The position numbers and the translations under genes are program-made. This document shows positions 1-64,000 of a DNA stretch of 64,000 nucleotides, piece after piece. Location of the stretch: the NCBI GenBank assembly GCA_035772405.1, contig JAYKKM010000250.1:2004501-2068500 (forward strand). Reading direction: 5' to 3'. The notes below the pieces were generated by a model. The model made no database searches and was not told the origin of the DNA. It saw only the letters and a program-made list of their open reading frames with translations. Origin of the DNA: Chrysogorgia sp. JL179-B06 (taxonomy: Eukaryota; Cnidaria; Anthozoa; Scleralcyonacea; Chrysogorgiidae). Each line of letters opens with the position of its first letter. Position 1 is the stretch's first letter.

Positions 1-656
1 GTTGTTCCAAAAAGTTTGAGTGTACCACTTTCTGATCTCCAGTGCGAGTGTCTTAAAGGCTGAGAATGTCCATTCGGCAAAGTGGTTCAATTTTGGATGT
101 TTTTCAGCCCAACAGGAAAGAGTTAAACTTAGTGTTACGGCTGGAAGGTCTACAGAACATTTTGGCTTCAAATTTATTCCAAAAAGTGAGCCACGTCTCA
201 AACGTCCCATCATATTTATTGATTTCTAATTTAGACATTATCACATTGTTGCTTTTCACTTGACTGGGCTTTGTTGATGCGGCAATCTGTGCAGTTAATT
301 ACACGCTTGTACTCTCATCCAAATTTTTGTTCTTCCTTGTCTTGTTGATCGAGTAGAATTTTCTCTTTCTTGTGTTTGTTGCTTTCAGCCTTCATCACAA
401 CTTCTTGAAGGCTGTGTTGCAAGTTTATTATTTCCATGTCGATTTCATCAATGGTTTCTTCGATTTTAGCTCCCCATTTCTCCACGTTTTTAATAGTTTC
501 GCTCTCTTCGAGTTTAGAGATTTCTCTTGTAATTTGAGGTCTTCTACTGAACGGACAATGTTACCCAAAGCTATAGTAAACGAGTTGTTTAAGACAAATA
601 TGAGCGTTTTAAAATTAGATAAATCTAATTGTATTACTCAAATCCCACCTTTGGTA
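1..656. other. Non-coding, nothing recognised
   Basis: Only short chance reading frames occur here and none has recognisable protein character. No tRNA-like or repeat structure was seen before the inverted-repeat element that starts near 657. Confidence 0.5.
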
Positions 657-1578
657 TTATGCACATATCATCGGCTTCCCCCTTTGGTCGACCTCTGGGC
701 TGACCAGGGGGATTGTAAAGAAAAGGTGGAGAAAATTTGACGATTTTCCCGTGGGGTGGGGCGGACGTTACAAGAAAAGTCCCCTGGGTTAGATCTTTTG
801 TTGCAGACATCCCCCTGGTCAAAGCAACCAAAAGGTGTTCTAAAAATCGTCTGAAAGAAATTTGTGGTTTTGTCACATGCCGATTATGGCACCAATGAAA
901 CAATTTCTGTTTTGATGCACTACCTACGAACGCAGCACTCGTCTGTTTGAAACTTATTTTTATTGTTTTTTTCGGGTGAAGTTTCATATAAATTCCGAAA
1001 TGACGTCAGACTATCGGTAGTAAAATTAGAAATTAAAATCAGCTGTTATTTCTAAAAGAAAGCATTATCGTGAGAGTTAAGAATATGTTTTAAATTTGGG
1101 ATATTTATATGAAACGTCAGCCGTTTTTTCCTTTTGTATTCCTATGCAAAATATTAAACTATTACACAACACTCTCTTCAAGAGTAAACGGTAAATAACT
1201 TTAATATAAACTTTAATCCAGTTGATTGTGACAACATCAAATTATTTAAGTTTTCTCAGCCTGCTTATGTTTCAAATTCTCAATGGTTTACTTCTTCACA
1301 GAACGCTAGACATAGACCAAACTTTTAACTTTATCTTAAACAGAAGTTTAACAGATGACTGGTAGTGACCTAAAACATTATGAAGCCATGTTGACAATGT
1401 CCTGGCCACGCTTGAACGACTTAACCCAGTCTGTTTATTTATGCAAGTTCGTAATTTCCGTATCAGTAATTGTGCATTTCATCACAAGTTTAAATCTCAA
1501 GAAATCCCCCTCCCCTAAACTTCAAAACAATGTTGCAAATTTCCCCCTACCCAGGGGAAGCCGATGACATGCGCATTA
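657..1578. mobile_element. Non-autonomous DNA element (MITE-like) with ~25-bp TIRs
   Basis: The left end (TTATGCACATATCATCGGCT at 657) is matched in inverted orientation at the right end (about 1554-1578, reading GGGGAAGCCGATGACATGCG on plus), with a few substitutions. The inside is non-coding and has GGGGGATT-type tracts near both ends. I could not define a clean target duplication, so the superfamily is open. It ends just before the target duplication of the Penelope compound at 1596. Confidence 0.5.
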
Positions 1579-1610
1579 CGTAAATGGTAGTCCAACACCT
1601 TTATCCAGAG

Positions 1611-2100
1611 TAGTAAAAAAAGTAGAGTGCTGCGTAGACAGTGTTTTGAATATATAGCAAAGTGAAAAGGTGGTAAACTGCCAATAATTTAGTGACGAGA
1701 TACTGACGTTTCGAGCGGAGCCCTTCATCAGAGTAAGACGAGATGAAATAAAATAAATAGGGCTTATATGTATGCCAAAAGGGTGTCACAGGTAGAAAGT
1801 AGCCAATCAAATGCACGGGAAATAAACTAACTAATAATTAATGAGATGGGAAAAGTTAAATCATTTACTATTTTTACAGTCGATCAATAAGCAGACTGAG
1901 GGGGTGCGAGAAATGACAGGTCCAATATTCAAGGGGATTGGGCGATAATAATAGAAACAAAGACTTGAAAAGGAATGAAAGTGCATAAGCTAATAATAAA
2001 AAGTTCCAAGCAAAATAAAATAACAAAAAACTTTTAGGAAATTAAATAAAAGAAAAACGTTCATTACGACCAAGAGGATGTGTGGTGCCAAGTTTTAAAA
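1611..2100 (-). mobile_element. Penelope-like element, 3' untranslated end of the long copy
   Basis: This segment is the reverse complement of 13036-13469 with few differences, and includes the last coding triplets and stop seen in the plus copy. It holds the repeated block with a hammerhead-like core (1694-1731) and shares the sequence around 1620-1740 with the 5' end of the same element (12180-12310), so the block works as a pseudo-LTR. It stops at 2100 in an A-run and resumes at 3761. Confidence 0.8.
1694..1731 (-). ncRNA. Hammerhead-ribozyme-like motif in Penelope 3' repeat
   Basis: On the minus strand the order is CTGATGA, a short GC-rich stem-loop, CGAAAC, a small stem-loop and CGTC. 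This follows the hammerhead core (CUGANGA, stem II, GAAA, stem III, UH). There is one extra A after CTGATGA compared with the minimal consensus, and stem III is only about 3 bp. Penelope-like elements are known to carry hammerhead motifs in their pseudo-LTRs. Activity is not shown. Confidence 0.4.
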
Positions 2101-3760
2101 TAGGCACGCGATGCATGCATGTGTCTACCGCTAGAGAGTTGGAAATGTGTTACTCGCTCGGTACAAGAGTCGGCGATGTAACAGGACCGAATGTAGCAAA
2201 TGTTGTGTGATTGTTGTATATATATATACAGCATATTTGGAAATTTTTATAACAACATATTTGCATAGGTGGGATCAGAATTGCATATTTAGAGTGCTAG
2301 TATCAGACACTATATATTGTGTTTAGCATAATGGGACTAGCCGTTAGTTTTGTTCATTATTTTTGGGAAGAGTAAAGTAATTGGAGAGAGAAACATAGAC
2401 AATAAATTCATGGTAAGGGTTAAGCAAATTGCACGGTCAATCCAGTACAATTTAGTGAAGAAATCCATGGATATGAAGATATTTTGGTGCAGATTCACAA
2501 AACCGCTCTATTTTGCCATATGAGCTGAGTCAAATAAAAAATCCGCACATACATGTAGCTGTTAACTAGTGATCGCAAAATAGAAGATCTTCAATCTAAT
2601 TCAGTTATTACTTGCCGATAGCTATAATTGAAGACAACATTCCATGTATTAAATCCCTTGGCATTTTGAACACAGTGTTACAATCAATAGTTAACAAGCA
2701 ACTTTCATAATTTCTTTCTCCATCATAAAATAAATTTGTAAATGCATTTTTAAGACAAACATAAGGTCCACCATCATATTCACATGTCATAAACAATTCA
2801 CCAGTTAATGATTCACTATAGGCTAAGGCATAAATTTTCTCATATATTGAACCATGTTACTGTTAGGAACATCTGCTAACTAACAAAAAAATATTTTTTG
2901 CAGAACCTTAATAATACTACTATACAAACAATTACCATGACATAAAATATAGTTCAAGTAAGTCGGATTCCAGTCACAAATATATAGCAGTGAACGACAT
3001 TTGTTTTTTACCTGCATTGTCGCCAAATATTTTAGAATGGTTTCGTTGATGGTATTTATACATTGTAGCATATTATTTCAAAGTATAACATAATACCAAA
3101 AAAACACGTATATAAATGAAATGACAGGCAACATTTTATTCAAAAATTGACCTCTTAAACAGGACTTTCGTTATCTTCATTCATCAGAAATATTATAACA
3201 ACATTGTAGCACCCTATTCTTATATATTGCTAGAGTTTCGGTTTATAATGAGTTTCCTTGGACTACTTGGACTCTTGGAGTACAGTTTATACGAGATTGA
3301 TTTGGGATTGTTTTATCTATTCGTGGTTTGCGAACACATGGAGCAGATCAGAAAGACCTAAAAAGGATGAAAAGCATCAGTCGATTTACGAAGTGTTACC
3401 AGAGTGTCGATAACAGTCAGTGTGTGAGAAAGTATTATAAATATATTTATAATACTGTATACATCCAAATATAGTCAACAGATATTATACACAACAATAA
3501 ACAAGTAAAACAACGGAATAAACACAACTATAAACCACTCTTACTTATCAAAAAACATGTTAAACGTAATAGATACAACTTACCTTCCTACGAGCAACAT
3601 AAAACTTGTCGACCAAATTAAAAGACAAAGATTTTCGAGATTTGTCACGAAGCTAGCCGGTCGGCGATAATCGGCGCGCATGCGCAGTCCGATTTTTGAA
3701 ACGTTCAAGACCTCAAGATTGCGCGTTGACTATGCGTGCTACCACTTACGCGGTAGACAC
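2101..3760. mobile_element. Unclassified 1.66-kb insertion inside the Penelope element
   Basis: The Penelope sequence stops at 2100 (ends TTTTAAAA) and continues without loss at 3761 (AAAAATGAGACG), so 2101-3760 is inserted at an A-run. An 11-base inverted match, GTGTCTACCGC at 2121-2131 and GCGGTAGACAC at 3750-3760, marks the ends, but the left copy lies 20 bases inside the junction, so the left end is imperfect. The interior is AT-rich with no transposase that I recognise. Superfamily unknown. Confidence 0.55.
2608..3071 (-). pseudogene. Unidentified protein-coding remnant, two segments
   Basis: Two adjacent minus-strand segments (3071-2880 and about 2850-2608) have ordinary amino-acid composition. 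The second reads through a stretch rich in Tyr, Cys and Asp (…YDGGPYVCLKN…) to a stop at 2608. They could be exons of a gene captured by, or native to, the 2101-3760 insertion. I do not recognise a family, and chance open frames are a real alternative. Confidence 0.2.
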
Positions 3761-3894
3761 AAAAATGAGACGCTTCTCTTGCCGCTTGCGGTTATCGTTG
3801 CCACCGGAGATGGGAAGGATGGCACAGACTTTCATGTCTGAAACCAAATGGTTGGAGCTGTTGAAATGGCAGGCTACAGGTTTGTCACCATCAT
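3761..3894 (-). pseudogene. Penelope GIY-YIG C-terminal fragment (continues from 9610)
   Basis: The reverse complement of 12906-13040 is found here: it codes for the end of the endonuclease region (…RHFNSSNHLVSDMKV… by comparison with the plus copy). The fragment is cut off at 3894 by the hAT-like insertion, and the missing upstream part starts again at 9610. The first 5 bases (ATCAT, 3890-3894) are the duplicated target of that insertion. Confidence 0.8.
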
Positions 3895-4230
3895 CAGGGG
3901 CGGATCTAGACCGTAGCAACTGTAGCGCATGCTACAGTCAGATTTTGAGACAGATTTTGAGAAAATAACCAAATTTAAATTTAAATTGCAATAACACTTT
4001 TCAGACAGCTTTTCCAAGGTTATGTGGTATCATTCTAAGCCATTTTGGACATTTTGCGCGCGATATGCGTCCATTCATTGATTATTAACCCGCGATTGGG
4101 CATGCTCCTGTCACCCGCGCTTGCCTTGCCTCCCCCAAGAGCCTGCATTGCTCTTGGCTAGCGCTTGCCCGCATATAATTTCTAGCTACATAGCATCAGG
4201 CTAAATGCGCATTTGCTGTGTTGCAAGTGT

Positions 4231-4375
4231 GACGTCGGCTACAGTCATACGAGAAAAATACCCGTAGCTGCTGCCGTAGGACTGTAGCGAAAATGTAGCA
4301 GACCAATCAAACGCCAGATTTCTATGACGTAGGCTACAGTTGACTGTAGCCAACTGTAGCCGACGTCATATGCTC
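4231..4375. repeat. Subterminal inverted repeat with CTGTAGCC/GGCTACAG motifs
   Basis: GTGACGTCGGCTACAG near 4230 is mirrored by CTGTAGCCGACGTCATAT near 4350-4372, with further CTACAGT/ACTGTAG words between. Clusters of short motifs close to a terminus are typical of hAT transposase binding regions, so I read this as part of the left subterminal region. Confidence 0.4.
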
Positions 4376-5724
4376 GCAGCTCTTGAATGATGTGATATTT
4401 ACATGTAGTGCGCTACATTCGTGCATAGTTCGTGCAGCTTCAATGGCTCCATTAACAATGTTTTACAACAACTGCTGCCCTATTGAATACATTGGATGTA
4501 AAGTTATTCTCCGGAGGAAGAGTCAGATAGACTAATCATCCTTAAACGGTGCTGTGAGCCTGTGAGCATGTTATTGCGCGAGAAGTTGGGAAGAAGGATT
4601 ATCTCCGTGCATGTTCAGTTCCCTCGCAGCCGGTAAGCTCAAATCTGTGAATGATCATACTCATGCATAATAAATAATTATATGATTAAATATGCCAATG
4701 AATCTGTGTAAAACAAATCGAAAACTCTAAAAGGTTGGTTTACTGCCGAAATATTGTTTAGGGTCTTAGGCCCTGATTTAGAGAGTATTAATACTTGAAT
4801 TAACTTGAGTATTCGATTTGTATTAAATTACACTGCTATAATTACACTGCTATAATTACACTGCTAAATTACAGCATTAATAATATGTCATGTGTATTAT
4901 AATATTATAATGTAAATAAGTTTGCGAGTACGACATTTACGATGTCAATACTGTTATGTATGTGAAGTTTGAATTTGAGCATTGCATATGTGTTGTGATA
5001 CCACAGCACTTGCTCCTTTGATCTTGTATATACTGTAGAGAACAACAGCAGATGGTAATTGTCTTTACAATGCTTGTTATATTACTCTGTGTGGTAGCGA
5101 GTCCCTAGTCATATATGTACCTCTGCTGTCTTACAAGCATTGAACTGCATATGTGATGCATACTCTCAATTTATACTTCCCATTGGTTGAGCAGCAGTGT
5201 ATTAATGCATTTACAGATGAAGCAAATGCCTTTGCTATGTGTTTGTCTGAAAATGCATGTAATGAATCATTTGACAAGAGAAGATCGATCAAAGGCTGTT
5301 GTTGCAGAAGTTTACAATAATGTCCATAACTCTCAATTTCCCTCATTTGTATGTCTTCTTTCACTATTGAGTGTGATCAATTAATCTCCCCATTGAATCA
5401 TACTTTCCAATTTCTAAGAGCCAACAAAGTCCAGATGATATTAACCCTCAAGAATAGGTTGATTCCCTTGCTTTCATGTTCAACTGCACCATTTTGCCAA
5501 GATAAGCAAATGGGATGATATTCAAATTGAGCAAATACACCTTTTTATGTGCTTCATTACATATAGACTATCTCAAGACAACAGTAATTCCTACGACTAA
5601 AGATCATTATGTTTCCCTTTGCCAGCCCAAATAAAGTGCTAATTAATCAAGAAGAATTTTTCATTAAGCCATTGTTTAACATATTTATTTAACATTATTT
5701 AAGCCATTATTAACTGATTTTGCC

Positions 5725-5880
5725 CAATCCTGACCACAGTTTGCTGCTCTACCAATATGATTTTCAACTGTCAATGTTTTCTGGTCACTATTGCGCTGCT
5801 CTACCAACATGATTTTGAACTGTTTCAATTTGTGCTTCCTACAACCATTACCTTGCTGCTATATAACAAACCTGTCGTAT
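5725..5880. repeat. Degenerate ~55-60-bp tandem repeat, left of the LINE
   Basis: Units share GCTGCTCTACCAAYATGATT followed by an AACTGT and GTGCTTCCT block. The same type of unit reappears right of the LINE at about 9115-9215, so the LINE landed inside a minisatellite belonging to the hAT-like element. Confidence 0.45.
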
Positions 5881-6711
5881 ATTAAGACCAGTCGACAAAA
5901 CAGCAATTCGCCGAAAGTACTTTTTGCAGTATGGAACGCTCAATCCATCAATAAGAAAGTAGCGATCGTATGTGATATTATTCAATCAAACAAATTAGAA
6001 ATTTTGGCAATAACGGAAAGCTGGCTACCTAAAGACATTAATAATAATAACTCAACTGTCACTGAAATCCTGAATATACTTAAGGATTTTGCATTTTTGC
6101 ATATCCCAAGGGAAACAGGCAAAGGTGGTGGAGTGGCTTTGTTCTACCACAAACATTTAAAAATTACAATAAACTCGACTGTTGTGTTTAAATCGTTCGA
6201 ACACATGGATCTATCAGTTGTTTATGGCAATTTTAACGCTCGACTTATTGTCGTATATAGACCACCACCATCAAAGAAAAACAAGCTAACAACACCTATG
6301 TTCTATACAGATTTCTCTGAACTTATTGAAACATTAACTAACAGCAATCAACCACTGCTTATCTCAGGCGATTTTAATTTTCACCTTGACAATACAACTA
6401 ACCTTGATACGATGAAATTTATGGATCTTCTGGATTCTGCCGATCTAGTTCAGAATGTTTCTGGAACTACCCATCGCAAAGGCCACACTTTAGACCTAAT
6501 TATAACACAACGTGATGATAACTTGATTAGCGATGTAGAAATATTGCCGGACATTTATTCCGATCACCGAGTGGTCACATGTAAGCTGAACTGTCCAAAA
6601 CCACCTGTGTCGAAGGTGCTAGTGTCCTACAGGTCCACTAAGAAATTGAACTCAGATGATCTCACAAATACCATCAGTGAGTCATTTTCTCAATCATACT
6701 ACCATAGTTGA
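5791..6711 (+). pseudogene. CR1-like LINE, apurinic endonuclease part
   Basis: This frame holds an exonuclease-endonuclease-phosphatase domain of non-LTR retrotransposons, which nicks target DNA to prime reverse transcription. Visible blocks, in order, are WNAQSINKK, AITESWL (catalytic Glu), KGGGVALFY, VYRPP, ISGDFNFHLD (Asp/Asn motif), LDLIITQ and SDHRVV (the SDH catalytic motif near the C-terminus). All key residues are present. The frame breaks near 6700 and the protein continues in another frame at 6656 onward, so this copy is a pseudogene. The first ~40 codons look like read-through from flanking repeat, and the true start cannot be fixed. Confidence 0.85.
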
Positions 6712-7795
6712 TGCAAATGGCTTAATTGATACCTATAATAGTACGCTAAAAAGCATTTATGATGATATAGCTCCTATACAAACCAGGTTGGTGAATCACC
6801 GTCCTTGGGCCCCCTGGTACAACGATGCTCTACGCGAAGCCAAACGTGACAAGCGCCGCATAGAACGAAAATACAGAAAGTCACACCTGACTGTGGACAA
6901 GCAGTTGTTTACAGAAGCATGCGAGAGGTACAACAGAATGCTGGAAAAGTATAAGATCGATTATTATAAGGACAAGATTAAGCAGGCTGACAGTAATAAA
7001 CTTTTCCGGTTAGTGGAAAATCTGTTCCAGAAGAACAACAAAGTTTTACCGTGTCATACATCTCAGAAAGTCCTTGCTGACGAGTTTAATAATTTTTTCA
7101 TTAACAAGATTCGGCATATTAGGAGTGAACTTGAAGTACAAAAAGCTCAAACAACAAAATTGGTCGCACTACAAGAATCGAGCCGACCAGCCAGTGAGTT
7201 TAAAGAATTCCATCTACCGGGCGATAAAGCTATACAAGATATTATCAAGTCTATGCCGGCAAAGACTTGCTCTCTAGATCCCATACCAACACATGTGGTC
7301 AAGAATCATTTGGAATTCTTGACTCCTGTAATAGGGACTATAATAAGGTCATCACTTTCTGACGGTTTGTTTCCAAATCAGCTGAAGATTTCGCACGTTG
7401 GTCCTCGACTGAAAAAGTATGACCTTGACAGAGAGCAATTCCCAAGCTTCAGACCAGTTGCCAATATTGCCTTCCTAAGTAAAGTGTTAGAGAAGATAGT
7501 TACACATCAAGTGCATGGATACTTGAATACCACCAACTTGTTTCCGTCTTTACAATCGGCGTACCGTCAGTTCTATTCCACTGAAACCGCTTTACTGAAA
7601 GTGACTAATGACATCCTAAGATCTCTTGATAGTAACCAGGACGTTATACTTGTATTACTCGATTTATCAGCAGCTTTTGACACCCTGGATCACGATATCG
7701 AGAAGACTCGAAACGTACTTTGGTTTTTCTGGGAATGTTCTACAATGGTTCAAATCATATCTCACGGGACGTGCTCAGTCAGTTGTGATTGGTGA
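6656..7795 (+). pseudogene. CR1-like LINE, linker and N-terminal reverse transcriptase
   Basis: This continues the endonuclease frame after a frameshift. The first half is the basic linker (…PWYNDALREAKRDKR…) common to CR1/L2 elements. The second half has RT fingers/palm blocks: FRPVANIAFLSKVLEKIV, QSAYRQFYSTETALLKV and motif A LDLSAAFDTLDH with the catalytic Asp. After motif A the reading frame is lost, and the rest of the palm lies in the frame starting at 7626. Confidence 0.85.
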
Positions 7796-8774
7796 CTCTG
7801 TGTCTTCGTCACGACCGCTCGAATTTGGAGTACCACAGGGATCGATACTCGGCCCCTTGCTTTTTACGCTATATATGGCCCCTCTACAAAATGTCATATC
7901 TAAATATGACTTAAACTGTATGCTTTATGCCGATGATACCCAATTATATATTGCGGTAAACCCTAAAAATCTGTGTACTGCTGAAGAAACGCTACGCCGT
8001 TGCATAGCTGATATCATGTTGTGGAATACAGATAACATGCTATTGTGTAACCCTGGGAAAACAGAGGTCATTCATTTTACCTCTCGTTATAATAAGAACC
8101 ACAACTTGTTAACGGAATTTTCACTGGATAGTACCTTCATTAACGTTTCCGAAAAGGTGCTTAACCTTGGGATAATCCTAGATAAGAACCTAACCATGTC
8201 GGCTCAGATTAATAGAACATGTCAAAAAGCACGACTGGCCATTAAAGCAATTGGTCGCATGAGGAAGTATCTATCTCTGGATGACTTAAAGAGACTGGTA
8301 AATGCATTGGTTATTTCTCGCCTAGACTATGCGAACAGTACATTATATGGAGTTCCGAAGTACCAACTTGAAAAATTACAACGCGTCCAGAATGCTGCAG
8401 GGCGATTAATCACCGGAATTAAGAAGTTTGAGCATATAACCAGCGCATTAATGGGCTTACACTGGCTACCAATACAGTATCGTATTTATTTTAAGATTCT
8501 TCTGTTGGTATATAAATCGCTCAATGGATTAGCCCCAAATTATTTGGCTGGCCTCATTAAAGAATATCGTCCTGCTCGAGCACTAAGATCTTCGCATCGC
8601 TCGCTACTCCACATTCCTAAAGTAAATGGTGTAACATATGGTCGACGTGCTTTTTCATATGCTGCCCCAGAACTTTGGAACTCGATCCCTGACATTATTA
8701 AGTCATCTGAATCTATTACTAAATTTAAATCTGCTCTTAAGACTCACTATTTTAAAATAGCCTACAACTGTTAA
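7626..8774 (+). pseudogene. CR1-like LINE, C-terminal reverse transcriptase
   Basis: The segment begins in the WFKSYL block and carries RT motif B (GVPQGSILGPLLF) and motif C (MLYADDTQLY, catalytic YADD). The thumb region and a C-terminal block (YGRRAFSYAAPELWNSIP) typical of CR1/L2-type elements of invertebrates follow. About 150 bases beyond the stop the element ends in an ATT microsatellite (about 8905-8920), the usual 3' end for this clade. There are two or more frameshifts over the whole LINE but few stops, so it is a moderately young, dead copy. Confidence 0.85.
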
Positions 8775-8954
8775 TCTTCCTTTTTAAAATCACATGCAAC
8801 TATATTATATTAGCGTATTTTTTTTAAAATCACATGTTATTACTCTTAGAATATGTCTGTAAGTGCATCGAGATTTTTAGATGCGCATATAAGAAATTAT
8901 ATATTATTATTATTATTATACTGAGATGATTTTGGGTCCTTTCTCAATATATGT

Positions 8955-9033
8955 AGCATCAACTCAAGTCAGTTTTAGGATTAGGGTTGGTATTAGGGTA
9001 ACCCTAATCCTAAAACTGACTTGAGTTGATGCT
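8955..9033. repeat. Near-perfect hairpin with TTAGGG-like arms
   Basis: AGCATCAACTCAAGTCAGTT followed by TTAGGATTAGGGTT is mirrored exactly after a short spacer, giving ~35-bp arms. A further GTTAGGATTAGGGATT follows at 9050. It may be a tiny fold-back element or a rearranged telomere-like satellite. Confidence 0.6.
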
Positions 9034-9114
9034 ATAATAATTTTACAGTTAGGATTAGGGATTGGTTTGTATTTCGGTTGTTCATATATCGAGAAAGTGC
9101 CTGATTTTTAACTA

Positions 9115-9215
9115 ATTTTGCTTCCTGACCAATATTAGACTGCTGTACAGTACAGTACCAACAAATTGTTGAACTGTTTGTGCTTCCTAACCACTACTGG
9201 TCTGTACATTAACAG
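9115..9215. repeat. Degenerate tandem repeat, right of the LINE
   Basis: Carries the same GTGCTTCCT…ACCA…AACTGTT units as 5725-5880, so it is the other half of the minisatellite split by the LINE. Confidence 0.4.
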
Positions 9216-9514
9216 CCATGGTGGTGATTTTGCCCTCTTGTGAATGTGATGTCTTGCAGGGGCTACATAATAAATTAATTTTACTGTCTTGTGCAGGAAA
9301 ATAAATTTATCAAGCATCTGCTTTGTATAAAATCTTGCTTGAAGTAGTTGATTTTACTTGTAGTGTTTATTGGAAGTTAACATGCATGTGATAACACTGT
9401 TATCATAATTGATTCTTTACTTCTGCTTAAAATTTCAACTTCACATGTTGCAAAATTACCTAAAAATATATGCTCAAAATGCAGGAAATTGTGTTTGAGG
9501 TTCTAAAATTTGAA

Positions 9515-9560
9515 ATTTTCAGGGGGGGCATGCCCCCGTACCCCCCTAAATTGGTACACT
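9515..9560. repeat. C/G-rich hairpin near the hAT-like right end
   Basis: GGGGGGGCATGCCCCCGTACCCCCC forms a compact GC hairpin just inside the right terminus. The same kind of GGGGGCATGCCCCC block is a common subterminal feature of hAT-type elements, which supports the family call. Confidence 0.45.
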
Positions 9561-9609
9561 TCCGTAATATGCTACAGTCAGATTATGACCTACATCCGCC
9601 CCTGATCAT

Positions 9610-11747
9610 TGATCCTCACGGAACGAAGATGTTCAGCAAACCTGTCTGAAAGGCGTCGCCCAGTTTCACCGATGTAGATTTTAGGGCATTTATCGCAAGA
9701 AATGCAATAAATTATGTTGGTGGACGTGCATGAAAAAGCATGATGGATTGTGTGGTCGAATTTGGGGGCAGTAATAACTGTAGTGGGATTGAGAAAAGGG
9801 CATGTGTTACAGAGGGAACGGCCGCAAGAAAATGTTCCTGCTGGTGTCGAGGTATTTTGTTTAAGGGCACTATGTACTAAGGAGTCACGAATGTTTTTTC
9901 GGCGAAAAGATACCAAAGGGTTGTCGGTGAAAATGGCTGACGTCTCAGGATCATTTTGTAAAATCTGAAAATTCCGATTAATAATATTTTTAACTTTAAA
10001 ATTGAAAGGATGAAATGTTAGAACTAAAGGAATTTTATTGTTTGAAACTCGTTCCAAAGATGGTTCAAGGGCGTCTAAACGGGGACGAGAAAAGCTTTCT
10101 GAACGGCGAGGTCTAAAAGGTTGGTAGGGTAACCACGTTGGACAAAAAAAAATCTCATTTCCATTGATTTGGCTTGAAAATCTTGGTCGTCGCTACATAA
10201 GCGACAAAGACGCAATAATTGAGAGTAAGGGATGGATTGAATAGTGTGGTTGGGATGAAAATAGAAGATAACTATGGGAGTCAGTAGGCTTGTACGAGAC
10301 CGACGTTTTCAGCGAATCACCATTAATCGAAATTAAAATATCAAGGAACGACACAGAGGTCTCGCTGATTTCCCACGTGAACTTCAGAGCAGGATGAAAA
10401 TCATCAACAAAGTTGATGAACTGCTCTAAAAGGACACGTGAACACGACGCTGTTCCTAAACAGTCATCGATAAATCTACCTAAAAAGCAGGCAAGGGACC
10501 CGTGTATTGTTCAAAGATCTGTTTTTCAACATAACCAACAAATAAGTTAGCATAGCTTGGACCCATTTTGGTGCCCATCGCAACACCACTTATTTGTTGA
10601 TAATGTTCACCATCAAACGAAAAATTGTTAAGGGTAAACACTAGTTCTGCTAAGCGGAGTAACGCACTAAACATGCCTTGCAAATTTTCGACCAGTTACG
10701 TTTCAGTAGTTCCGATAAATTTATTTTCACGATGGACGTTAAGTCCTTATACACACCGTCATTCCCCATTGTGATGGCCTTGAAGCTCTGAAGTTTTCTT
10801 TGATCAACGCACTAATTTAGAACCCTCCACAACCGTCTTTGATATAAGAAGGCAACTTCTTAACCAAAGGATACATAACGTTGTCTAGAAAACTGGAAAC
10901 GAGCTCGGTGGGGCAACTACAAGCAGAAACAATTGGCCTGCCAGGATTGTTAGGTTTATGGATTTTAGGTAGGAAATATATGACAGGCGTTCTGGGGGTT
11001 GTTAATATAAGGTTAGATGCAGAGGCAGGCAATTCACCGGCTTGGATGAAATTCTTGATGGTGGTTTTGACGGATTTTTTGTGAGATTGAGTGGGATCGG
11101 AATTCAACTTAGTATAAAAGATGGTGTCGCTGAGTTGACGAAGAGCCTCTTGTCAATACAAGTTCGCTCTCCAGACAACTACAGCGCCACCTTTGTCCAC
11201 AGGTTTTATGACAACGTCATTTCGGCGTCGTAATGAATTCAAAGCTAGAAGCTCTTCTTTGTTAAGGTTATGAACTTGTTTTCTGCACAGAGGGTAAAAT
11301 TTATCAATGTCATGGCAGCATTGTCTTACGAAAAGATCAAGGGAAGAAAAATCGCCGTAGGATGGAGACCAAGACGACTTCTTGTGGTTGAGTTCTTCGA
11401 AAATATCCTTATTGCTATTGAAAGTGGGCTTATCATGAAAAAAGGCTTTGAGGCGCATGCGGCGGAAAAAAGGCTTTGAGGCGCATGCGGCAGAAGAAAG
11501 ATTCGGTATCCTCTTTAACTGAAAATAGATCGATGGGCCTGGAGTTGGGAACAAAGTTGAGACCTTTCGCAAGAACAGATCTCTCGGGGTCAGATAATGG
11601 CAAATCAGAGGGAATAGTGAAAACAAGACGAGTGACTTCGTTAGAGGAACTAGTGCTTTGGGAGGGATTCGGGGAAGGACCCAGTAATTTGGCCAATTTG
11701 GATGCCTTAACGTCTTTCAGAAAAACATAGAGTCTGGAATTTAGCAT
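9610..11747 (-). pseudogene. Penelope-like reverse transcriptase with GIY-YIG endonuclease, main part
   Basis: Reading leftward from about 11747 there are an N-terminal block (…LSDPERSVLAKGLNF…), RT blocks KPVDKGGAVVVW, PKIHKPNNPGRPIVSACSCP, GVAMGTKMGPSYANLFVG and, near 10440, FIDDCLG (catalytic Asp pair). The GIY-YIG endonuclease of Penelope elements follows (IIYCISCDKCPKIYIGETGR at about 9640-9720). The gene is broken by several frameshifts, including a small duplication of a GCATGCGGC-containing block near 11450-11490. The last ~45 codons lie at 3761-3894, displaced by the hAT-like insertion. Confidence 0.9.
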
Positions 11748-11753
11748 GCGAAT

Positions 11754-12252
11754 TTATTGAACGATAGCGGTAAACAAAATAGGTGGGCAGACCTGGGAGA
11801 GAGAGGACTTACATCCCGAGATGTCGTCATCAGTATGTTGTAAATTACTGGACATAGATTTAATAGTGGTACGCATCAAACAACGGGAATGACTCGAACA
11901 AGCCGCTGATATGTGATGGGAATAACGACGATCGCTAGCGGGGTAAATCAAAAGAGGATCTAAAACCGTAGGGAACGACCCCCCGATATAAACAACGACT
12001 AATAAAAGTAATGTGACTGGAAAAACGGGTTTTAGATAAAATAAGGTCAAACAAACGTAGAGCATGATTACTGATCGACGGTAAAACAGGAAGCAAATAA
12101 CTTACCATTTCGTGACGGAGACTTTGACGAAACTTCTTAAGGTTAGGCATGTCGCAGCGGTATATAGAATATCCGAGAGTAATAAAAAAGTAGAGTGCTG
12201 CGTAGACAGTGTTTTGAATATATAGCAAAGTGAAAAGGTGGTAAACTGCCAA
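11754..12252 (-). other. Penelope 5' region upstream of the RT gene
   Basis: Between the pseudo-LTR and the RT gene lies ~0.5 kb with overlapping open frames (12065-11754 and 12252-11935). They may be the N-terminal part of the element's protein in broken frames, or untranslated leader. No domain is recognisable. Confidence 0.4.
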
Positions 12253-12261
12253 TAATTTAGT

Positions 12262-12299
12262 GACGAGATACTGACGTTTCGAGCGGAGCCGTTCATCAG
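12262..12299 (-). ncRNA. Hammerhead-like motif in Penelope 5' pseudo-LTR
   Basis: This is the second copy, in the same element, of the CTGATGA / CGAAAC / CGTC motif found at 1694-1731. Its position in both terminal blocks of one element is as expected for pseudo-LTR ribozymes. The extra A after CTGATGA and a weak stem III lower confidence in catalysis. Confidence 0.4.
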
Positions 12300-12316
12300 A
12301 GTAAGACGAGATGAAA

Positions 12317-12584
12317 TGGATTGAAATGGATTGTATTGGTTACCACACATGTCTATGAGCTGGGAGACACAGGTTCAAATCCTGGGTCGGACCGCCACTC
12401 AGGGTCTTAAAAATAATCGAGGAGAAAGTGCTGCCTTTGCAATAATATCAGCAAATGGTAAGACTTTCGGGTCTTCTCGGATAACGACCTTAAATCGTAG
12501 GCCCTCGGAACCCCTATCAATTGGGCTTCTAGCCTGTTGGGGTATTCCGTTCACCAAAGAGTGATAAATCTAATAAACTAAACT
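12317..12584 (+). mobile_element. tRNA-derived SINE, copy 1
   Basis: It interrupts the Penelope 5' block between GAGATGAAAT and AAAATAAATAGGG. The head has a tRNA-like B-box (GGTTCAAATCC) behind GGTTACCACACATG. The body (…GTGCTGCCTTTGCAATAA…, …TTCGGGTCTTCTCGGA…) matches the reverse complement of 40305-40618 with scattered changes. The 5' end is slightly truncated relative to the second copy. It holds no functional tRNA. Confidence 0.75.
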
Positions 12585-12665
12585 AAAATAAATAGGGCTT
12601 ATATATGTGCCAAAAGGGTGTCACAGGTGGAAAGTAGCCAATCAAATGCACGGGAAATAAACTAT

Positions 12666-13087
12666 TAGCGGGAACATTTTCTTGCGGCCGTTCCCGCTGT
12701 AACACATGCCCTTTTCTCAATCCCACTGCAGTTATTACTGCCCCCAAATTCGACCACACAATCCGTCATGCTTTTTCATGCACGTCCACCAACATAATTT
12801 ATTGCATTTCTTGCGATAAATGCCCTAAAATCTACATCGGTGAAACTGGGCGACGCCTTTCAGACAGGTTTGCTGAACATCTTCGTTCCGTGAGGATCAA
12901 TGATGGTGACAAACCTGTAGCCCGCCATTTCAACAGCTCCAACCATTTGGTTTCAGACATGAAAGTCTGTGCCATCCTTCCCATCTCCGGTGGCAACGAT
13001 AACCGCAAGCGGCAAGAGAAGCGTCTCATTTTTAAACTTGGCACCACACATCCTCTTGGTCTTAACAAACGTTTTTCTTTTATTTAA
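12666..13087 (+). pseudogene. Penelope GIY-YIG endonuclease, 5'-truncated plus-strand copy
   Basis: It opens mid-gene at GAACATTTTCTTGCGG and runs in one frame to a stop at 13085-13087. It includes a Cys-containing lead-in (FSCGRSRCNTCPF), the GIY-YIG core (YCISCDKCPKIYIGETGRR), the conserved Arg/His region (RFAEHLRSVRI) and the HFNSSNH block. The domain cuts DNA at the insertion site in Penelope elements. It lacks the RT and has no start of its own. The sequence is close to that of the minus copy. Confidence 0.85.
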
Positions 13088-13469
13088 TTTCCTAAAAGTT
13101 TTTTGTTATTTTATTTTGCTTGGAACTTTTTATTATTAGCTTATGCACTTTCATTCCTTTTCAAGTCTTTGTTTCTATTATTATCGCCTAATCCCCTTGA
13201 ATATTGGACCTGTCATTTCTCCCACCCCCTCAGTCTGCTTATTGATCGACTGTAAAAATAGTAAATGATTTAACTTTTCCCATCTCATTAATTATTAGTT
13301 AGTTTATTTCCCGTGCATTTGATTGGCTACTTTCTACCTGTGACACCCTTTTGGCATATATATAAGCCCTATTTATTTTATTTCATCTCGTCTTACTCTG
13401 ATGAACGGCTCCGCTCGAAACGTCAGTATCTCGTCACTAAATTATTGGCAGTTTACCACCTTTTCACTT
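13088..13469 (+). mobile_element. Penelope 3' untranslated region, plus-strand copy
   Basis: Runs from the stop to the target duplication at 13470, collinear with the reverse complement of 1611-2060 but about 60 bases shorter at the end. It contains the hammerhead-like core at 13398-13435. Confidence 0.8.
13398..13435 (+). ncRNA. Hammerhead-like motif, plus-strand Penelope copy
   Basis: Third copy of the CTGATGA … CGAAAC … CGTC core. Its stem II loop is ACGGCTCCGCT, where the 1694-1731 copy has AGGGCTCCGCT, a single change inside the stem. Confidence 0.4.
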
Positions 13470-13484
13470 CACCTTTATTCAGAG

Positions 13485-15289
13485 ATCCAAGCAATCTTAC
13501 AATATCAACGAAACGTCCTATGCAGCGTCTTTGAGCAGGACAATTTGCAATATAAATAGTTAAATTTGTGCTTAACAAAACAGTAGTTTTTAAGTTTTGG
13601 AAATATTAAATAAAGCGTTAAAATCAAATAGTCGTGGTTTGTTTATATAATGATTAAGATCATTCAGGTCCACTGATCCACACATTTCAGTCCTGAGATA
13701 ACGTTCTCATCTTGGAACGGTTTTTATTATGTAGTCAAATCATGTAACTTTATATAAAAATTTTACTATAAAATCTTTGTGCTCTGATTGACTAAAAATA
13801 AAAATAAAATTAATACCTCTGCTTGTCAAACAGATGCATTTCTTGCAACTTCACTGATTTAGCAGTCTATGGGCTTGTCATTTGTCCAAGCCCGATGTGC
13901 TTCCACACACATTCTATGGTTATCTGACCTCTCGTGCCTGAAAAAATAGTATCATAGCAAAATTTAAAATTGTGCTATACTGGAGGTGATGATAATTTTT
14001 CACGAAAAGTGACAAAGTTACAGTGTATTTATGTTTAGTGATCATTCCTGAAGATATGCTAGTATATTTATTTACCATTAAAACCTTATCCCGCAGGTGT
14101 CCCGAGTTATCCGTGAGAAGTGTTCGCGATATCCTTGTATCCTGGTTACCAGACGCCAGGGTGAGTGTCGAGTTCACGCCAAGGTGTCAAAGAAATTCGA
14201 TTGAATTACATCCTGTCCCATAACCACTACGCTGAGGAAATTTGTCATATATACAGACCGCGAATTCACCATGCCCCGCACTAAGTTGTCTCCATATAAA
14301 CAGGCCATTAAATCAGTTGTTTACAGTTTATTATAAAATAACCGGAAGTAAATGAGCGAGTAGACGCTATCTGATTGGTTACTGAGCTCAAAAACCGTGC
14401 ATTATAACTCAATAAAGATTTTAAGTAGTTTGAATCACAAAAAAGTCGAAGAACACCTGGATACAAAGCTAATCAAGGTACTAACACAACAGAATGTTTT
14501 AACTGTAACGTTGAGTGCATTTTCATCGCTAAAATCGCCAACGTGTTTTCATCAAAGGCTTCCTAGCAACGTGCGTTGCTACGTGCTAGCAACGTCTCTT
14601 ATAACAGGTAAATCTACATTTTTCATGGCTTTATTGTTAATTTAATGGTGTTATTTTATAAAAGAAATAAAAAACTTTGTCTTGTGTGATTATCGAGCTA
14701 TAATGGCGCTCGAGAAGCTAGTAAAACACTCGGCTATCGTCTCGTGTTTTACACGCATCTCTCGTGCCATTATAACTCGATAATCACACGCGACACGTTT
14801 TTTATTTCTTAAATATTACTTACCTGACTACCGAAACAACCGGCAATAGAAACGGTATGCTTTATCTGTTTTATCTGTTTTCTTTGAGTATTCTATCCAC
14901 TTGAATCTCTCATACCAAGCTGTTAAAAACTTTCGGTTCTTATCTTTTGGAAAGTGTCCACTTTGCAGCTGATATGCACCTTTTCCCCATTACATGGTTT
15001 CTTGCATCTCTCTGTGATGGTACTAAACTTGATGGTTCATAGTCGTATGAACCAAGGATAAAGGATGGCAATAGTCGCAGCATCTGAAAGACTTTGACCT
15101 TTGTTATTTGTGCAACGAATGTCTTTCACATGAACAGCGCATGCTTGGCATCAAGGGCGAACTTCGCGTCTTCACCTAGATCACAATAGTACTGCACATA
15201 CGTCATTACCCACCTATACATTATTACCTACCAATAGTTTTTCAAAATAAATAAGTTTCTATTTTAACATTAATAATAATCAAAAACAT
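13485..15289. other. Non-coding stretch with one palindrome
   Basis: No protein or RNA gene is recognisable. An inverted repeat at 14660-14813 is listed separately. A GCAACG-type inverted motif lies near 14560-14600. Confidence 0.5.
14660..14813. repeat. Palindromic MITE-like hairpin
   Basis: AAGAAATAAAAAAC and GTGTGATTATCGAGCTATAA on the left are mirrored by TTATAACTCGATAATCACAC and GTTTTTTATTTCTT on the right, with ~60-bp arms and a short centre. It is probably a small non-autonomous fold-back element. Confidence 0.6.
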
Positions 15290-16800
15290 TCCTTCAAAAG
15301 AAAAGGGCACACAAGTCTATAGTAAAGATCCTAAGTCAATTGCAGAAGATTTTAATCAGTTCTTCACTTCTGTAGGAAGGAACACTGCCATGACGGCGAC
15401 AAGCTCAGTCAAAGGCAATGATATCGCACTGTTAAACCTTTTTTAAATTTAATAACTTATCCACCAGATCAGCATTTCAATTTTAGACCTGTTATTTGTA
15501 CTGAAGTTCAATGTATCATTATGGCTATGCCAAGTAACAAATCACCCAGTCTGATACCTATCATTTTTGTCCTCTTACACATATAATAAACTGCTCTCTT
15601 ACGACAGGCATGTTCCCTGACTTATGGAAGATTTCTGAAGCAATACCATTGCTAGAAGACGAAGATCATGAGGTTGCCTCAAATAATCGACCCCTCTCAC
15701 TTCTTGTGGTTGTATGAAATGAAAGGGTGTGTGAAAAAGTTGCCCTAGATCAATTCAGCTAATACCTAAAGAGCGTATGTCATCACCAGCGTATGTCATC
15801 ACACCAAAGCAGAAACAGAAGACTTCACTCCACAGACACCCTAAACATCTTGATTAGTGACACCATGTTGGATGCCATTGATAAAAAGAAGGTAACAGCA
15901 CTTATCCTATTCGATTTATCCAAAGCCTTTGACAGTGTCTGCCACTCAATTCTATTGCACAAACTGAGCTGTGTTGGTGCCTTGTCTGAACTGTTAAAGT
16001 GCCCCTAACCTTTTTATTGTCTTATTTGGAAGAACTTTTAAAATGATAAAGTAACTTATTTTGAAGATTTTCGTTTCTTCGCTTTCTTTTTGAGATATAT
16101 CAGTTTGTTTGATATGCAAATGTCCGTAATTTACGTCACATGCATAATGAGTTATCAGAGAATGTTATATATCTTTACGTTCATCAAATAAAAACACTAA
16201 AGTGTGAATAACACGTGTGCGTGTGTTTCACTACAACACCAAACTTCTCGATTTTAAAGGATTTCGTTCGAGAATGAAAGAGATACACACATCTCTCCAA
16301 TAAGTCAGTATGCATGTGTGACGTAAATTCCGGACATTTGCATATCAAGCAAACTGATATATCTCAAACAGAATGCAAAGAAACGAAAATGTTCAAAAGA
16401 AGTTACTTTATCATTTTAAAAGTTCTTCCAAATAAGACAAAAAAATAATTTGAGGTTAGGGGCACTTTAAATGGTTTAAGAGCTATTTGTCAAGTAGATC
16501 CCAATACGTACAGATTGGATCATCTTCAACTCTTCCTATTATCCATGGTGTGGTGCAACATTATCACTTATATAAACGATCACCAGCGCCCACACAATCA
16601 TGTAATCTTGATTCATATGTTGACGATTCAAACTTTATCAGTCATTCTCTATTAAAGATATGGAACAGACAACAGTCAATCTGGAGGAAGACCTTCACAG
16701 AGCTGCTAGGTAGTGTTTTGAGCACCAATTATTAATCAACCCCAACAAAACCAAATTTCGTCTCGTCGGTTCTGGGATATACTTCATGGTAACAATACAT
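15290..16800 (+). pseudogene. Old CR1/L2-like LINE remnant, split by a MITE
   Basis: Fragments of a non-LTR reverse transcriptase can be read in several frames: AEDFNQFFTSVGRNTA near 15340-15400, motif A LFDLSKAFDSVCH near 15910, WFKSYLSSRSQYVQIG after the MITE (16470-16530), SYVDDSNF (motif C variant, 16615) and INPNKTKFRLVGS (16735-16770). Frameshifts and stops are frequent, so it is an ancient copy. It runs up to the telomere-like tract in which the Polinton inserted. Confidence 0.75.
15998..16466. mobile_element. TTAA-flanked MITE inside the LINE
   Basis: TTAA is duplicated at 15994-15997 and 16467-16470. The ends AGTGCCCCTAACC and GGTTAGGGGCACT begin inverted repeats of ~180 bp (both contain TTTTAAAATGATAAAGTAAC and CAAATGTCCG). 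It is non-coding. TTAA targets fit the piggyBac or Kolobok type. Confidence 0.75.
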
Positions 16801-16822
16801 ATAGTCTCCCACCGTATTTTAC

Positions 16823-16857
16823 GGTTATTGTTAGGGTTATGGTTAGGATTAGAGTTA
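16823..16857. repeat. Degenerate telomere-like tract, left Polinton flank
   Basis: GGTTATTGTTAGGGTTATGG… ends in the target duplication GAGTTA (16852-16857). It continues beyond the element at 34203-34260, so the Polinton inserted into a ~95-bp run of TTAGGG-like repeats. Confidence 0.6.
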
Positions 16858-17017
16858 AGTAGTATAGAGAGTGGCGGTACGAGCTCAGTCAACGTCAACC
16901 GTAATATAAACACCAAAACATCGCCAAATTTGTGTCGAGCCACAACTTAGCGATGTTTTGGTGTTTATGTTTTACAATCGACGTTGACTAACTCGCACCA
17001 CCACTCTCTATACTACT
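16858..17017. repeat. 160-bp palindrome forming the left tip of the Polinton
   Basis: The outermost AGTAGTATAGAGAGTGG returns inverted as CCACTCTCTATACTACT at 17001-17017. Inside are further matched arms (AACACCAAAACATCGC and its complement GCGATGTTTTGGTGTT). The arms are not identical (GTACGAGCTCAGTC against GACTAACTCGCAC), so each tip has two distinguishable arms. Confidence 0.85.
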
Positions 17018-17116
17018 ATGGCAATCATTAGTCATTCTAAACACCCCTCCCATGTTTTCTACTCAATTGATAAGAAATACTAAAATAACTGTTTTCGCTA
17101 AATTTAAAGCTAGAAT

Positions 17117-17267
17117 GTGTCGTTTCATCATTTTCACGTCTTTAAAAAGTGGAGAATGTCGTTTCAACATTTTCGCGTATTTAAAAAAAAAGGCATAGTG
17201 TGCCACTTCAACGTTTTCACACATTTAAAAAAGTAGAAGGTGTCATTTCAGCATTTTTACATTTTTG
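17117..17267 (+). repeat. Four ~41-bp degenerate tandem repeats in the TIR
   Basis: Units start near 17117, 17158, 17200 and 17240, each with TGTCRTTTCANCATTTT followed by a C/G-containing pair and TTTAAAAA. They are mirrored at about 33795-33945. Iterated sites inside a viral terminus may bind replication or transcription proteins (inference). Confidence 0.6.
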
Positions 17268-17428
17268 TTCAACAAACCACCGACGCGTTCTGCTGCTGTC
17301 TCACAAATTCACGCGCGAAAAAAAAAACCACCAGATTTTGATTCTAGTGGTGATGTTTATCCAAATGGATGGCGAAATGGCGCTCTTTTGATTGGCTAAC
17401 AACGTTAGCTAACAAATAGCCAACTACT

Positions 17429-20400
17429 CTACGAATTAGTCCGTTTGCTCACTACAATGTTTTTGTGACCATACGCGTAGGAGTCAATACCATTTTCTAA
17501 AAGGTATCGTTTATCGTCAAAACAGGATAACGACACTTTGTTAATTTCATAACTACCTAGCTGATGCTTGACACTTCTAATGGTCTTCATTGTGTGTCGC
17601 AATTGTTTCTGCTCGAGTAACACACTTTTATAATCTTCGTGCTTAATCACTTTTTTAATTATATTCTTTCTAATACCTTTAGCAGTTTTCCCACCACCCC
17701 CATCCTCTTTCAAATAGCTATACATTTTACTGCGCAACCCGACGAACTCAATAATTGGTGTTCCAGCGCACTCGTCCTTCATCTTGCCAATGACTTTCTT
17801 GTTCTCTTTGAAAGCGAATGGGTTGTCTGCAGGGTAATCGCTATTGTCAAACTTTTCGCGCTCCTCCATGAAGTCAGAATAAACGTCGTCAGTTTTGATT
17901 GTGTACAACAGACTGTCAGTGTCGGTGAAGTGTAGTCTGCAGGTATCGCTAGAGTACTTTTTCATGATATAGTTGTAGTGGAAGTCATACATCAACGTTT
18001 TGCTCAAGTCTAGTATGCACATACCCACATATGCAGGTCTATTTAGTGTCAACGTTTCTTTGACTTTGTGGACAGCGACTAAATTCTCGCTAAATATCTT
18101 GCAAGACACAAACGTAGGCTTTGAGACAAGCTTTTCTAACTTTTTCTCGGTGGTCACTAATCTTACATCCACACGCTTCCTCAAATTCTCCATTGTTTTT
18201 CCAAACACACTGTTGTTCATCAACTTGAAGAAGTCCTTCTCAAAAGCGTTCTTAGCCGCAGTTCTTTTGACTGTGTTAAAGTCGATGTACTTGCCCAACC
18301 ACTTAGACTGGTCGAACTGTAGGACCCTATGAATCTTTTTGATTTTCAATCCAAGATCCATGTACAACTGCAGATTTCCATAGTGACACACGTACTTTTT
18401 TTTGTCCATCAAATTAGTCACCAGCTTTTTCACACCACCAACACTCACGTTAAACTTATTTTTGATTTTCGTGCAGTACTCTGACAACATGTCGACAGTT
18501 ATCTCCATCTTTTCAGGAGCCAGCGGGTAATCGTTGTGTAGGTCATGCAAATGGGTTGGATACTCCAAGTCGACCTCAAGCAGTAAACCTTTTTTACTAT
18601 TGTTGTGATACTCACGCAGATTAACCTTTTTTATTTCTTTCTCAGTCAACCACTTGAAGCCACCTGTAGGTAGACTTCGACTCATTGCCCACCCATATAA
18701 ATTGTTGGCGTCAAGGTACATCAAATACTTCGACTCTTGCGCTTTATCGTACCCCTTCATGTATTTATTATTCGCCACACCATGTCTGTTGCATATGTAG
18801 CTCACACCACCACGCATACCTAATTCTACGAACTGGAACATGTCGATGTCGGACAATAATTCGAGTTCTACTCCAGTCATCTTCAGCATGGCATCCCAAG
18901 CCAACCCAGGCGATGTGAAATAATGGCAAGGGTCTAATTTATACTCACGATGGCACGTCTTTCTAAAGTTCTCAAAAACGTCGGCAAGCAAGAGCACATC
19001 GCTTTTCAAATACAGGTCGTGATACCCACCCATACTTTCAACGTCGAAGTAGTCCCACACGTCGATGGCACGCTCGTGCATTTCTTCCGTGATGTGCTCA
19101 TCGTTCAGAACGCTGTAGAAATCTTTTTTGGAGGGTAGCTCGCGCTCGTCGAATTTTTCAAAGGAGTTCATATAATCATAGGGGTAGACTCCCTTTCTTG
19201 TCATTAGTGCCAACCCATCGTCGCGAAACACTTCTGACGTGTATTTGAAAGCGTCCCTTGGTAGGTTCTTCACCAAGTTGTCCAAAGAGCTACCCATGAA
19301 CTGAAAGCTGTCCAAAAATACCAAGTTTTTTCCAAGCATGAACGCCATGTACTTCTCCATGTTGTTCGGTATCACGTTAATATCTTGACCAAACTTACCA
19401 ATCTCCTGCATGATAAAATGACTATCGTAGCCACGTAAGTTATGAAAGATCACAGGAATTTTATCAGTCAACTTAAAGTTCACATTACAGTCACGATGCG
19501 CGGACCCTCTGTACTTACCTGACACGTGACAGTGGTCTCTCACTCTAACGTCGGCGCTAGTGTACTCAACGCTGCAAATATGACAACTCTTAGCCTCGTC
19601 GAAATTCTTCTTATCGTCGTCAGTCAGTATCATCTCTTTGTTAAAGTGACTTTCAGATGTTTCTTTACAATATTCAACAATTTCTAACATCTCCCCAATG
19701 AACTTGTTGACTGCATTTTCACCGCGATACACTTTTACTGGCTTACTGTACTCATTGTCATAGCAACAAACCAATTTATACCCATAACCACAGTCAACGT
19801 GCCTCTGGTAAGCGTTTGTGTAGCTACACTCGCTTGACAGCTTTGTTGTGTGCATCTTCTGTGTGATAGCCTCGAAGTCTGCGTACACCACAAATGGTAC
19901 GTTTAGCTGTCTACTAAAATTCTCATATTTCACTTTCGCACCTTTTTGCGGCATTTTAATAGCTTGCTTCCCATTAATGACCAAACATACTTCAATGTGG
20001 CTTTCAAGCACGTCCTCTCGGGTGAAGCACTGCAAACAATACCTACAAAAGTGCTTTCTCGCCTCATGCTTTGTTTGCCGGTGCATGAATTTATTAAAAT
20101 CGCGAATGTAGACGTAGTGCTTGTTACCTACGTCATTAGTTATCAACAACAAGTCCATATGGTCAGGGTACACCTCCTTAGAAACGTACACAGGGAATGG
20201 CTGCTTATTTTCGTACCCAAAAACATTTATGCTAATATCGTTTGCCTTTTCGATCTTGTTGTAGTCTTTGACTGATACTGGGAAGTCAATTCCGTCATAG
20301 TTCAGCTCACTGACATGCCTAGCGTACTTCGACGTTCTATCAGAGTTTTTTCCAGCAGGGAATTTATGTGCGAGGTGACACCATCTAAAGCACTCGTTGT

Positions 20401-21025
20401 CATCACCGTTATTTACGTTTATCAAACCCTTCTTACTGTTACGCAGCTCCTTTGGCAACGCAATGTAGCTACTCCCACGCAGAGGTCTGTAAATAGCGAT
20501 ATTGACGTAGTGCGCATCTATTTTGTCGATAGTCCATCCAGACCCCTCAGATAACCACCCAGCTATCCGCGTCAAGATCTGTTCCGACCCATGATTGGCG
20601 ACACCCTCGATGTCGTGCTCGTTAATGACGACGAACGTTTCGCTGTTAAAGTAGGCAGTTTTGTACGTGGTCTTATTGAGTTCTAAAACTTTCTCAAAAG
20701 TGACCTTGACTGTCTCCACCACTTTCATTCCATTGGTCTCACCTAGTTCACGTCTCAAAAGGTTAGTGACAGCACTTCTACTACCATTTACCTGATTGAT
20801 GTCTCTGTCGTCAATTACCTCGACTCCATAAGACCTTGTGAACCCTCTCAGTGCTCGATCCAACAAATGTGTTGACGGTGTGAGGTCTTGGGCTACAGGT
20901 TGTGTTTCTCGATCTCTAAAGAAGCCGTGAACGTTGGTCGCTTCATCTGTTAGTGAATTGACAACGGCTGCACTCGTCTTATGCGCCCGTCTTTTTGTCA
21001 GTGGGTTTTTCGCAGTCCGACTCAT
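17429..21025 (-). CDS. polB: Protein-primed-type family B DNA polymerase (Polinton PolB), 1198 aa
   Basis: Copies the element. Visible blocks in order: a C2H2-like zinc site (~327-347, KHFCRYCLQCF); Exo I YADFEAI (~381-387); a Cys/His cluster CHIC…RDHCHVSGKYRGSAHRDCN (~481-514), known from Polinton polymerases and resembling endonuclease VII zinc sites; Exo II FHNLRGYDSHF (~527); Exo III YLKSDVLLLADVF (~672); motif A DANNLYGWAM (~772); motif B KNAFEKDFFKLMNNSVFGKT (~925); and motif C TDTDS (~1034). All catalytic acidic residues are present, so both polymerase and proofreading activities look intact. The ~320 N-terminal residues may include the protein-primer region. The last seven codons lie inside the TIR. 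TATATA sits about 15 bases before the start. It is first of a five-gene minus-strand block, 6 bases after the next gene upstream. Confidence 0.97.
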   Translation of the reverse strand: MSRTAKNPLTKRRAHKTSAAVVNSLTDEATNVHGFFRDRETQPVAQDLTPSTHLLDRALRGFTRSYGVEVIDDRDINQVNGSRSAVTNLLRRELGETNGMKVVETVKVTFEKVLELNKTTYKTAYFNSETFVVINEHDIEGVANHGSEQILTRIAGWLSEGSGWTIDKIDAHYVNIAIYRPLRGSSYIALPKELRNSKKGLINVNNGDDNECFRWCHLAHKFPAGKNSDRTSKYARHVSELNYDGIDFPVSVKDYNKIEKANDISINVFGYENKQPFPVYVSKEVYPDHMDLLLITNDVGNKHYVYIRDFNKFMHRQTKHEARKHFCRYCLQCFTREDVLESHIEVCLVINGKQAIKMPQKGAKVKYENFSRQLNVPFVVYADFEAITQKMHTTKLSSECSYTNAYQRHVDCGYGYKLVCCYDNEYSKPVKVYRGENAVNKFIGEMLEIVEYCKETSESHFNKEMILTDDDKKNFDEAKSCHICSVEYTSADVRVRDHCHVSGKYRGSAHRDCNVNFKLTDKIPVIFHNLRGYDSHFIMQEIGKFGQDINVIPNNMEKYMAFMLGKNLVFLDSFQFMGSSLDNLVKNLPRDAFKYTSEVFRDDGLALMTRKGVYPYDYMNSFEKFDERELPSKKDFYSVLNDEHITEEMHERAIDVWDYFDVESMGGYHDLYLKSDVLLLADVFENFRKTCHREYKLDPCHYFTSPGLAWDAMLKMTGVELELLSDIDMFQFVELGMRGGVSYICNRHGVANNKYMKGYDKAQESKYLMYLDANNLYGWAMSRSLPTGGFKWLTEKEIKKVNLREYHNNSKKGLLLEVDLEYPTHLHDLHNDYPLAPEKMEITVDMLSEYCTKIKNKFNVSVGGVKKLVTNLMDKKKYVCHYGNLQLYMDLGLKIKKIHRVLQFDQSKWLGKYIDFNTVKRTAAKNAFEKDFFKLMNNSVFGKTMENLRKRVDVRLVTTEKKLEKLVSKPTFVSCKIFSENLVAVHKVKETLTLNRPAYVGMCILDLSKTLMYDFHYNYIMKKYSSDTCRLHFTDTDSLLYTIKTDDVYSDFMEEREKFDNSDYPADNPFAFKENKKVIGKMKDECAGTPIIEFVGLRSKMYSYLKEDGGGGKTAKGIRKNIIKKVIKHEDYKSVLLEQKQLRHTMKTIRSVKHQLGSYEINKVSLSCFDDKRYLLENGIDSYAYGHKNIVVSKRTNS

Positions 21026-21031
21026 TGACTT

Positions 21032-21604
21032 CTATATACTACACTTGTTTTTTTTCCTAAACCACTCGTCGTAATAATTGTCACCACTTTCACACCATCC
21101 TAGCTTTGGGTACACCACCCCAAACAAATTATCGTCGAACAAGTCTTTCACCTTCCCGTCTTTGAGGTCTAACACCTTCTTGAGTGTCTTGACTCGTCTT
21201 CTATGACACAACCTAATAATGTAGTATCCATATCTGCTGACATTTCTACCCTTGATCAAATTGCATGAGTACAACACATTGACAACTTTCAAGAAGTCCT
21301 CTTTTATCAACTCAAGGTGCTCACCCTTCACAACGTTCCGTAGTCTCCTCCCCATCCACCAAGACCGTTTGTGAACGCTTTTTAATCGCGTGAGTCTCAT
21401 GTCGCTGTAACTCTGAGTGTAACCCCATTCGGTGTCGCCACACTTTGGACATGCGTACCCACCACAGTCAGTCACATGTTTCACAACGTCACAATCCGAG
21501 CAGTAGTAAAGCCTGAAGGTGCCTCCACACTCAATTTGCGTCTCACTCGCGATTTCGTCAATTGTGTAACCATAACTCATCTGCCTCATAAGTTTGTCCA
21601 TCAC
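21032..21604 (-). CDS. Probable VLTF3-like late transcription factor, 190 aa
   Basis: Two CxxC pairs (C35/C38 and C52/C55) form a zinc ribbon near the N-terminus. A basic helical middle follows, with a C-terminal region carrying a RNVSRYGYYIIRL block and ending close to LGW. This order resembles the poxvirus VLTF3 family of late transcription factors, which have a zinc ribbon, a conserved R-x-F/V-x-S/Y-Y-x-Y block and a C-terminal LGW, and which also occur in some Polinton-like viruses and giant viruses. The match was made by eye. A generic zinc-ribbon protein is the alternative. Start: the second Met (M2) is equally likely; a TATAAG motif lies about 10 bases upstream. It precedes PolB by 6 bases, implying shared transcription. 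Confidence 0.5.
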   Translation of the reverse strand: MMDKLMRQMSYGYTIDEIASETQIECGGTFRLYYCSDCDVVKHVTDCGGYACPKCGDTEWGYTQSYSDMRLTRLKSVHKRSWWMGRRLRNVVKGEHLELIKEDFLKVVNVLYSCNLIKGRNVSRYGYYIIRLCHRRRVKTLKKVLDLKDGKVKDLFDDNLFGVVYPKLGWCESGDNYYDEWFRKKNKCSI

Positions 21605-21628
21605 TCTTATACTACTCCAACATTTTTT

Positions 21629-22048
21629 TCACCGAACTAGCACCCATAGCGCTATTCCACTACCCAAACCTAACGCGCTAACAAACAATAATTGGTATTC
21701 CTTCATTTCCGCACTCGGTTGGTAGTAATCCGCAATCTTCGGGAGGTCAGTGAACACTCGTCCGCTGTACCGTATGGTCATTACGCTTCTAAGTTCTTCC
21801 AACGCGTGGTTTGTGTCATTGATGTCAGCATTAGCATCAGAGAGCCGTTGTCGTAAACGCTGGATCTTATCTTTCTTGGCGACTTCATTTTCATACCACA
21901 CTTCTTTCGCACTGGCTAACTGCTCCAACGCATGGTTGTGTCTTTCCATCTCAGCTTCATAACCCGAGTGATTAAACTTCGAAAACATAAAGCCAGCGCC
22001 TGCAAAAGCCACTGCATTAAATATCCCTCCAGCCACAACACTCGCCAT
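21629..22048 (-). CDS. Unknown membrane protein with coiled coil, 139 aa
   Basis: The N-terminus is a Gly/Ala-rich hydrophobic segment (~4-22), followed by ~85 charged heptad-like residues (~28-95, Glu/Lys/Leu-rich) likely to form a coiled coil. A second hydrophobic segment (LLFVSALGLGSGIALWVLV, ~119-138) ends the protein. Two membrane anchors separated by a rod suit a virion membrane or assembly protein, but no family is recognised. It lies between the VLTF3-like gene (24 bases) and a second small membrane protein (4 bases) in the minus-strand block. Confidence 0.75.
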   Translation of the reverse strand: MASVVAGGIFNAVAFAGAGFMFSKFNHSGYEAEMERHNHALEQLASAKEVWYENEVAKKDKIQRLRQRLSDANADINDTNHALEELRSVMTIRYSGRVFTDLPKIADYYQPSAEMKEYQLLFVSALGLGSGIALWVLVR

Positions 22049-22052
22049 TAAC

Positions 22053-22289
22053 TTACGTTGATTTGAATGGATCTGTCGGTATCCACTTTTTTGATTGCGC
22101 CCATTTTACTAACAACGTTCCTGCACCAACAGCTGCAGCAAGTTTCACTGTGCCTTTAACAGTCTCTGGTGTTCCCAATGGTTCTCCCAAAGCCTTTTTA
22201 GAAATCATACTCACTGCCACAGCACCAGTCGTGACAAGTAACGCATCGTACAATTCGTTCATAAGTTCTTTTCGATCGATCGCAGACAT
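22053..22289 (-). CDS. Unknown small membrane protein, 78 aa
   Basis: It has an acidic/polar start, then a hydrophobic stretch (LLVTTGAVAVSMI, ~18-30) and a second Ala/Gly-rich one (VKLAAAVGAGTLLVKWA, ~47-63). It probably inserts in, or binds, membranes. There is no recognisable family. The start codon is directly preceded by TATAT, a spacing seen at several genes in this element. It is 4 bases upstream of the coiled-coil gene and 23 bases downstream of the next one. Confidence 0.65.
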   Translation of the reverse strand: MSAIDRKELMNELYDALLVTTGAVAVSMISKKALGEPLGTPETVKGTVKLAAAVGAGTLLVKWAQSKKWIPTDPFKST

Positions 22290-22312
22290 ATATACATTGT
22301 CGTGTGTTTTGT

Positions 22313-22657
22313 TTAAGAATCAAATGTGTCAAGTGCTGGACGACGAGTTCTACAACTTTCTGACACAGCTGGTGCAGTACTCACAGGCTCTAGTCGTGTC
22401 TCTTTTTCACTGCTAATTGTGTACCATAACGAGGCACCAGCAATGATAACACCAAGTGTTCCGACAATGTAACCATAGCTCCACTCACCACCCTGTTCTT
22501 CGTTAACTATCATTTCACGCATTTTCTTTTCTTTCGCAGCTTTCGATATCTCAGCCAACTTCTTACCAGCAGCGACGCGCTTTGGGTCCTTCACCTTAAC
22601 ACTTTTCACATCAGCCGTAATCTTCGCTTCAACAGCCGTCTGTGAGTCCTCAACCAT
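22313..22657 (-). CDS. Unknown protein with one membrane segment, 114 aa
   Basis: The N-terminal half is Lys/Ala/Glu-rich and helical (~1-60). One transmembrane segment follows (YIVGTLGVIIAGASLWYTI, ~65-83), then a short polar tail rich in Ser, Thr and Arg. This is a single-pass protein layout. It is the first gene of the left minus-strand block and faces the 22789 gene across a 130-bp divergent promoter region with direct repeats. Confidence 0.7.
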   Translation of the reverse strand: MVEDSQTAVEAKITADVKSVKVKDPKRVAAGKKLAEISKAAKEKKMREMIVNEEQGGEWSYGYIVGTLGVIIAGASLWYTISSEKETRLEPVSTAPAVSESCRTRRPALDTFDS

Positions 22658-22683
22658 CTAATACACTATCACATATTATCTTA

Positions 22684-22735
22684 CTCACAGTTGACCTCAC
22701 AGGTGTCTCACAGTTGACCTCACAGGTATCTCACA
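22684..22735. promoter_or_regulatory. Divergent promoter region with ~23-bp direct repeats
   Basis: CTCACAGTTGACCTCACAGG occurs twice in a row (from 22684 and 22707), followed by a third partial CTCACAG, in the gap between divergent genes. Repeated sites midway between two transcription units are good candidates for a shared regulator-binding array. Confidence 0.45.
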
Positions 22736-22788
22736 GTCCCAGACCAAACGCACTAAAAAATTAGGATTTTTTCTGAGAGTATAACATA

Positions 22789-23559
22789 ATGACTCAAGTC
22801 CAAGACATCGCAGAAGAGATGACTCAAGACCAAGCCCGCCAAGAAGAGGAGATCAACGCAATGCGGAGAATGTCCTTTGTCGATGCGTCTACCCCACAAG
22901 GCGCCTCTGGACCCAACGTCTTAAAAGGGTACTCGCAAGTCTTCAAGTTGTGCGACCCCGATCGTAGAAACGAAGAGGTGTCAAGACAATTTGGTACCCA
23001 GATTCTCTATACAAAGTTCGCTCATGAGGCTTGGGTCGAGCTTGATGAAGTTAGAGCCAACAGGATGGTTAACGAACTAGCCAAGATGATCCCCGTGTGG
23101 TGTTACTCACCGTTCAAACGTCTTACGCTAGCGAGTGACCACTACTTGAGCAACCCTTGCGAGTCCACCGCTACGCTACTCGGTAACTACCTCGAAGTGT
23201 TCTTGGCGACCCTTCTATGGAAACCATGCTCAACCAAACTCAAAGCGTGGCTACACCTCGCCGCAAACTGTGACGTTAACGTTTGTAGGGTGGGGTGTAA
23301 CGAAATACTGAGTGCGGGCGATATTATGAGTCACATACTCTCAGACGCTCACCTGGATTTTGTGCACGGCGGCGCGTCGTACAATTGTTACCCATGCGGT
23401 GTGGTTACCAACAACCCAATGCATCGCTCAAGACACGAGAGCTCGAGGTCCCATCTTAAAAACTTAGAGCTTCAGCGGATATTTAACAACGAGCAACAGT
23501 TGCCGCAAGAGGGGAGAGCGTTTCTCTGGAGGTATAGTAACCATGAAGAAAGTTGGTAG
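22789..23559 (+). CDS. Unknown Cys/His-containing protein, 256 aa
   Basis: The N-terminal ~25 residues are Gln/Glu-rich. The middle (~60-165) is mixed alpha/beta in character. The C-terminal third has many Cys and His, including a CYPCG…H…H arrangement (~205-225) that could bind zinc. I considered an adenain-type protease because one is otherwise missing, but the family's His-Trp and Cys-Gly signatures are not visible. The function is unknown. It ends 17 bases inside the thymidine kinase start, so the two are probably expressed together. GTATAACATA sits just before the start codon. Confidence 0.8.
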   Translation: MTQVQDIAEEMTQDQARQEEEINAMRRMSFVDASTPQGASGPNVLKGYSQVFKLCDPDRRNEEVSRQFGTQILYTKFAHEAWVELDEVRANRMVNELAKMIPVWCYSPFKRLTLASDHYLSNPCESTATLLGNYLEVFLATLLWKPCSTKLKAWLHLAANCDVNVCRVGCNEILSAGDIMSHILSDAHLDFVHGGASYNCYPCGVVTNNPMHRSRHESSRSHLKNLELQRIFNNEQQLPQEGRAFLWRYSNHEESW

Positions 23560-24115
23560 ACTAGAAATCGTGATTGGTCCCATGTTTGCAGGAAAAACAA
23601 CAGAGACTCTTCGTAGGTTAATCACGTTAAGTAAGTCAGGGCTCAAAGTCCTCTACATGAACAACACAGGTGACACTAGGCGAACTGACCACGCGTTCTC
23701 CACACATCGTCAGACCATTGTCGTTGGATCAGACAGTTTACCTGCGAAGTTAATCACCAACCTCCCGAGTTCTTCCGAGATAGCTGATTATGACGTCATC
23801 GGAATTGACGAAGGCCATTGGTACTCTGGGTTACTCCCAATTATTCACGAGTACATCAAAGCTGGCATTCATGTCATTATTTGTGGTCTCATAACAACGG
23901 AGCACTTAAAAAGAATTGGTGAACTCGACACACTCTTCCCAATGGCAGACGACATCACATTTCTAAAAGCGTATTGCGCCGTTTGTCGCGACACTTACAG
24001 AACAACTGTTGAAGCGCCATTCAATTGGAGATATAATCCAGGACCATCATTCGTTGGTGGTGCTGAGCAATATCGCGCAGTGTGCAGACGTCACCATCCT
24101 TCCACACAAAATTAA
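23543..24115 (+). CDS. tk: Thymidine kinase, type II (TK1-like), 190 aa
   Basis: Phosphorylates thymidine to dTMP, supplying dTTP for replication in non-dividing cells. Walker A GPMFAGKTTE lies at ~12-21. The DEGHWY segment (D89, E90) matches the TK1 DEGQFF motif with the catalytic Glu. A zinc site is formed by CAVC (145/148) and CRRH (181/184). The C-terminal VGGAEQYRAVCRRH block is the TK1 lasso/zinc signature. Length is typical of viral TK1. It overlaps the upstream gene by 17 bases. TK is familiar in poxviruses and other large DNA viruses and phages, and unusual in Polintons, so it was probably acquired from a virus, phage or host. The frame is intact. Confidence 0.95.
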   Translation: MKKVGRLEIVIGPMFAGKTTETLRRLITLSKSGLKVLYMNNTGDTRRTDHAFSTHRQTIVVGSDSLPAKLITNLPSSSEIADYDVIGIDEGHWYSGLLPIIHEYIKAGIHVIICGLITTEHLKRIGELDTLFPMADDITFLKAYCAVCRDTYRTTVEAPFNWRYNPGPSFVGGAEQYRAVCRRHHPSTQN

Positions 24116-24161
24116 GGGTGTTCTCGGATACCCCACTTTTTTAAATTTAGACATTGGTCAC

Positions 24162-24413
24162 ATGAAGCGTCCAATGTACCGTAGAAACATTTTTTCACAC
24201 AGTGGTCAGAAGGTTTGTGAAATAAGTAGAGAAAGAGTTTCACAGATATTTTTTACCAAGTTAAAAACGTCTTTTAAAAATGCTAGAGCAGTTGTCACCT
24301 CAAGTGTCGTCTCAACAATGAGAACGAGTGCTAATTCGACTTATTACTCACTGTCTAAAAAGTCTCTTTACAATAGTGTCTCTCGTGGTTACTCAACGCT
24401 GATTTATTTTTAA
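24162..24413 (+). CDS. Possible small basic protein, 83 aa
   Basis: Open from an ATG 46 bases after the TK stop. Rich in Arg, Lys, Ser and Thr (starts MKRPMYRRNIF). The sequence between 24116 and 24355 has no other gene. A small basic protein could be a virion core or DNA-condensing protein, but no family is recognised and the 3' end overlaps the convergent BRO gene by 59 bases, so it may be a chance frame. Confidence 0.35.
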   Translation: MKRPMYRRNIFSHSGQKVCEISRERVSQIFFTKLKTSFKNARAVVTSSVVSTMRTSANSTYYSLSKKSLYNSVSRGYSTLIYF

Positions 24414-25143
24414 ATTTACGAAAACACTGAGAGCACTGAAACCCAACGTCAAAGAGATATTTTATCACTGTGGTAATAGCGTCGTCGTATGACTCACACA
24501 AGAGTGTTAGATAACCAGCGGATTTATATCTGAGCAACAGAGACTCCTGCTCTTTGGACGTCTTGCCTGTACCACCTGGATTCTTGAACTCAATCACAAG
24601 CCCGCTATGCTGTCGGTTTGCGTTGGCAATAACTAAGTCAGGTGTCCCACGTTGGTAACCTTTTTTCCACGAATTTATTCTCTTCGCAGAAGTGTCTTGG
24701 TTCTCACCACAAGCGGCTATCAAAATAGCTTCTGGATAATATCTCCTAAGAAAACCAACAACTTTCGTATGAAGGTCGAACTCAGTGATCATTTTAAACT
24801 GGTTGTGTTTGAGACCAACGTCAGCTAAACTTTTTCTAACGCTTGGTAAGACCTCTGAGTGCACCCACCTTCCAAAGTGTTTCGCACGCTCCAATTTACT
24901 CGAGAACGTCAATGAGTAGACCCCAAGTTCGTTGATAAACGAGGCCTGCTCTATCTTCATTTTGCAATCAGGTTCGACGTGGTCGTTGACTGCATCTTTT
25001 GGTCGAGCGTAACCTAGAGCACTTGCGACTTCTCTTGCTTTGAACCATACTTCACCGTTGTCCATGACCGTTGTGATTTGATGACCATCGAAATCGAATA
25101 ATCGAGGTATTGCGGAGGTCATCACTATATTATAGTCCCCCAC
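24355..25143 (-). CDS. BRO-N / PD-(D/E)XK nuclease / C2H2 finger fusion, 262 aa
   Basis: A BRO-N DNA-binding domain (~13-104: VWFKAREVASALGYARPKD, then WVHSEVLPSVRKS) is followed by a nuclease-like domain. In the latter, GTPDLVI (P168-D169), LVIEFKNPGG (E185, K187) and a Gln at ~199 match the PD-(D/E)XK core of VRR-NUC/Holliday-resolvase-like enzymes. The last ~28 residues are a C2H2 zinc finger (C237, C240, H253, H257). BRO-N proteins are common in baculoviruses, poxvirus relatives and phages, and this triple fusion in a Polinton is unusual. A TATAATATA lies within the first codons, just before Met8, so Met8 (25122) may be the real start. It is last in a minus-strand block and converges on TK. 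Confidence 0.85.
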   Translation of the reverse strand: MGDYNIVMTSAIPRLFDFDGHQITTVMDNGEVWFKAREVASALGYARPKDAVNDHVEPDCKMKIEQASFINELGVYSLTFSSKLERAKHFGRWVHSEVLPSVRKSLADVGLKHNQFKMITEFDLHTKVVGFLRRYYPEAILIAACGENQDTSAKRINSWKKGYQRGTPDLVIANANRQHSGLVIEFKNPGGTGKTSKEQESLLLRYKSAGYLTLLCESYDDAITTVIKYLFDVGFQCSQCFRKFKNKSALSNHERHYCKETF

Positions 25144-25152
25144 GAAAAAAAA

Positions 25153-25293
25153 CTACTCGACATAGGTGCCACGCCTTTTATAGATCTGGTTTGTTGTGTA
25201 CCAATGCAGCAAATACGTTTTATTAGCCCTCAGTTTTCTACGTCGTCTGAAAAAGTCTCTAATGTTACGAGCTAGTTTTCTAAGCCAACCCAT
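25153..25293 (-). CDS. Possible very basic 46-aa protein
   Basis: A short frame fills the gap between the BRO gene and the myristoylated protein. It is strongly Arg/Lys-rich (FFRRRRKLRANK) with several Tyr and Trp. Its length and composition recall small DNA-condensing core peptides of adenovirus-like virions, but that is only inference from composition. It lies 9 bases from each neighbour, which favours a real gene. Confidence 0.4.
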   Translation of the reverse strand: MGWLRKLARNIRDFFRRRRKLRANKTYLLHWYTTNQIYKRRGTYVE

Positions 25294-25301
25294 CACATAA
25301 C

Positions 25302-25511
25302 TTAGGTCACGTCTCCCACCACTCCTACAGTGTCTGACTCTGCGGGTAGCGTAATAGGTTTGCCGTAAGTCTTTTTAGACCTCATACCAATCTCAGCGTG
25401 GAGCTCGAGAGTAACGTCACCGCGACCAAATGATCCACCAGCTTTGAACATGTGATCAGTCGTTTTATTTATCTTATACACTTCATGAGGTCTCGAAAAA
25501 CATGCTCCCAT
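25302..25511 (-). CDS. Small N-myristoylated-type protein, 69 aa
   Basis: Starts MGACFSRP: Gly2, Ser6 and basic residues fit an N-myristoylation signal, and Cys4 could be palmitoylated. The rest is Gly/Lys/Thr-rich without a recognised fold. The start codon abuts the stop of the fibre-like gene, so the two are likely on one transcript. It probably anchors to a membrane. No homologue is known to me. Confidence 0.65.
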   Translation of the reverse strand: MGACFSRPHEVYKINKTTDHMFKAGGSFGRGDVTLELHAEIGMRSKKTYGKPITLPAESDTVGVVGDVT

Positions 25512-26462
25512 TTACTTTACACCATATTCCTTCATCATTTCTCCACCCATGATTATGATGTCTCGGTTCGTCATGTAACCACTCACAATTTTCACACCGT
25601 AGAATTCTATCAACGATGGGTGCGCATAAGGTGCGAGTGGTATTCTTGGTCGATGTATTCCAAAAATTGTTCCGTAGGGTGCGCCTATCTTTTTCATATT
25701 TGCTATGAAGTCTGAATCGGTTGACTTAACGTTGTTGACTCTGACGTGTGAATTGTCCATTTGCCAATGTATTGATATCATATGCATTTTACTTATGTCA
25801 GTAATACTCGGAATAGTGCACACTTTCTCCATCGCTGGGATGCTACCACCATACGCGAGTTTATTAGTCACACCAGTCTTGTACCCTATGAACTTATCCC
25901 AACTACCATCGTCGTTTGATATAATTGTCTCCCAATTTGATCCAGCGGTTCTCATTGGTAACCTCACTACGACAAAAATGGAAAGATCACACCATTGCAT
26001 ACTCGGGCAGTTAAAGTGAAGACCTGACTCAAGTGGGATTGGTGTTAACACGGGTGATAGAAAACTTTGACTCACACCGCTGATGCCAACAATAGGACCA
26101 TAAGCTAGGTTGTTCTGCACTAATTTACTTGTCTCACCAATAGCTTTCACTTTGTTTGAACCATTGGCGTGAAATTCCACATTTTTCAAGGCGTGTGTGC
26201 TAACGTTGAAGTCGAGCACAATGTTGTAGGACTGACTCTTGAGGAAACCTGATAGCAATTGCTCTAGAGTTCTTTTGTTGATAGCATCTGAGTCATCAAC
26301 TGGGTCTGCTACGTTTTTTATCGCTGAGCCTTGCATGTCTATTATTCCAAACATCCTTCCACCAGTCGCACTTAATTTAGGATCTTCGTTCAGATGCCTT
26401 TTCGTTCTCTTTAGTATTTTATCGTGAGGGTCGTCAGACTCATACCCATAGTTTAGACTCAT
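25512..26462 (-). CDS. Fibre-like protein with phage tail-fibre motif, 316 aa
   Basis: Near the N-terminus (~41-69) lies IDMQGSAIKNVADPVDDSDA followed by INKRTLEQ. This closely resembles the G-x-I-x-N-V-x-D-P-x-x-x-x-D-A-x-N-K segment of tailed-phage fibre and collar proteins, which leads into trimeric stems. The C-terminal two-thirds (~75-316) is beta-rich and could be a lectin/LamG-like or jelly-roll head. The reading is an attachment fibre or spike. It lies 2 bases from the 498-aa membrane gene and abuts the myristoylated gene, within a structural block. The motif is seen; the role is inferred. Confidence 0.65.
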   Translation of the reverse strand: MSLNYGYESDDPHDKILKRTKRHLNEDPKLSATGGRMFGIIDMQGSAIKNVADPVDDSDAINKRTLEQLLSGFLKSQSYNIVLDFNVSTHALKNVEFHANGSNKVKAIGETSKLVQNNLAYGPIVGISGVSQSFLSPVLTPIPLESGLHFNCPSMQWCDLSIFVVVRLPMRTAGSNWETIISNDDGSWDKFIGYKTGVTNKLAYGGSIPAMEKVCTIPSITDISKMHMISIHWQMDNSHVRVNNVKSTDSDFIANMKKIGAPYGTIFGIHRPRIPLAPYAHPSLIEFYGVKIVSGYMTNRDIIIMGGEMMKEYGVK

Positions 26463-26464
26463 TA

Positions 26465-27949
26465 CTACCTGAAGGTGTATTTGGTTACTAAATAGCCAGA
26501 CACCGCTGAGAACACTAAGATTATCGCTAACGTTGTCGTGTCTGACTCGCTTGTGACCACTGCTTTTCTCATAGGAATTGGTGCCGCACTTTCTTGGTGA
26601 ACTTTTTTAGCCACAAGATTACTTAGCGCCGTCACATTTTCTTGGTGAGCTTTTTTCTTCACGATTGTTGGCACTACTAATGAGTGAGTCACCATATTTT
26701 CTTGGTGGACTTTTTTAGCCGTGATTGTTGGTGTTGTTGCATTCAAGCTAGTGTTCACTCCAAATCTCATGGACTCTGTAGCAATCTTTAATAAGTTGTT
26801 GTACCCAGCGATTTTATTCTTGAGAATCACTAGGTTACTTGGCATTAACCATGTACTTGGTGACACTGCAAGATTTTGGACAACGTTGGTGTCTCTAATT
26901 GATTTATTCATGTTGAGAATCCATGTCGATACGTCGTACTGTACAACACTGTCAGAAAACAACTTGCGGAATTCTTGTTGGGTCTCTAGACTTCCTGCAG
27001 AACCACCAACGACTGATACACGTGTTCTCGCTTGCGCACCAAGTGTGGAGTACACAAAGGACTCTATGCTCTGATTTAGATATTGCAGTCCAATGTTGGT
27101 GAAGCCGTCTGAGAGTCGTGCGACGTATCGTTTGTAATCATTCTGAACGTTGTTGAGTGTGAAGACTCTGGATTCGCCTAGAGTGCCATCGCTCAGGACT
27201 TTATTCTGGTAATAATGTTTTCTAGGAATCTTAGAGATCTTACCGTACAATTCGGAAGCGTTGAATTCTCTACTTATTGATTTCATGGTCTCACCACCTT
27301 CCATTCTTCTGAGAAGTCTTCTAATGGTGAAGTACAAATGAAATCTCATCACACTTGTGACCACAGGGTGGACTTCTTGTGACACTGATAAATGTTGCAA
27401 TGACACCCCACAACAGAAACTCGCACAATACGTCGCAAACACAACGCGATAGTAAGATTCGCTGTCATCCCACTCTGATTTTGTCTTTGACGTGGTGACT
27501 CGCAAGACTGGCAGCTTTGACATGAAGTAGCTATTTTGGTTAACGAAAACTTTGAAGTTGTTCACTGGATAATTCAACACATTTTCTGTTGGATAACCAT
27601 CCCAAAGCCCCCAGTGGTTCTTATGACCTTTTGGTAGTGGTTGGATAGTTCCACCACCTTGCCATATTATTGGGAACTTACTATTGTGCAGCCACTTCCA
27701 CATGCTTTTATCATTTTTGAAGGTTGTGCTGGTTATGTCTGTGCTGAGGATGTCGTTGTTTCTGAAATATATGTCGACACTTAGGGTCTCACCATCTTGT
27801 GAAATATTTGGATTGAACTCGAATTTGCTTAAAGTGGCGTGAGGGTACTTTTTGATGAGGTCTGCCTTCGCGTCGTGTGCAGCCTTTGATGTGTTCGCCA
27901 TCGCACGTTTGTAATACTTTCCATAGTAATCATGAAGGGCTTTCTGCAT
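26465..27949 (-). CDS. Large unknown protein with C-terminal membrane anchor, ~494 aa
   Basis: The frame is open from 27961. The fifth codon (Met, 27949) directly follows a TATATTAT motif and is the likelier start. The protein is mostly soluble in character, with several Cys (…YCASFCCGV… ~180). It then has three short repeats of the type KKVHQEN / KKAHQEN / KKVHQES (~415-465), and it ends in a transmembrane segment (TLAIILVFSAVSGYLVT) with a short tail. A type II or tail-anchored virion protein is plausible. It is transcribed divergently from the minor capsid gene 22 bases away. I do not recognise the family. Confidence 0.8.
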   Translation of the reverse strand: MQKALHDYYGKYYKRAMANTSKAAHDAKADLIKKYPHATLSKFEFNPNISQDGETLSVDIYFRNNDILSTDITSTTFKNDKSMWKWLHNSKFPIIWQGGGTIQPLPKGHKNHWGLWDGYPTENVLNYPVNNFKVFVNQNSYFMSKLPVLRVTTSKTKSEWDDSESYYRVVFATYCASFCCGVSLQHLSVSQEVHPVVTSVMRFHLYFTIRRLLRRMEGGETMKSISREFNASELYGKISKIPRKHYYQNKVLSDGTLGESRVFTLNNVQNDYKRYVARLSDGFTNIGLQYLNQSIESFVYSTLGAQARTRVSVVGGSAGSLETQQEFRKLFSDSVVQYDVSTWILNMNKSIRDTNVVQNLAVSPSTWLMPSNLVILKNKIAGYNNLLKIATESMRFGVNTSLNATTPTITAKKVHQENMVTHSLVVPTIVKKKAHQENVTALSNLVAKKVHQESAAPIPMRKAVVTSESDTTTLAIILVFSAVSGYLVTKYTFR

Positions 27950-27970
27950 ATAATATACCATATGTTATAC
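27950..27970. promoter_or_regulatory. Shared TATA-type divergent promoter
   Basis: CATATAATATACCATATG lies between the start codons of the 498-aa gene (minus) and minor capsid gene (plus). It offers TATA-like words on both strands only a few bases from each start, implying very short or absent leaders. Confidence 0.4.
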
Positions 27971-28672
27971 ATGACGCGAAAGTTGACGGTATTCATTGAA
28001 GGCTTAGAAAAAGTTGTGTCCTTTGACAACAGCGTGATGGTTACGCACGATAACCCATGCATTATGGTCAAGACAGCCACTGTGTTTTGGGACTACAATA
28101 ACATATTAGATGGCGACGCCCCTCATCTCTCCGAGTTTAGTTACCCTTCGAGTGATCTTAAAAGTACAATAACGAGTGGAGGGTACACTAACTTCGACAC
28201 ACTAGTCAGACTATTAAAAAAAGACTTTAAAGAAAGGAGGGGTGCGGACCTTGAGATAGAAAAAAGAATGTTCACAGGTAGATGCGGGATTAGGGTTAGC
28301 GCCCCACTTAAGCTTGGCGAACTTGGGCCTCTATTTGGTTTCGCGAGGGATAGGGTGATTAAGGGTGACTCACTGTGGTACATTAGTCCAAACGAGGTCG
28401 ACATGCTTAGAGGTCTGAAGTACATAGAAATCTTATGTGATATTGTTGACCCTGAAAGCAATGTGGGTATTGATGGGAAGCGAAGCAGTGTGATCACAAC
28501 GTTGCCAATACCCACTGAACAGTCTTTGAATGGGTCAGTGCAACGTCATGTGGACATCGAGTCCAAGGTGAGAATTAAAAAAGGTGTTTACTCAAGTATG
28601 ACGTTTCGCATCAAACCAAATAACGGCGCTATTAAAATTGGTGCGGTGCTATTGGAACTGTATATTGTGTGA
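27971..28672 (+). CDS. Minor capsid (penton) protein, single jelly roll, 233 aa
   Basis: The frame opens at 27932. I take Met14 (27971) because the upstream codons overlap the divergent gene and the TATA-like element. The C-terminal half carries the pattern of Polinton penton proteins: YIEILCDIVDPESNVGIDG, then a …LPIP… turn and strands ending in GAIKIGAVLLELYIV (compare the family's DIVEPQ.VGD and final hydrophobic strand). The protein would form the five-fold vertices of an icosahedral capsid with the hexon-like major capsid protein at 31260. It is first of the right-hand plus-strand block; the integrase start follows 5 bases after its stop. Confidence 0.8.
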   Translation: MTRKLTVFIEGLEKVVSFDNSVMVTHDNPCIMVKTATVFWDYNNILDGDAPHLSEFSYPSSDLKSTITSGGYTNFDTLVRLLKKDFKERRGADLEIEKRMFTGRCGIRVSAPLKLGELGPLFGFARDRVIKGDSLWYISPNEVDMLRGLKYIEILCDIVDPESNVGIDGKRSSVITTLPIPTEQSLNGSVQRHVDIESKVRIKKGVYSSMTFRIKPNNGAIKIGAVLLELYIV

Positions 28673-28677
28673 ATTAT

Positions 28678-29781
28678 ATGGAGCTTGGTGTGGAAACAGA
28701 GCAAGGGTTGCGAGACATTTACTACAGCCCCAAGACTGGGTACAGTGGTGTAGAGAAATTGTATCAAAGTGCGTTAGGAGACGGATTGAAAGTGACTAGA
28801 AAAACAGTGAAAGAATGGTTGACAGCGCAGGACACCTACACTAGGTACAAACCTATTGTGAGAAGACACGAGTTCCGTGCGACTTTTGTTGGGTTTCTTG
28901 GTGAGGAGCTCCAAATGGACTTAGTGGACATGAGTAAGTATTCAAAACAGAATGGAGGTTATTATTGGATATTGACAGGCATTGAAATATTGAGTAGATA
29001 CGCTTTTGGAATTGCAGTTTATAGAAAAGACACTAAGAACATGACTAAGGCTGTTGGAAAATTGTTGAGTGACTTTAAAGATCAGTTTGGAACCACGCCT
29101 AAGTTAGCGCAATTTGACGACGGACTTGAGTTCTACAATGTTGGGGTGAAAAGTTTGCTGAAAGAGCGTGGTGTTGAATATTTCAGCACTAAGAGCGATA
29201 AAAAGGCTGCCGTTGTTGAGCGTTTTAACAGAAGTCTGAAGAGTGTTATGTGGAAGTACTTTTATACCCGTGGGACGTACAAATGGATTGATGCTTTGGA
29301 CCAGTTTGTAAGCAATTACAATAGCAGTGTGAACCGAAGTATTATGATGAAACCGAGGGATGTCAATAAGTCAAATGAAGGCGAAGTGTGGACCACTTTG
29401 TTTGGTCACCAATTTGCAGACAACCCATTACCAAAGTTTAGAGTTGGTCAATCGGTGAGAATTAGTAAATACAAGAGTGTGTTCACAAAGGGCTATGAAG
29501 CCAACTTCACTGAGGAGCTGTTTAAAGTGGTAAAGGTTATTCGTGGTGATCCGAATGTGTACGAAATTGAGGATCACACCGGTGAACAGATTATTGGTAA
29601 ATTTTATGAACAGGAATTATCGCTGGTTAATAAGAAACATGGCGACGATGTGTACAGAGTTGAGAAGGTGTTGAAAAGAAAGAAAGTCGGAGGGGAGAAG
29701 ATGGCGTTGGTCAAATGGTTGGGTTATGAGAGCAAACATAATTCGTGGGTACCAGAAAGCGATATTCAAAATGTGAGCTAA
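28678..29781 (+). CDS. int: Retroviral-type integrase with chromodomain, 367 aa
   Basis: Inserts the element and makes 6-bp duplications. The N-terminal ~60 residues form a helical DNA-binding region (GYSGVEKLYQSALG). The rve core has catalytic D81 (QMDLVDM), D147 (FDDGLEF) and E181 (VVERFNRSL). The last ~50 residues are a chromodomain (YRVEKVLKRKK…MALVKWLGYESKHNSWVPES), which may direct insertion to particular chromatin. The ATG at 28678 is chosen because upstream codons overlap the minor capsid stop. The layout is typical of Polinton integrases and all catalytic residues are intact. It ends 6 bases before the next gene. Confidence 0.97.
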   Translation: MELGVETEQGLRDIYYSPKTGYSGVEKLYQSALGDGLKVTRKTVKEWLTAQDTYTRYKPIVRRHEFRATFVGFLGEELQMDLVDMSKYSKQNGGYYWILTGIEILSRYAFGIAVYRKDTKNMTKAVGKLLSDFKDQFGTTPKLAQFDDGLEFYNVGVKSLLKERGVEYFSTKSDKKAAVVERFNRSLKSVMWKYFYTRGTYKWIDALDQFVSNYNSSVNRSIMMKPRDVNKSNEGEVWTTLFGHQFADNPLPKFRVGQSVRISKYKSVFTKGYEANFTEELFKVVKVIRGDPNVYEIEDHTGEQIIGKFYEQELSLVNKKHGDDVYRVEKVLKRKKVGGEKMALVKWLGYESKHNSWVPESDIQNVS

Positions 29782-29787
29782 TGTAAT

Positions 29788-31236
29788 ATGGCTGAAGGCG
29801 GGAGAGGCTTTGACGAGATGGAGATGGGAAACTCTGACAAGTATGAAGGTTGGAGTGACGAGCAATTAGAAAAGACGCTCGCCGATATCGAAGATGCTAT
29901 TCAAGGCGTGTACGGCAAGTACACTGGAGACAACATGCCGGAAGACGTTCGTGTTAATTACGACGACTATCAAGACCACGCGAAAAAGATAATGAGTGAG
30001 CTAGACGCGAGGCGAGGTGGGCAAAAAGAGACGTCATTTATTGATACTGATGATGGTAAGACGGTGACAATAAAGGGGACCAACACAGTAGTCCCCGCAG
30101 TGGAGTTTGTCGAGCAGGAGTCATATGGTGACGTCAATGACGAGAGTTTTAGTATAGCTTTTGAAGAGGAGGAGGAAATTGAGAGAAGGCTGGGCGAGCT
30201 AAAAGAATCCAACAAAAAGCTGGCAGAAAAACACATAAAAAGAATCAAGCTAATAAATAAGAAAATACGTAAATTGAGTGGAAAAACACTCGGCAAGGAC
30301 CACGCGTCAAGGGAGATAGTCAACAGGTCGCAGGTCACGGACTCAGAGGCTATTTTTTTCAAACCGATAAAGAAAGATGGTAAACCTGGGAAACCCAAAC
30401 TAATTCTAAAACCTGGGAAAAATAAAAAAAACTTGGTCTACAGTAAAGACGATAATAGTAAAAACGCGATTGAGCAGTTCAAACAGTTAGTTAGTCAAAT
30501 CCCTGAGAGCGCAGAAACAACAGCTGTCACAACAGAAGTAGCCCTAGATGATCCCCCAGTGATTGAGACAAAAGTGGACTACGACGACATACTTGGGTTA
30601 TCGTCAAACGAAAACCGTGATCTGAATGGTGTGCTTAATCCAAGCGAAAGCGTGTTGCGTGAGTCAAGAATAGGTGACACTGGCTCGTTGCAAATACAAG
30701 CAGACTATTTTCAAAAGGCGTTAGACGAAGAGCTTGGAAGATTGGTGGAGCTCGAAAAAAAAAAAGCTAGCCAAAGTGGTCTCACGAGTGACGAAGAGCG
30801 AGAGTACGCTGATTTGCTTGAAAGAGTGAGAGGACTTGAGAAAGCCAGAGACAGAACCCTAAGACAGCGCGAACTCGAAGAGGTTAGAGAGCGACAAGAA
30901 GTCGACATTGACAGATTTCAGAAATTTAAGGAATGGGCCAAAGAAAATATGGTTGGGTTGAGCGCTGTGGCAATTTCAATGGCTGGAATTATAACAACTA
31001 TTATTATCGCTGGGAGGTCTGCTGTTATGAAAGGCGCTATGGCCACGAGGTCATTCGCACAGGCTGTTAAGAATGCGATAATGAAGATGGGTCCATGGGC
31101 TGTTGGGTTGGCTAACTTAGTTTACAACGTGTTGACGTTGGGTGCAAAGGGTCTCGCTTGGTTGGCTCAAAATCTGTGGGTACTCGCGGTGGTACTTGCG
31201 TGGTTTGCTTATGATTATTACAAGCTAAAACGGTAG
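29788..31236 (+). CDS. Unknown virion-type protein, charged/coiled N-half and hydrophobic C-half, 482 aa
   Basis: Residues ~1-370 are highly charged, with two predicted coiled-coil stretches (~118-170, EEEEEIERRLGELKESNKK; ~300-370, LEKKKASQSGLTSDEEREYA) around a Lys/Pro-rich spacer. The C-terminus holds hydrophobic or amphipathic helices (~392-415 and ~440-477) and ends in a short basic tail. It sits between integrase and major capsid protein, where Polintons often carry structural genes. A membrane-active internal virion protein, comparable in role to adenovirus pVI, is a guess only. The frame is intact and no family is recognised with confidence. Confidence 0.8.
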   Translation: MAEGGRGFDEMEMGNSDKYEGWSDEQLEKTLADIEDAIQGVYGKYTGDNMPEDVRVNYDDYQDHAKKIMSELDARRGGQKETSFIDTDDGKTVTIKGTNTVVPAVEFVEQESYGDVNDESFSIAFEEEEEIERRLGELKESNKKLAEKHIKRIKLINKKIRKLSGKTLGKDHASREIVNRSQVTDSEAIFFKPIKKDGKPGKPKLILKPGKNKKNLVYSKDDNSKNAIEQFKQLVSQIPESAETTAVTTEVALDDPPVIETKVDYDDILGLSSNENRDLNGVLNPSESVLRESRIGDTGSLQIQADYFQKALDEELGRLVELEKKKASQSGLTSDEEREYADLLERVRGLEKARDRTLRQRELEEVRERQEVDIDRFQKFKEWAKENMVGLSAVAISMAGIITTIIIAGRSAVMKGAMATRSFAQAVKNAIMKMGPWAVGLANLVYNVLTLGAKGLAWLAQNLWVLAVVLAWFAYDYYKLKR

Positions 31237-31259
31237 CGATAAAACATATGTAAAGGTAT

Positions 31260-32498
31260 ATGAACGTCACGTCGGCAGAGTTGAGCCCTGGTTTTAGACG
31301 AGCAACTATGGGTGTCATAAAAGGGGTGAGAACGCAACACGTAATCACGTTGAACCCCAATAAAGTCAGTCCTGGCGAGGAACTTTACATTGATATACCG
31401 AAGCTCAAGGTTAGTAGCTGTTTGGTGCCTGGATCGTTAGGTTTAGTGTTCGACTTTAAGAATGCGAACGCCAAAAGCTGGTTCTTGAATAATGTTAGCA
31501 AGTTGTTGGTTGAGAAGCTTGTTGTGAGACTAGCTGGGGAGACTGTGTACGACAACAATGGGGAAAATTACACTGGTGTTTATCGCGACCTTTGGGAAAG
31601 TGTTACTGCGCGAGACCAAATGATTGACTATGGTATTGGTGGTGAGAACTTGAGAAAGCTAATTTCTAAGGATGACAGTGGTGCGACAAGTGGGAACGTT
31701 GCTAAAGTTAGTGACGCGTTAATGTTTGGTGTGATTGGAACAAAGCAGCGAATAAAACTTGGTAAAATCATGAATGACCATGGATTGTACGCTCCTTTTA
31801 GCATGAACAACAACTTGCAGTATGTGATCACACTTCCGAAGGCCGCAGACATCATGGTGGCGCAATCTGGTAGCGCTGTGGGCGGATACACTCTGGAGAA
31901 CCTCGAGCTTGAGTATGAGACGATTGATAACCAGGAGCTCGCTGATGAAATAGCGTCGGGTTATGCAAGTGGTCGTAGCTTGTCATATGAGCACATCACG
32001 TTGATGAAAACCACCGAATGGGACAAAGGCACGACCATTGTGAATGAAAACATTAATCTTCCAAGAAAAAGCATGAAGGCAATTGTGTTGCTATTCACAA
32101 ATAAGGTGCGAACAGACAGTGAGGAGTTTCTTTACCCAAATATTGATAGTGTTAGAGTCACAATCGAAGGTGTGCCAAATAGTGTGTACTCACAAGGCAT
32201 TCCGAAATCGAAGTTCTACGCAGAAGCGAAACGACTGTTTGGTTTGGGTGAAGAACACGCTCAGTTCATGACCATACAGAAGTTCTATAAAGATGGCTTT
32301 GCGTTAGTCATCGACTTGAGGAGTGTTCAAGATAATCGCAATGTCGCCACTGGCAAGAACATTGTAAACACACAATCTGGCGTGCTTCTTGAAATCACTA
32401 AAAAAGTGACGACTGCGAATGTCATGTGCAGGGTGTTTGTGATAAGTGATGGGTTGGTCAACTTCATGAACAATGGGTTGCAGTCAATCCAGTATTAA
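31260..32498 (+). CDS. mcp: Major capsid protein, double jelly roll (hexon-like), 412 aa
   Basis: Shows the conserved blocks of Polinton/adintovirus major capsid proteins: YIDIPKLKVSSCLVPGSLGL (~43), WFLNNVSKLLVEKLVV (~74), YRDLWESV (~107), KLGKIMNDHGLYAPF (~167), NLELEYETIDN (~214), GRSLSYEHITLMK (~238) and NENINLPRKSMKAIVLLF (~262). Trimers of this fold tile icosahedral capsids of adenovirus, virophages and giant viruses. The length is slightly compact. The start follows GTATATG. The ATPase begins 16 bases after its stop, as expected for a morphogenesis block. Confidence 0.93.
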   Translation: MNVTSAELSPGFRRATMGVIKGVRTQHVITLNPNKVSPGEELYIDIPKLKVSSCLVPGSLGLVFDFKNANAKSWFLNNVSKLLVEKLVVRLAGETVYDNNGENYTGVYRDLWESVTARDQMIDYGIGGENLRKLISKDDSGATSGNVAKVSDALMFGVIGTKQRIKLGKIMNDHGLYAPFSMNNNLQYVITLPKAADIMVAQSGSAVGGYTLENLELEYETIDNQELADEIASGYASGRSLSYEHITLMKTTEWDKGTTIVNENINLPRKSMKAIVLLFTNKVRTDSEEFLYPNIDSVRVTIEGVPNSVYSQGIPKSKFYAEAKRLFGLGEEHAQFMTIQKFYKDGFALVIDLRSVQDNRNVATGKNIVNTQSGVLLEITKKVTTANVMCRVFVISDGLVNFMNNGLQSIQY

Positions 32499-32513
32499 AT
32501 CAAACGTGAGTTA

Positions 32514-33113
32514 ATGGAGACTCCGTTTAATATGCTAATTGTTGGTATGACAGCTTGTGGTAAGACGCATTATTTGTTGGAAACATTGGAATCTGAGTAC
32601 TTTAGTAAATTTGACTACATTGTGTTGATTTGTCCTACTTTCGAGTGGAACAAAGCGTACCAAGATTGGAGATACATACGCGACCCCGACGTGTTAGCGA
32701 TAGACTGCGCGCAGGATAATGTTGACGCTGTTCTCAAGTGTGTAAAAAATATTTTTAAAGGCACTAACACTCTGATTGTGTTGGACGACTGTGCGAGCTC
32801 TCAAGATGTTAAGAATAGGACTAGTCAATTGGTCAACTTAGCTTTTAGTGCGCGACATTTTATGTTGAGCGTTATTGTCATCACACAACAACTGACGTCG
32901 ATCGCAAAACCGTATAGAGAAAACATTAGTAAGCTCGTTTGCTTCTACTGCCCAAGTAGGAGTGATATGAAGGTCGTTATCGACGATTACCTTGGAAACA
33001 TTAGCAGAGAAAAATCGTCGGCGATTGTGACCGCATTAAAAAATAATAAGTACGCTAGACTCGAAATCTCACTGCGCTATCCATACAGTCACGAAGTTGT
33101 TATTCCGCAATAA
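32514..33113 (+). CDS. FtsK/HerA-type genome-packaging ATPase (A32-like), 199 aa
   Basis: Powers DNA packaging into the capsid. Walker A GMTACGKT (~11-18), Walker B NTLIVLDDC (~85-93) with the catalytic Asp pair, and a sensor-like VITQQ (~122-126) are all present. Length and motif spacing match the small A32-type ATPases of Polintons, adenovirus-like elements and NCLDVs. It lies between the major capsid gene (16 bases) and the terminal myristoylated gene (4 bases), consistent with one late transcription block. Confidence 0.92.
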   Translation: METPFNMLIVGMTACGKTHYLLETLESEYFSKFDYIVLICPTFEWNKAYQDWRYIRDPDVLAIDCAQDNVDAVLKCVKNIFKGTNTLIVLDDCASSQDVKNRTSQLVNLAFSARHFMLSVIVITQQLTSIAKPYRENISKLVCFYCPSRSDMKVVIDDYLGNISREKSSAIVTALKNNKYARLEISLRYPYSHEVVIPQ

Positions 33114-33116
33114 AAT

Positions 33117-33626
33117 ATGGGTATAAGTAATAGCGTGATGGTAAAACGCAAAAGTGAAGAAAATCCCACGATTGAGGAATTAGTTGAGGACACTGATGAT
33201 ACTTCGACTGTGGAAGACAACATTGACGTTAGGAGATCCGAACTTATTAGACTGTCTGGTGATGGTGTGGTAAGTCAATCTGAAGCGTACATTAAAAAAG
33301 CGTCCGCAAAGGTTATCGACAAGATATGGCGCCAATATGAGTTGAAGAGAATGGAAATTGCAAACGCTTTTCTCACCGACTTGCTAATCAGCAAATTCGC
33401 CAGCTTACTGGATGGGTTGAACGCTATAGAAAACCCTGACGAACTAAATGACGAGCTGCAAAAAGACCCGTTACTAAAGAAAGACATTGAGAGCATCGTC
33501 GCGTTTGTGACGCCGTACGTGCCTTTCTTGGGCTTGTTGTCGGGAGGAATCACAACGTCGAAACATGTGTACGATCACCACTTTAAAAGTGAGACAACCA
33601 CTGAAAACAGTGAGCAAACGGACTAA
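33117..33626 (+). CDS. Terminal N-myristoylated-type protein, 169 aa
   Basis: Starts MGISNSVM with Gly2 and Ser6, a good N-myristoylation signal, and TATG/AATATG overlaps the start. An acidic stretch (~18-40) precedes a helical region (~50-130). A hydrophobic segment near the C-terminus (FVTPYVPFLGLLSGG, ~138-152) could reach a membrane. The last six codons and stop lie inside the right TIR, mirroring the polymerase gene at the other end. The family is unknown. A virion membrane or entry-accessory role is possible but unsupported. Confidence 0.75.
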   Translation: MGISNSVMVKRKSEENPTIEELVEDTDDTSTVEDNIDVRRSELIRLSGDGVVSQSEAYIKKASAKVIDKIWRQYELKRMEIANAFLTDLLISKFASLLDGLNAIENPDELNDELQKDPLLKKDIESIVAFVTPYVPFLGLLSGGITTSKHVYDHHFKSETTTENSEQTD

Positions 33627-34202
33627 TTCGCAAAGCGACTGGCTATTCGCTAGCTAACGTTGTTAGCCGATCAAAAGAGCACCATTTCGCTATCCATTTG
33701 GATAAACATCACCACTAGAACCAAAATCTGGTGGTTTTTTTTTTCGCGCGTGAATTTGTGAGACAGCAGTGGAACGTGTCGGTGGTTTGTTGAGCAAAAA
33801 TGTAAAAATGCTGAAATGACACCTTCTACTTTTTTAAATGTGTGAAAACGTTGAAGTGGCACACTATGCCTTTTTTTAAACACGCGAAAATGTTGAAACG
33901 ACATTCTCCACTTTTTAAAGACGTGAAAATGATGAAGCGACACATTCTAGCTTTAAATTTAGCGAAAACAGTTATTTTAGTATTTCTTATCAATTGAGTA
34001 GAAAACATGGGAGGGGTGTTTAGAATGACTAATGATTGCCATAGTAGTATAGAGAGTGGCGGTACGAGTTAGTCAACGTCGATTGTAAAACATAAACACC
34101 AAAACATCGCTAAGTTGTGGCTCGACACAAATTTGGCGATGTTTTGGTGTTTATATTACGGTTGACGTTGACTGAGCTCGTACCGCCACTCTCTATACTA
34201 CT
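33609..34202 (-). repeat. Polinton right terminal inverted repeat
   Basis: Inverted copy of 16858-17453. Includes the tandem units, the A/T tract (TTTTTTTTTTCGCGCG region near 33733) and the tip palindrome, and ends exactly at the duplicated GAGTTA. Confidence 0.95.
34043..34202. repeat. 160-bp palindrome forming the right tip of the Polinton
   Basis: AGTAGTATAGAGAGTGGCGG at 34043 and its complement ending at 34202 are the arms. Orientation relative to the TIR is the same as on the left, so both tips are in the same flip state. Confidence 0.85.
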
Positions 34203-34260
34203 GAGTTACGGTTAGGGGTAGGGTTAGGATTAGGATTTGGGTTACGGTTGGGGTTAGGGT
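34203..34260. repeat. Telomere-like tract, right Polinton flank
   Basis: GAGTTACGGTTAGGGGTAGG and onward is made of TTAGGG/TTAGG-like words, continuing the tract at 16823-16857. It is too short and degenerate to be a telomere. Confidence 0.6.
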
Positions 34261-35195
34261 ATAAAAAACAGATGGAAATCCGGTCTAGTGTTACCATGAA
34301 GTATATACCTCGGTTCTAGGCCATGCTACATAATTTACCCACAGAAATGTCTCTAAATTTGTTGGGAAAGACCATAGGTCTGGTACTGTCAGCCAAAGAT
34401 TTAGAAATCAATTTATTTATTTAGCTTTTATTGTACAGAGTGTATAGATAAAAAATAATAAACTATATCAATGTAAAACAAGGCGAGATTAGAACAGGTA
34501 TACACCCAGCAAGGTAAAATGCCGAAAATAAAAAAGATAAAATATATATCTACAATATAAAAATTATATAAATGTTAAAAAGTGCATCAGTAGCAACATT
34601 GGAGAAAAGATGAGGAGTCCAGTTTTCATGTAGATGAACATTTGAGACAGATGGATTTCCAGGTTGAAATATTATCAGGGTCGAAGGTATATTCCAAGGC
34701 AGAAAAATATAGAGAATTTTGATACAATGTACATTCTTATCGTTTGACGACCCTATCTCTAAACTGGTTTTGTTGTGTATGAGTAAATTATGTCAGATTT
34801 ACCGTGTCAATGATAGTTTCGACAGAGAAACACTAGTTATCGAAACACTTGTAATCAATAAGCTCTTGTATATGGAATGATTTACATGACGATCTCAAGA
34901 TGATTACAATGCTTAGTAAATTTAAGCGAAAACTCAGAGAACAATTATTAAGAAAGTTTTATAGCATATCTTAACCATTTAGGGAACATCACATTTTTAC
35001 TCATTTAATCTTTAAATACAACATTGTCAATATATTCGATATACTGTACATATTATATAAATAGTTTTTAAATAGTTTAATATTTAATCATTGTGATTGA
35101 GTGTACACAATAAGTATCTATCTGCCTGTCTGGTCTAAGTTATATATACCATATTGACATTTAAAGAAACACACAAGATTGCTCCAAGTTCTTTG
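34261..35195. other. Non-coding AT-rich stretch
   Basis: No gene or clear repeat. GTTACCATGAAGTATATACC near 34294 is an inverted partial match to GATATACTTCATGGTAAC at 16771, so the sequences either side of the Polinton may derive from one older repeat. Confidence 0.4.
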
Positions 35196-35570
35196 CTATT
35201 CTAATGGAAGCATGTTTAGTTTAAGTCTATCATTGTAGCTCATATTACTCAGATAATTAAGTACACGTTTTGTAGGTGTACATAGAACGTTTTCCAGCAT
35301 AGTGATGTGATTAATTTGTGCAGGAGACCATAACTTTGTGGCATTCCAATTAAGGTCTAACCAACGAATAGAACAGAGTTTTCCTTGTATCCATATGTTC
35401 CATCCCTCTCTGCAGACTCTCTTTACTAAGCCCAATGTTCTATTAGCTTTCAACATTATCTCTGCAATATGTTGGCCCCAGCATAGGTCATCGTTTACAG
35501 TAATCCCAAGATCCTTCCCTGCTTTAACATGTTCGAGAGTTACACGTTAATTATATAATTTACATCTGTG
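35196..35570 (-). pseudogene. LINE reverse-transcriptase C-terminal fragment
   Basis: Reading leftward: HVKAGKDLGITVNDDL, then IMLKANRTLGLVKR and, near the end, MSYNDRLKLNMLPLE. These blocks follow the RT palm in CR1/Jockey-type LINEs common in invertebrates. Both ends are truncated, with one frame break near 35460. Confidence 0.7.
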
Positions 35571-36119
35571 CATGACTTTACAATTTGGTATTAAATTGCA
35601 TTTGCCATCTTTGACTCTTTGACAATTTGGACAGGACGTATCGAAGGGAAATGAAATTGGTCTATAATTTTCTACACAAATTCCACAAAGATGGCATCAC
35701 TTCAAGGTTTAAGGATAGATTAAAAAGACTATTGAAGGTGCAATCTCTTTCGCAGCTAATTTTAAGATTCTACGAGAAATATTATCAGATCCAGGGGCGT
35801 TATTAACACCTAAAATTGGTCTGACATTTTCTCGGCGAAGCCCCGAACTTGCTAGGGGGTCTAAAATTTTTTAGTTCCAGAGGCTCAAAATTGCATTTCC
35901 AGCGATCTCTGGGGGATATTTAACAAAACTGCTACCTTTATTTTGTTACCTTTCGAATGTATATCTGTTAGGTTTACCCACGTTAATTTGTCAACATTAT
36001 GTGAAATTGGTTGTATTGCTGATATTTACAGTTACAGAATAACTTCTATATCTAAAACATGGTCTCAATTGAAAGAAAACTTTTACAATTTGTCCTATGA
36101 CGATATCAAGTGTTAGTCA

Positions 36120-37015
36120 TAATAGTAATGAAAGTCCAGAAGTGTCTACTCTGCCAGGGCTTGCCTGGATGAACTCATTTGCAATCTCTTTTGTGTCTAG
36201 ATTGTCTCCAATCGTGGGGAGAACATGTAATAACACGATGTAGTTAAGGCGGCTTTGTGACATTGTTGTCCTAAGGTAGGTCTTCATGTCTCAGCGCACT
36301 AAATTATCTGAGAAAGCATTAGTGGCAGGCATAACCCATGAGCAGCTGATAAACAGTTACCATCTCTGAAAAAAAGACTCTCAGATGAGGTCATCTGTTT
36401 CTTTTCCTTCAAAACATCACAAATTGACAACATTATTAAACTTGTGGGAAAAACTGGTCATCTGTACTTTAAGCCGTGATGAACTTATATCACCATTATT
36501 GTTGCAATCTTTGTCACTATAAAATCTTACAATCTCGTCGGCTTCTTTGGTGCAGTCATTTTCATTGGCACATTTTTACAAAACTTGCTCCAGATTCTTT
36601 TGCATTTGGTAGCCTGACTGATCAAACCTTTGTCTTGTGCAGTTTGTGACAAGGTTGATGGCTTCGTAATATTTTTCTCTCATCATATCCTCCCTCTGTT
36701 GGTGTGAAAGAGTGCCTCTGCGTTTCCTTCTTCGTATTTTCTATTCACTTGTCGTTTTCTCTGTAGTCTTGGCTCTTCTAATTCTAGCGCAACAGCTTGT
36801 TGTCTAACTTTTTGGTGCCACAGTGAAAATAATTCTTCATTCCGAATTCCCTCTGTTTTGACGACTAACTCCATCAAGTGTTGACCTTCTGCAGCACTCG
36901 TATCAGGACTTCGTAGAATTCGGCTAAGATTGTCCACGTAGTTCAACAGTAGTTCGCCATTGCACAGACCAAAAAAGAAATTAAAAGTTGTCATAATGGA
37001 GTTCACACCTCTCAC
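36120..37015 (-). pseudogene. Degenerate hAT transposase
   Basis: Pieces in order on the minus strand: FFFGLCNGELLLNYVDNLSR and SAAEGQHLMELVVKT (37015-36800), RQRFDQSGYQMQKNLEQVL (about 36610), FYSDKDCNNNGDISSSRLKV (about 36500) and finally MKTYLRTTMSQSRLNYIVLL (about 36260), the hAT C-terminal dimerisation block. Several stops and shifts separate them. This is an old hAT copy of the ZMYM/TTF-associated kind, unrelated in position to the hAT-like element at 3895. Confidence 0.75.
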
Positions 37016-39419
37016 CCTTGCTCACATTTCATGGTCAGCAATTTTATCAGCTGATTCCTATAAAAGCACAAATCACTTTAATCAAGTTAGTAGCTAATGT
37101 ATGCTATTAGTAACCTGCCAAAGTTCCTTCAAATGGGCATAATTTTCCCTAACAGATTTCATTGCTGCATCATTGACTGTCCATCTGGTGGGACACAGTA
37201 TTTGACTTCATCAGTTGCCTTAATGACCCTGAAAGTAGCTTCTCATTCTGGCGATATCTGTAGAGATATTAATTGTATTAACACCATAGACTATAATACA
37301 CTAAATAATGAAAAACAATAATATACATGCGAAAGATATATTTAAATGCCTTGCAATCATGATATAGCAAACTAGGATCCTGCACTATGTTTGTTAATTA
37401 TAGTATAACCGTATGTAAATAATGTGATGTACATGTAATAACCAAGGTTACCAATCTGTGTGTATTTCTGAATGCTGTAGCTTAGTAAGCTGCAGCATGT
37501 ATATACTATGTTCAAATCCAAATTCCTATCATGCCTTTCTCCCTATAATTTTCTGAGGAAAAGGCTTGAAAAGCATGCACAGTTCAACCAGCATTTGCAC
37601 ACTCATTAAATATTCCTGAAGAAAACTCAAAAGAACTTTAATATTTTATCAGCATTTATAAATAAGAGGAAAACTACAACCAAATTCTGTCAACTTCAAT
37701 TGCGACTTTCTCCCAAAATACATGTTCTTTTGAGAAGCAAGTTCAAACACGTTTAGACAAACTATATAATTATCAAGAAGTCTGCTAAGATTTCACACGA
37801 ATCCACTATTCACTTCATCTCACTTTCATGAACAGTTTGCACAGGGTGCATGCCAATTGCTAATTTCAAGAATGCTGTTTTCACACTTTTCAACAGAGAT
37901 ATTTGAACACATGAAGAAAAGGCTGTTTGAGTAGAAGAATTTGATGGGAATATCTCATTTGCACCTTGTGAAAGTACAGTTGTCCTAACAGAAGGCATGT
38001 TTGAACTAGCTGGTAAACATATGGCAAGTTCAATTGCACAAGGTGGTCATCACCTAGCTTTTTATACCCAAAGGTATAGAACATATAACTGTCCACTTTC
38101 CTCGATCACAACAGAATAAACATGGAGCAACAGCTAAAAAGGTACCCAATGTCAACATTTTCTATTATGATCAATAACATGTCTTTTTCCAAAACTGTAT
38201 TTTCCAGTGTTACTCATTGTTCAAATGGATTGATGAACACTTTTGCTCTTGAATGTATTTGATGGCAAATGAAATTCTAATCGACATCAGTTAAATTTTG
38301 GTGATTCACTTTGATGTCCTGCAGTAATCAATGCTGTTAAATTACCTATAGAAATTGGATTGTCTGAAAAGCCAGTTAGGGTTTTAGGTTCAACAGAGGA
38401 GAGTGGGGGCGATGAATTATTCAACAGTAAATTATAATATCCTAGGGATCACGTTATATAATAAAGTTATACATGAATAAATTACATAACATCCAAGGGA
38501 TGTTATAATTATATATGTAACATCCAGTAAAGATGTTATATAATTTGTTCATGCACAATTTTTAAACTTATATATAATTCATTAGCTGCAGACTTTTTAG
38601 ACAACCAATATTGTAGATAATTATAACAGGATTGATGTCCACATTAATGTTGGTAATTCTCAATAAATAACCAACATACATAGTTTAAGTAAGTAACCTA
38701 TGCTTATCGTAGTAAATGAATAAATATTATATTGATATGGTATCACCAGCATGTATTTCTTTCCAGTTAGAGAATATGACAACCTACCCAGAATTACAAA
38801 GTTTATTACAAGAACAGGTCATGGACATTCTGACCCTAATTGGTTACAGGGGTATTCCACAGAGAGACAATTGCCACTCGAGGTAGAATTCTTAGGTATG
38901 TGTGGCCTCTGACCATCTGTACAGTGCTGTATTTATCAAGACTGTGTATTAAATATGTGTGCTGTATTGAAAACAAAAAAATACTGTAAAATAACTTCTG
39001 AACGTATAAACTATATGGGGCAATCATCTTGTCTCACGTTAAGGGCCTTCATGTGCATTTCTCTTCACACACCCTTCTCATTGATAGATACTCCAGGCCA
39101 CTTTTCCAAAAGGCAATTACTGTACCATTAATCCCCAGTTAAAATCTAGTAGCAGTTTAATGCTAGACCTGTAATTTTTATAACTTTAGATCAATTTAAC
39201 TTTCTAGGATAAAAGTTAAAACATTTTTCATTTCTGTATTTCCACAGAATATTTAAAAAAATAGTTTTATAAATAGTTTTATAAATATAAATCTTATAGT
39301 TCTTCATCTTTCTCTATCACAATTTTTTAAATTTTATGATGTAACTTTTGATATGTACTTTATCAATTGACATTAAATCTACATTATTATTATTATGTTC
39401 GGTATCCACACCATTATGT
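37016..39419. other. Non-coding stretch, nothing recognised
   Basis: AT-rich, with only short unconvincing frames. ATAACATCC/TTATATAA-type words recur near 38440-38560 without a clear unit. Confidence 0.45.
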
Positions 39420-39730
39420 GCTGACATTATGTCCAAATAGGTCTATGTATATAAAAACATTTGTGGAACCCAAATTGCCCATGTTGGACAAAATAGGTCA
39501 AGGTTTGCAACAATTTGGAGTATTTCAAGCTTCAAAAAACACCCAGAAAAGATGCAGTCCTTATTTACTTCCAACAACACACAAATTACATCTGATAATT
39601 TCTTTGCTATCTTCAGCCTAGAGTTTTCAGAAAGCCAATTAAGGAAAGATGACGAACAACGTTCCTTCAAGGTCTTTTGTGATTTCATCCAATCATTGCA
39701 GCATGCAGGTGATGTATTCCACTGCACCAG
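39420..39730 (+). pseudogene. HECT-domain fragment (G2E3-like), frameshifted
   Basis: MLDKIGQGLQQFGVFQAS (frame of 39367) is followed, after a one-base shift, by HPEKMQSLFTSNNTQITSDN and LEFSESQLRKDDEQRSFKVF. The succession of a GL…GV helix, an LF segment and an FS…(R)…DE block resembles the N-lobe region of HECT ubiquitin ligases of the G2E3-like type found in fish and cnidarian transposons. The catalytic lobe is absent here. Possibly a remnant of another copy of the 43095-49531 element. Confidence 0.4.
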
Positions 39731-40304
39731 TATTAATGTAAACTGAATTATTTTTATATGGTAGTTTTATTCCATGTAGGAATACCATAATGCGATTTTT
39801 TGGTAAATGATATGTTAATGTGTATAACAGGCTGCAATCAGATACCTCCTTTAGGGTTCTCCAAAACGATATGTGTTGTTTATGCATGATTGTTGGCAGA
39901 ACTACAAATGCTGCCCTGCTACCTCAACATGTGATCTTCAACTACAAATACCTATACATATTAATTCATACGATGCAGTGGTTGAATCTGGTTTGTCAAT
40001 GCTCTCAGAATGCCAAGGGTTTGGAAACATTTAAATACATTTACTGTAAAACATTTGGAAACCTTTAAAACATGTAACATAGAAAATATTTAGAATAAAC
40101 CCAAATACTGACAAGTTGTATACAACTGCAGTCCTGCAGAATGCCAATGGTTTAGAAACAATATATTTAAACACACATGAGTCTTATGTACTATTATAGT
40201 GTTATACCCAAACCAGGCTCTCAGCTTTCTCCCTAAATAAACAAATGAATAATTTACAGTATTTAGTTAGAACGGGCCCTGTGGTATTAGGCCCTATGAG
40301 TATG

Positions 40305-40520
40305 ATTTATTTTGATTCGATCACGCAGGATAAGGTTGCCCTATTTATCCGAGCCAGAGGCTCATGTTTTAAGCGCTCGACTATTCAGTTTATCACTCTT
40401 AGGTGAACGGAAAACCCAACTGATAGGGATTCCGAGGGCCTACGATTTAAGGTCGTTTTCCGAGAAGACCCGAAAGTCTTACCATTTGCTGGTGTTATTG
40501 CAAAGGCAGCACCTTCTCAA

Positions 40521-40554
<34 letters not shown>

Positions 40555-40618
40555 GGTTTGAACACGGGTCTCCCAGCTCATAATCATGTGTGGTAACCAC
40601 TAGACCACAACAGCTGGT
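40305..40618 (-). mobile_element. tRNA-derived SINE, copy 2
   Basis: On the minus strand it starts CCAGCTGTTGTGGTCTAGTG (A-box type TGGTCTAGTGGTTA) and has GTTCAAACCC as B-box. The body then matches 12317-12584. It is more complete than copy 1 at the 5' end. This is a SINE, not a tRNA gene, since the cloverleaf is not maintained. Confidence 0.75.
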
Positions 40619-40809
40619 ATGATATATATATATCTCCGCATAGACAGTGACACTTGTAAAAATGTAGCAGGTTAGAGGTTCTGTTCACATGTAACCATCC
40701 ATCCATCAGCAGTTATCAACCTAATCGTAACGAGCTTCGAAAGTGGATAAATTTTACCCAGACAAGACTATTTATTTGTAGTATATATGGAAACATGCTC
40801 TTAGCTTAA

Positions 40810-41303
40810 AGGGATACTCCGGCCAAAATACAAATGCAGTTCATATGAAAGATCTTACTGACTTTAGTTTATTTCCAAAGTTTGAGCATTCCTATCAATT
40901 TAGTTAAGAAGATATGTTAACTAGTTTGAGGAGTTTGACGCCATATTGGTTTTGCGAATATGACGTCATTGAGTGATTCTTTATCGGCAGTGGAGTTGTT
41001 TTGATGGCAATCACATAGTGATAGCTGTTGTGAATACTGTTTGGACGAAAATTAGTCGAAATAAACTATTTAGTTCCTCATTGCAGGAAAGTAGCGGAGC
41101 TTCTTAGGCATAATACAAGATAGCATCACTCAGTGACGTCATATTTGAGAAACAAAATGGCGTCGAAATTGGACAAACTCTCCAACTTCAACTAGCCATA
41201 TCTTCTTAACTAAATTGATAGGAATGCTGAAACTTTGGAAATCAACTAAAGTCAGTAAGATCTTTCATATGAACTACATTTGTATTTTGGCCGGAGTGTC
41301 CCT
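40810..41303. mobile_element. TTAA-flanked MITE
   Basis: TTAA duplications at 40806-40809 and 41304-41307. The ends AGGGATACTCCGGCC and GGCCGGAGTGTCCCT start inverted repeats of ~180 bp (ATCTTACTGACTTTAGTT and complement; TATGACGTCA and TGACGTCATA). It is non-coding and a different family from 15998-16466, with the same target preference. Confidence 0.8.
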
Positions 41304-41849
41304 TTAAACCTTAATTAACACATGTTATAATTATGTTTGACGTTTTGTTAATTTGAAATTGGGGCATATTACAACATATTTTGATATATAATGCTTCATT
41401 GATAGGCGCTTTCCTTTTGATCAATCGAAATCCAGATTTTCGAGATTTGGATTTTCCAAATTTTGTTACCAAATGGAACGGACGTGGTGCGCTGGTCAGC
41501 TTGTTAACCTGATCACGGGTGCAAATGCTGGAAAATGGCTGGCAAGAGAAATAACTTCAGACGAAGTCCATTGTCATTTTTCTCAGGCTTGGAATATTTG
41601 ATAGAAGATTTTGAGACAGAGTTAAACAACAATGGAGAAATTATGTGAATGTTCACTGCTAGTCTTTGTGAAAAGAAAGAAAGACAATCAGCGTACAGAA
41701 TAAACAAGTATGCGGAAACCATTATCGTGAACTATTCTGACAGTGTTTCGTTCAGATTTTCGTCTATCACGCAGTACAGCAGACGTTTTGGTTGGGCTTT
41801 TAGCCCAATGTGTCCAGAAATCCCATAAGAGGGCATCCTCCAATACCTG

Positions 41850-42260
41850 TTGAGAAACAGTTACTTATTACACTTTGGGTTTTGGGCAATCCGGAAGTGA
41901 TCTGACCGCTTTAACATCAGTCAGCAAGTCAAGTGTTTATCGGGTTATAAGACGGTTTGCCAAGCTCTAGTGAACAACTGTGTTGGGAGATTCATTTGTT
42001 GGCCAATTTAGTCAAAACAATGGGCTTCAATGGGTTTAAGAACAATCGTAACCTTAGTAGACAGCAACGGCAATTTTAACTATCTATTAAATTCGAAAAG
42101 AATGAAGATAGAGCATACGTTTGGACTACTAAAAGGCAGGTTTAGAAAATTGAAAGTAATGATGGACATAGATAATGTTGAAGACATCGCCTCCTCGTAG
42201 TTGTTGCTTGTGTCTTGCACAATGTTTGCCTATTAACTGAAGACGACGTGAACATTTTCC
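41850..42260 (+). pseudogene. Harbinger/PIF transposase remnant
   Basis: LGNPE and SVSKSSVYRVIRRFAK (41885-41970) are the helix-turn-helix region. RMKIEHTFGLLKGRFRKLKV (42095-42155), followed by a broken CxLHN-like segment (SCTMFAY), is the C-terminal end of Harbinger DDE transposases. Multiple frameshifts and stops are present. Confidence 0.7.
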
Positions 42261-42429
42261 TGGACATTTAGAATGAAGTAAACAATTTTGATAACATTTT
42301 TGCTGAGCAACAAGCAGCTGTCAACAAAAGAGCCGAAATTATGCAAATAATTTGCTGGAATATTTGCTATGTTAGTCAATAAATAATTTTCCAATGCAAC
42401 CAGGTGATAAATCAGACAAAGTTTGACGC

Positions 42430-42890
42430 TACTCTGGCTTTAAAAAGTTTTTTGAACGTAAGTTAAAAGTTACTGTCCATGAGCCAACGTTTCGACACTC
42501 CAATCTAGTGTCTTCATCAGGGGTGATCATTGCAAAGTTAGGATCCCTATTTATACCCTCATAGATCCGATGATGACGTTATTTATTAACAAGATGCAAA
42601 TAAGCAACTGGTAATAAACCAGCGTCTTCGCGATTCAATGGGGCGTAGGCGCTATTGATATGCATGCCTCCAGACCTCTCGAATTTTCCCACGCAATCTC
42701 AATGGTAGGTTGTTTCCATATGTGTTCCAATAAAGCAGAATTTTCCTTTTTTGAAAAGAAAACAGCCTTTTGTTATTCTTTTAAACGCGTACAAAACTGA
42801 CGATTAGTCTGACGGATGTTCTCCTGATCACAGTCATTGCACGGAATGGAATAATGGGATTTGCTGTTATGTTCAGTACCAATTCAGGGA
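42430..42890 (-). pseudogene. Penelope fragment of a second family, GIY-YIG and 3' end
   Basis: From 42870 leftward: SIPCNDCDQENIRQTNRQF, TRLKE and HIWKQPTIEIAWENSRG read as a decayed GIY-YIG endonuclease (the Y-IGET core is altered). It is followed by a 3' region with another hammerhead-like motif (42489-42520). The sequence is unlike the 1611-13469 family. Confidence 0.65.
42489..42520 (-). ncRNA. Hammerhead-like motif, second Penelope family
   Basis: CTGATGAAGACAC…GTGTCGAAACG: stem II (GACAC/GTGTC) is a perfect 5-bp helix, better than in the first family, again with the extra A after CTGATGA. Shared architecture in an unrelated family supports a conserved RNA element. Confidence 0.45.
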
Positions 42891-43094
42891 GTAGTTATTA
42901 TTTGTAGGGAGGAAGTTGGCAAATTAATTTTTTTAAATTATTTTTTTTAATTTTATTTTTATTATATATAAGGGTTTGGAAAGTCATTTGAACCCACCCC
43001 TCCTACGAATGAATTTTTATGAATAAATGAACTTCCTAGGGCCCCCTTGATAACGGTTGAAACTTTTGCGACACCTTCCCTAATCGCCAACTCT

Positions 43095-43510
43095 TATGGG
43101 GCGCTGAACCCGTCAATATTCTATACTTTCAAAAATTAGTTCTGTACATTCATTTTATGTCTTCTGAACTACGGATATCGAGTTTAAACTTCACATATTC
43201 TTTCTGAACTTCACATATGCTTTCTAAACTTCATATATTCTTTCTAAACTTCATATATGCTTTCTAAACTTCATATATTCTTTCTAAACTTCATATATGT
43301 TTTCTAAACTTCATATATTCTTTCTAAACTTCATATATTCTTTCTGAACTTCATATATTCTTTCTAAACTAAAATTATTTGTCTCAACTTATTTATGCAT
43401 TTCTAAACAGTCAGAAAAGAGTTCTGAACCTCTGATGTCAAAAATATGGTCTGAACTCCAATGTCGGAAATCTATTCTAATTAAATATTCATACCCACAA
43501 TGCAACGGGG
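43095..43510 (+). repeat. Left TIR of the IS3EU-like element
   Basis: Matches the inverse of 49206-49531. It is longer because it has about ten copies of a 20-bp unit (AAACTTCATATATTCTTTCT, 43190-43375) against about six on the right, plus a 16-base insertion near 43455. The HECT-gene ATG (43500) is inside it. Confidence 0.85.
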
Positions 43511-46122
43511 GGAAATTTCACTGATTCAAGTATTCAAAATGGATGAAAATGCCACAGGCGCCATGCCATCCGTGGATGTTAATGGCATTATAACAAACGC
43601 AATTCAATGCATTTCGCGCCTTCGTGAATTGCAGCCTGTAGTAACAAATCCTGGTGTTGCTGAACAACCTTCTCAGTCATCGGTAGCGTCTGAAATTGTT
43701 CGTTTATTCCCAACATTTGCGAGTTCCTCGGCAAGTTCTCGGTCAAGCGCCTCAAGCCGGCCAACTGTCAATAATCAAGTGTCTCGAAGGCCGTCAACAA
43801 ATTCAAACAGGCAATCGTCGGGCAAAAACAAAAGGAAACGAGTGGACCGACTCAAACTTGTTCATAAGGACCTTATTTTCATACTTAATCCTGCACAGAC
43901 AAAAGTGCCAACGCACAAAACAAGATTGCAGGCAGGTACTTCATGTATGCCTAAAACTGGTTACTTCATGTAAACCTGTCCCCAACACAGCTATAATCCT
44001 AACCAAAATTTTGTGTCGGAACACAAAAATCGGCATACATGAAGTAGTCCCCAGATTGCAGCTTGAGAATAAAGGTCGGGTTATTCACGACTACGCTTTT
44101 GATAAAAGTTGGGACGAATACTGACTGCGTTCAGCTATTGAAGAAGAAATGCCCTTGCTGATGGACAAGGACTATGAGTTTTTAAAGGTACATTTGTTAG
44201 CAAATAATGGCTTGTTGCATTTTATATCCATATGCCCGTTGGGGCTGTGTGTGTGTGTGGGAGGGGGGGGGGGAGGAGGGGGGGAGGGGGGGTGATGTTG
44301 GTCCAAAACCATGGAAAATCCAGGGGGAGGGGAGTGGAGCCATTGAGGGTCAAATTCCAAGGGCAGTGACATTTTGGGTTAGGTCTTTAGCAGGAGGTAT
44401 ACTGTATGAGGAAAACAATGCAATAAACCAATTTACCACAGGAATTCTGTCCCCCCCCCCGCCCCCCTACTAGATCACAACATTTTTTATTAAAAGGATT
44501 ATTAAGGTAAGTATAAGGGTTAGCTTTCAATGTTTGGCCACCATTCTCATTTAAGATGTATATGTGAGTTGTTAGACTTAACTTAACCAATGACAGTGAT
44601 CCCAGGAGGGTCACAGAATGCCAGGAATAAATTGACAACAATATTTGTTAGTGATTTTGAAATCTATCCTTTTTATTTAGTAAATAAGTAGTATTTTTTT
44701 ATATATTTATATATGGTTATTTTAAAACAGGATCTTATGGTAGTTTGGTTAAACCAACCTTATCCAGTAATTCCACCTTGACATGTGATTCACTAATAAG
44801 AATTACTGGTCAAGGATCAGTTTATGTGAGAACACTAGATCAGCTGACAGGTGATGAAAATAGTGATGAGGAGGTGGTTGATGACATTGATCAGAGATTA
44901 GATACTGAAGTACCTTTACAGTCAGAAATGAGAGGTAGGTGACCAGGTAGAATAAGATAGTCTTTAGAAAACCATTTACTCTTAGGCCCTAATTTTGTAT
45001 TTTACATTATAGTAAATGCACAAGAGAGTCTTGTCAACCATTTGATGAAAGTGCTGCTGATGAATCTCAGTTTAATTCTGATGAATTACCACATGTTTTT
45101 CCTGTTGTTGATTTGACTGACCCTCCCTGTATACCTGTTCGTGATATCTTAATACAAAGAAGCAATCTGCTCAAGTCAATGATATCTGAATTCAGTGTAC
45201 CTGACATTCTGCAGTATAAACTGATTTTCATACTCATGGGAGATCAAGGTATCCCAGAGATGGGCAGAGGCGCTGGTGTCACACGTGAAGTACTGAGCCT
45301 TTTCTGGAGGGAATTCTCCATAGCCCTAGCAATTGGAGCATCGGAGAAGGTGCCTTGCATAAGGCATGATTACCAGAAGTCTGAATGGCTAAGTGTTGCC
45401 CGAATTATCATATTTGGGTTTAAAGAGGAAAACCACTTTCCCCTGTTTCTCTCAAGAGCATTTATTGCAAGCTGTCTTTATGGAGAGGAAACTGTCAATA
45501 AAAAGTGTCTTCTCGACTCGTTTAACTCGTATGTTTCCAAGGATGAGCAAGAAACCATGGAAAAATGCCTTCTTGGTGAAATAGATGCAGAAGATGAGGA
45601 CATTTTGACCTCCTCAGCAGCTATAAATGTTACCGCAAGCCTTCGAAAGAAAACATTCAAGGCATTTTAGAGGAGCTGGCACACCAGGAGCTTGTCCAAA
45701 AGCCAAAGTACATAGCCCATGCATGGAGTGTTGAACTGCAGAGTCTGAAAAGCTACCCTGAATTCCATGATTTCAACAGCCTGTCAGTCATGTATGGTGA
45801 AAAGAAACCTACATCAAAACGTATCATCAAACTTCTTGATGCAGAACCAAAGTCTGATGGAGAACGAGAATGTCTTGATCACTTTAAAAGGTACATCAAG
45901 TCATTGGACGACAACATGCTGGCAGGCTTCCTGCAGTTCGTAACAGGAAGTGATATTATTACTGTGGAAAGTATTAAAGTGTCATTTAATGCCACCGATG
46001 GTATTGCACGGGTGGTTGTTGCACATACCTGTGGTCCAGTGCTGGAGTTGCCATCAACCTTCCAGACCTACAATGAACTCTCAGAGGAACTCAGCAATAC
46101 ATTGAGGAACTCTTTTGCCTGA
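43500..46122 (+). pseudogene. HECT ubiquitin-ligase-like gene of the transposon, spliced, frameshifted
   Basis: Probable exons: 43500-~43936 (Ser-rich N-terminus, ends AG|GTACTT), ~44731-44936 (after AAAACAG; ends GAG|GTAGGT) and ~45013-46122. The last holds the HECT fold: GAGVTREVLSLFWREF (N-lobe, ~45270), then GFLQFVTGSD and VVVAHTCGPVLELPSTF with the catalytic Cys (~46035) and TYNELSEEL. HECT ligases transfer ubiquitin through that Cys. The frame shifts between ~45640 and 45680, so this copy is likely dead. The first exon product (FKMDENATGA…) has no domain. HECT genes of this G2E3-like type occur next to such transposons in other animals as far as I recall. Its role in transposition is unknown. 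Confidence 0.75.
44245..44300 (+). repeat. G-rich tract in first intron
   Basis: Runs of 6-11 Gs separated by single A or T follow a short GT repeat, with G-quadruplex potential. It lies between exon 1 and exon 2 of the HECT gene and is not coding. Confidence 0.6.
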
Positions 46123-46955
46123 TCATTTGTCATAGTCTAGTGCAACTAACATTCCAGCACCTGTATATTACTATTGTAATTTGACATATTAGCTGTCATT
46201 AATTTGTTAATTAGCTCCTGTCCAGAACAGTTTGTTTATGTTTGGTTGTGCTTGTTAATTTTTATGAACAGTGAACAAGATTGAAAACAACACTATAAAA
46301 CCACTATATTAATAATTAAATTTGACATTCAAGTTTAATGACATTCTGAGGCTTTCTGTATTTATCTCATGACACACCTACATTCTACAATTCTTTGTTC
46401 CAACAGAAATGTTAAAGCCTTAACTTGTTTAATTAGTATCTATAGCCAGTATGACTATTCAAAATAGCATGATAACCCTTGGTCACACTGTTCATTGCAT
46501 ATGAGGCATGCAGACTACATGTACTAAGCTCCACTTGTGATCATTGACCAACCTTTACTTAGTGGTCATTTGCTCACCTACAATATGAAGCAAAAAGGAA
46601 ACGTTTGTCGTCCCGTATAGGAAACCAATATGTCAAACTATATATATTTTTTGTTATGAGGGCATCACTCATCTTTTGTGGAATTAAACAACTATTGTCT
46701 ATTGGTATTGTATTATATATTTGAAATACTGACATTTAACAAGAAAAATATATATAATGCATGCATGCTCAGAGTAAAAAATTCCAATACACACTGTTCT
46801 GTTACTTAAGGAATGTTAGATAAAAAATGGAAAACATTGACAAGTATATATTTACATTGTGCAAAAATGTTTTTGCCAGAATTACCATCATCTTCTAATG
46901 AATTACAAGCATAGTGTAAATAGGCAAGTTGTCCATCAGTCATTTGTAAATCTAT
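46123..46955. other. Gap between convergent transposon genes
   Basis: AT-rich 3' untranslated and spacer sequence shared by the two converging genes. No further gene is visible. Confidence 0.5.
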
Positions 46956-49161
46956 TTATGGTACTGTAACTTGGTAATCTTCTTCATTAATAGGAAATGG
47001 CCCATCTGGATCCACTCCAAAGTCAGTGGTGTTGGTTTCAAGTGTAGGATGTCCAGAACTGCCATTTCTAAGTAACCCTTCTGTGTATAACTGCAAAGGA
47101 GATAAGCCATTCTCCGTACTCAGGCCATGATGCATCCACTGCTGTTTGAATTCTTTAAGTGAATTATTAATGCGTGGAATGTATACATAGTGCAATGCAA
47201 ATAGAGGGTCAAGCTGGCCAGAATCTGCAAGCTCGTGAAAGACTTTTGCAAAGAAAGAAAGAACTCCAGCATATATATCTCTATGGGCCCTTTCTACACG
47301 ACAATTGTGTACAGAACTGCCAGTTATTATACTTCCACGACCAGTGCCTCTTTGTTCTAACATGAACTTAGCCACTTTCACATTTTCAAGGCCATGGTCA
47401 CTGCAGACTCTTGAAGGAAGGCCATAATTTTTAACTCCCACTCGAAACTGTTCCATTACAGTATCTGCTCTGTTATTACAAGCACAGTGAACATAAATAA
47501 TCATTCGTCAATATCCGTCTACACATACATGAACCACTAATCTGTAACGAATCAGTTTATGGTTCCCGTCAATATGCCAAAGGGCATTTGGTGATGGAAC
47601 AGAATATTTTCTCCTAAAAATAGCAGATCTCCATCGCAGTGCTGTTCCCAAGGGATCTAATTCACGCAAACATTTCCGTATGTATGTTTCTGGACCTCAG
47701 TGCACCAACCAACCTTTGTTGCCCAATGTTGGGTGTCAGGCTTCTTATTTCAGTGACCATATTTCTGAGTTGATTCTCTGAAAATACATTCATTAGTGCA
47801 GTTGGTAGAATAAAAAAGGAAAGGGAAACTGTAATTATAACTATTGCACCAGACATTGCTCTACTAGTCTACTGACAATGTTGGGAGGGGGGGGGGGGCG
47901 GGACACTGCCCATCACCCAATAAAACAGTTTATCACATCTCATATATGGAACTGTCAAATGTAGCATCTGCATGCAAGCCAAAACCAAATAATAAAAAAT
48001 GATCCTTTTGTTTATGTGGATTTGCCATCACGTGATAGTTGAAGTCACAGGTGAAGTGCGTTATTGTGAGGAATTGCCAGAACTCATTCCCAGTACTCTT
48101 CCCCCTCGGTTCTGGCACAATATGTAGAAAGAACACTGGGAAAGAGATCAAATCACATCTGTAATAAAATGAACATGCATTTTCTGGGTTTTTTAATCTT
48201 TTTGTATATTACCCAGTAAATACTGTATCAGACAGATCAACTTTTTAATATATACTGTTTCCTTTTTAATCAAGCAATTTGTAATTAAGGCAAGGGTTTG
48301 GAGTTTGGGATCCAAGGATCAATCTTGAGTTCATGCAATATTGATCTCAATAGCATTCAGTGATTCACTGCATGTGCACTTACAAAAACAAATGTATAAA
48401 TCATAACTGTGCAGATTGTGAAATTGTGTGTGATATACAACCATTAGATTAATTCGTCTTAAAACACTTCTCAAATTATGCAGCAGATGGCAGTTTGAAG
48501 ACTTAATACCCAAAAAAATTTCCCTGAATAGTCTGAGTGCCATTAAATTAATCAGTATTAATTACGATTTTATAAGAAGAACCAGCACACAAATCCTCTC
48601 CCTATGTAGTATGTTGTAAGAAAACCTATTTATAATGTTAGATTATACACAGACTTTACCTGTTATGTTTGTCCAAGTGCATTGCTCATTAACAGTCAAA
48701 TTCATATCCTGTCGTCTCCGTCGAAGTGTACTCTCACTAATCCCAAGTAGCCATGCTATTTTTTCCCACGAAAAGTGGAGGCTTTTCAGGAACTGAATTT
48801 GTTCCTCGTGAATTATTATTCTTGGCTTTCCAACTCCCGTGGGAATTTCTTTATTGCACGAAAATGGGATATCTGCTGCTGAATGCGAAACGCCTCCAAG
48901 AAAACAACCGAGGTGTAGGCGTATATTTGAAATAAATCCAATGAGTTCTTGAAGATCTTGAAGCTGTCTATCGTTGTCTTCAAAAACATCCGATACCAAC
49001 AACTGTAATGTTACACTTGCTTCTTCGAGTTGGGGAAGGACTTCTTCCGTTTCAGGATGACCAGTTCCAGTCACTTGTAAATTTTGGATTCCAATTAGAA
49101 CAGAAGCAAGAGTGTCGAAGAAATTTCTTAGCCCAACTATGTTTCTCTCGTTTCTCTCCAT
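46956..49161 (-). pseudogene. IS3/retroviral-type DDE transposase of the transposon, broken
   Basis: Exon 1 (49161-~48661) has an N-terminal helical part and a helix-turn-helix (FLKSLHFSWEKIAWLLGISE, STLRRRRQDM), and ends at ACAG|GTAAAG. The next exon starts after TTTTCAG at about 47820 with a HTH_21-like block (IRSLTPNIGQQRLVGALRSR). The rve core follows: LWHIDGNHK (first Asp, ~47575), SDHGLENV (second Asp, ~47400) and NCRVERAHRD (Glu, ~47310). A one-base shift near 47675 and a TGA in place of a Ser codon at ~47506 interrupt it. All three acidic residues are still present, so decay is recent. Confidence 0.85.
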
Positions 49162-49205
49162 GATGAGACCAATATGCTGATATAATATTTCCCAATTTCT
49201 GTGTT

Positions 49206-49531
49206 CTCCCCAGTTGCATTGTGGGTATGAATATTTAATTAGAATAGAGTTCAGACCATATTTTTGACATCAGAGGTTCAGAACACTTTTCTGACTGTTC
49301 AGAAATGCATAAATGAGTTGAGACAAAATAATTTTAGTTTAGAAAGAATATATGAAGTTTAGAAAGTATATATGAAGTTTAGAAAGAATATATGAAGTTT
49401 AGAAAACATATGTGAAGTTTAGAAAGCATATATGAAGTTCAGAAAGAATATCCGTAGTTCAGAAGACATAAAATGAATGTACAGAACTAATTTTTGAAAG
49501 TATAGAATATTGACGGGTTCGGCGCCCCATA
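49206..49531 (-). repeat. Right TIR of the IS3EU-like element
   Basis: Inverse of the left TIR, with about six copies of the 20-bp AGAAAGAATATATGAAGTTT unit at 49338-49455. Ends in GCGCCCCATA at 49531. Confidence 0.85.
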
Positions 49532-49949
49532 AACTCTAACACATTAATTTTGTTCATTGAAGAAAAATCATGCTTTAACATTGAGAATGAGCTATTGAGG
49601 TTATTCGCCATAAAGATTGTCAGTAAAATTTGAATGCAACAAACACTTCCCATTTAACTTACCATTCATTGAAGGAATGAAAGGATTCTTTTGTATCTGT
49701 TCCTTGTTCAAAGGTGTTAATCTAATAATTTCTGACAAATGTACAAGCATACTGCAGGTTGCACTTGCAGTGTTGCATGTACCAAATTTGTTTGACACCC
49801 TAGAGATTAAAACTTTGTCCCCCACCATCCTTCCACTTGTCAACCTGCCTGCCATAATCAGTACTCCCTTGTAAAGCAATAACATGTACATGTATGCAAA
49901 CAAAATGCAAGAAGTTAAAGAATTTTAAATAACTATAAATTTGATAACT

Positions 49950-50583
49950 TGAGGAAATATATTTCTCATAAAGATCTAATAATCGGTCAAAGCGCCTCAT
50001 TTTTCTTGGTGCATTTCTTCAAACTTTTTCATTCTTTGGTCATTACCTTCTCTTAGATCTTTGTAGAAAGAACTTTTTCCAGGGTATGTGGCACTGAAGA
50101 CCTCTTTCGTTTCAGCTTGCGATCAGAAAGCCCATCTTCTTGATCCTCAGTTTCTTCCGCTCTGTATTGACAACCTTCATATACCCTTTCCTGTTAAAAG
50201 CATTCAGCAATGGGAACAAACTGATGGGTTGTATGCAAATATGGCATCCAATTCCTCATTCCCACTCTTATTATTATGATCAACTGTTTTACATATTTTT
50301 GCTTTAAGTTTTTAAATAATTGTAATTAAGTAATTAAGTAAATAAGTAATTGTGATCATGGATTTTCCTTGAAATTTCTTCCCAGATAACTTTTCTTTTT
50401 CTTGGGATTCTTAAACTTTTCTTCACTGGTTTTATACAACTGTAGCAGCTGTAATACTTCTGGTGTGGTCCACTTGTTAGGACTTGCTGTCATATCCCAA
50501 TACAGAAAAAGTCTATAGGCTTTAATAAATTCCAGAACCTTTGGAAAAATGATTAAAAGAACAAAAATCATAAATTGTATCAA
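49950..50583 (-). pseudogene. Myb/SANT-like DNA-binding protein remnant
   Basis: The 50583-50356 segment has NKWTTPEVLQLLQLYKTSEE and NPKKKKSYLG, the start of a Myb/SANT-like trihelix domain as in Harbinger accessory proteins and related host genes. Further left (about 50150-49950), KLKRKRSSVPHTLEKV and ALDRLLDLYEKY resemble the C-terminal end of the same family. Stops interrupt the stretch between. Could be a second Harbinger-type gene or an exon set of a host paralogue. Confidence 0.5.
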
Positions 50584-50754
50584 CTATGGTGCTGAATCAG
50601 TACAATCAGTACCAAAATATGAAGACTGCTAATATTTTTATTAATTTATTAACCATTTGTAATACCAATTATTCTAATTAGCATAAACACACGACCCCAC
50701 AAGCGACAAGCTTTAACTTTTATCGTGTTTAAATAAAAATTTATTGTATTGTAT

Positions 50755-50885
50755 TTATTGTATAGGCACCTAGAGGCGTCTATAGGCTAATAGGTCTCTC
50801 TATAGGTCGCCTATAAAAGCCTATAGGTTTCCTATAAGATCCTATAGGTTGCCTATAGACATGCATATAGGCAGGCCTATATTTA
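50755..50885. repeat. Cluster of CCTATAGG palindromes
   Basis: About ten CTATAGG or CCTATA words occur at 10-20-base spacing, giving overlapping short palindromes. No coding content. Confidence 0.6.
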
Positions 50886-51484
50886 TTTTTGTTAGGGATC
50901 TTCTTACCACTGAAGTTGGATTGACTGACTTGACACTTCTGATGGGTTTTGAAGCAAGTCTAATTCCCTTATATCAATTGTGGGATAGATTTTTTCTGCA
51001 AAGAAGGATAGAATGTTCAATACCTAGCTATAAGTATATATTATTGCACGACAACTGCACCTTAAACTTGCAAAATACCGACCACATTATCGTTCAAAAA
51101 TTGTATAAATTCAAACCATTCAATAAGTTATATTTATCAATACCTAGCTGTATGTGTATTAACTTGCTGATGGTTGAGCTTTTGAAGAGAGGGTTGGGAT
51201 GCCCTAGTTTCAATACAACACAATACAATACAATACAATATAATATTAAATATATATAATTATCAAAACTTTGTGAAACTAGAGTTTCTCAACTCCCTTT
51301 TCACAAGCTCAACCATCAGAATTTATAATTTTAAAAACATAGCGCTGAGTATATATTTGATGATTTGTTGACATGCTTTGTTTTGAGAAAAACCATGCAC
51401 TGAGACAGCACTTTGTCTTGATCGTTTCTTGTCTTACAAGAAACAAACAGCGCTTGGTATCAATGACTCTGGTTATTTACAAAA

Positions 51485-51998
51485 TAATCACGAAACGACT
51501 TTGAGTTGGGGGGCGAAACGACCGGATACATTAAATTCTAGACTATGTTTTTCTTAAAGCCAAATTGGCCAAATTGCTGGGTCCTTTCCCGAATCCCTCC
51601 CACAGCACTAGTTCCTCTAACGAAGTCAATCGTCTAGTTTTCACTATTCTCTCTGATTTGCCATTATCTGACCCCAAGAGATCTGTTCTTGTGAAAGGTC
51701 TCAAGTTTGTTCCCAACTCCAGGCCCATATACTGAATATTTCTTCTGCTGCATGCACCTCAAAGCCTTTTTTCATGATAAGCCCACTTTTAATAACAATA
51801 AGGATATTTTTGAAGAACTCAACCCCACGAAATCGTCTTGGTCTTCATATAAAGCCGATTTTTCCTCCCTTGATCTTTTTGTAAGACAATGCCGCCATGA
51901 CATTGATAAATTGCACCCTCTGTGCAGAAAACAAGTTCATAACCTTATCAAAGAAGAGCTTATAGGCTTTAAAGTCATTGCAATGCCAGGATGATGTT
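51485..51998 (+). pseudogene. Penelope copy, N-terminal part
   Basis: Collinear with the reverse complement of 11210-11750: frames give LSDPKRSVLVKGLKFVPNSR and then KAFFHDKPTFNNNKDIFEEL up to HNLIKEEL. Frameshifts and a deletion near 51730 are present. It breaks at 51998 (GTTATAAA) and resumes at about 53323. Confidence 0.8.
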
Positions 51999-52113
51999 AT
52001 AAATTGAAAGTCAGTTATCAAATTTAAATCCTGTTTAAAGACTTTTTTTTAATTCATGTAATACGGAATAATTTTTACTTTGTTGTTTCACCTTGTAAAC
52101 GCATTGAGGCTTT

Positions 52114-52148
<35 letters not shown>

Positions 52149-52150
52149 TT
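51999..52150 (+). mobile_element. LINE 3' tail ending in a GATA microsatellite
   Basis: The sequence CACCTTGTAAACGCATTGAG, followed by GATA repeats (52115-52149), looks like a CR1/L2-type 3' end in plus orientation. The same microsatellite is also the 3' end of the minus-strand LINE to its right. Confidence 0.45.
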
Positions 52151-53322
52151 TATTAAAAGGAATACACCTTGCAGCTAAAAGCTGAATTGCGTGCAATTTA
52201 CAATACAATTTAAGTATTAGTTGATAATTATAACATATTAACATGATAATTATAATGTAAATCTATTTACAATTTAGATTAAAAAGTTCAACAGATGAAG
52301 GAATAAAAGTGTTAAAAAATCTGTTAGTATTTGCGGCATAATTAGCAAAAACGCGGGATTGTCTTAAGTTATGTATCTCCTGTTTTGGTGGTAAAAGATG
52401 AGCTAATTTATGATCTGGTTTGTTAATAATTTTACTAAAAAGTTTCTCACACGCTTTCTTGCGTCCAGTACTGAGTTTGTCAATACCTCCAAGGATTAGG
52501 CTGTCGTCGTAGTTTGCATAGGGATAAATAAGAGACATAACTCGCTTTTGAACGCGTTCAATAGCATTGGAGAGGTAGTTTGGTAAACCATAATGATAGA
52601 CTTGACAGCAGTATTCCAGGACTTGCCTGATGCAGGTGCAATAAAAAGTGATTATGTCATGAGCAGGAACTTTTGCACGTTTGAGTGGAAAAATGAGATA
52701 AAATCGTTTGTTCACTTTCTTAATAAGATTAGTTATATGCGCGTTCCATTTTAGGTCGTTGCTTATTGTTAGACCCAGTATTCTAACTTGGGTTACGACT
52801 TCAAATTGATGACAAACCGATGTTACACTTGGTAGAGAAAGATTGGTAGATTTCGTAAAACAGATCCGAAGTTCTTTACACTTGGAAACGTTGAGTTGTA
52901 ATTTATTTGCTGCAGACCAACTTTGAACTTCATTGACAGAATTTTGGATTGTACTTATATTGTGCTTGTTTATAACTTCGGATATAGTGGTGTCGTCAAT
53001 ATATTTCCAATTGTCAACATCTGGGGTTCTAAGATCGTTAATCATTAAAATGAAAAGCCAGGGGGCCCAGTTTAGTGCCCTGAGGTACCCCTGAGGGAAC
53101 TCCAGCCCACTCCGAATAACAATCGTTAGATAATTTAACACGTTGCACTCTGTTCGTCAGGAAGTCAAGAGTCCACTTTTTGAAAAATGATGGAATAGGG
53201 AGTTGAATAATTTTCTCAGCTAAAATACGGTGGTCAATAAGATCGAACGCTTTGCGGTAATCTAACAATACCACTTTGCTTTGCGAAATGCATGGCAATG
53301 CCAAGAACTGTAATTATTATTA
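52151..53322 (-). pseudogene. CR1/L2-like LINE, 5'-truncated, minus strand
   Basis: Motif A LLDYRKAFDLIDH (53270) and motif B SGVPQGTKLGPL (53110) lie in one frame. The next frame has motif C WKYIDDTTI (53000), NVSKCKELRICF, ILGLTISNDLKWNAHI, ILEYCCQVYHYGLP-type and IERVQKRVMSLIY blocks, down to a stop at 52263. It ends in CTAT repeats at the left. A short TTATAAA repeat (51992-51998 and 53323-53329) flanks it together with the opposite tail. One frameshift near 53100, otherwise well kept. Confidence 0.8.
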
Positions 53323-53910
53323 TTATAAAACCTGCAGACAAAGGTGGCGCTGTTGTTGTCTGGAGAGCGGACTTCGTCAACTCAGTGACACCATCTTTTA
53401 TACTAAGTTGAATTCCGATCCCACTCAATCTCACCAAAAATTAGTCAAAACTACAATCAATAATTTCATCCAAGCCAGCGAATTGCCTACCTCTGCATCT
53501 AACCTTATTAATATAAGGTTAGATGCACAGGCAGGCAATTCAACTACCCCCAAAATAACAACCCCCAGAACACCTGTCATATATTTCCCACCTAAAATTC
53601 ATAAACCTAACAATCCTGGCAGGCCGGTTTTCGAGAGTCTAGACAACGTTGTCTCCTTTGGTTAAGAAGCTCGCTATGGGCCTGAAGTTGCCTTCTTATA
53701 TCAAAGATACCTATACATGCCTTGGAAATTTTCGACCAGTTACGTTTCAGTAGTTCTTTTAAATTTATTTTCACCATGGACATCAAGTCCTTATACACCG
53801 TCATTCCCATTGTGATAGCCTTGAAGCTCCGAAGTTTTTCTTTGATCAGCGCACTCAGTTAGAACCCTCAACATGTCGTTTGATGGAGAACATTATCAAC
53901 ATAAATACAT
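53323..53910 (+). pseudogene. Penelope copy, RT part, degenerate
   Basis: Resumes with KPADKGGAVVVW, then LNSDPTQSHQKLVKTTINNF and PPKIHKPNNPGRPV, in broken frames. The end (53700-53900) matches about 10600-10800 in disordered, deleted form. A local fold-back duplication lies at 53480-53541. Confidence 0.75.
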
Positions 53911-55695
53911 CAATCTATTTTTGACACAAAAATAAAAGATGTTAAACAACGTTAGGAGACATTGTCAAATTCGTCACAAGAGCCGAAAATGAGCCGGTTC
54001 TTGGTTTTAGCATGAAACCAGTCAAATGTTGTGTGCCAACCAGTAATACATGCATTAACAGCCTTACTTTGGCTATGGGTGATTATTTACCATCAGACTA
54101 GGAGACAATGTTCAATTTGTTTTATTACGCCTTTGGCTTTGCAAACGCGTATTTTTTAATGTTGTGATAGGTGACATTGATGTGAAAGAACCCTATGGCA
54201 TGGTGTCCTGGCGACGAAAATACACAATTATTTTGCTCTGAATTTGAAATTGGAGTTTATCACTTCAGTTTTGCTTGTTTTAATTAGTTATAAGTTTGTT
54301 ATCATAAACTTAACTTTATTGGACAAGATCTGAGAACAATTTAAGCTTAGAGAAGTGTTGCTTCCAATGTTTTTGATCACTAATTGCACCACAAAATATG
54401 TAGCCCGAATTAGAGCTGTGGCTGATAGATGGATTATTTTTCAGCGTTTCTGACAATCGAATTCTTCTACTAGCCATCGAAAAATGGACAACAGTGAATC
54501 TGCTGTTTATTAACGTCGAGTGTTTTCTCTTTAATTAATTGTCATCATCAGGAGGGAGAGAGAATACATATATACGTGGAAACGTGAAATGTATCCTGTT
54601 CAACATGATCAAATTAATATTTATAGCGGCCATGTATTCTGTTTATTGTATAAAAAATGTCCTATTGTCTAGCAAAATAGCAATAAACTATGATGCTTAG
54701 TCAGCGATAATTGTCACCTGTGTGATCATCATAAATAATTGCACATGGGAGATTATCACTTTTATCAACAATTTAAAAATTAAAAAAGAAACACTATTTA
54801 TATATTAAATTCATATAACTTGCTGCTTTTATTTTTCCATATCAAAAATATTTTGCTAATGGGGCACAACCCCGTCTACCGTTTTGTGTATTACTGAATT
54901 TAAATTATCTTTGTTGATATAAAAATAAAACCATGAGTTATATGTTTGTTTCTCTTGCTCATGATTCGTGTTTTATAAACTGTATTCAATGTCCGGCACT
55001 GATTAAACTATTCAATAAATGTAAGGCGTACAAGTACGGTTCTGTGTCCCAAGGATCAGCTTGCTGTACAGTAACTAGTCTTTCCTGAAATATGACGAAC
55101 ATATCCGGTTCCATTTCGCTTACTGTTTATGGAACAACTACGCCCTCTAAGGGTCATCAACATCTGGAAGTTCTGCCGCAGCACCAACACCGTATGTTCC
55201 AAGGGCTACCTAACATAAAAATAGGTACGCTTAGGCGTACATGTATCTACTGCCTGATGAACGAATGAATGATGAACGAAATGAATGAAACGAATGACGA
55301 ATGAATGATATCTCTAGGATATATGGTAGTATTTTCAAAATTATATACAGTATATTATATACATCACTGGTTAAATGTAATGCTGTGGAAGATATAAAGT
55401 ACTGGAAGGACTTTGTTACAGCATTCTAATTTCTAATTTCTAAGTAATATATAAGATGTACTGTTATACTCAGATACTTTGCAAAACTCCAACACAAAAA
55501 CTGCTGCAGAAGTCTGCAAAATTGTTTAACTGGTAATATACACTGCACATTCTGTTTGGCTGAGAGCAGAGCAATTTCAAGGAAATACAATGCAGAAAAA
55601 ATGAAATAATTGGAAAAGCACTGAAACTCTTTCTTTGTCATATGATTCCTAAACATCACTTTCTGCAAAATGTTTTCATGTGTATATTATTAATT

Positions 55696-55760
55696 GGTAA
55701 TAACACTGGTAATAACACTGTTCATAGCACTGTTAATAGTACTGTTAATAACACTGTGCA
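55696..55760. repeat. ~15-bp tandem repeat (GGTAATAACACTGTT type)
   Basis: About five degenerate units of (G/T)(G/T)TAATA(A/G)(C/T)ACTG follow one another. Confidence 0.6.
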
Positions 55761-56199
55761 TGTAATTTGGGGTTATACACACTTGTGTATTTTTCCAAAG
55801 AGCTCAAACTGTGCTCACCAGCGCTCAAAATAACAGGGGGCAGTGGTTACTAACCGCTGATTTTCATGATTTGATCGCCAGAAATCAGTCACGGCAGGTA
55901 TGTATGACTGGTCAAATTCTTTTGGTCAAATTATTTATACCTGTGAACCAATTTTTTTTACCTTGTAAATGTTGTTTATATCATTTATGCACAAAGGCAG
56001 TAAACAGCTTTAACAGATTTTTTAAAGGTTTTAAAAGGCCAGTTAGTTTTATTGGTTAAACAAGGAAATAATATAGAATTTATTCATATTATTATATATT
56101 TATTCATATTAATATATTTAGACTTGGCAGACTAACCCTTCGGGCTAGCAAGTTGCACTTGAAACCATGTTCACATACTTATATAAAGTAATAATGCCA

Positions 56200-56410
56200 A
56201 CTTGTCAGAAACATTTCTGAGGATTTGAGCTTGACGATCACCCATGTACAGTATCGTCTGTCTAAGATCCCACATTCTCTACCTGTATATATTAACACAG
56301 TCATGGTGTAGACAGGTGATACACAGACTGTCATCAAGCTCTAATCCTCAGTAATAGTTTCTGATTAGAGATGAGTCACTCTAACGATTGAGCTACTGCG
56401 ACTCAGATGG
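56200..56410 (-). repeat. Inverted-repeat element with tRNA-like head
   Basis: TCTGAGGATTTGAGCTTGA and the complement of ATCAAGCTCTAATCCTCAG form arms. On the minus strand it opens CGCAGTAGCTCAATCGTTAG, an A-box-like tRNA start, but no good B-box was found. It may be a SINE or a fold-back element. Confidence 0.3.
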
Positions 56411-56619
56411 AGGTTACGATTAATATTGGTTCGATTGATAGAGTATGCATACTGTCGATGCACCAGTCACTGTATATCAGTCTCACCCAAGCATTGCTAA
56501 TTATATTGACTGCCACATGCTGTACTAATCTCTACAGCATCACAGGACACTTTTGGTCAGTCTCAGTCTTTTTGTAAAAGCATACAATACAATACAGTCT
56601 TGATTTTAACTTATACATG

Positions 56620-56717
56620 AAGTTTGGATCTATATGGCATTGAAACAAACATTTCTTTAGTTCATCTAGCTCCAAGTTTGGATATGGCATTGAAACAAAC
56701 ATCTCTTAATTCATCTA
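56620..56717. repeat. Direct duplication of ~45 bp
   Basis: AAGTTTGGATCTATATGGCA… (56620) and AAGTTTGGATATGGCATTGA… (56674) share GGCATTGAAACAAACAT and TTCATCTA blocks. Confidence 0.6.
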
Positions 56718-57799
56718 AATCACTGTTTTTAAGCCATACGACCACAACCAATATTTAGAAATGCCCTTTCAAAAAGATTAATTCATTTTCAAGTGACTAC
56801 AAAGTCTGAAAGAAACCACGAACGTTTAGAAATACAAACCAGGTTGCTCTAAAATCTCTTTAAATATAATGTCGAAGGTTTATATTGTGCGTTCTTGTTG
56901 ATAGTTATCAAGTTAAATGGGGTTTTAAAATAAAACGAAGCAATTGTATATGATGAACTTTCCGTTAATTTGACCATTTTACTATTAAACTGTCAACAGA
57001 TACAAATAGCGGAAGTAGTTACCGAACTTACCGACACTTGACAGCTGCGAAATTGCCGTGACTCTTAGTAATTCGTAATTCATTTGCGCTTTTAAAAACG
57101 TTTGGTGTTCATAACTGACCAATTTTCGCTCGGGGTGTTCTTGGTATTCGTGTCAAGATTACTGACATGGAATTCTCAACTGATAGTGAATAGACCGCCA
57201 TTTTGAATTTATTGCGATTATGATTTTGCGAGATATTACTATCGGCTTTCACTCGTAGGTTGACGTTAACATCATCGGGTAGCAATCGTTCATATTCGTT
57301 CCATTTTCCTGTGTTTTGATAGGCTCCGAATTAAGGCATTCTTTTGTTAACTTAACTTAACATTACATTACATTACACGCACGACAGCAAAGTATCTACT
57401 AGCGCATGCGCAGTAGATACAAAAAGGGTAAATAAGTTGCAAAATACATAAGACAGCAGTACCTTAAAAACTGAAAACATTTTTGACTGTAAAATATATT
57501 AAATAAAATTATTTATAGTTGTATATATTAGTGATAGAAAACCCAAGTACACACTAAAAAAACAATGGATTGGCATATTCAATTCGATCTGAGAATGCAA
57601 AGTATCTATATGGATCAGAGAGCCCACTGTAGTATTTGCATAATTATCGTAATCAGAATAACTTATGCAAATATAGCATGTGGTTTGTAGGAGTGTCCAT
57701 GAATGTATTAAGTTTTGGGTAGTGTATGAATAAATGTGGTCTTTTGTGTGTGCATATTGTGAGCGATGAGGATCAATATTTAACAAGACTCAGTCAGCG

Positions 57800-58610
57800 A
57801 TGACTAACTCATTTCTACCATTTATCATTGGGGATAATCCTACATATATTAGAAGTTGCTGGGATGAGTGGTTAGATCGCTTCGAGAATTTTCTGGCGCA
57901 TAGGTTATCAAAGGTGCAACAAGGAAACCAGCGATACTTCTTCATTTTGTGGAGGAAGTTCACAACATCTTTTGCATGCTTGAAGATACAGGGGAAGCAA
58001 AGGACTACGCAGTTGTGAAAAAAAAAAGCTGGCGGATCACTTCAATATGAACGTTACATATTTCGTCACACGCAACAAAATCAAGGTGAAACACTTGATC
58101 GTATCACACAATGGTGAAACAACTCGCTACGAAATGTGATTTTGCCAACACATCAACAGAAATAAAGTTGCAAATTATACTGCAATGTACATTGTCGCGA
58201 CTCCGAAGAAGGGCATTACACAATCATAACCTCACTCAATCAAGGAAGGGCTATGGAGATTTCGGAAACTCGTGCTTTGGGAATGGAAGAAACTCAAGAG
58301 CATCTGGAAAGAACAAATCTGGTGGACAACCAATGCAGCAGGTCATCAAAGAAAGGCAGAGTTCAACAAAAAGAATAGAAAACAACTTATGACTGTGGTG
58401 GAACGTTCCCATATCCTAAAGAAAAACCTTGCCCAGCTCAAGGCAAGACCTGTTGAGCGTGTAACAAGCCAAATCACTTCGCAAAATACTGCAAACCATG
58501 TCCAAACAACTTCAAAACCGGAGACGCGACACAAGACAATTGCTCTGTCAACCAAAGCTGATTTCCACAGGGGGGCGTGTAAAAAGAAATTCCATAAGTA
58601 TAATATTTAA
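57800..58610 (+). pseudogene. Gypsy-type retrotransposon gag remnant
   Basis: WDEWLDRFENFL near the start, then after frameshifts KQLATKCDFANTSTEIKLQI and SRLRRRALHNHNLT (the Gag capsid-like region of invertebrate Gypsy elements), and around 58390-58500 a Cys-rich segment with KEKPCPAQGKTC and NKPNHFAKYC-like zinc knuckles. At least three frame breaks. No protease or RT and no LTRs are visible. Confidence 0.6.
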
Positions 58611-58639
58611 GTATAGTGTCAAAATAGTACAATATTTAA

Positions 58640-60240
58640 AGTTATCTACAAAATATGAGGTATAGTGTCAAAATAGGAAATATATAATTAATGAGTAATC
58701 TATTTACATTAATCAATTTAATATTTTCACGATTGAAAAATGTGAGTAGCAATTTTCTTTTGGAAACATGAAAGGGATTTGCTCTCCCTGAACTCGTTAG
58801 GAATAGAATTCCATAGATGAGCACTGTCATACATGAAACTATTTTTCATATTATTAGTCATCTCACTTTTATAAGTAAAAAGGTCAGTGAGTGACTCAGG
58901 ACCCATTCTGCTTAAAATTTTAAACATCATTTTTGCTTTTGCCCTTTTTCTGATCAGCTTTAGTGGCTCCCAGTCCAAGGCATGTAAAGCAATAGAATGA
59001 CCTATATCGTTGCTCATGTTTGTGATAATTCGAGCAGCTCTATTTTGTAGTTTTTGGAGTCGTTTTGATTGTGTCTTGCCAAACACATCCCAATCAAGTG
59101 TCTTTTATATTATAAATTGTTCATACTTCACAACAATAATCAAAGTATGGGCGAACAATAGCATTATACATGGAATTAAGTGTATCTTCATCAACAAAAG
59201 GTTTGACACGACGCAGAGCAGAGATTCCTGCTGTTATTTTTTGAAAATATTTTCAGTATTACTCTTCCAAGATAAATTCTGGTCAATTGTTATTCCAAGC
59301 GTTTTGCATTCATAAACTTGTTTAATTGGTTTATTTTCAAAGACAATATTTGGGGGAGCATTTAAAGTACTTTTTATGTTTGGTTTTGAGCCAATCGACA
59401 TAAATTCAGTTTTAGCTACATTTAAGCTAAGTTTATTGGCCATCAACCATTTTGTAAGGTTTTCTAAATCAGAATTTACTGCAATTTCAAGATCAGTTAT
59501 CGAGTCTCCAGAAGCTGTGAGATTTGTGTCATCAGCAAAAAGCCTAGGTTTTGTATTATTAAGACACTGAGGTAGGTCATTGATATATAATAAAAATAAA
59601 AGTGGTCCTAAAATATAACCTTAATATAACCCCATTAATTTGGCACTTCTGGCTTCGATTTGTGAGATATGATTTTAGCAAGGAAAGAGCCTGTCCTTTT
59701 ATTCCATAGAGCTCTTCAATAGAATTTTTCAATAGAATTTGATGATCAACTGTATCAAATGCTTTTTCAAGTCAATGAAAACTATTTGTTTAAATTCACA
59801 TACCAGTGTACAGTCCAGTAATGCTGTAGCTGTAGAGTGAGATTTCCGAAAACCAAATTGGGAATTACTTAGCAGTCCAAATTTAGTTAAATAATTGTAC
59901 AGTTGATCATACAGAATTCGTTCCATGATCTTGCTTATGGCAGGCAAAACTGAAATTGGCCGGTAGTTTCCTGGTATATTTCGATGACCATTTTCCATTC
60001 ATTAGGGAGCAATGGCCTGAATCTGCAATGGGGGCGCAGCTATCTTAATAATTTTACATGAAATCTTATCATCAATGCCAGTGGCTTTATTGTTAGATAA
60101 TCCATGCAAGAGGTGGTAAACATCATTTACGCTAAAAAGTTGGAATGCAGCAAATTCCGATTTAGCTTTTTCGACATATGTCTCAAAATTGTAATTGAAC
60201 ATGTCGATTTTGCTTGTTAAATCAGGTTTGTCCAATACTA
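58640..60240 (-). pseudogene. CR1/Jockey-like LINE, degenerate
   Basis: From the right: LSNNKATGIDDKISCKIIK (60100), IPGNYRPISVLPAISKIMER and SQFGFRKSHSTATALLD (59980-59830), VFIDLKKHLIQ (motif A, damaged), LADDTNLTAS-type text near 59520, NKLSLNVAKTEFMSIGSKPN (59440), LGITIDQNLSWKSN (59290), LQKLQNRAARIITNMSN (59060) and SAHLWNSIPNEFRESKSL (58810). Several shifts and stops. Confidence 0.8.
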
Positions 60241-60369
60241 CGAAAGTATACGGATCGTTATTTTGGTGAAATTTTGTGTACGATCTGTAGAAATGGCATT
60301 TGCTTTCACAAGTCGTAAAAACAATTTACTAATCGTGAATTTTTGTTGAAAGAAAAAATTAGCTCTAGG

Positions 60370-60975
60370 GTATCAGTACCAATGGTACGGATCGTAGGAA
60401 TGGTGACATTTCGTAAAAAGGTATTCATGATCCGTGGACACTCTACGTTGGTGGTAGGTATCCGTACGGATGGTGCGAATGGTTACGAATCGTAAAATCT
60501 GTTTACGATCAGTGAACACTCTGCCTTGTTGTTAGGTAGGCCACCCAAAAATTTTGTCAATCCATAGGCATGGTAAAGATGTTAACGAATCGTAAAATGT
60601 GTTTACGATCCGTGAACACTCTGCCTTGGTGTTAGGTAGGCCTCCCAAAATTTTGGCGATCCGTACGGATGGTAAAGATGCTAACGAATCGTAAAATGTG
60701 TTTACGATCCGTGAACACTCTGCCTTGGTGTTAGGAGGCCACCCAAAAATTTTGTCGATCCATACACATTTACGATCCGTGAGCTCCACTCTGCGTTGGT
60801 GTTAGGCAGGCCACCCAAAAATTTTGTCAATCCGTACGGATGGTAATGATGCTAACGAATCGTAAAATGTGTTTACATCTGTAAACACTCTGCCTTGCGA
60901 GATAAGAACCTGGGTACGAGGTTGGCCGTTAGGTAAGGCTCCCGAACATTTTGTCGATCCGTACGTTTCGTGAAC
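60370..60975. repeat. ~100-bp tandem repeat (satellite-like), about six units
   Basis: Units begin with CCACCCAAAAATTTTGTC at about 60541, 60641, 60739, 60811 (shortened) and 60937. Each contains GATCCGTACGGATGGTAA, TAACGAATCGTAAAATGTGT and GAACACTCTGCCTTGGTGTT. Frames running through it are by-products of the repeat. Confidence 0.8.
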
Positions 60976-63069
60976 TGTGTTTCCCTGGGAACTAGTTGTC
61001 AATACGTCATTACAAAGGAATTGTGGCAATAGATATACCAGGCGGAAAACGTAATTTAAAGATAAATTACAAAGCGAATTGATCAAAACTGCAAACGTTT
61101 GTTATGGATTATATAGTCTTTCTGAAGAGTAGAACCTAGGTTCAAAGCATTTAGTTGACAGTGTATATTAGTAATTAATTTGACACAGTTTTCAGGTGTT
61201 TACTTTTATAAATATATATTAATATATTACGAATTTCAGTAAAGGTATGATTTGTCGTATGAACGTCGATATGAATAAGGGGGATGGCGGCTTGAGTGAT
61301 GTGACAAATTACAATATAATCATTGTCAGAGTGAGGTGTGATAGCTAGTGTGTAGCCAGTCATCTAGCGCAATATCACCAAGAAAAACTATTGTAGAGGC
61401 AGCAAAACCAACGAATGCTCGCCGCTAGCAATCATAAAGACGCATGCAACTGAAACATATCATTTTACCGCATTTAATGACTCAAATATTAATGACGGCT
61501 AGTGCGGTGCGTGCATGGACGTACAGATATAGCAAAGATATAACGCGTTTATCAAGTATCATTTTGCGTATTCACTGCTTTGTGTTTTGTAATGTCACCC
61601 GTGAAAAGTGGTAGACTTTATTGCTACCACCCAACCCCGTTAGCCTCGTTAGGTCAGGAAATATTTGTGCCAAGATTCGCGTTGACCGAAACAGCCGTAA
61701 TTTTTAATGACGTATTAAAATATCCACAAATTATAATAATCTCAATTAAAATATCCGCAAATAATAACCACATATTCGTATTAAAATTCATTTAGTAAAG
61801 TTTAGTGTGATACTGATACCGAGTATACTTTTGCCGCTGAGAAAAATCGCACTATATCGACAGACGTCAAAAATACGTCTTTACACAGAAAAATATGAAA
61901 GAAATCCTAATTCGAATCCTAACTGGAGTCCTATAACTCGAATCGTAACTCGGGTTCTTGCTGTCCTCGGTAGAGATGCGCGTTTGGCATTTTTAGTGAA
62001 TGGTTTCAAATTTCGCGAACACAATGATAAATAAGTGGTGTAGAATACGGAAAACACAATTATTGTCATGTGAAATGATGAAATTAATATGGAAAATGCC
62101 GTTTTGGAATTTGGACAGGTTATTATATTTGCTGAGATATGCGCGGATAGGATAACGATGCAGGAACTAAGCCAAGGGGAATTGATATTCCACTATTTAG
62201 GAATATGTTATTAATAATAGTAAAAATTATAAAAGGGTAAATTTGACTGCAGTAATTGTAAAGGATTGAATGAGTGGCGGTAGCACGGTTGCGGCAAATA
62301 AGAAAAAATGGTAATTCTATAGAAATTCAGAATTGAAAGGTATGCATAACTCATGCATTTAATGCATGTTTTTCTCCGAAAATGTGTAATGCAAAAATTA
62401 CAGTTTGAGTTTTATGGGTAGTGCCATTTTTCTGTGTCAGTCATTATTCCTGTGCCATTTTTACGGTTGTCATTTTTTCAGATCACCGTCGAATAAGTGA
62501 TGACAGACGTACAAAAGGAGAGAAATGCTATAGAAGAAAATTGAAACTAATAGTGCAGTAATAGTATAAACTATAAAAGGGTATATCTTTGAGGAACAGT
62601 GAAGGATTCACTAATTGGAGGTGTTTGGGAGTTGGTGGATTTTATTTAAATTTGAGATTATGCTATTGATTGGTTTCTAATTTTAGGTCATGATCATTTG
62701 AGGCGATGCGCATTGTATTGTTTTCACTCGTCCATACGCGGTCCATTCGTGCGTCCCTGCATCCGCATGTATAGCAACCGCAAATTATGGATAGGCGTAT
62801 ACGCCTTAGCGGTATGGAAATATGTATATATTTATTGCGCTGTGATGAGAGATTTTATAGGAAATATTTTACAACTTTTTCTTTGGTTATTTGAGCGGTA
62901 GGTTGGTAGCATAGGACTAAAATAAGATAACATTTCGGTTCGTATATTTTATTTGTTTAGCGGGTCCGTGCGGATTGTTGTTGAAATGTTGTGACAGAAG
63001 TGGTCGCGCAAGTTATTTGACACATAAAATCACTATAACGTGTACTTCGCTTATTAAGTGCTCCTTAAG
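60976..63069. other. Non-coding stretch, nothing recognised
   Basis: Only short frames without protein character. CCTAATTCGAATCCTAACTG near 61907 is a small run of repeated TCCTAAC/TCGAATC words. Confidence 0.45.
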
Positions 63070-64000
63070 TAATAATTAATAATAATTTATTAACTTATAT
63101 TGCGCAGCTATACATATAAATGATCAGATGTGCATTACATCAGGTGAGAAAGCATATAAATAATAATAAATAATTATATAATAATTTACAATTAAAATCA
63201 TCCAATTTACCAAATACCTAATATATCATATAAAAAATAAAATATAGTAATTTATAGCATCCATATGCAAAGAACATTTGAGAAAAACTCAATGTTCTTT
63301 AGTGTAAGCTAATCTAAAAAGGTAGGTTTTTAGATGTGATTTAAAACTATTTACATTTGTGATCATATGTAATTCTCTGGGCAGGAGTTCCAGAGCTTGG
63401 GTGCAGCAACAACAAATGCATGTTCTGTCTCCTAACATAACTTTAGTTCTAACAGTTGGCATAGCAAGTAGAAGACTATCCGATGATCGTAAGCGATAAG
63501 GACTTCTTAATGGAAAGTAGGTCACTTAGATATGTTGGCGCAAGACCATGAATGGCTTTGAAAGTGATCAGCAACACTTTAAAATTGACATGGGACCTGC
63601 GTAATATGACAAAGCCTCGGTGCATTACAGACCAGCCTGGCTGATGCATTCAGAACTCTGCAGTTTACTCAGCTGACAGTCAGGTAACCCATACAGTAGG
63701 CTGTTACAGTAATCAACTCGAGATGAAATAAAAGCATGAATAAGCGTTTCCGTTGCTTCTTGGGAAAGGTACTTGTGGATTCTTCTAATATTATGTAGAT
63801 GGTAGAATGCTGTACTGCACAACTTACTAATGTGACTAGATATAGTGAGCTGTGAGTCGAACCACGACCCCAGGTTTCTAGTAACCGCTACAGGACAAAT
63901 CTCCATGGATCCAACCTTGATAATACTCTCGATATTTACTTTGGCTAATCGAGGCTTAGTACCTAGCATTAAAAATTCTGTTTTGTCATCATTTAGAATT
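63070..64000 (-). pseudogene. CR1/L2-like LINE 3' part, runs off the window
   Basis: From the right edge: EFLMLGTKPRLAKVN-type start, TRNLGSWFDSQLTISSHISK, SQEATETLIHAFISSRVDYC and NSLLYGLPDCQLSKLQ (63970-63680). After a deletion and shift, LRSSDSLLLAMPTVRTKVML and LPRELHMITNVNSFKSHLKT (63500-63320) follow. This is the C-terminal RT region of a LINE abundant in corals and other invertebrates. It ends in an ATT/AAT-rich tail near 63075-63090. Confidence 0.8.

What the first reader, a model, noticed from the sequence alone, without database searches (positions are those of the whole stretch)
16858..34202. Intact Polinton/adintovirus-like element with an enlarged gene set
The sequence shows perfect 6-bp target duplications, near-identical TIRs, and ~19 open frames with no break. 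Along with the standard replication-integration-capsid set it carries a thymidine kinase, a BRO-N nuclease, a VLTF3-like factor, a fibre-like protein and several lipid- or membrane-anchored proteins. Such genes are familiar in poxviruses, other NCLDVs and phages. Their combination in one animal Polinton suggests a recently active virus bridging Polintons and larger DNA viruses.
Basis: partly seen in the sequence, partly recalled or inferred. Interest (0 to 1): 0.92.

Follow-up and report, generated by a model that had tools for sequence, protein, structure and literature searches.

The report
Swarm of intact Polintons in octocoral
This 17-kb stretch is one of hundreds of copies of a virus-like mobile element, a Polinton, in what is likely a soft-coral (octocoral) genome; in the copies compared most core genes are open, and the copies, which differ like recombined viruses, were likely inserted recently and are predicted to come from a virus.

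Summary
Window 16858-34202 is a full-length Polinton/Maverick: GAGTTA duplicated on both sides, AGTAGT...ACTACT ends, ~596-bp terminal repeats, 19 candidate genes. It is not alone: its end sequence occurs 1,332 times in the 781-Mb genome (control 0), which is at least 333 copy equivalents; the first 100 listed matches give 38 full-length pairs and 2 single ends. All 17 copies whose ends I read have perfect, different 6-bp duplications. Core genes differ between copies by dS 0.14-0.33 with dN/dS 0.05-0.15, while 9 of 17 copies have identical outer 500-bp ends: the diversity likely predates the insertions. The window copy is a mosaic (1,772 bp at 100% to two copies, other genes ~92%). Penton-like, 498-aa, 256-aa and 482-aa genes vary strongly beside a near-constant capsid-like gene. 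Thymidine kinase and a BRO-N/VRR-nuclease/C2H2 fusion are real; VLTF3-likeness is only suggestive. Each end is a 160-nt hairpin palindrome. A mitochondrial MutS gene makes the host likely an octocoral. "Bridging" Polintons and giant viruses is not shown: the BRO-N/VRR fusion is published from a dinoflagellate element, and the kinase looks more cellular than poxviral. No maturation protease was recognised; polymerase and capsid labels rest on motifs and recall.

The parts
16852..16857 (.). left target-site duplication GAGTTA
34203..34208 (.). right target-site duplication GAGTTA
16858..17453 (+). left terminal inverted repeat, begins AGTAGT
33607..34202 (-). right terminal inverted repeat, ends ACTACT
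16858..17017 (.). terminal palindrome, folds to one long hairpin (-56.1 kcal/mol, z -15.5, 0 of 200 shuffles as good)
34043..34202 (.). terminal palindrome of the right end, same orientation relative to the end
17429..21025 (-). 1198-aa DNA polymerase B-like protein (motifs DANNLYG, KLMNNSVFGK, TDTDS; endonuclease VII-like insert)
   Evidence: sequence; Endonuclease_7 E 6e-4, below its cut-off, endonuclease VII PHROGs; no polymerase profile hit; motif labels recalled
21032..21601 (-). 189-aa zinc-ribbon protein, possibly VLTF3/TFIIB-like
21629..22048 (-). 139-aa protein, looks membrane-bound with a coiled coil (read from the sequence)
   Evidence: the first part of P0185 resembles it, fused to a zinc-ribbon protein
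22053..22289 (-). 78-aa protein, conserved in 10 of 10 copies
22313..22657 (-). 114-aa protein with one hydrophobic stretch (read from the sequence)
22789..23559 (+). 256-aa protein, strongly variable between copies (57-99%)
23543..24115 (+). thymidine kinase, 190 aa
   Evidence: Pfam TK E 9e-28, PDB TKs, 149 of 150 scored genome matches without stop
24162..24413 (+). 83-aa open frame, overlaps the next gene; doubtful
24355..25122 (-). BRO-N + VRR-NUC + C2H2 zinc finger protein, 255 aa
   Evidence: the C2H2 match is below Pfam's cut-off
25153..25293 (-). 46-aa basic protein
25302..25511 (-). 69-aa protein starting MGACFS (lipid-anchor type start, recalled motif)
   Evidence: Pfam none
25512..26462 (-). 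316-aa fibre-like protein
   Evidence: PHROG tail fibre E 8e-5 over residues 41-69; 95-97% in 4 of 4 copies
26465..27961 (-). 498-aa protein with a C-terminal hydrophobic helix, widespread in ENA contigs
   Evidence: 140 homologues; model pLDDT 79.7, no convincing fold match
27932..28672 (+). 246-aa penton-like minor capsid protein (label recalled), variable centre
   Evidence: PDB chance matches only
28678..29781 (+). retrovirus-type integrase with C-terminal chromodomain
29788..31236 (+). 482-aa protein with C-terminal hydrophobic segments (read from the sequence); a second related stretch in 9 of 10 sister copies
31260..32498 (+). 412-aa major capsid-like protein (label recalled)
   Evidence: 96-100% between 11 copies, dN/dS 0.051; PDB none
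32514..33113 (+). A32-type packaging ATPase
   Evidence: Pox_A32 E 1.6e-16
33117..33626 (+). 169-aa protein, MG- start

Best explanation
The window holds a full-length copy of a Polinton/Maverick in the genome of a likely octocoral, predicted to be the integrated form of a recently active, recombining virus-like population that would prime its own DNA copying, pack the DNA in its own capsid, and re-insert it with its chromodomain integrase. Shown: the anatomy, hundreds of copies by end count, perfect duplications in 17 of 17 copies read, purifying selection on the core genes, mosaic copies, one nested insertion. Inferred: the polymerase starts at the AGTAGT ends by protein priming; packaging uses the A32-type ATPase; integration makes the 6-bp duplication and may favour marked chromatin through the chromodomain. 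Inferred accessory roles: thymidine kinase keeps dTTP up in non-dividing cells; the BRO-N/VRR-nuclease/zinc-finger protein binds and cuts branched DNA such as extruded terminal palindromes and recombination joints, which would both clean up replicating ends and help make the mosaics; the zinc-ribbon protein acts as a late transcription factor. The variable penton-like and neighbouring proteins would carry cell attachment and be exchanged by recombination.
For: Ends and duplication; 17 of 17 copies with perfect, different 6-bp duplications and AGTAGT/ACTACT ends. 1,332 end matches against 0 in the control; the first 100 listed are 78 ends: 38 pairs spaced 17.4-19.3 kb, 2 unpaired. Core genes of 11 copies: dN/dS 0.051 (capsid-like), 0.069 (ATPase), 0.073 (polymerase), 0.081 (integrase) at dS 0.17-0.33; TK 0.062 and BRO-VRR 0.104 in 12 copies, while 9 of 17 copies show no left-right difference in the outer 500 bp. 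Mosaic: polymerase 3' part identical over 1,772 bp to two copies (eight others 92-94%), 256-aa gene 99.7% to a third, integrase 91-93% to all ten. One copy sits inside the capsid-like gene of another. CpG observed/expected 0.96 in the element, 0.71 in the flanks. Gene identities.
Against: No virion, transcript or infection data exist here. No polymerase profile hit and no capsid profile or PDB hit; these labels rest on motifs and recall. None of the 19 candidate genes matched a protease family in Pfam at E up to 1. Some sister genes are broken: in C295 the polymerase is split in two frames and the ATPase frame is shorter, and the 482-aa-like genes carry stops or split frames in 5 of 10 copies. 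Copies were picked by best end match or best TK match, which favours young and good ones, and equal ends could also come from gene conversion. IMG/VR gave no relative of the capsid-like protein, ATPase or 498-aa profile. No shared upstream motif was found for a dedicated transcription factor.
Confidence: 0.75

Rival explanations
1. A purely genomic transposon: it copies and re-inserts inside the germ line and never leaves the cell; capsid-like genes are kept for some intracellular role.
For: Hundreds of copies, nested insertion and clean duplications fit ordinary transposition. No particles or transcripts were tested.
Against: The capsid-like gene has the lowest dN/dS of the 14 genes measured (0.051) and the ATPase 0.069; the strongest variation is in penton-like and neighbouring genes beside a constant capsid-like gene, as expected of cell-attachment parts.
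Confidence: 0.25
2. A provirophage-like guardian: the integrated elements wake up during infection by a large cytoplasmic DNA virus and use its factory, as mavirus does (recalled).
For: TK and a VLTF3-like zinc-ribbon protein would suit a cytoplasmic factory.
Against: VLTF3 likeness is below significance; no shared promoter motif; no such large virus was looked for in this host.
Confidence: 0.12
3. An assembly chimera or an old, quiet family.
For: The window copy is a mosaic with unlike left and right ends; its end difference, if read as age, is larger than in most copies read.
Against: The same GAGTTA flanks both ends, which a misjoin of two insertions would hardly give; 16 of 16 other copies read have matching duplications; 76 of 78 listed ends pair at full-length spacing; high CpG and purifying selection.
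Confidence: 0.04

Closest known systems
Vertebrate Mavericks/Polintons (PMC8097293; passages and section 7 seen)
   Same: 6-bp duplications, terminal repeats of similar length (46-1,447 bp there), (AGT)2...(ACT)2 ends as the commonest motif, size 12.7-24.6 kb, accessory regions, intact copies (134 in 17 species there)
   Different: There: protease, ATPase in the polymerase module, modules mostly facing inward. Here: ATPase next to the capsid-like gene, no protease recognised, TK and BRO-N/VRR-NUC present, hairpin ends (ends of that kind are not mentioned in the parts seen)
Adintoviruses (PMC11071296; passages seen)
   Same: chromodomain integrase; duplicate pentons are reported there, and two penton-like frames occur in two of four sister copies here
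   Different: OTU domain of the polymerase and hexon recognisability by BLASTP were not tested; TK-like genes are reported there for bidnavirus-type segments, not for adintoviruses in the passages seen
Oxyrrhis marina polinton-like virus, OmPLV (PMC12721341; passages seen)
   Same: BRO-N fused to VRR-NUC, A32 ATPase, many endogenous copies
   Different: OmPLV has a tyrosine recombinase, a helicase-polymerase fusion, fragmented genes and a dinoflagellate host; here a retroviral-type integrase, mostly open genes, an added C2H2 finger and a likely octocoral host
Stony-coral polintoviruses (recalled, nothing seen: not found in the library)
   Same: anthozoan host, many copies (recalled)
   Different: not compared; their accessory genes and ends could not be checked here

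Membership tests
Polinton/Maverick | 6-bp target-site duplication | tested here: met
   window; 16 of 16 sister copies
Polinton/Maverick | long terminal inverted repeats with AGTAGT...ACTACT ends | tested here: met
   end motif per PMC8097293
Polinton/Maverick | retrovirus-type integrase | tested here: met
   rve E 8e-6, 26.5 bits, below its cut-off 32.6; IS481-type E 1.9e-9, far below that model's cut-off; PHROG transposase E 9e-11; chromodomain E 1e-10 above cut-off
Polinton/Maverick | A32/FtsK-type packaging ATPase | tested here: met
   Pox_A32 60.9 bits, cut-off 22.8
[quoted passage not shown]
   polymerase B motifs read in the sequence (labels recalled); no profile or PDB hit
Polinton/Maverick | double jelly-roll major capsid protein | tested here: inconclusive
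Polinton/Maverick | Ulp1/adenain-type maturation protease | tested here: inconclusive
   no protease family at E up to 1 in the 19 genes; a remote or replaced protease is not excluded
Adintovirus | polymerase with N-terminal OTU-like domain | not tested
   definition from PMC11071296
Adintovirus | hexon reciprocally recognisable by BLASTP | not tested
   no adintovirus hexon was at hand
Thymidine kinase family | Pfam TK above curated cut-off | tested here: met
   97.7 bits, cut-off 20.6
BRO-N/VRR-NUC fusion | both domains above cut-off in one protein, PD...ExK residues kept | tested here: met
   75.8/25.6 and 26.0/23.8 bits; D162, E178 nearly invariant, K180 invariant in 22 aligned sequences; their catalytic role is recalled
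VLTF3 late transcription factor | zinc ribbon plus helical domain matching VLTF3 folds | tested here: inconclusive
   model pLDDT 69.5; best viral fold match is a VLTF3-like protein at E 7e-3, 10 of the 50 rows shown are named VLTF3 or VLTF3-like, none below 1e-3
Octocoral (host) | mitochondrial MutS with HNH end; cox1 and cox2 adjacent and divergent | tested here: met
   that mtMutS marks octocorals is recalled; the MutS region lies in two frames in the stretch read

The most novel reading that the evidence does not exclude
The copies are the germ-line record of a DNA virus circulating in octocorals now: a population with a fixed replication and capsid core that swaps its vertex genes by recombination, carries its own nucleotide kinase, and ends in 160-nt hairpins that its BRO/VRR nuclease resolves, so that protein-primed copying and hairpin resolution work together in one virus.
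Probability: 0.2. Interest if true: 0.88.

Novelty: new variant of a known kind. Interest (0 to 1): 0.72.

Why it matters
Polintons have virus genes, but particles from animals have been hard to show (PMC8097293 says none had been observed, start of abstract). A genome with hundreds of differing, recombined and largely open copies gives direct material to ask whether animal Polintons are living viruses: population genetics of capsid against attachment genes, insertion sites with clean duplications, and two enzymes (kinase, hairpin-cutting nuclease candidate) that can be assayed alone. It also places a BRO-N/VRR-NUC fusion, published from a dinoflagellate element, in a likely animal one.

Tried and rejected

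In one search matches under 60% of the segment were to be dropped; one search shows near-full lengths for the five segments rechecked. In one search at most three hits per gene and piece were shown.

Full report
What is there. The element at 16858-34202 starts AGTAGTATAGAG and ends with its reverse complement; GAGTTA precedes and follows it. Its terminal repeats run about 596 bp. Between them lie 19 candidate genes, counting one doubtful 83-aa frame.

Genes. Thymidine kinase is firm (Pfam 97.7 bits, cut-off 20.6); solved structures put it nearer to cellular kinases (E 8e-20 to 3e-19) than to the poxvirus-type entry 2j87 (2e-13; that label is recalled). One protein joins BRO-N, VRR-NUC and a C2H2 finger (the finger is below Pfam's cut-off). 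It has 61 homologues, mostly on unnamed ENA contigs; of the 22 sequences aligned all carry the nuclease half and 20 a whole BRO-N half, and the PD...ExK residues are kept. The integrase has a chromodomain. The ATPase matches poxvirus A32. The 498-aa protein has 140 homologues, so I take it for a common gene of such elements (inference). The 189-aa zinc-ribbon protein has four homologues and a model whose best viral fold match is a VLTF3-like protein at E 7e-3; 10 of the 50 rows shown bear that name, none is below 1e-3. The polymerase has polymerase-B motifs in its sequence but no profile hit except an endonuclease VII-like insert and no PDB hit. Capsid-like and penton-like labels are recalled; searches gave nothing firm. 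No protease was recognised in the 19 genes.

Copies. The 26-base end occurs 664 and 668 times on the two strands with at most 2 mismatches, the control 0 and 0. A copy gives at most four such matches, because each end is a palindrome, so there are at least 333 copy equivalents; single ends would lower the number of whole copies. At 18.5 kb this is about 0.8% of the genome (my arithmetic). The first 100 listed matches collapse to 78 ends: 38 pairs spaced 17,361-19,339 bp and 2 single ends (pairing by distance, insides not read). Of the 40 TIR matches at 99-100%, 34 form 17 copies with the window; 17 of 17 have perfect 6-bp duplications, all at different sites.

Age and selection. In 9 of 17 copies the outer 500 bp of both ends are identical; the window has 13 differences, C348b 12, C436 26. 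Between copies the core genes differ at silent sites by 0.14-0.33 and dN/dS is 0.05-0.15 (11 copies for end genes, 5 for the fibre-like gene; 12 for TK and BRO-VRR). The simplest reading is that the copies diverged while their genes were in use and inserted later; gene conversion between ends could mimic youth. CpG observed/expected is 0.96 against 0.71 in the flanks, GC 42.8 against 36.6%. Of 150 scored TK matches, 149 have no stop, but these are the best of 1,944 candidates. Not all is intact: C295 has a split polymerase and a 190-aa instead of 199-aa ATPase frame, C478 a short 169-aa-gene frame, and the 482-aa-like genes carry stops or split frames in 5 of 10 copies.

Mosaics and variable genes. 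The window's polymerase 3' part is identical over 1,772 bp to copies C348a and C123 (eight others 92-94%), its 256-aa gene 99.7% to C438 (others 75-89%), its integrase 91-93% to all ten, its 169-aa gene nearest to C360. Its left end is of one type, its right end of another. The capsid-like protein is 96-100% alike between 11 copies, while penton-like proteins in four copies are 32-68% to the window and doubled in C54 and C438, and the 498-aa protein drops to 38% in C54 against 89-93% in the other three. DNA identity falls in the penton centre in 4 of 4 copies and, in C54, across the whole 498-aa gene, between flanks of about 0.9 or more.

Ends. The outer 160 nt fold into one hairpin (-56.1 kcal/mol, z -15.5); six variants in 34 ends reach -49 to -65, all in the same orientation. 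Protein priming at AGTAGT is my inference from the end motif shared with vertebrate Mavericks (PMC8097293) and the polymerase type. In the held library I found no paper that reports hairpin ends or a thymidine kinase in a Polinton (search listings; passages); most listed papers were not opened, the adintovirus founding paper is not held and no stony-coral study was found.

Host. The only COX1 matches in the assembly lie on a 62.7-kb contig with repeats of the gene every 19.0 kb, about three tandem mitochondrial genomes (length). cox1 and cox2 are adjacent and divergent, and the expected place holds a MutS with an HNH end, here in two frames. A mitochondrial MutS is known only from octocorals (recalled), so the host is likely an octocoral; a contaminating mitochondrion is not excluded.

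Verdict.

Noticed in passing
window 16807-16857 and 34203-34260: The element sits in a degenerate TTAGGG-like repeat tract; the 40-bp flanks printed for the other 16 sites do not show it.
   Followed up: partly
L027, L028 (C478): This copy is inserted in the capsid-like gene of another copy: flanks 92-93% to window 31877-32470.
   Followed up: yes
L038 (C295 right flank): 53 bp beyond the copy lies another terminal repeat only 83% alike, a sign of an older or sister family.
   Followed up: no
L047, L048 (C442 flanks): The two flanks hold a 142-bp inverted repeat, 96% alike, perhaps another mobile element around the insertion.
   Followed up: no
window 5761-8774: Frame-broken LINE-type retroelement, endonuclease plus reverse transcriptase.
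   Followed up: no
window 46956-47507: Integrase core (PF24764, E 5e-52) of some other element.
   Followed up: no
G000:C460 (L083-L087): Mitochondrial contig with about three tandem genome copies; the COX1 frame is open under the standard code, so it uses no TGA; MutS split into two frames in the stretch read.
   Followed up: partly
P0185: A 308-aa protein joins a part like the 139-aa protein to a zinc-ribbon part; the two genes are neighbours here.
   Followed up: no
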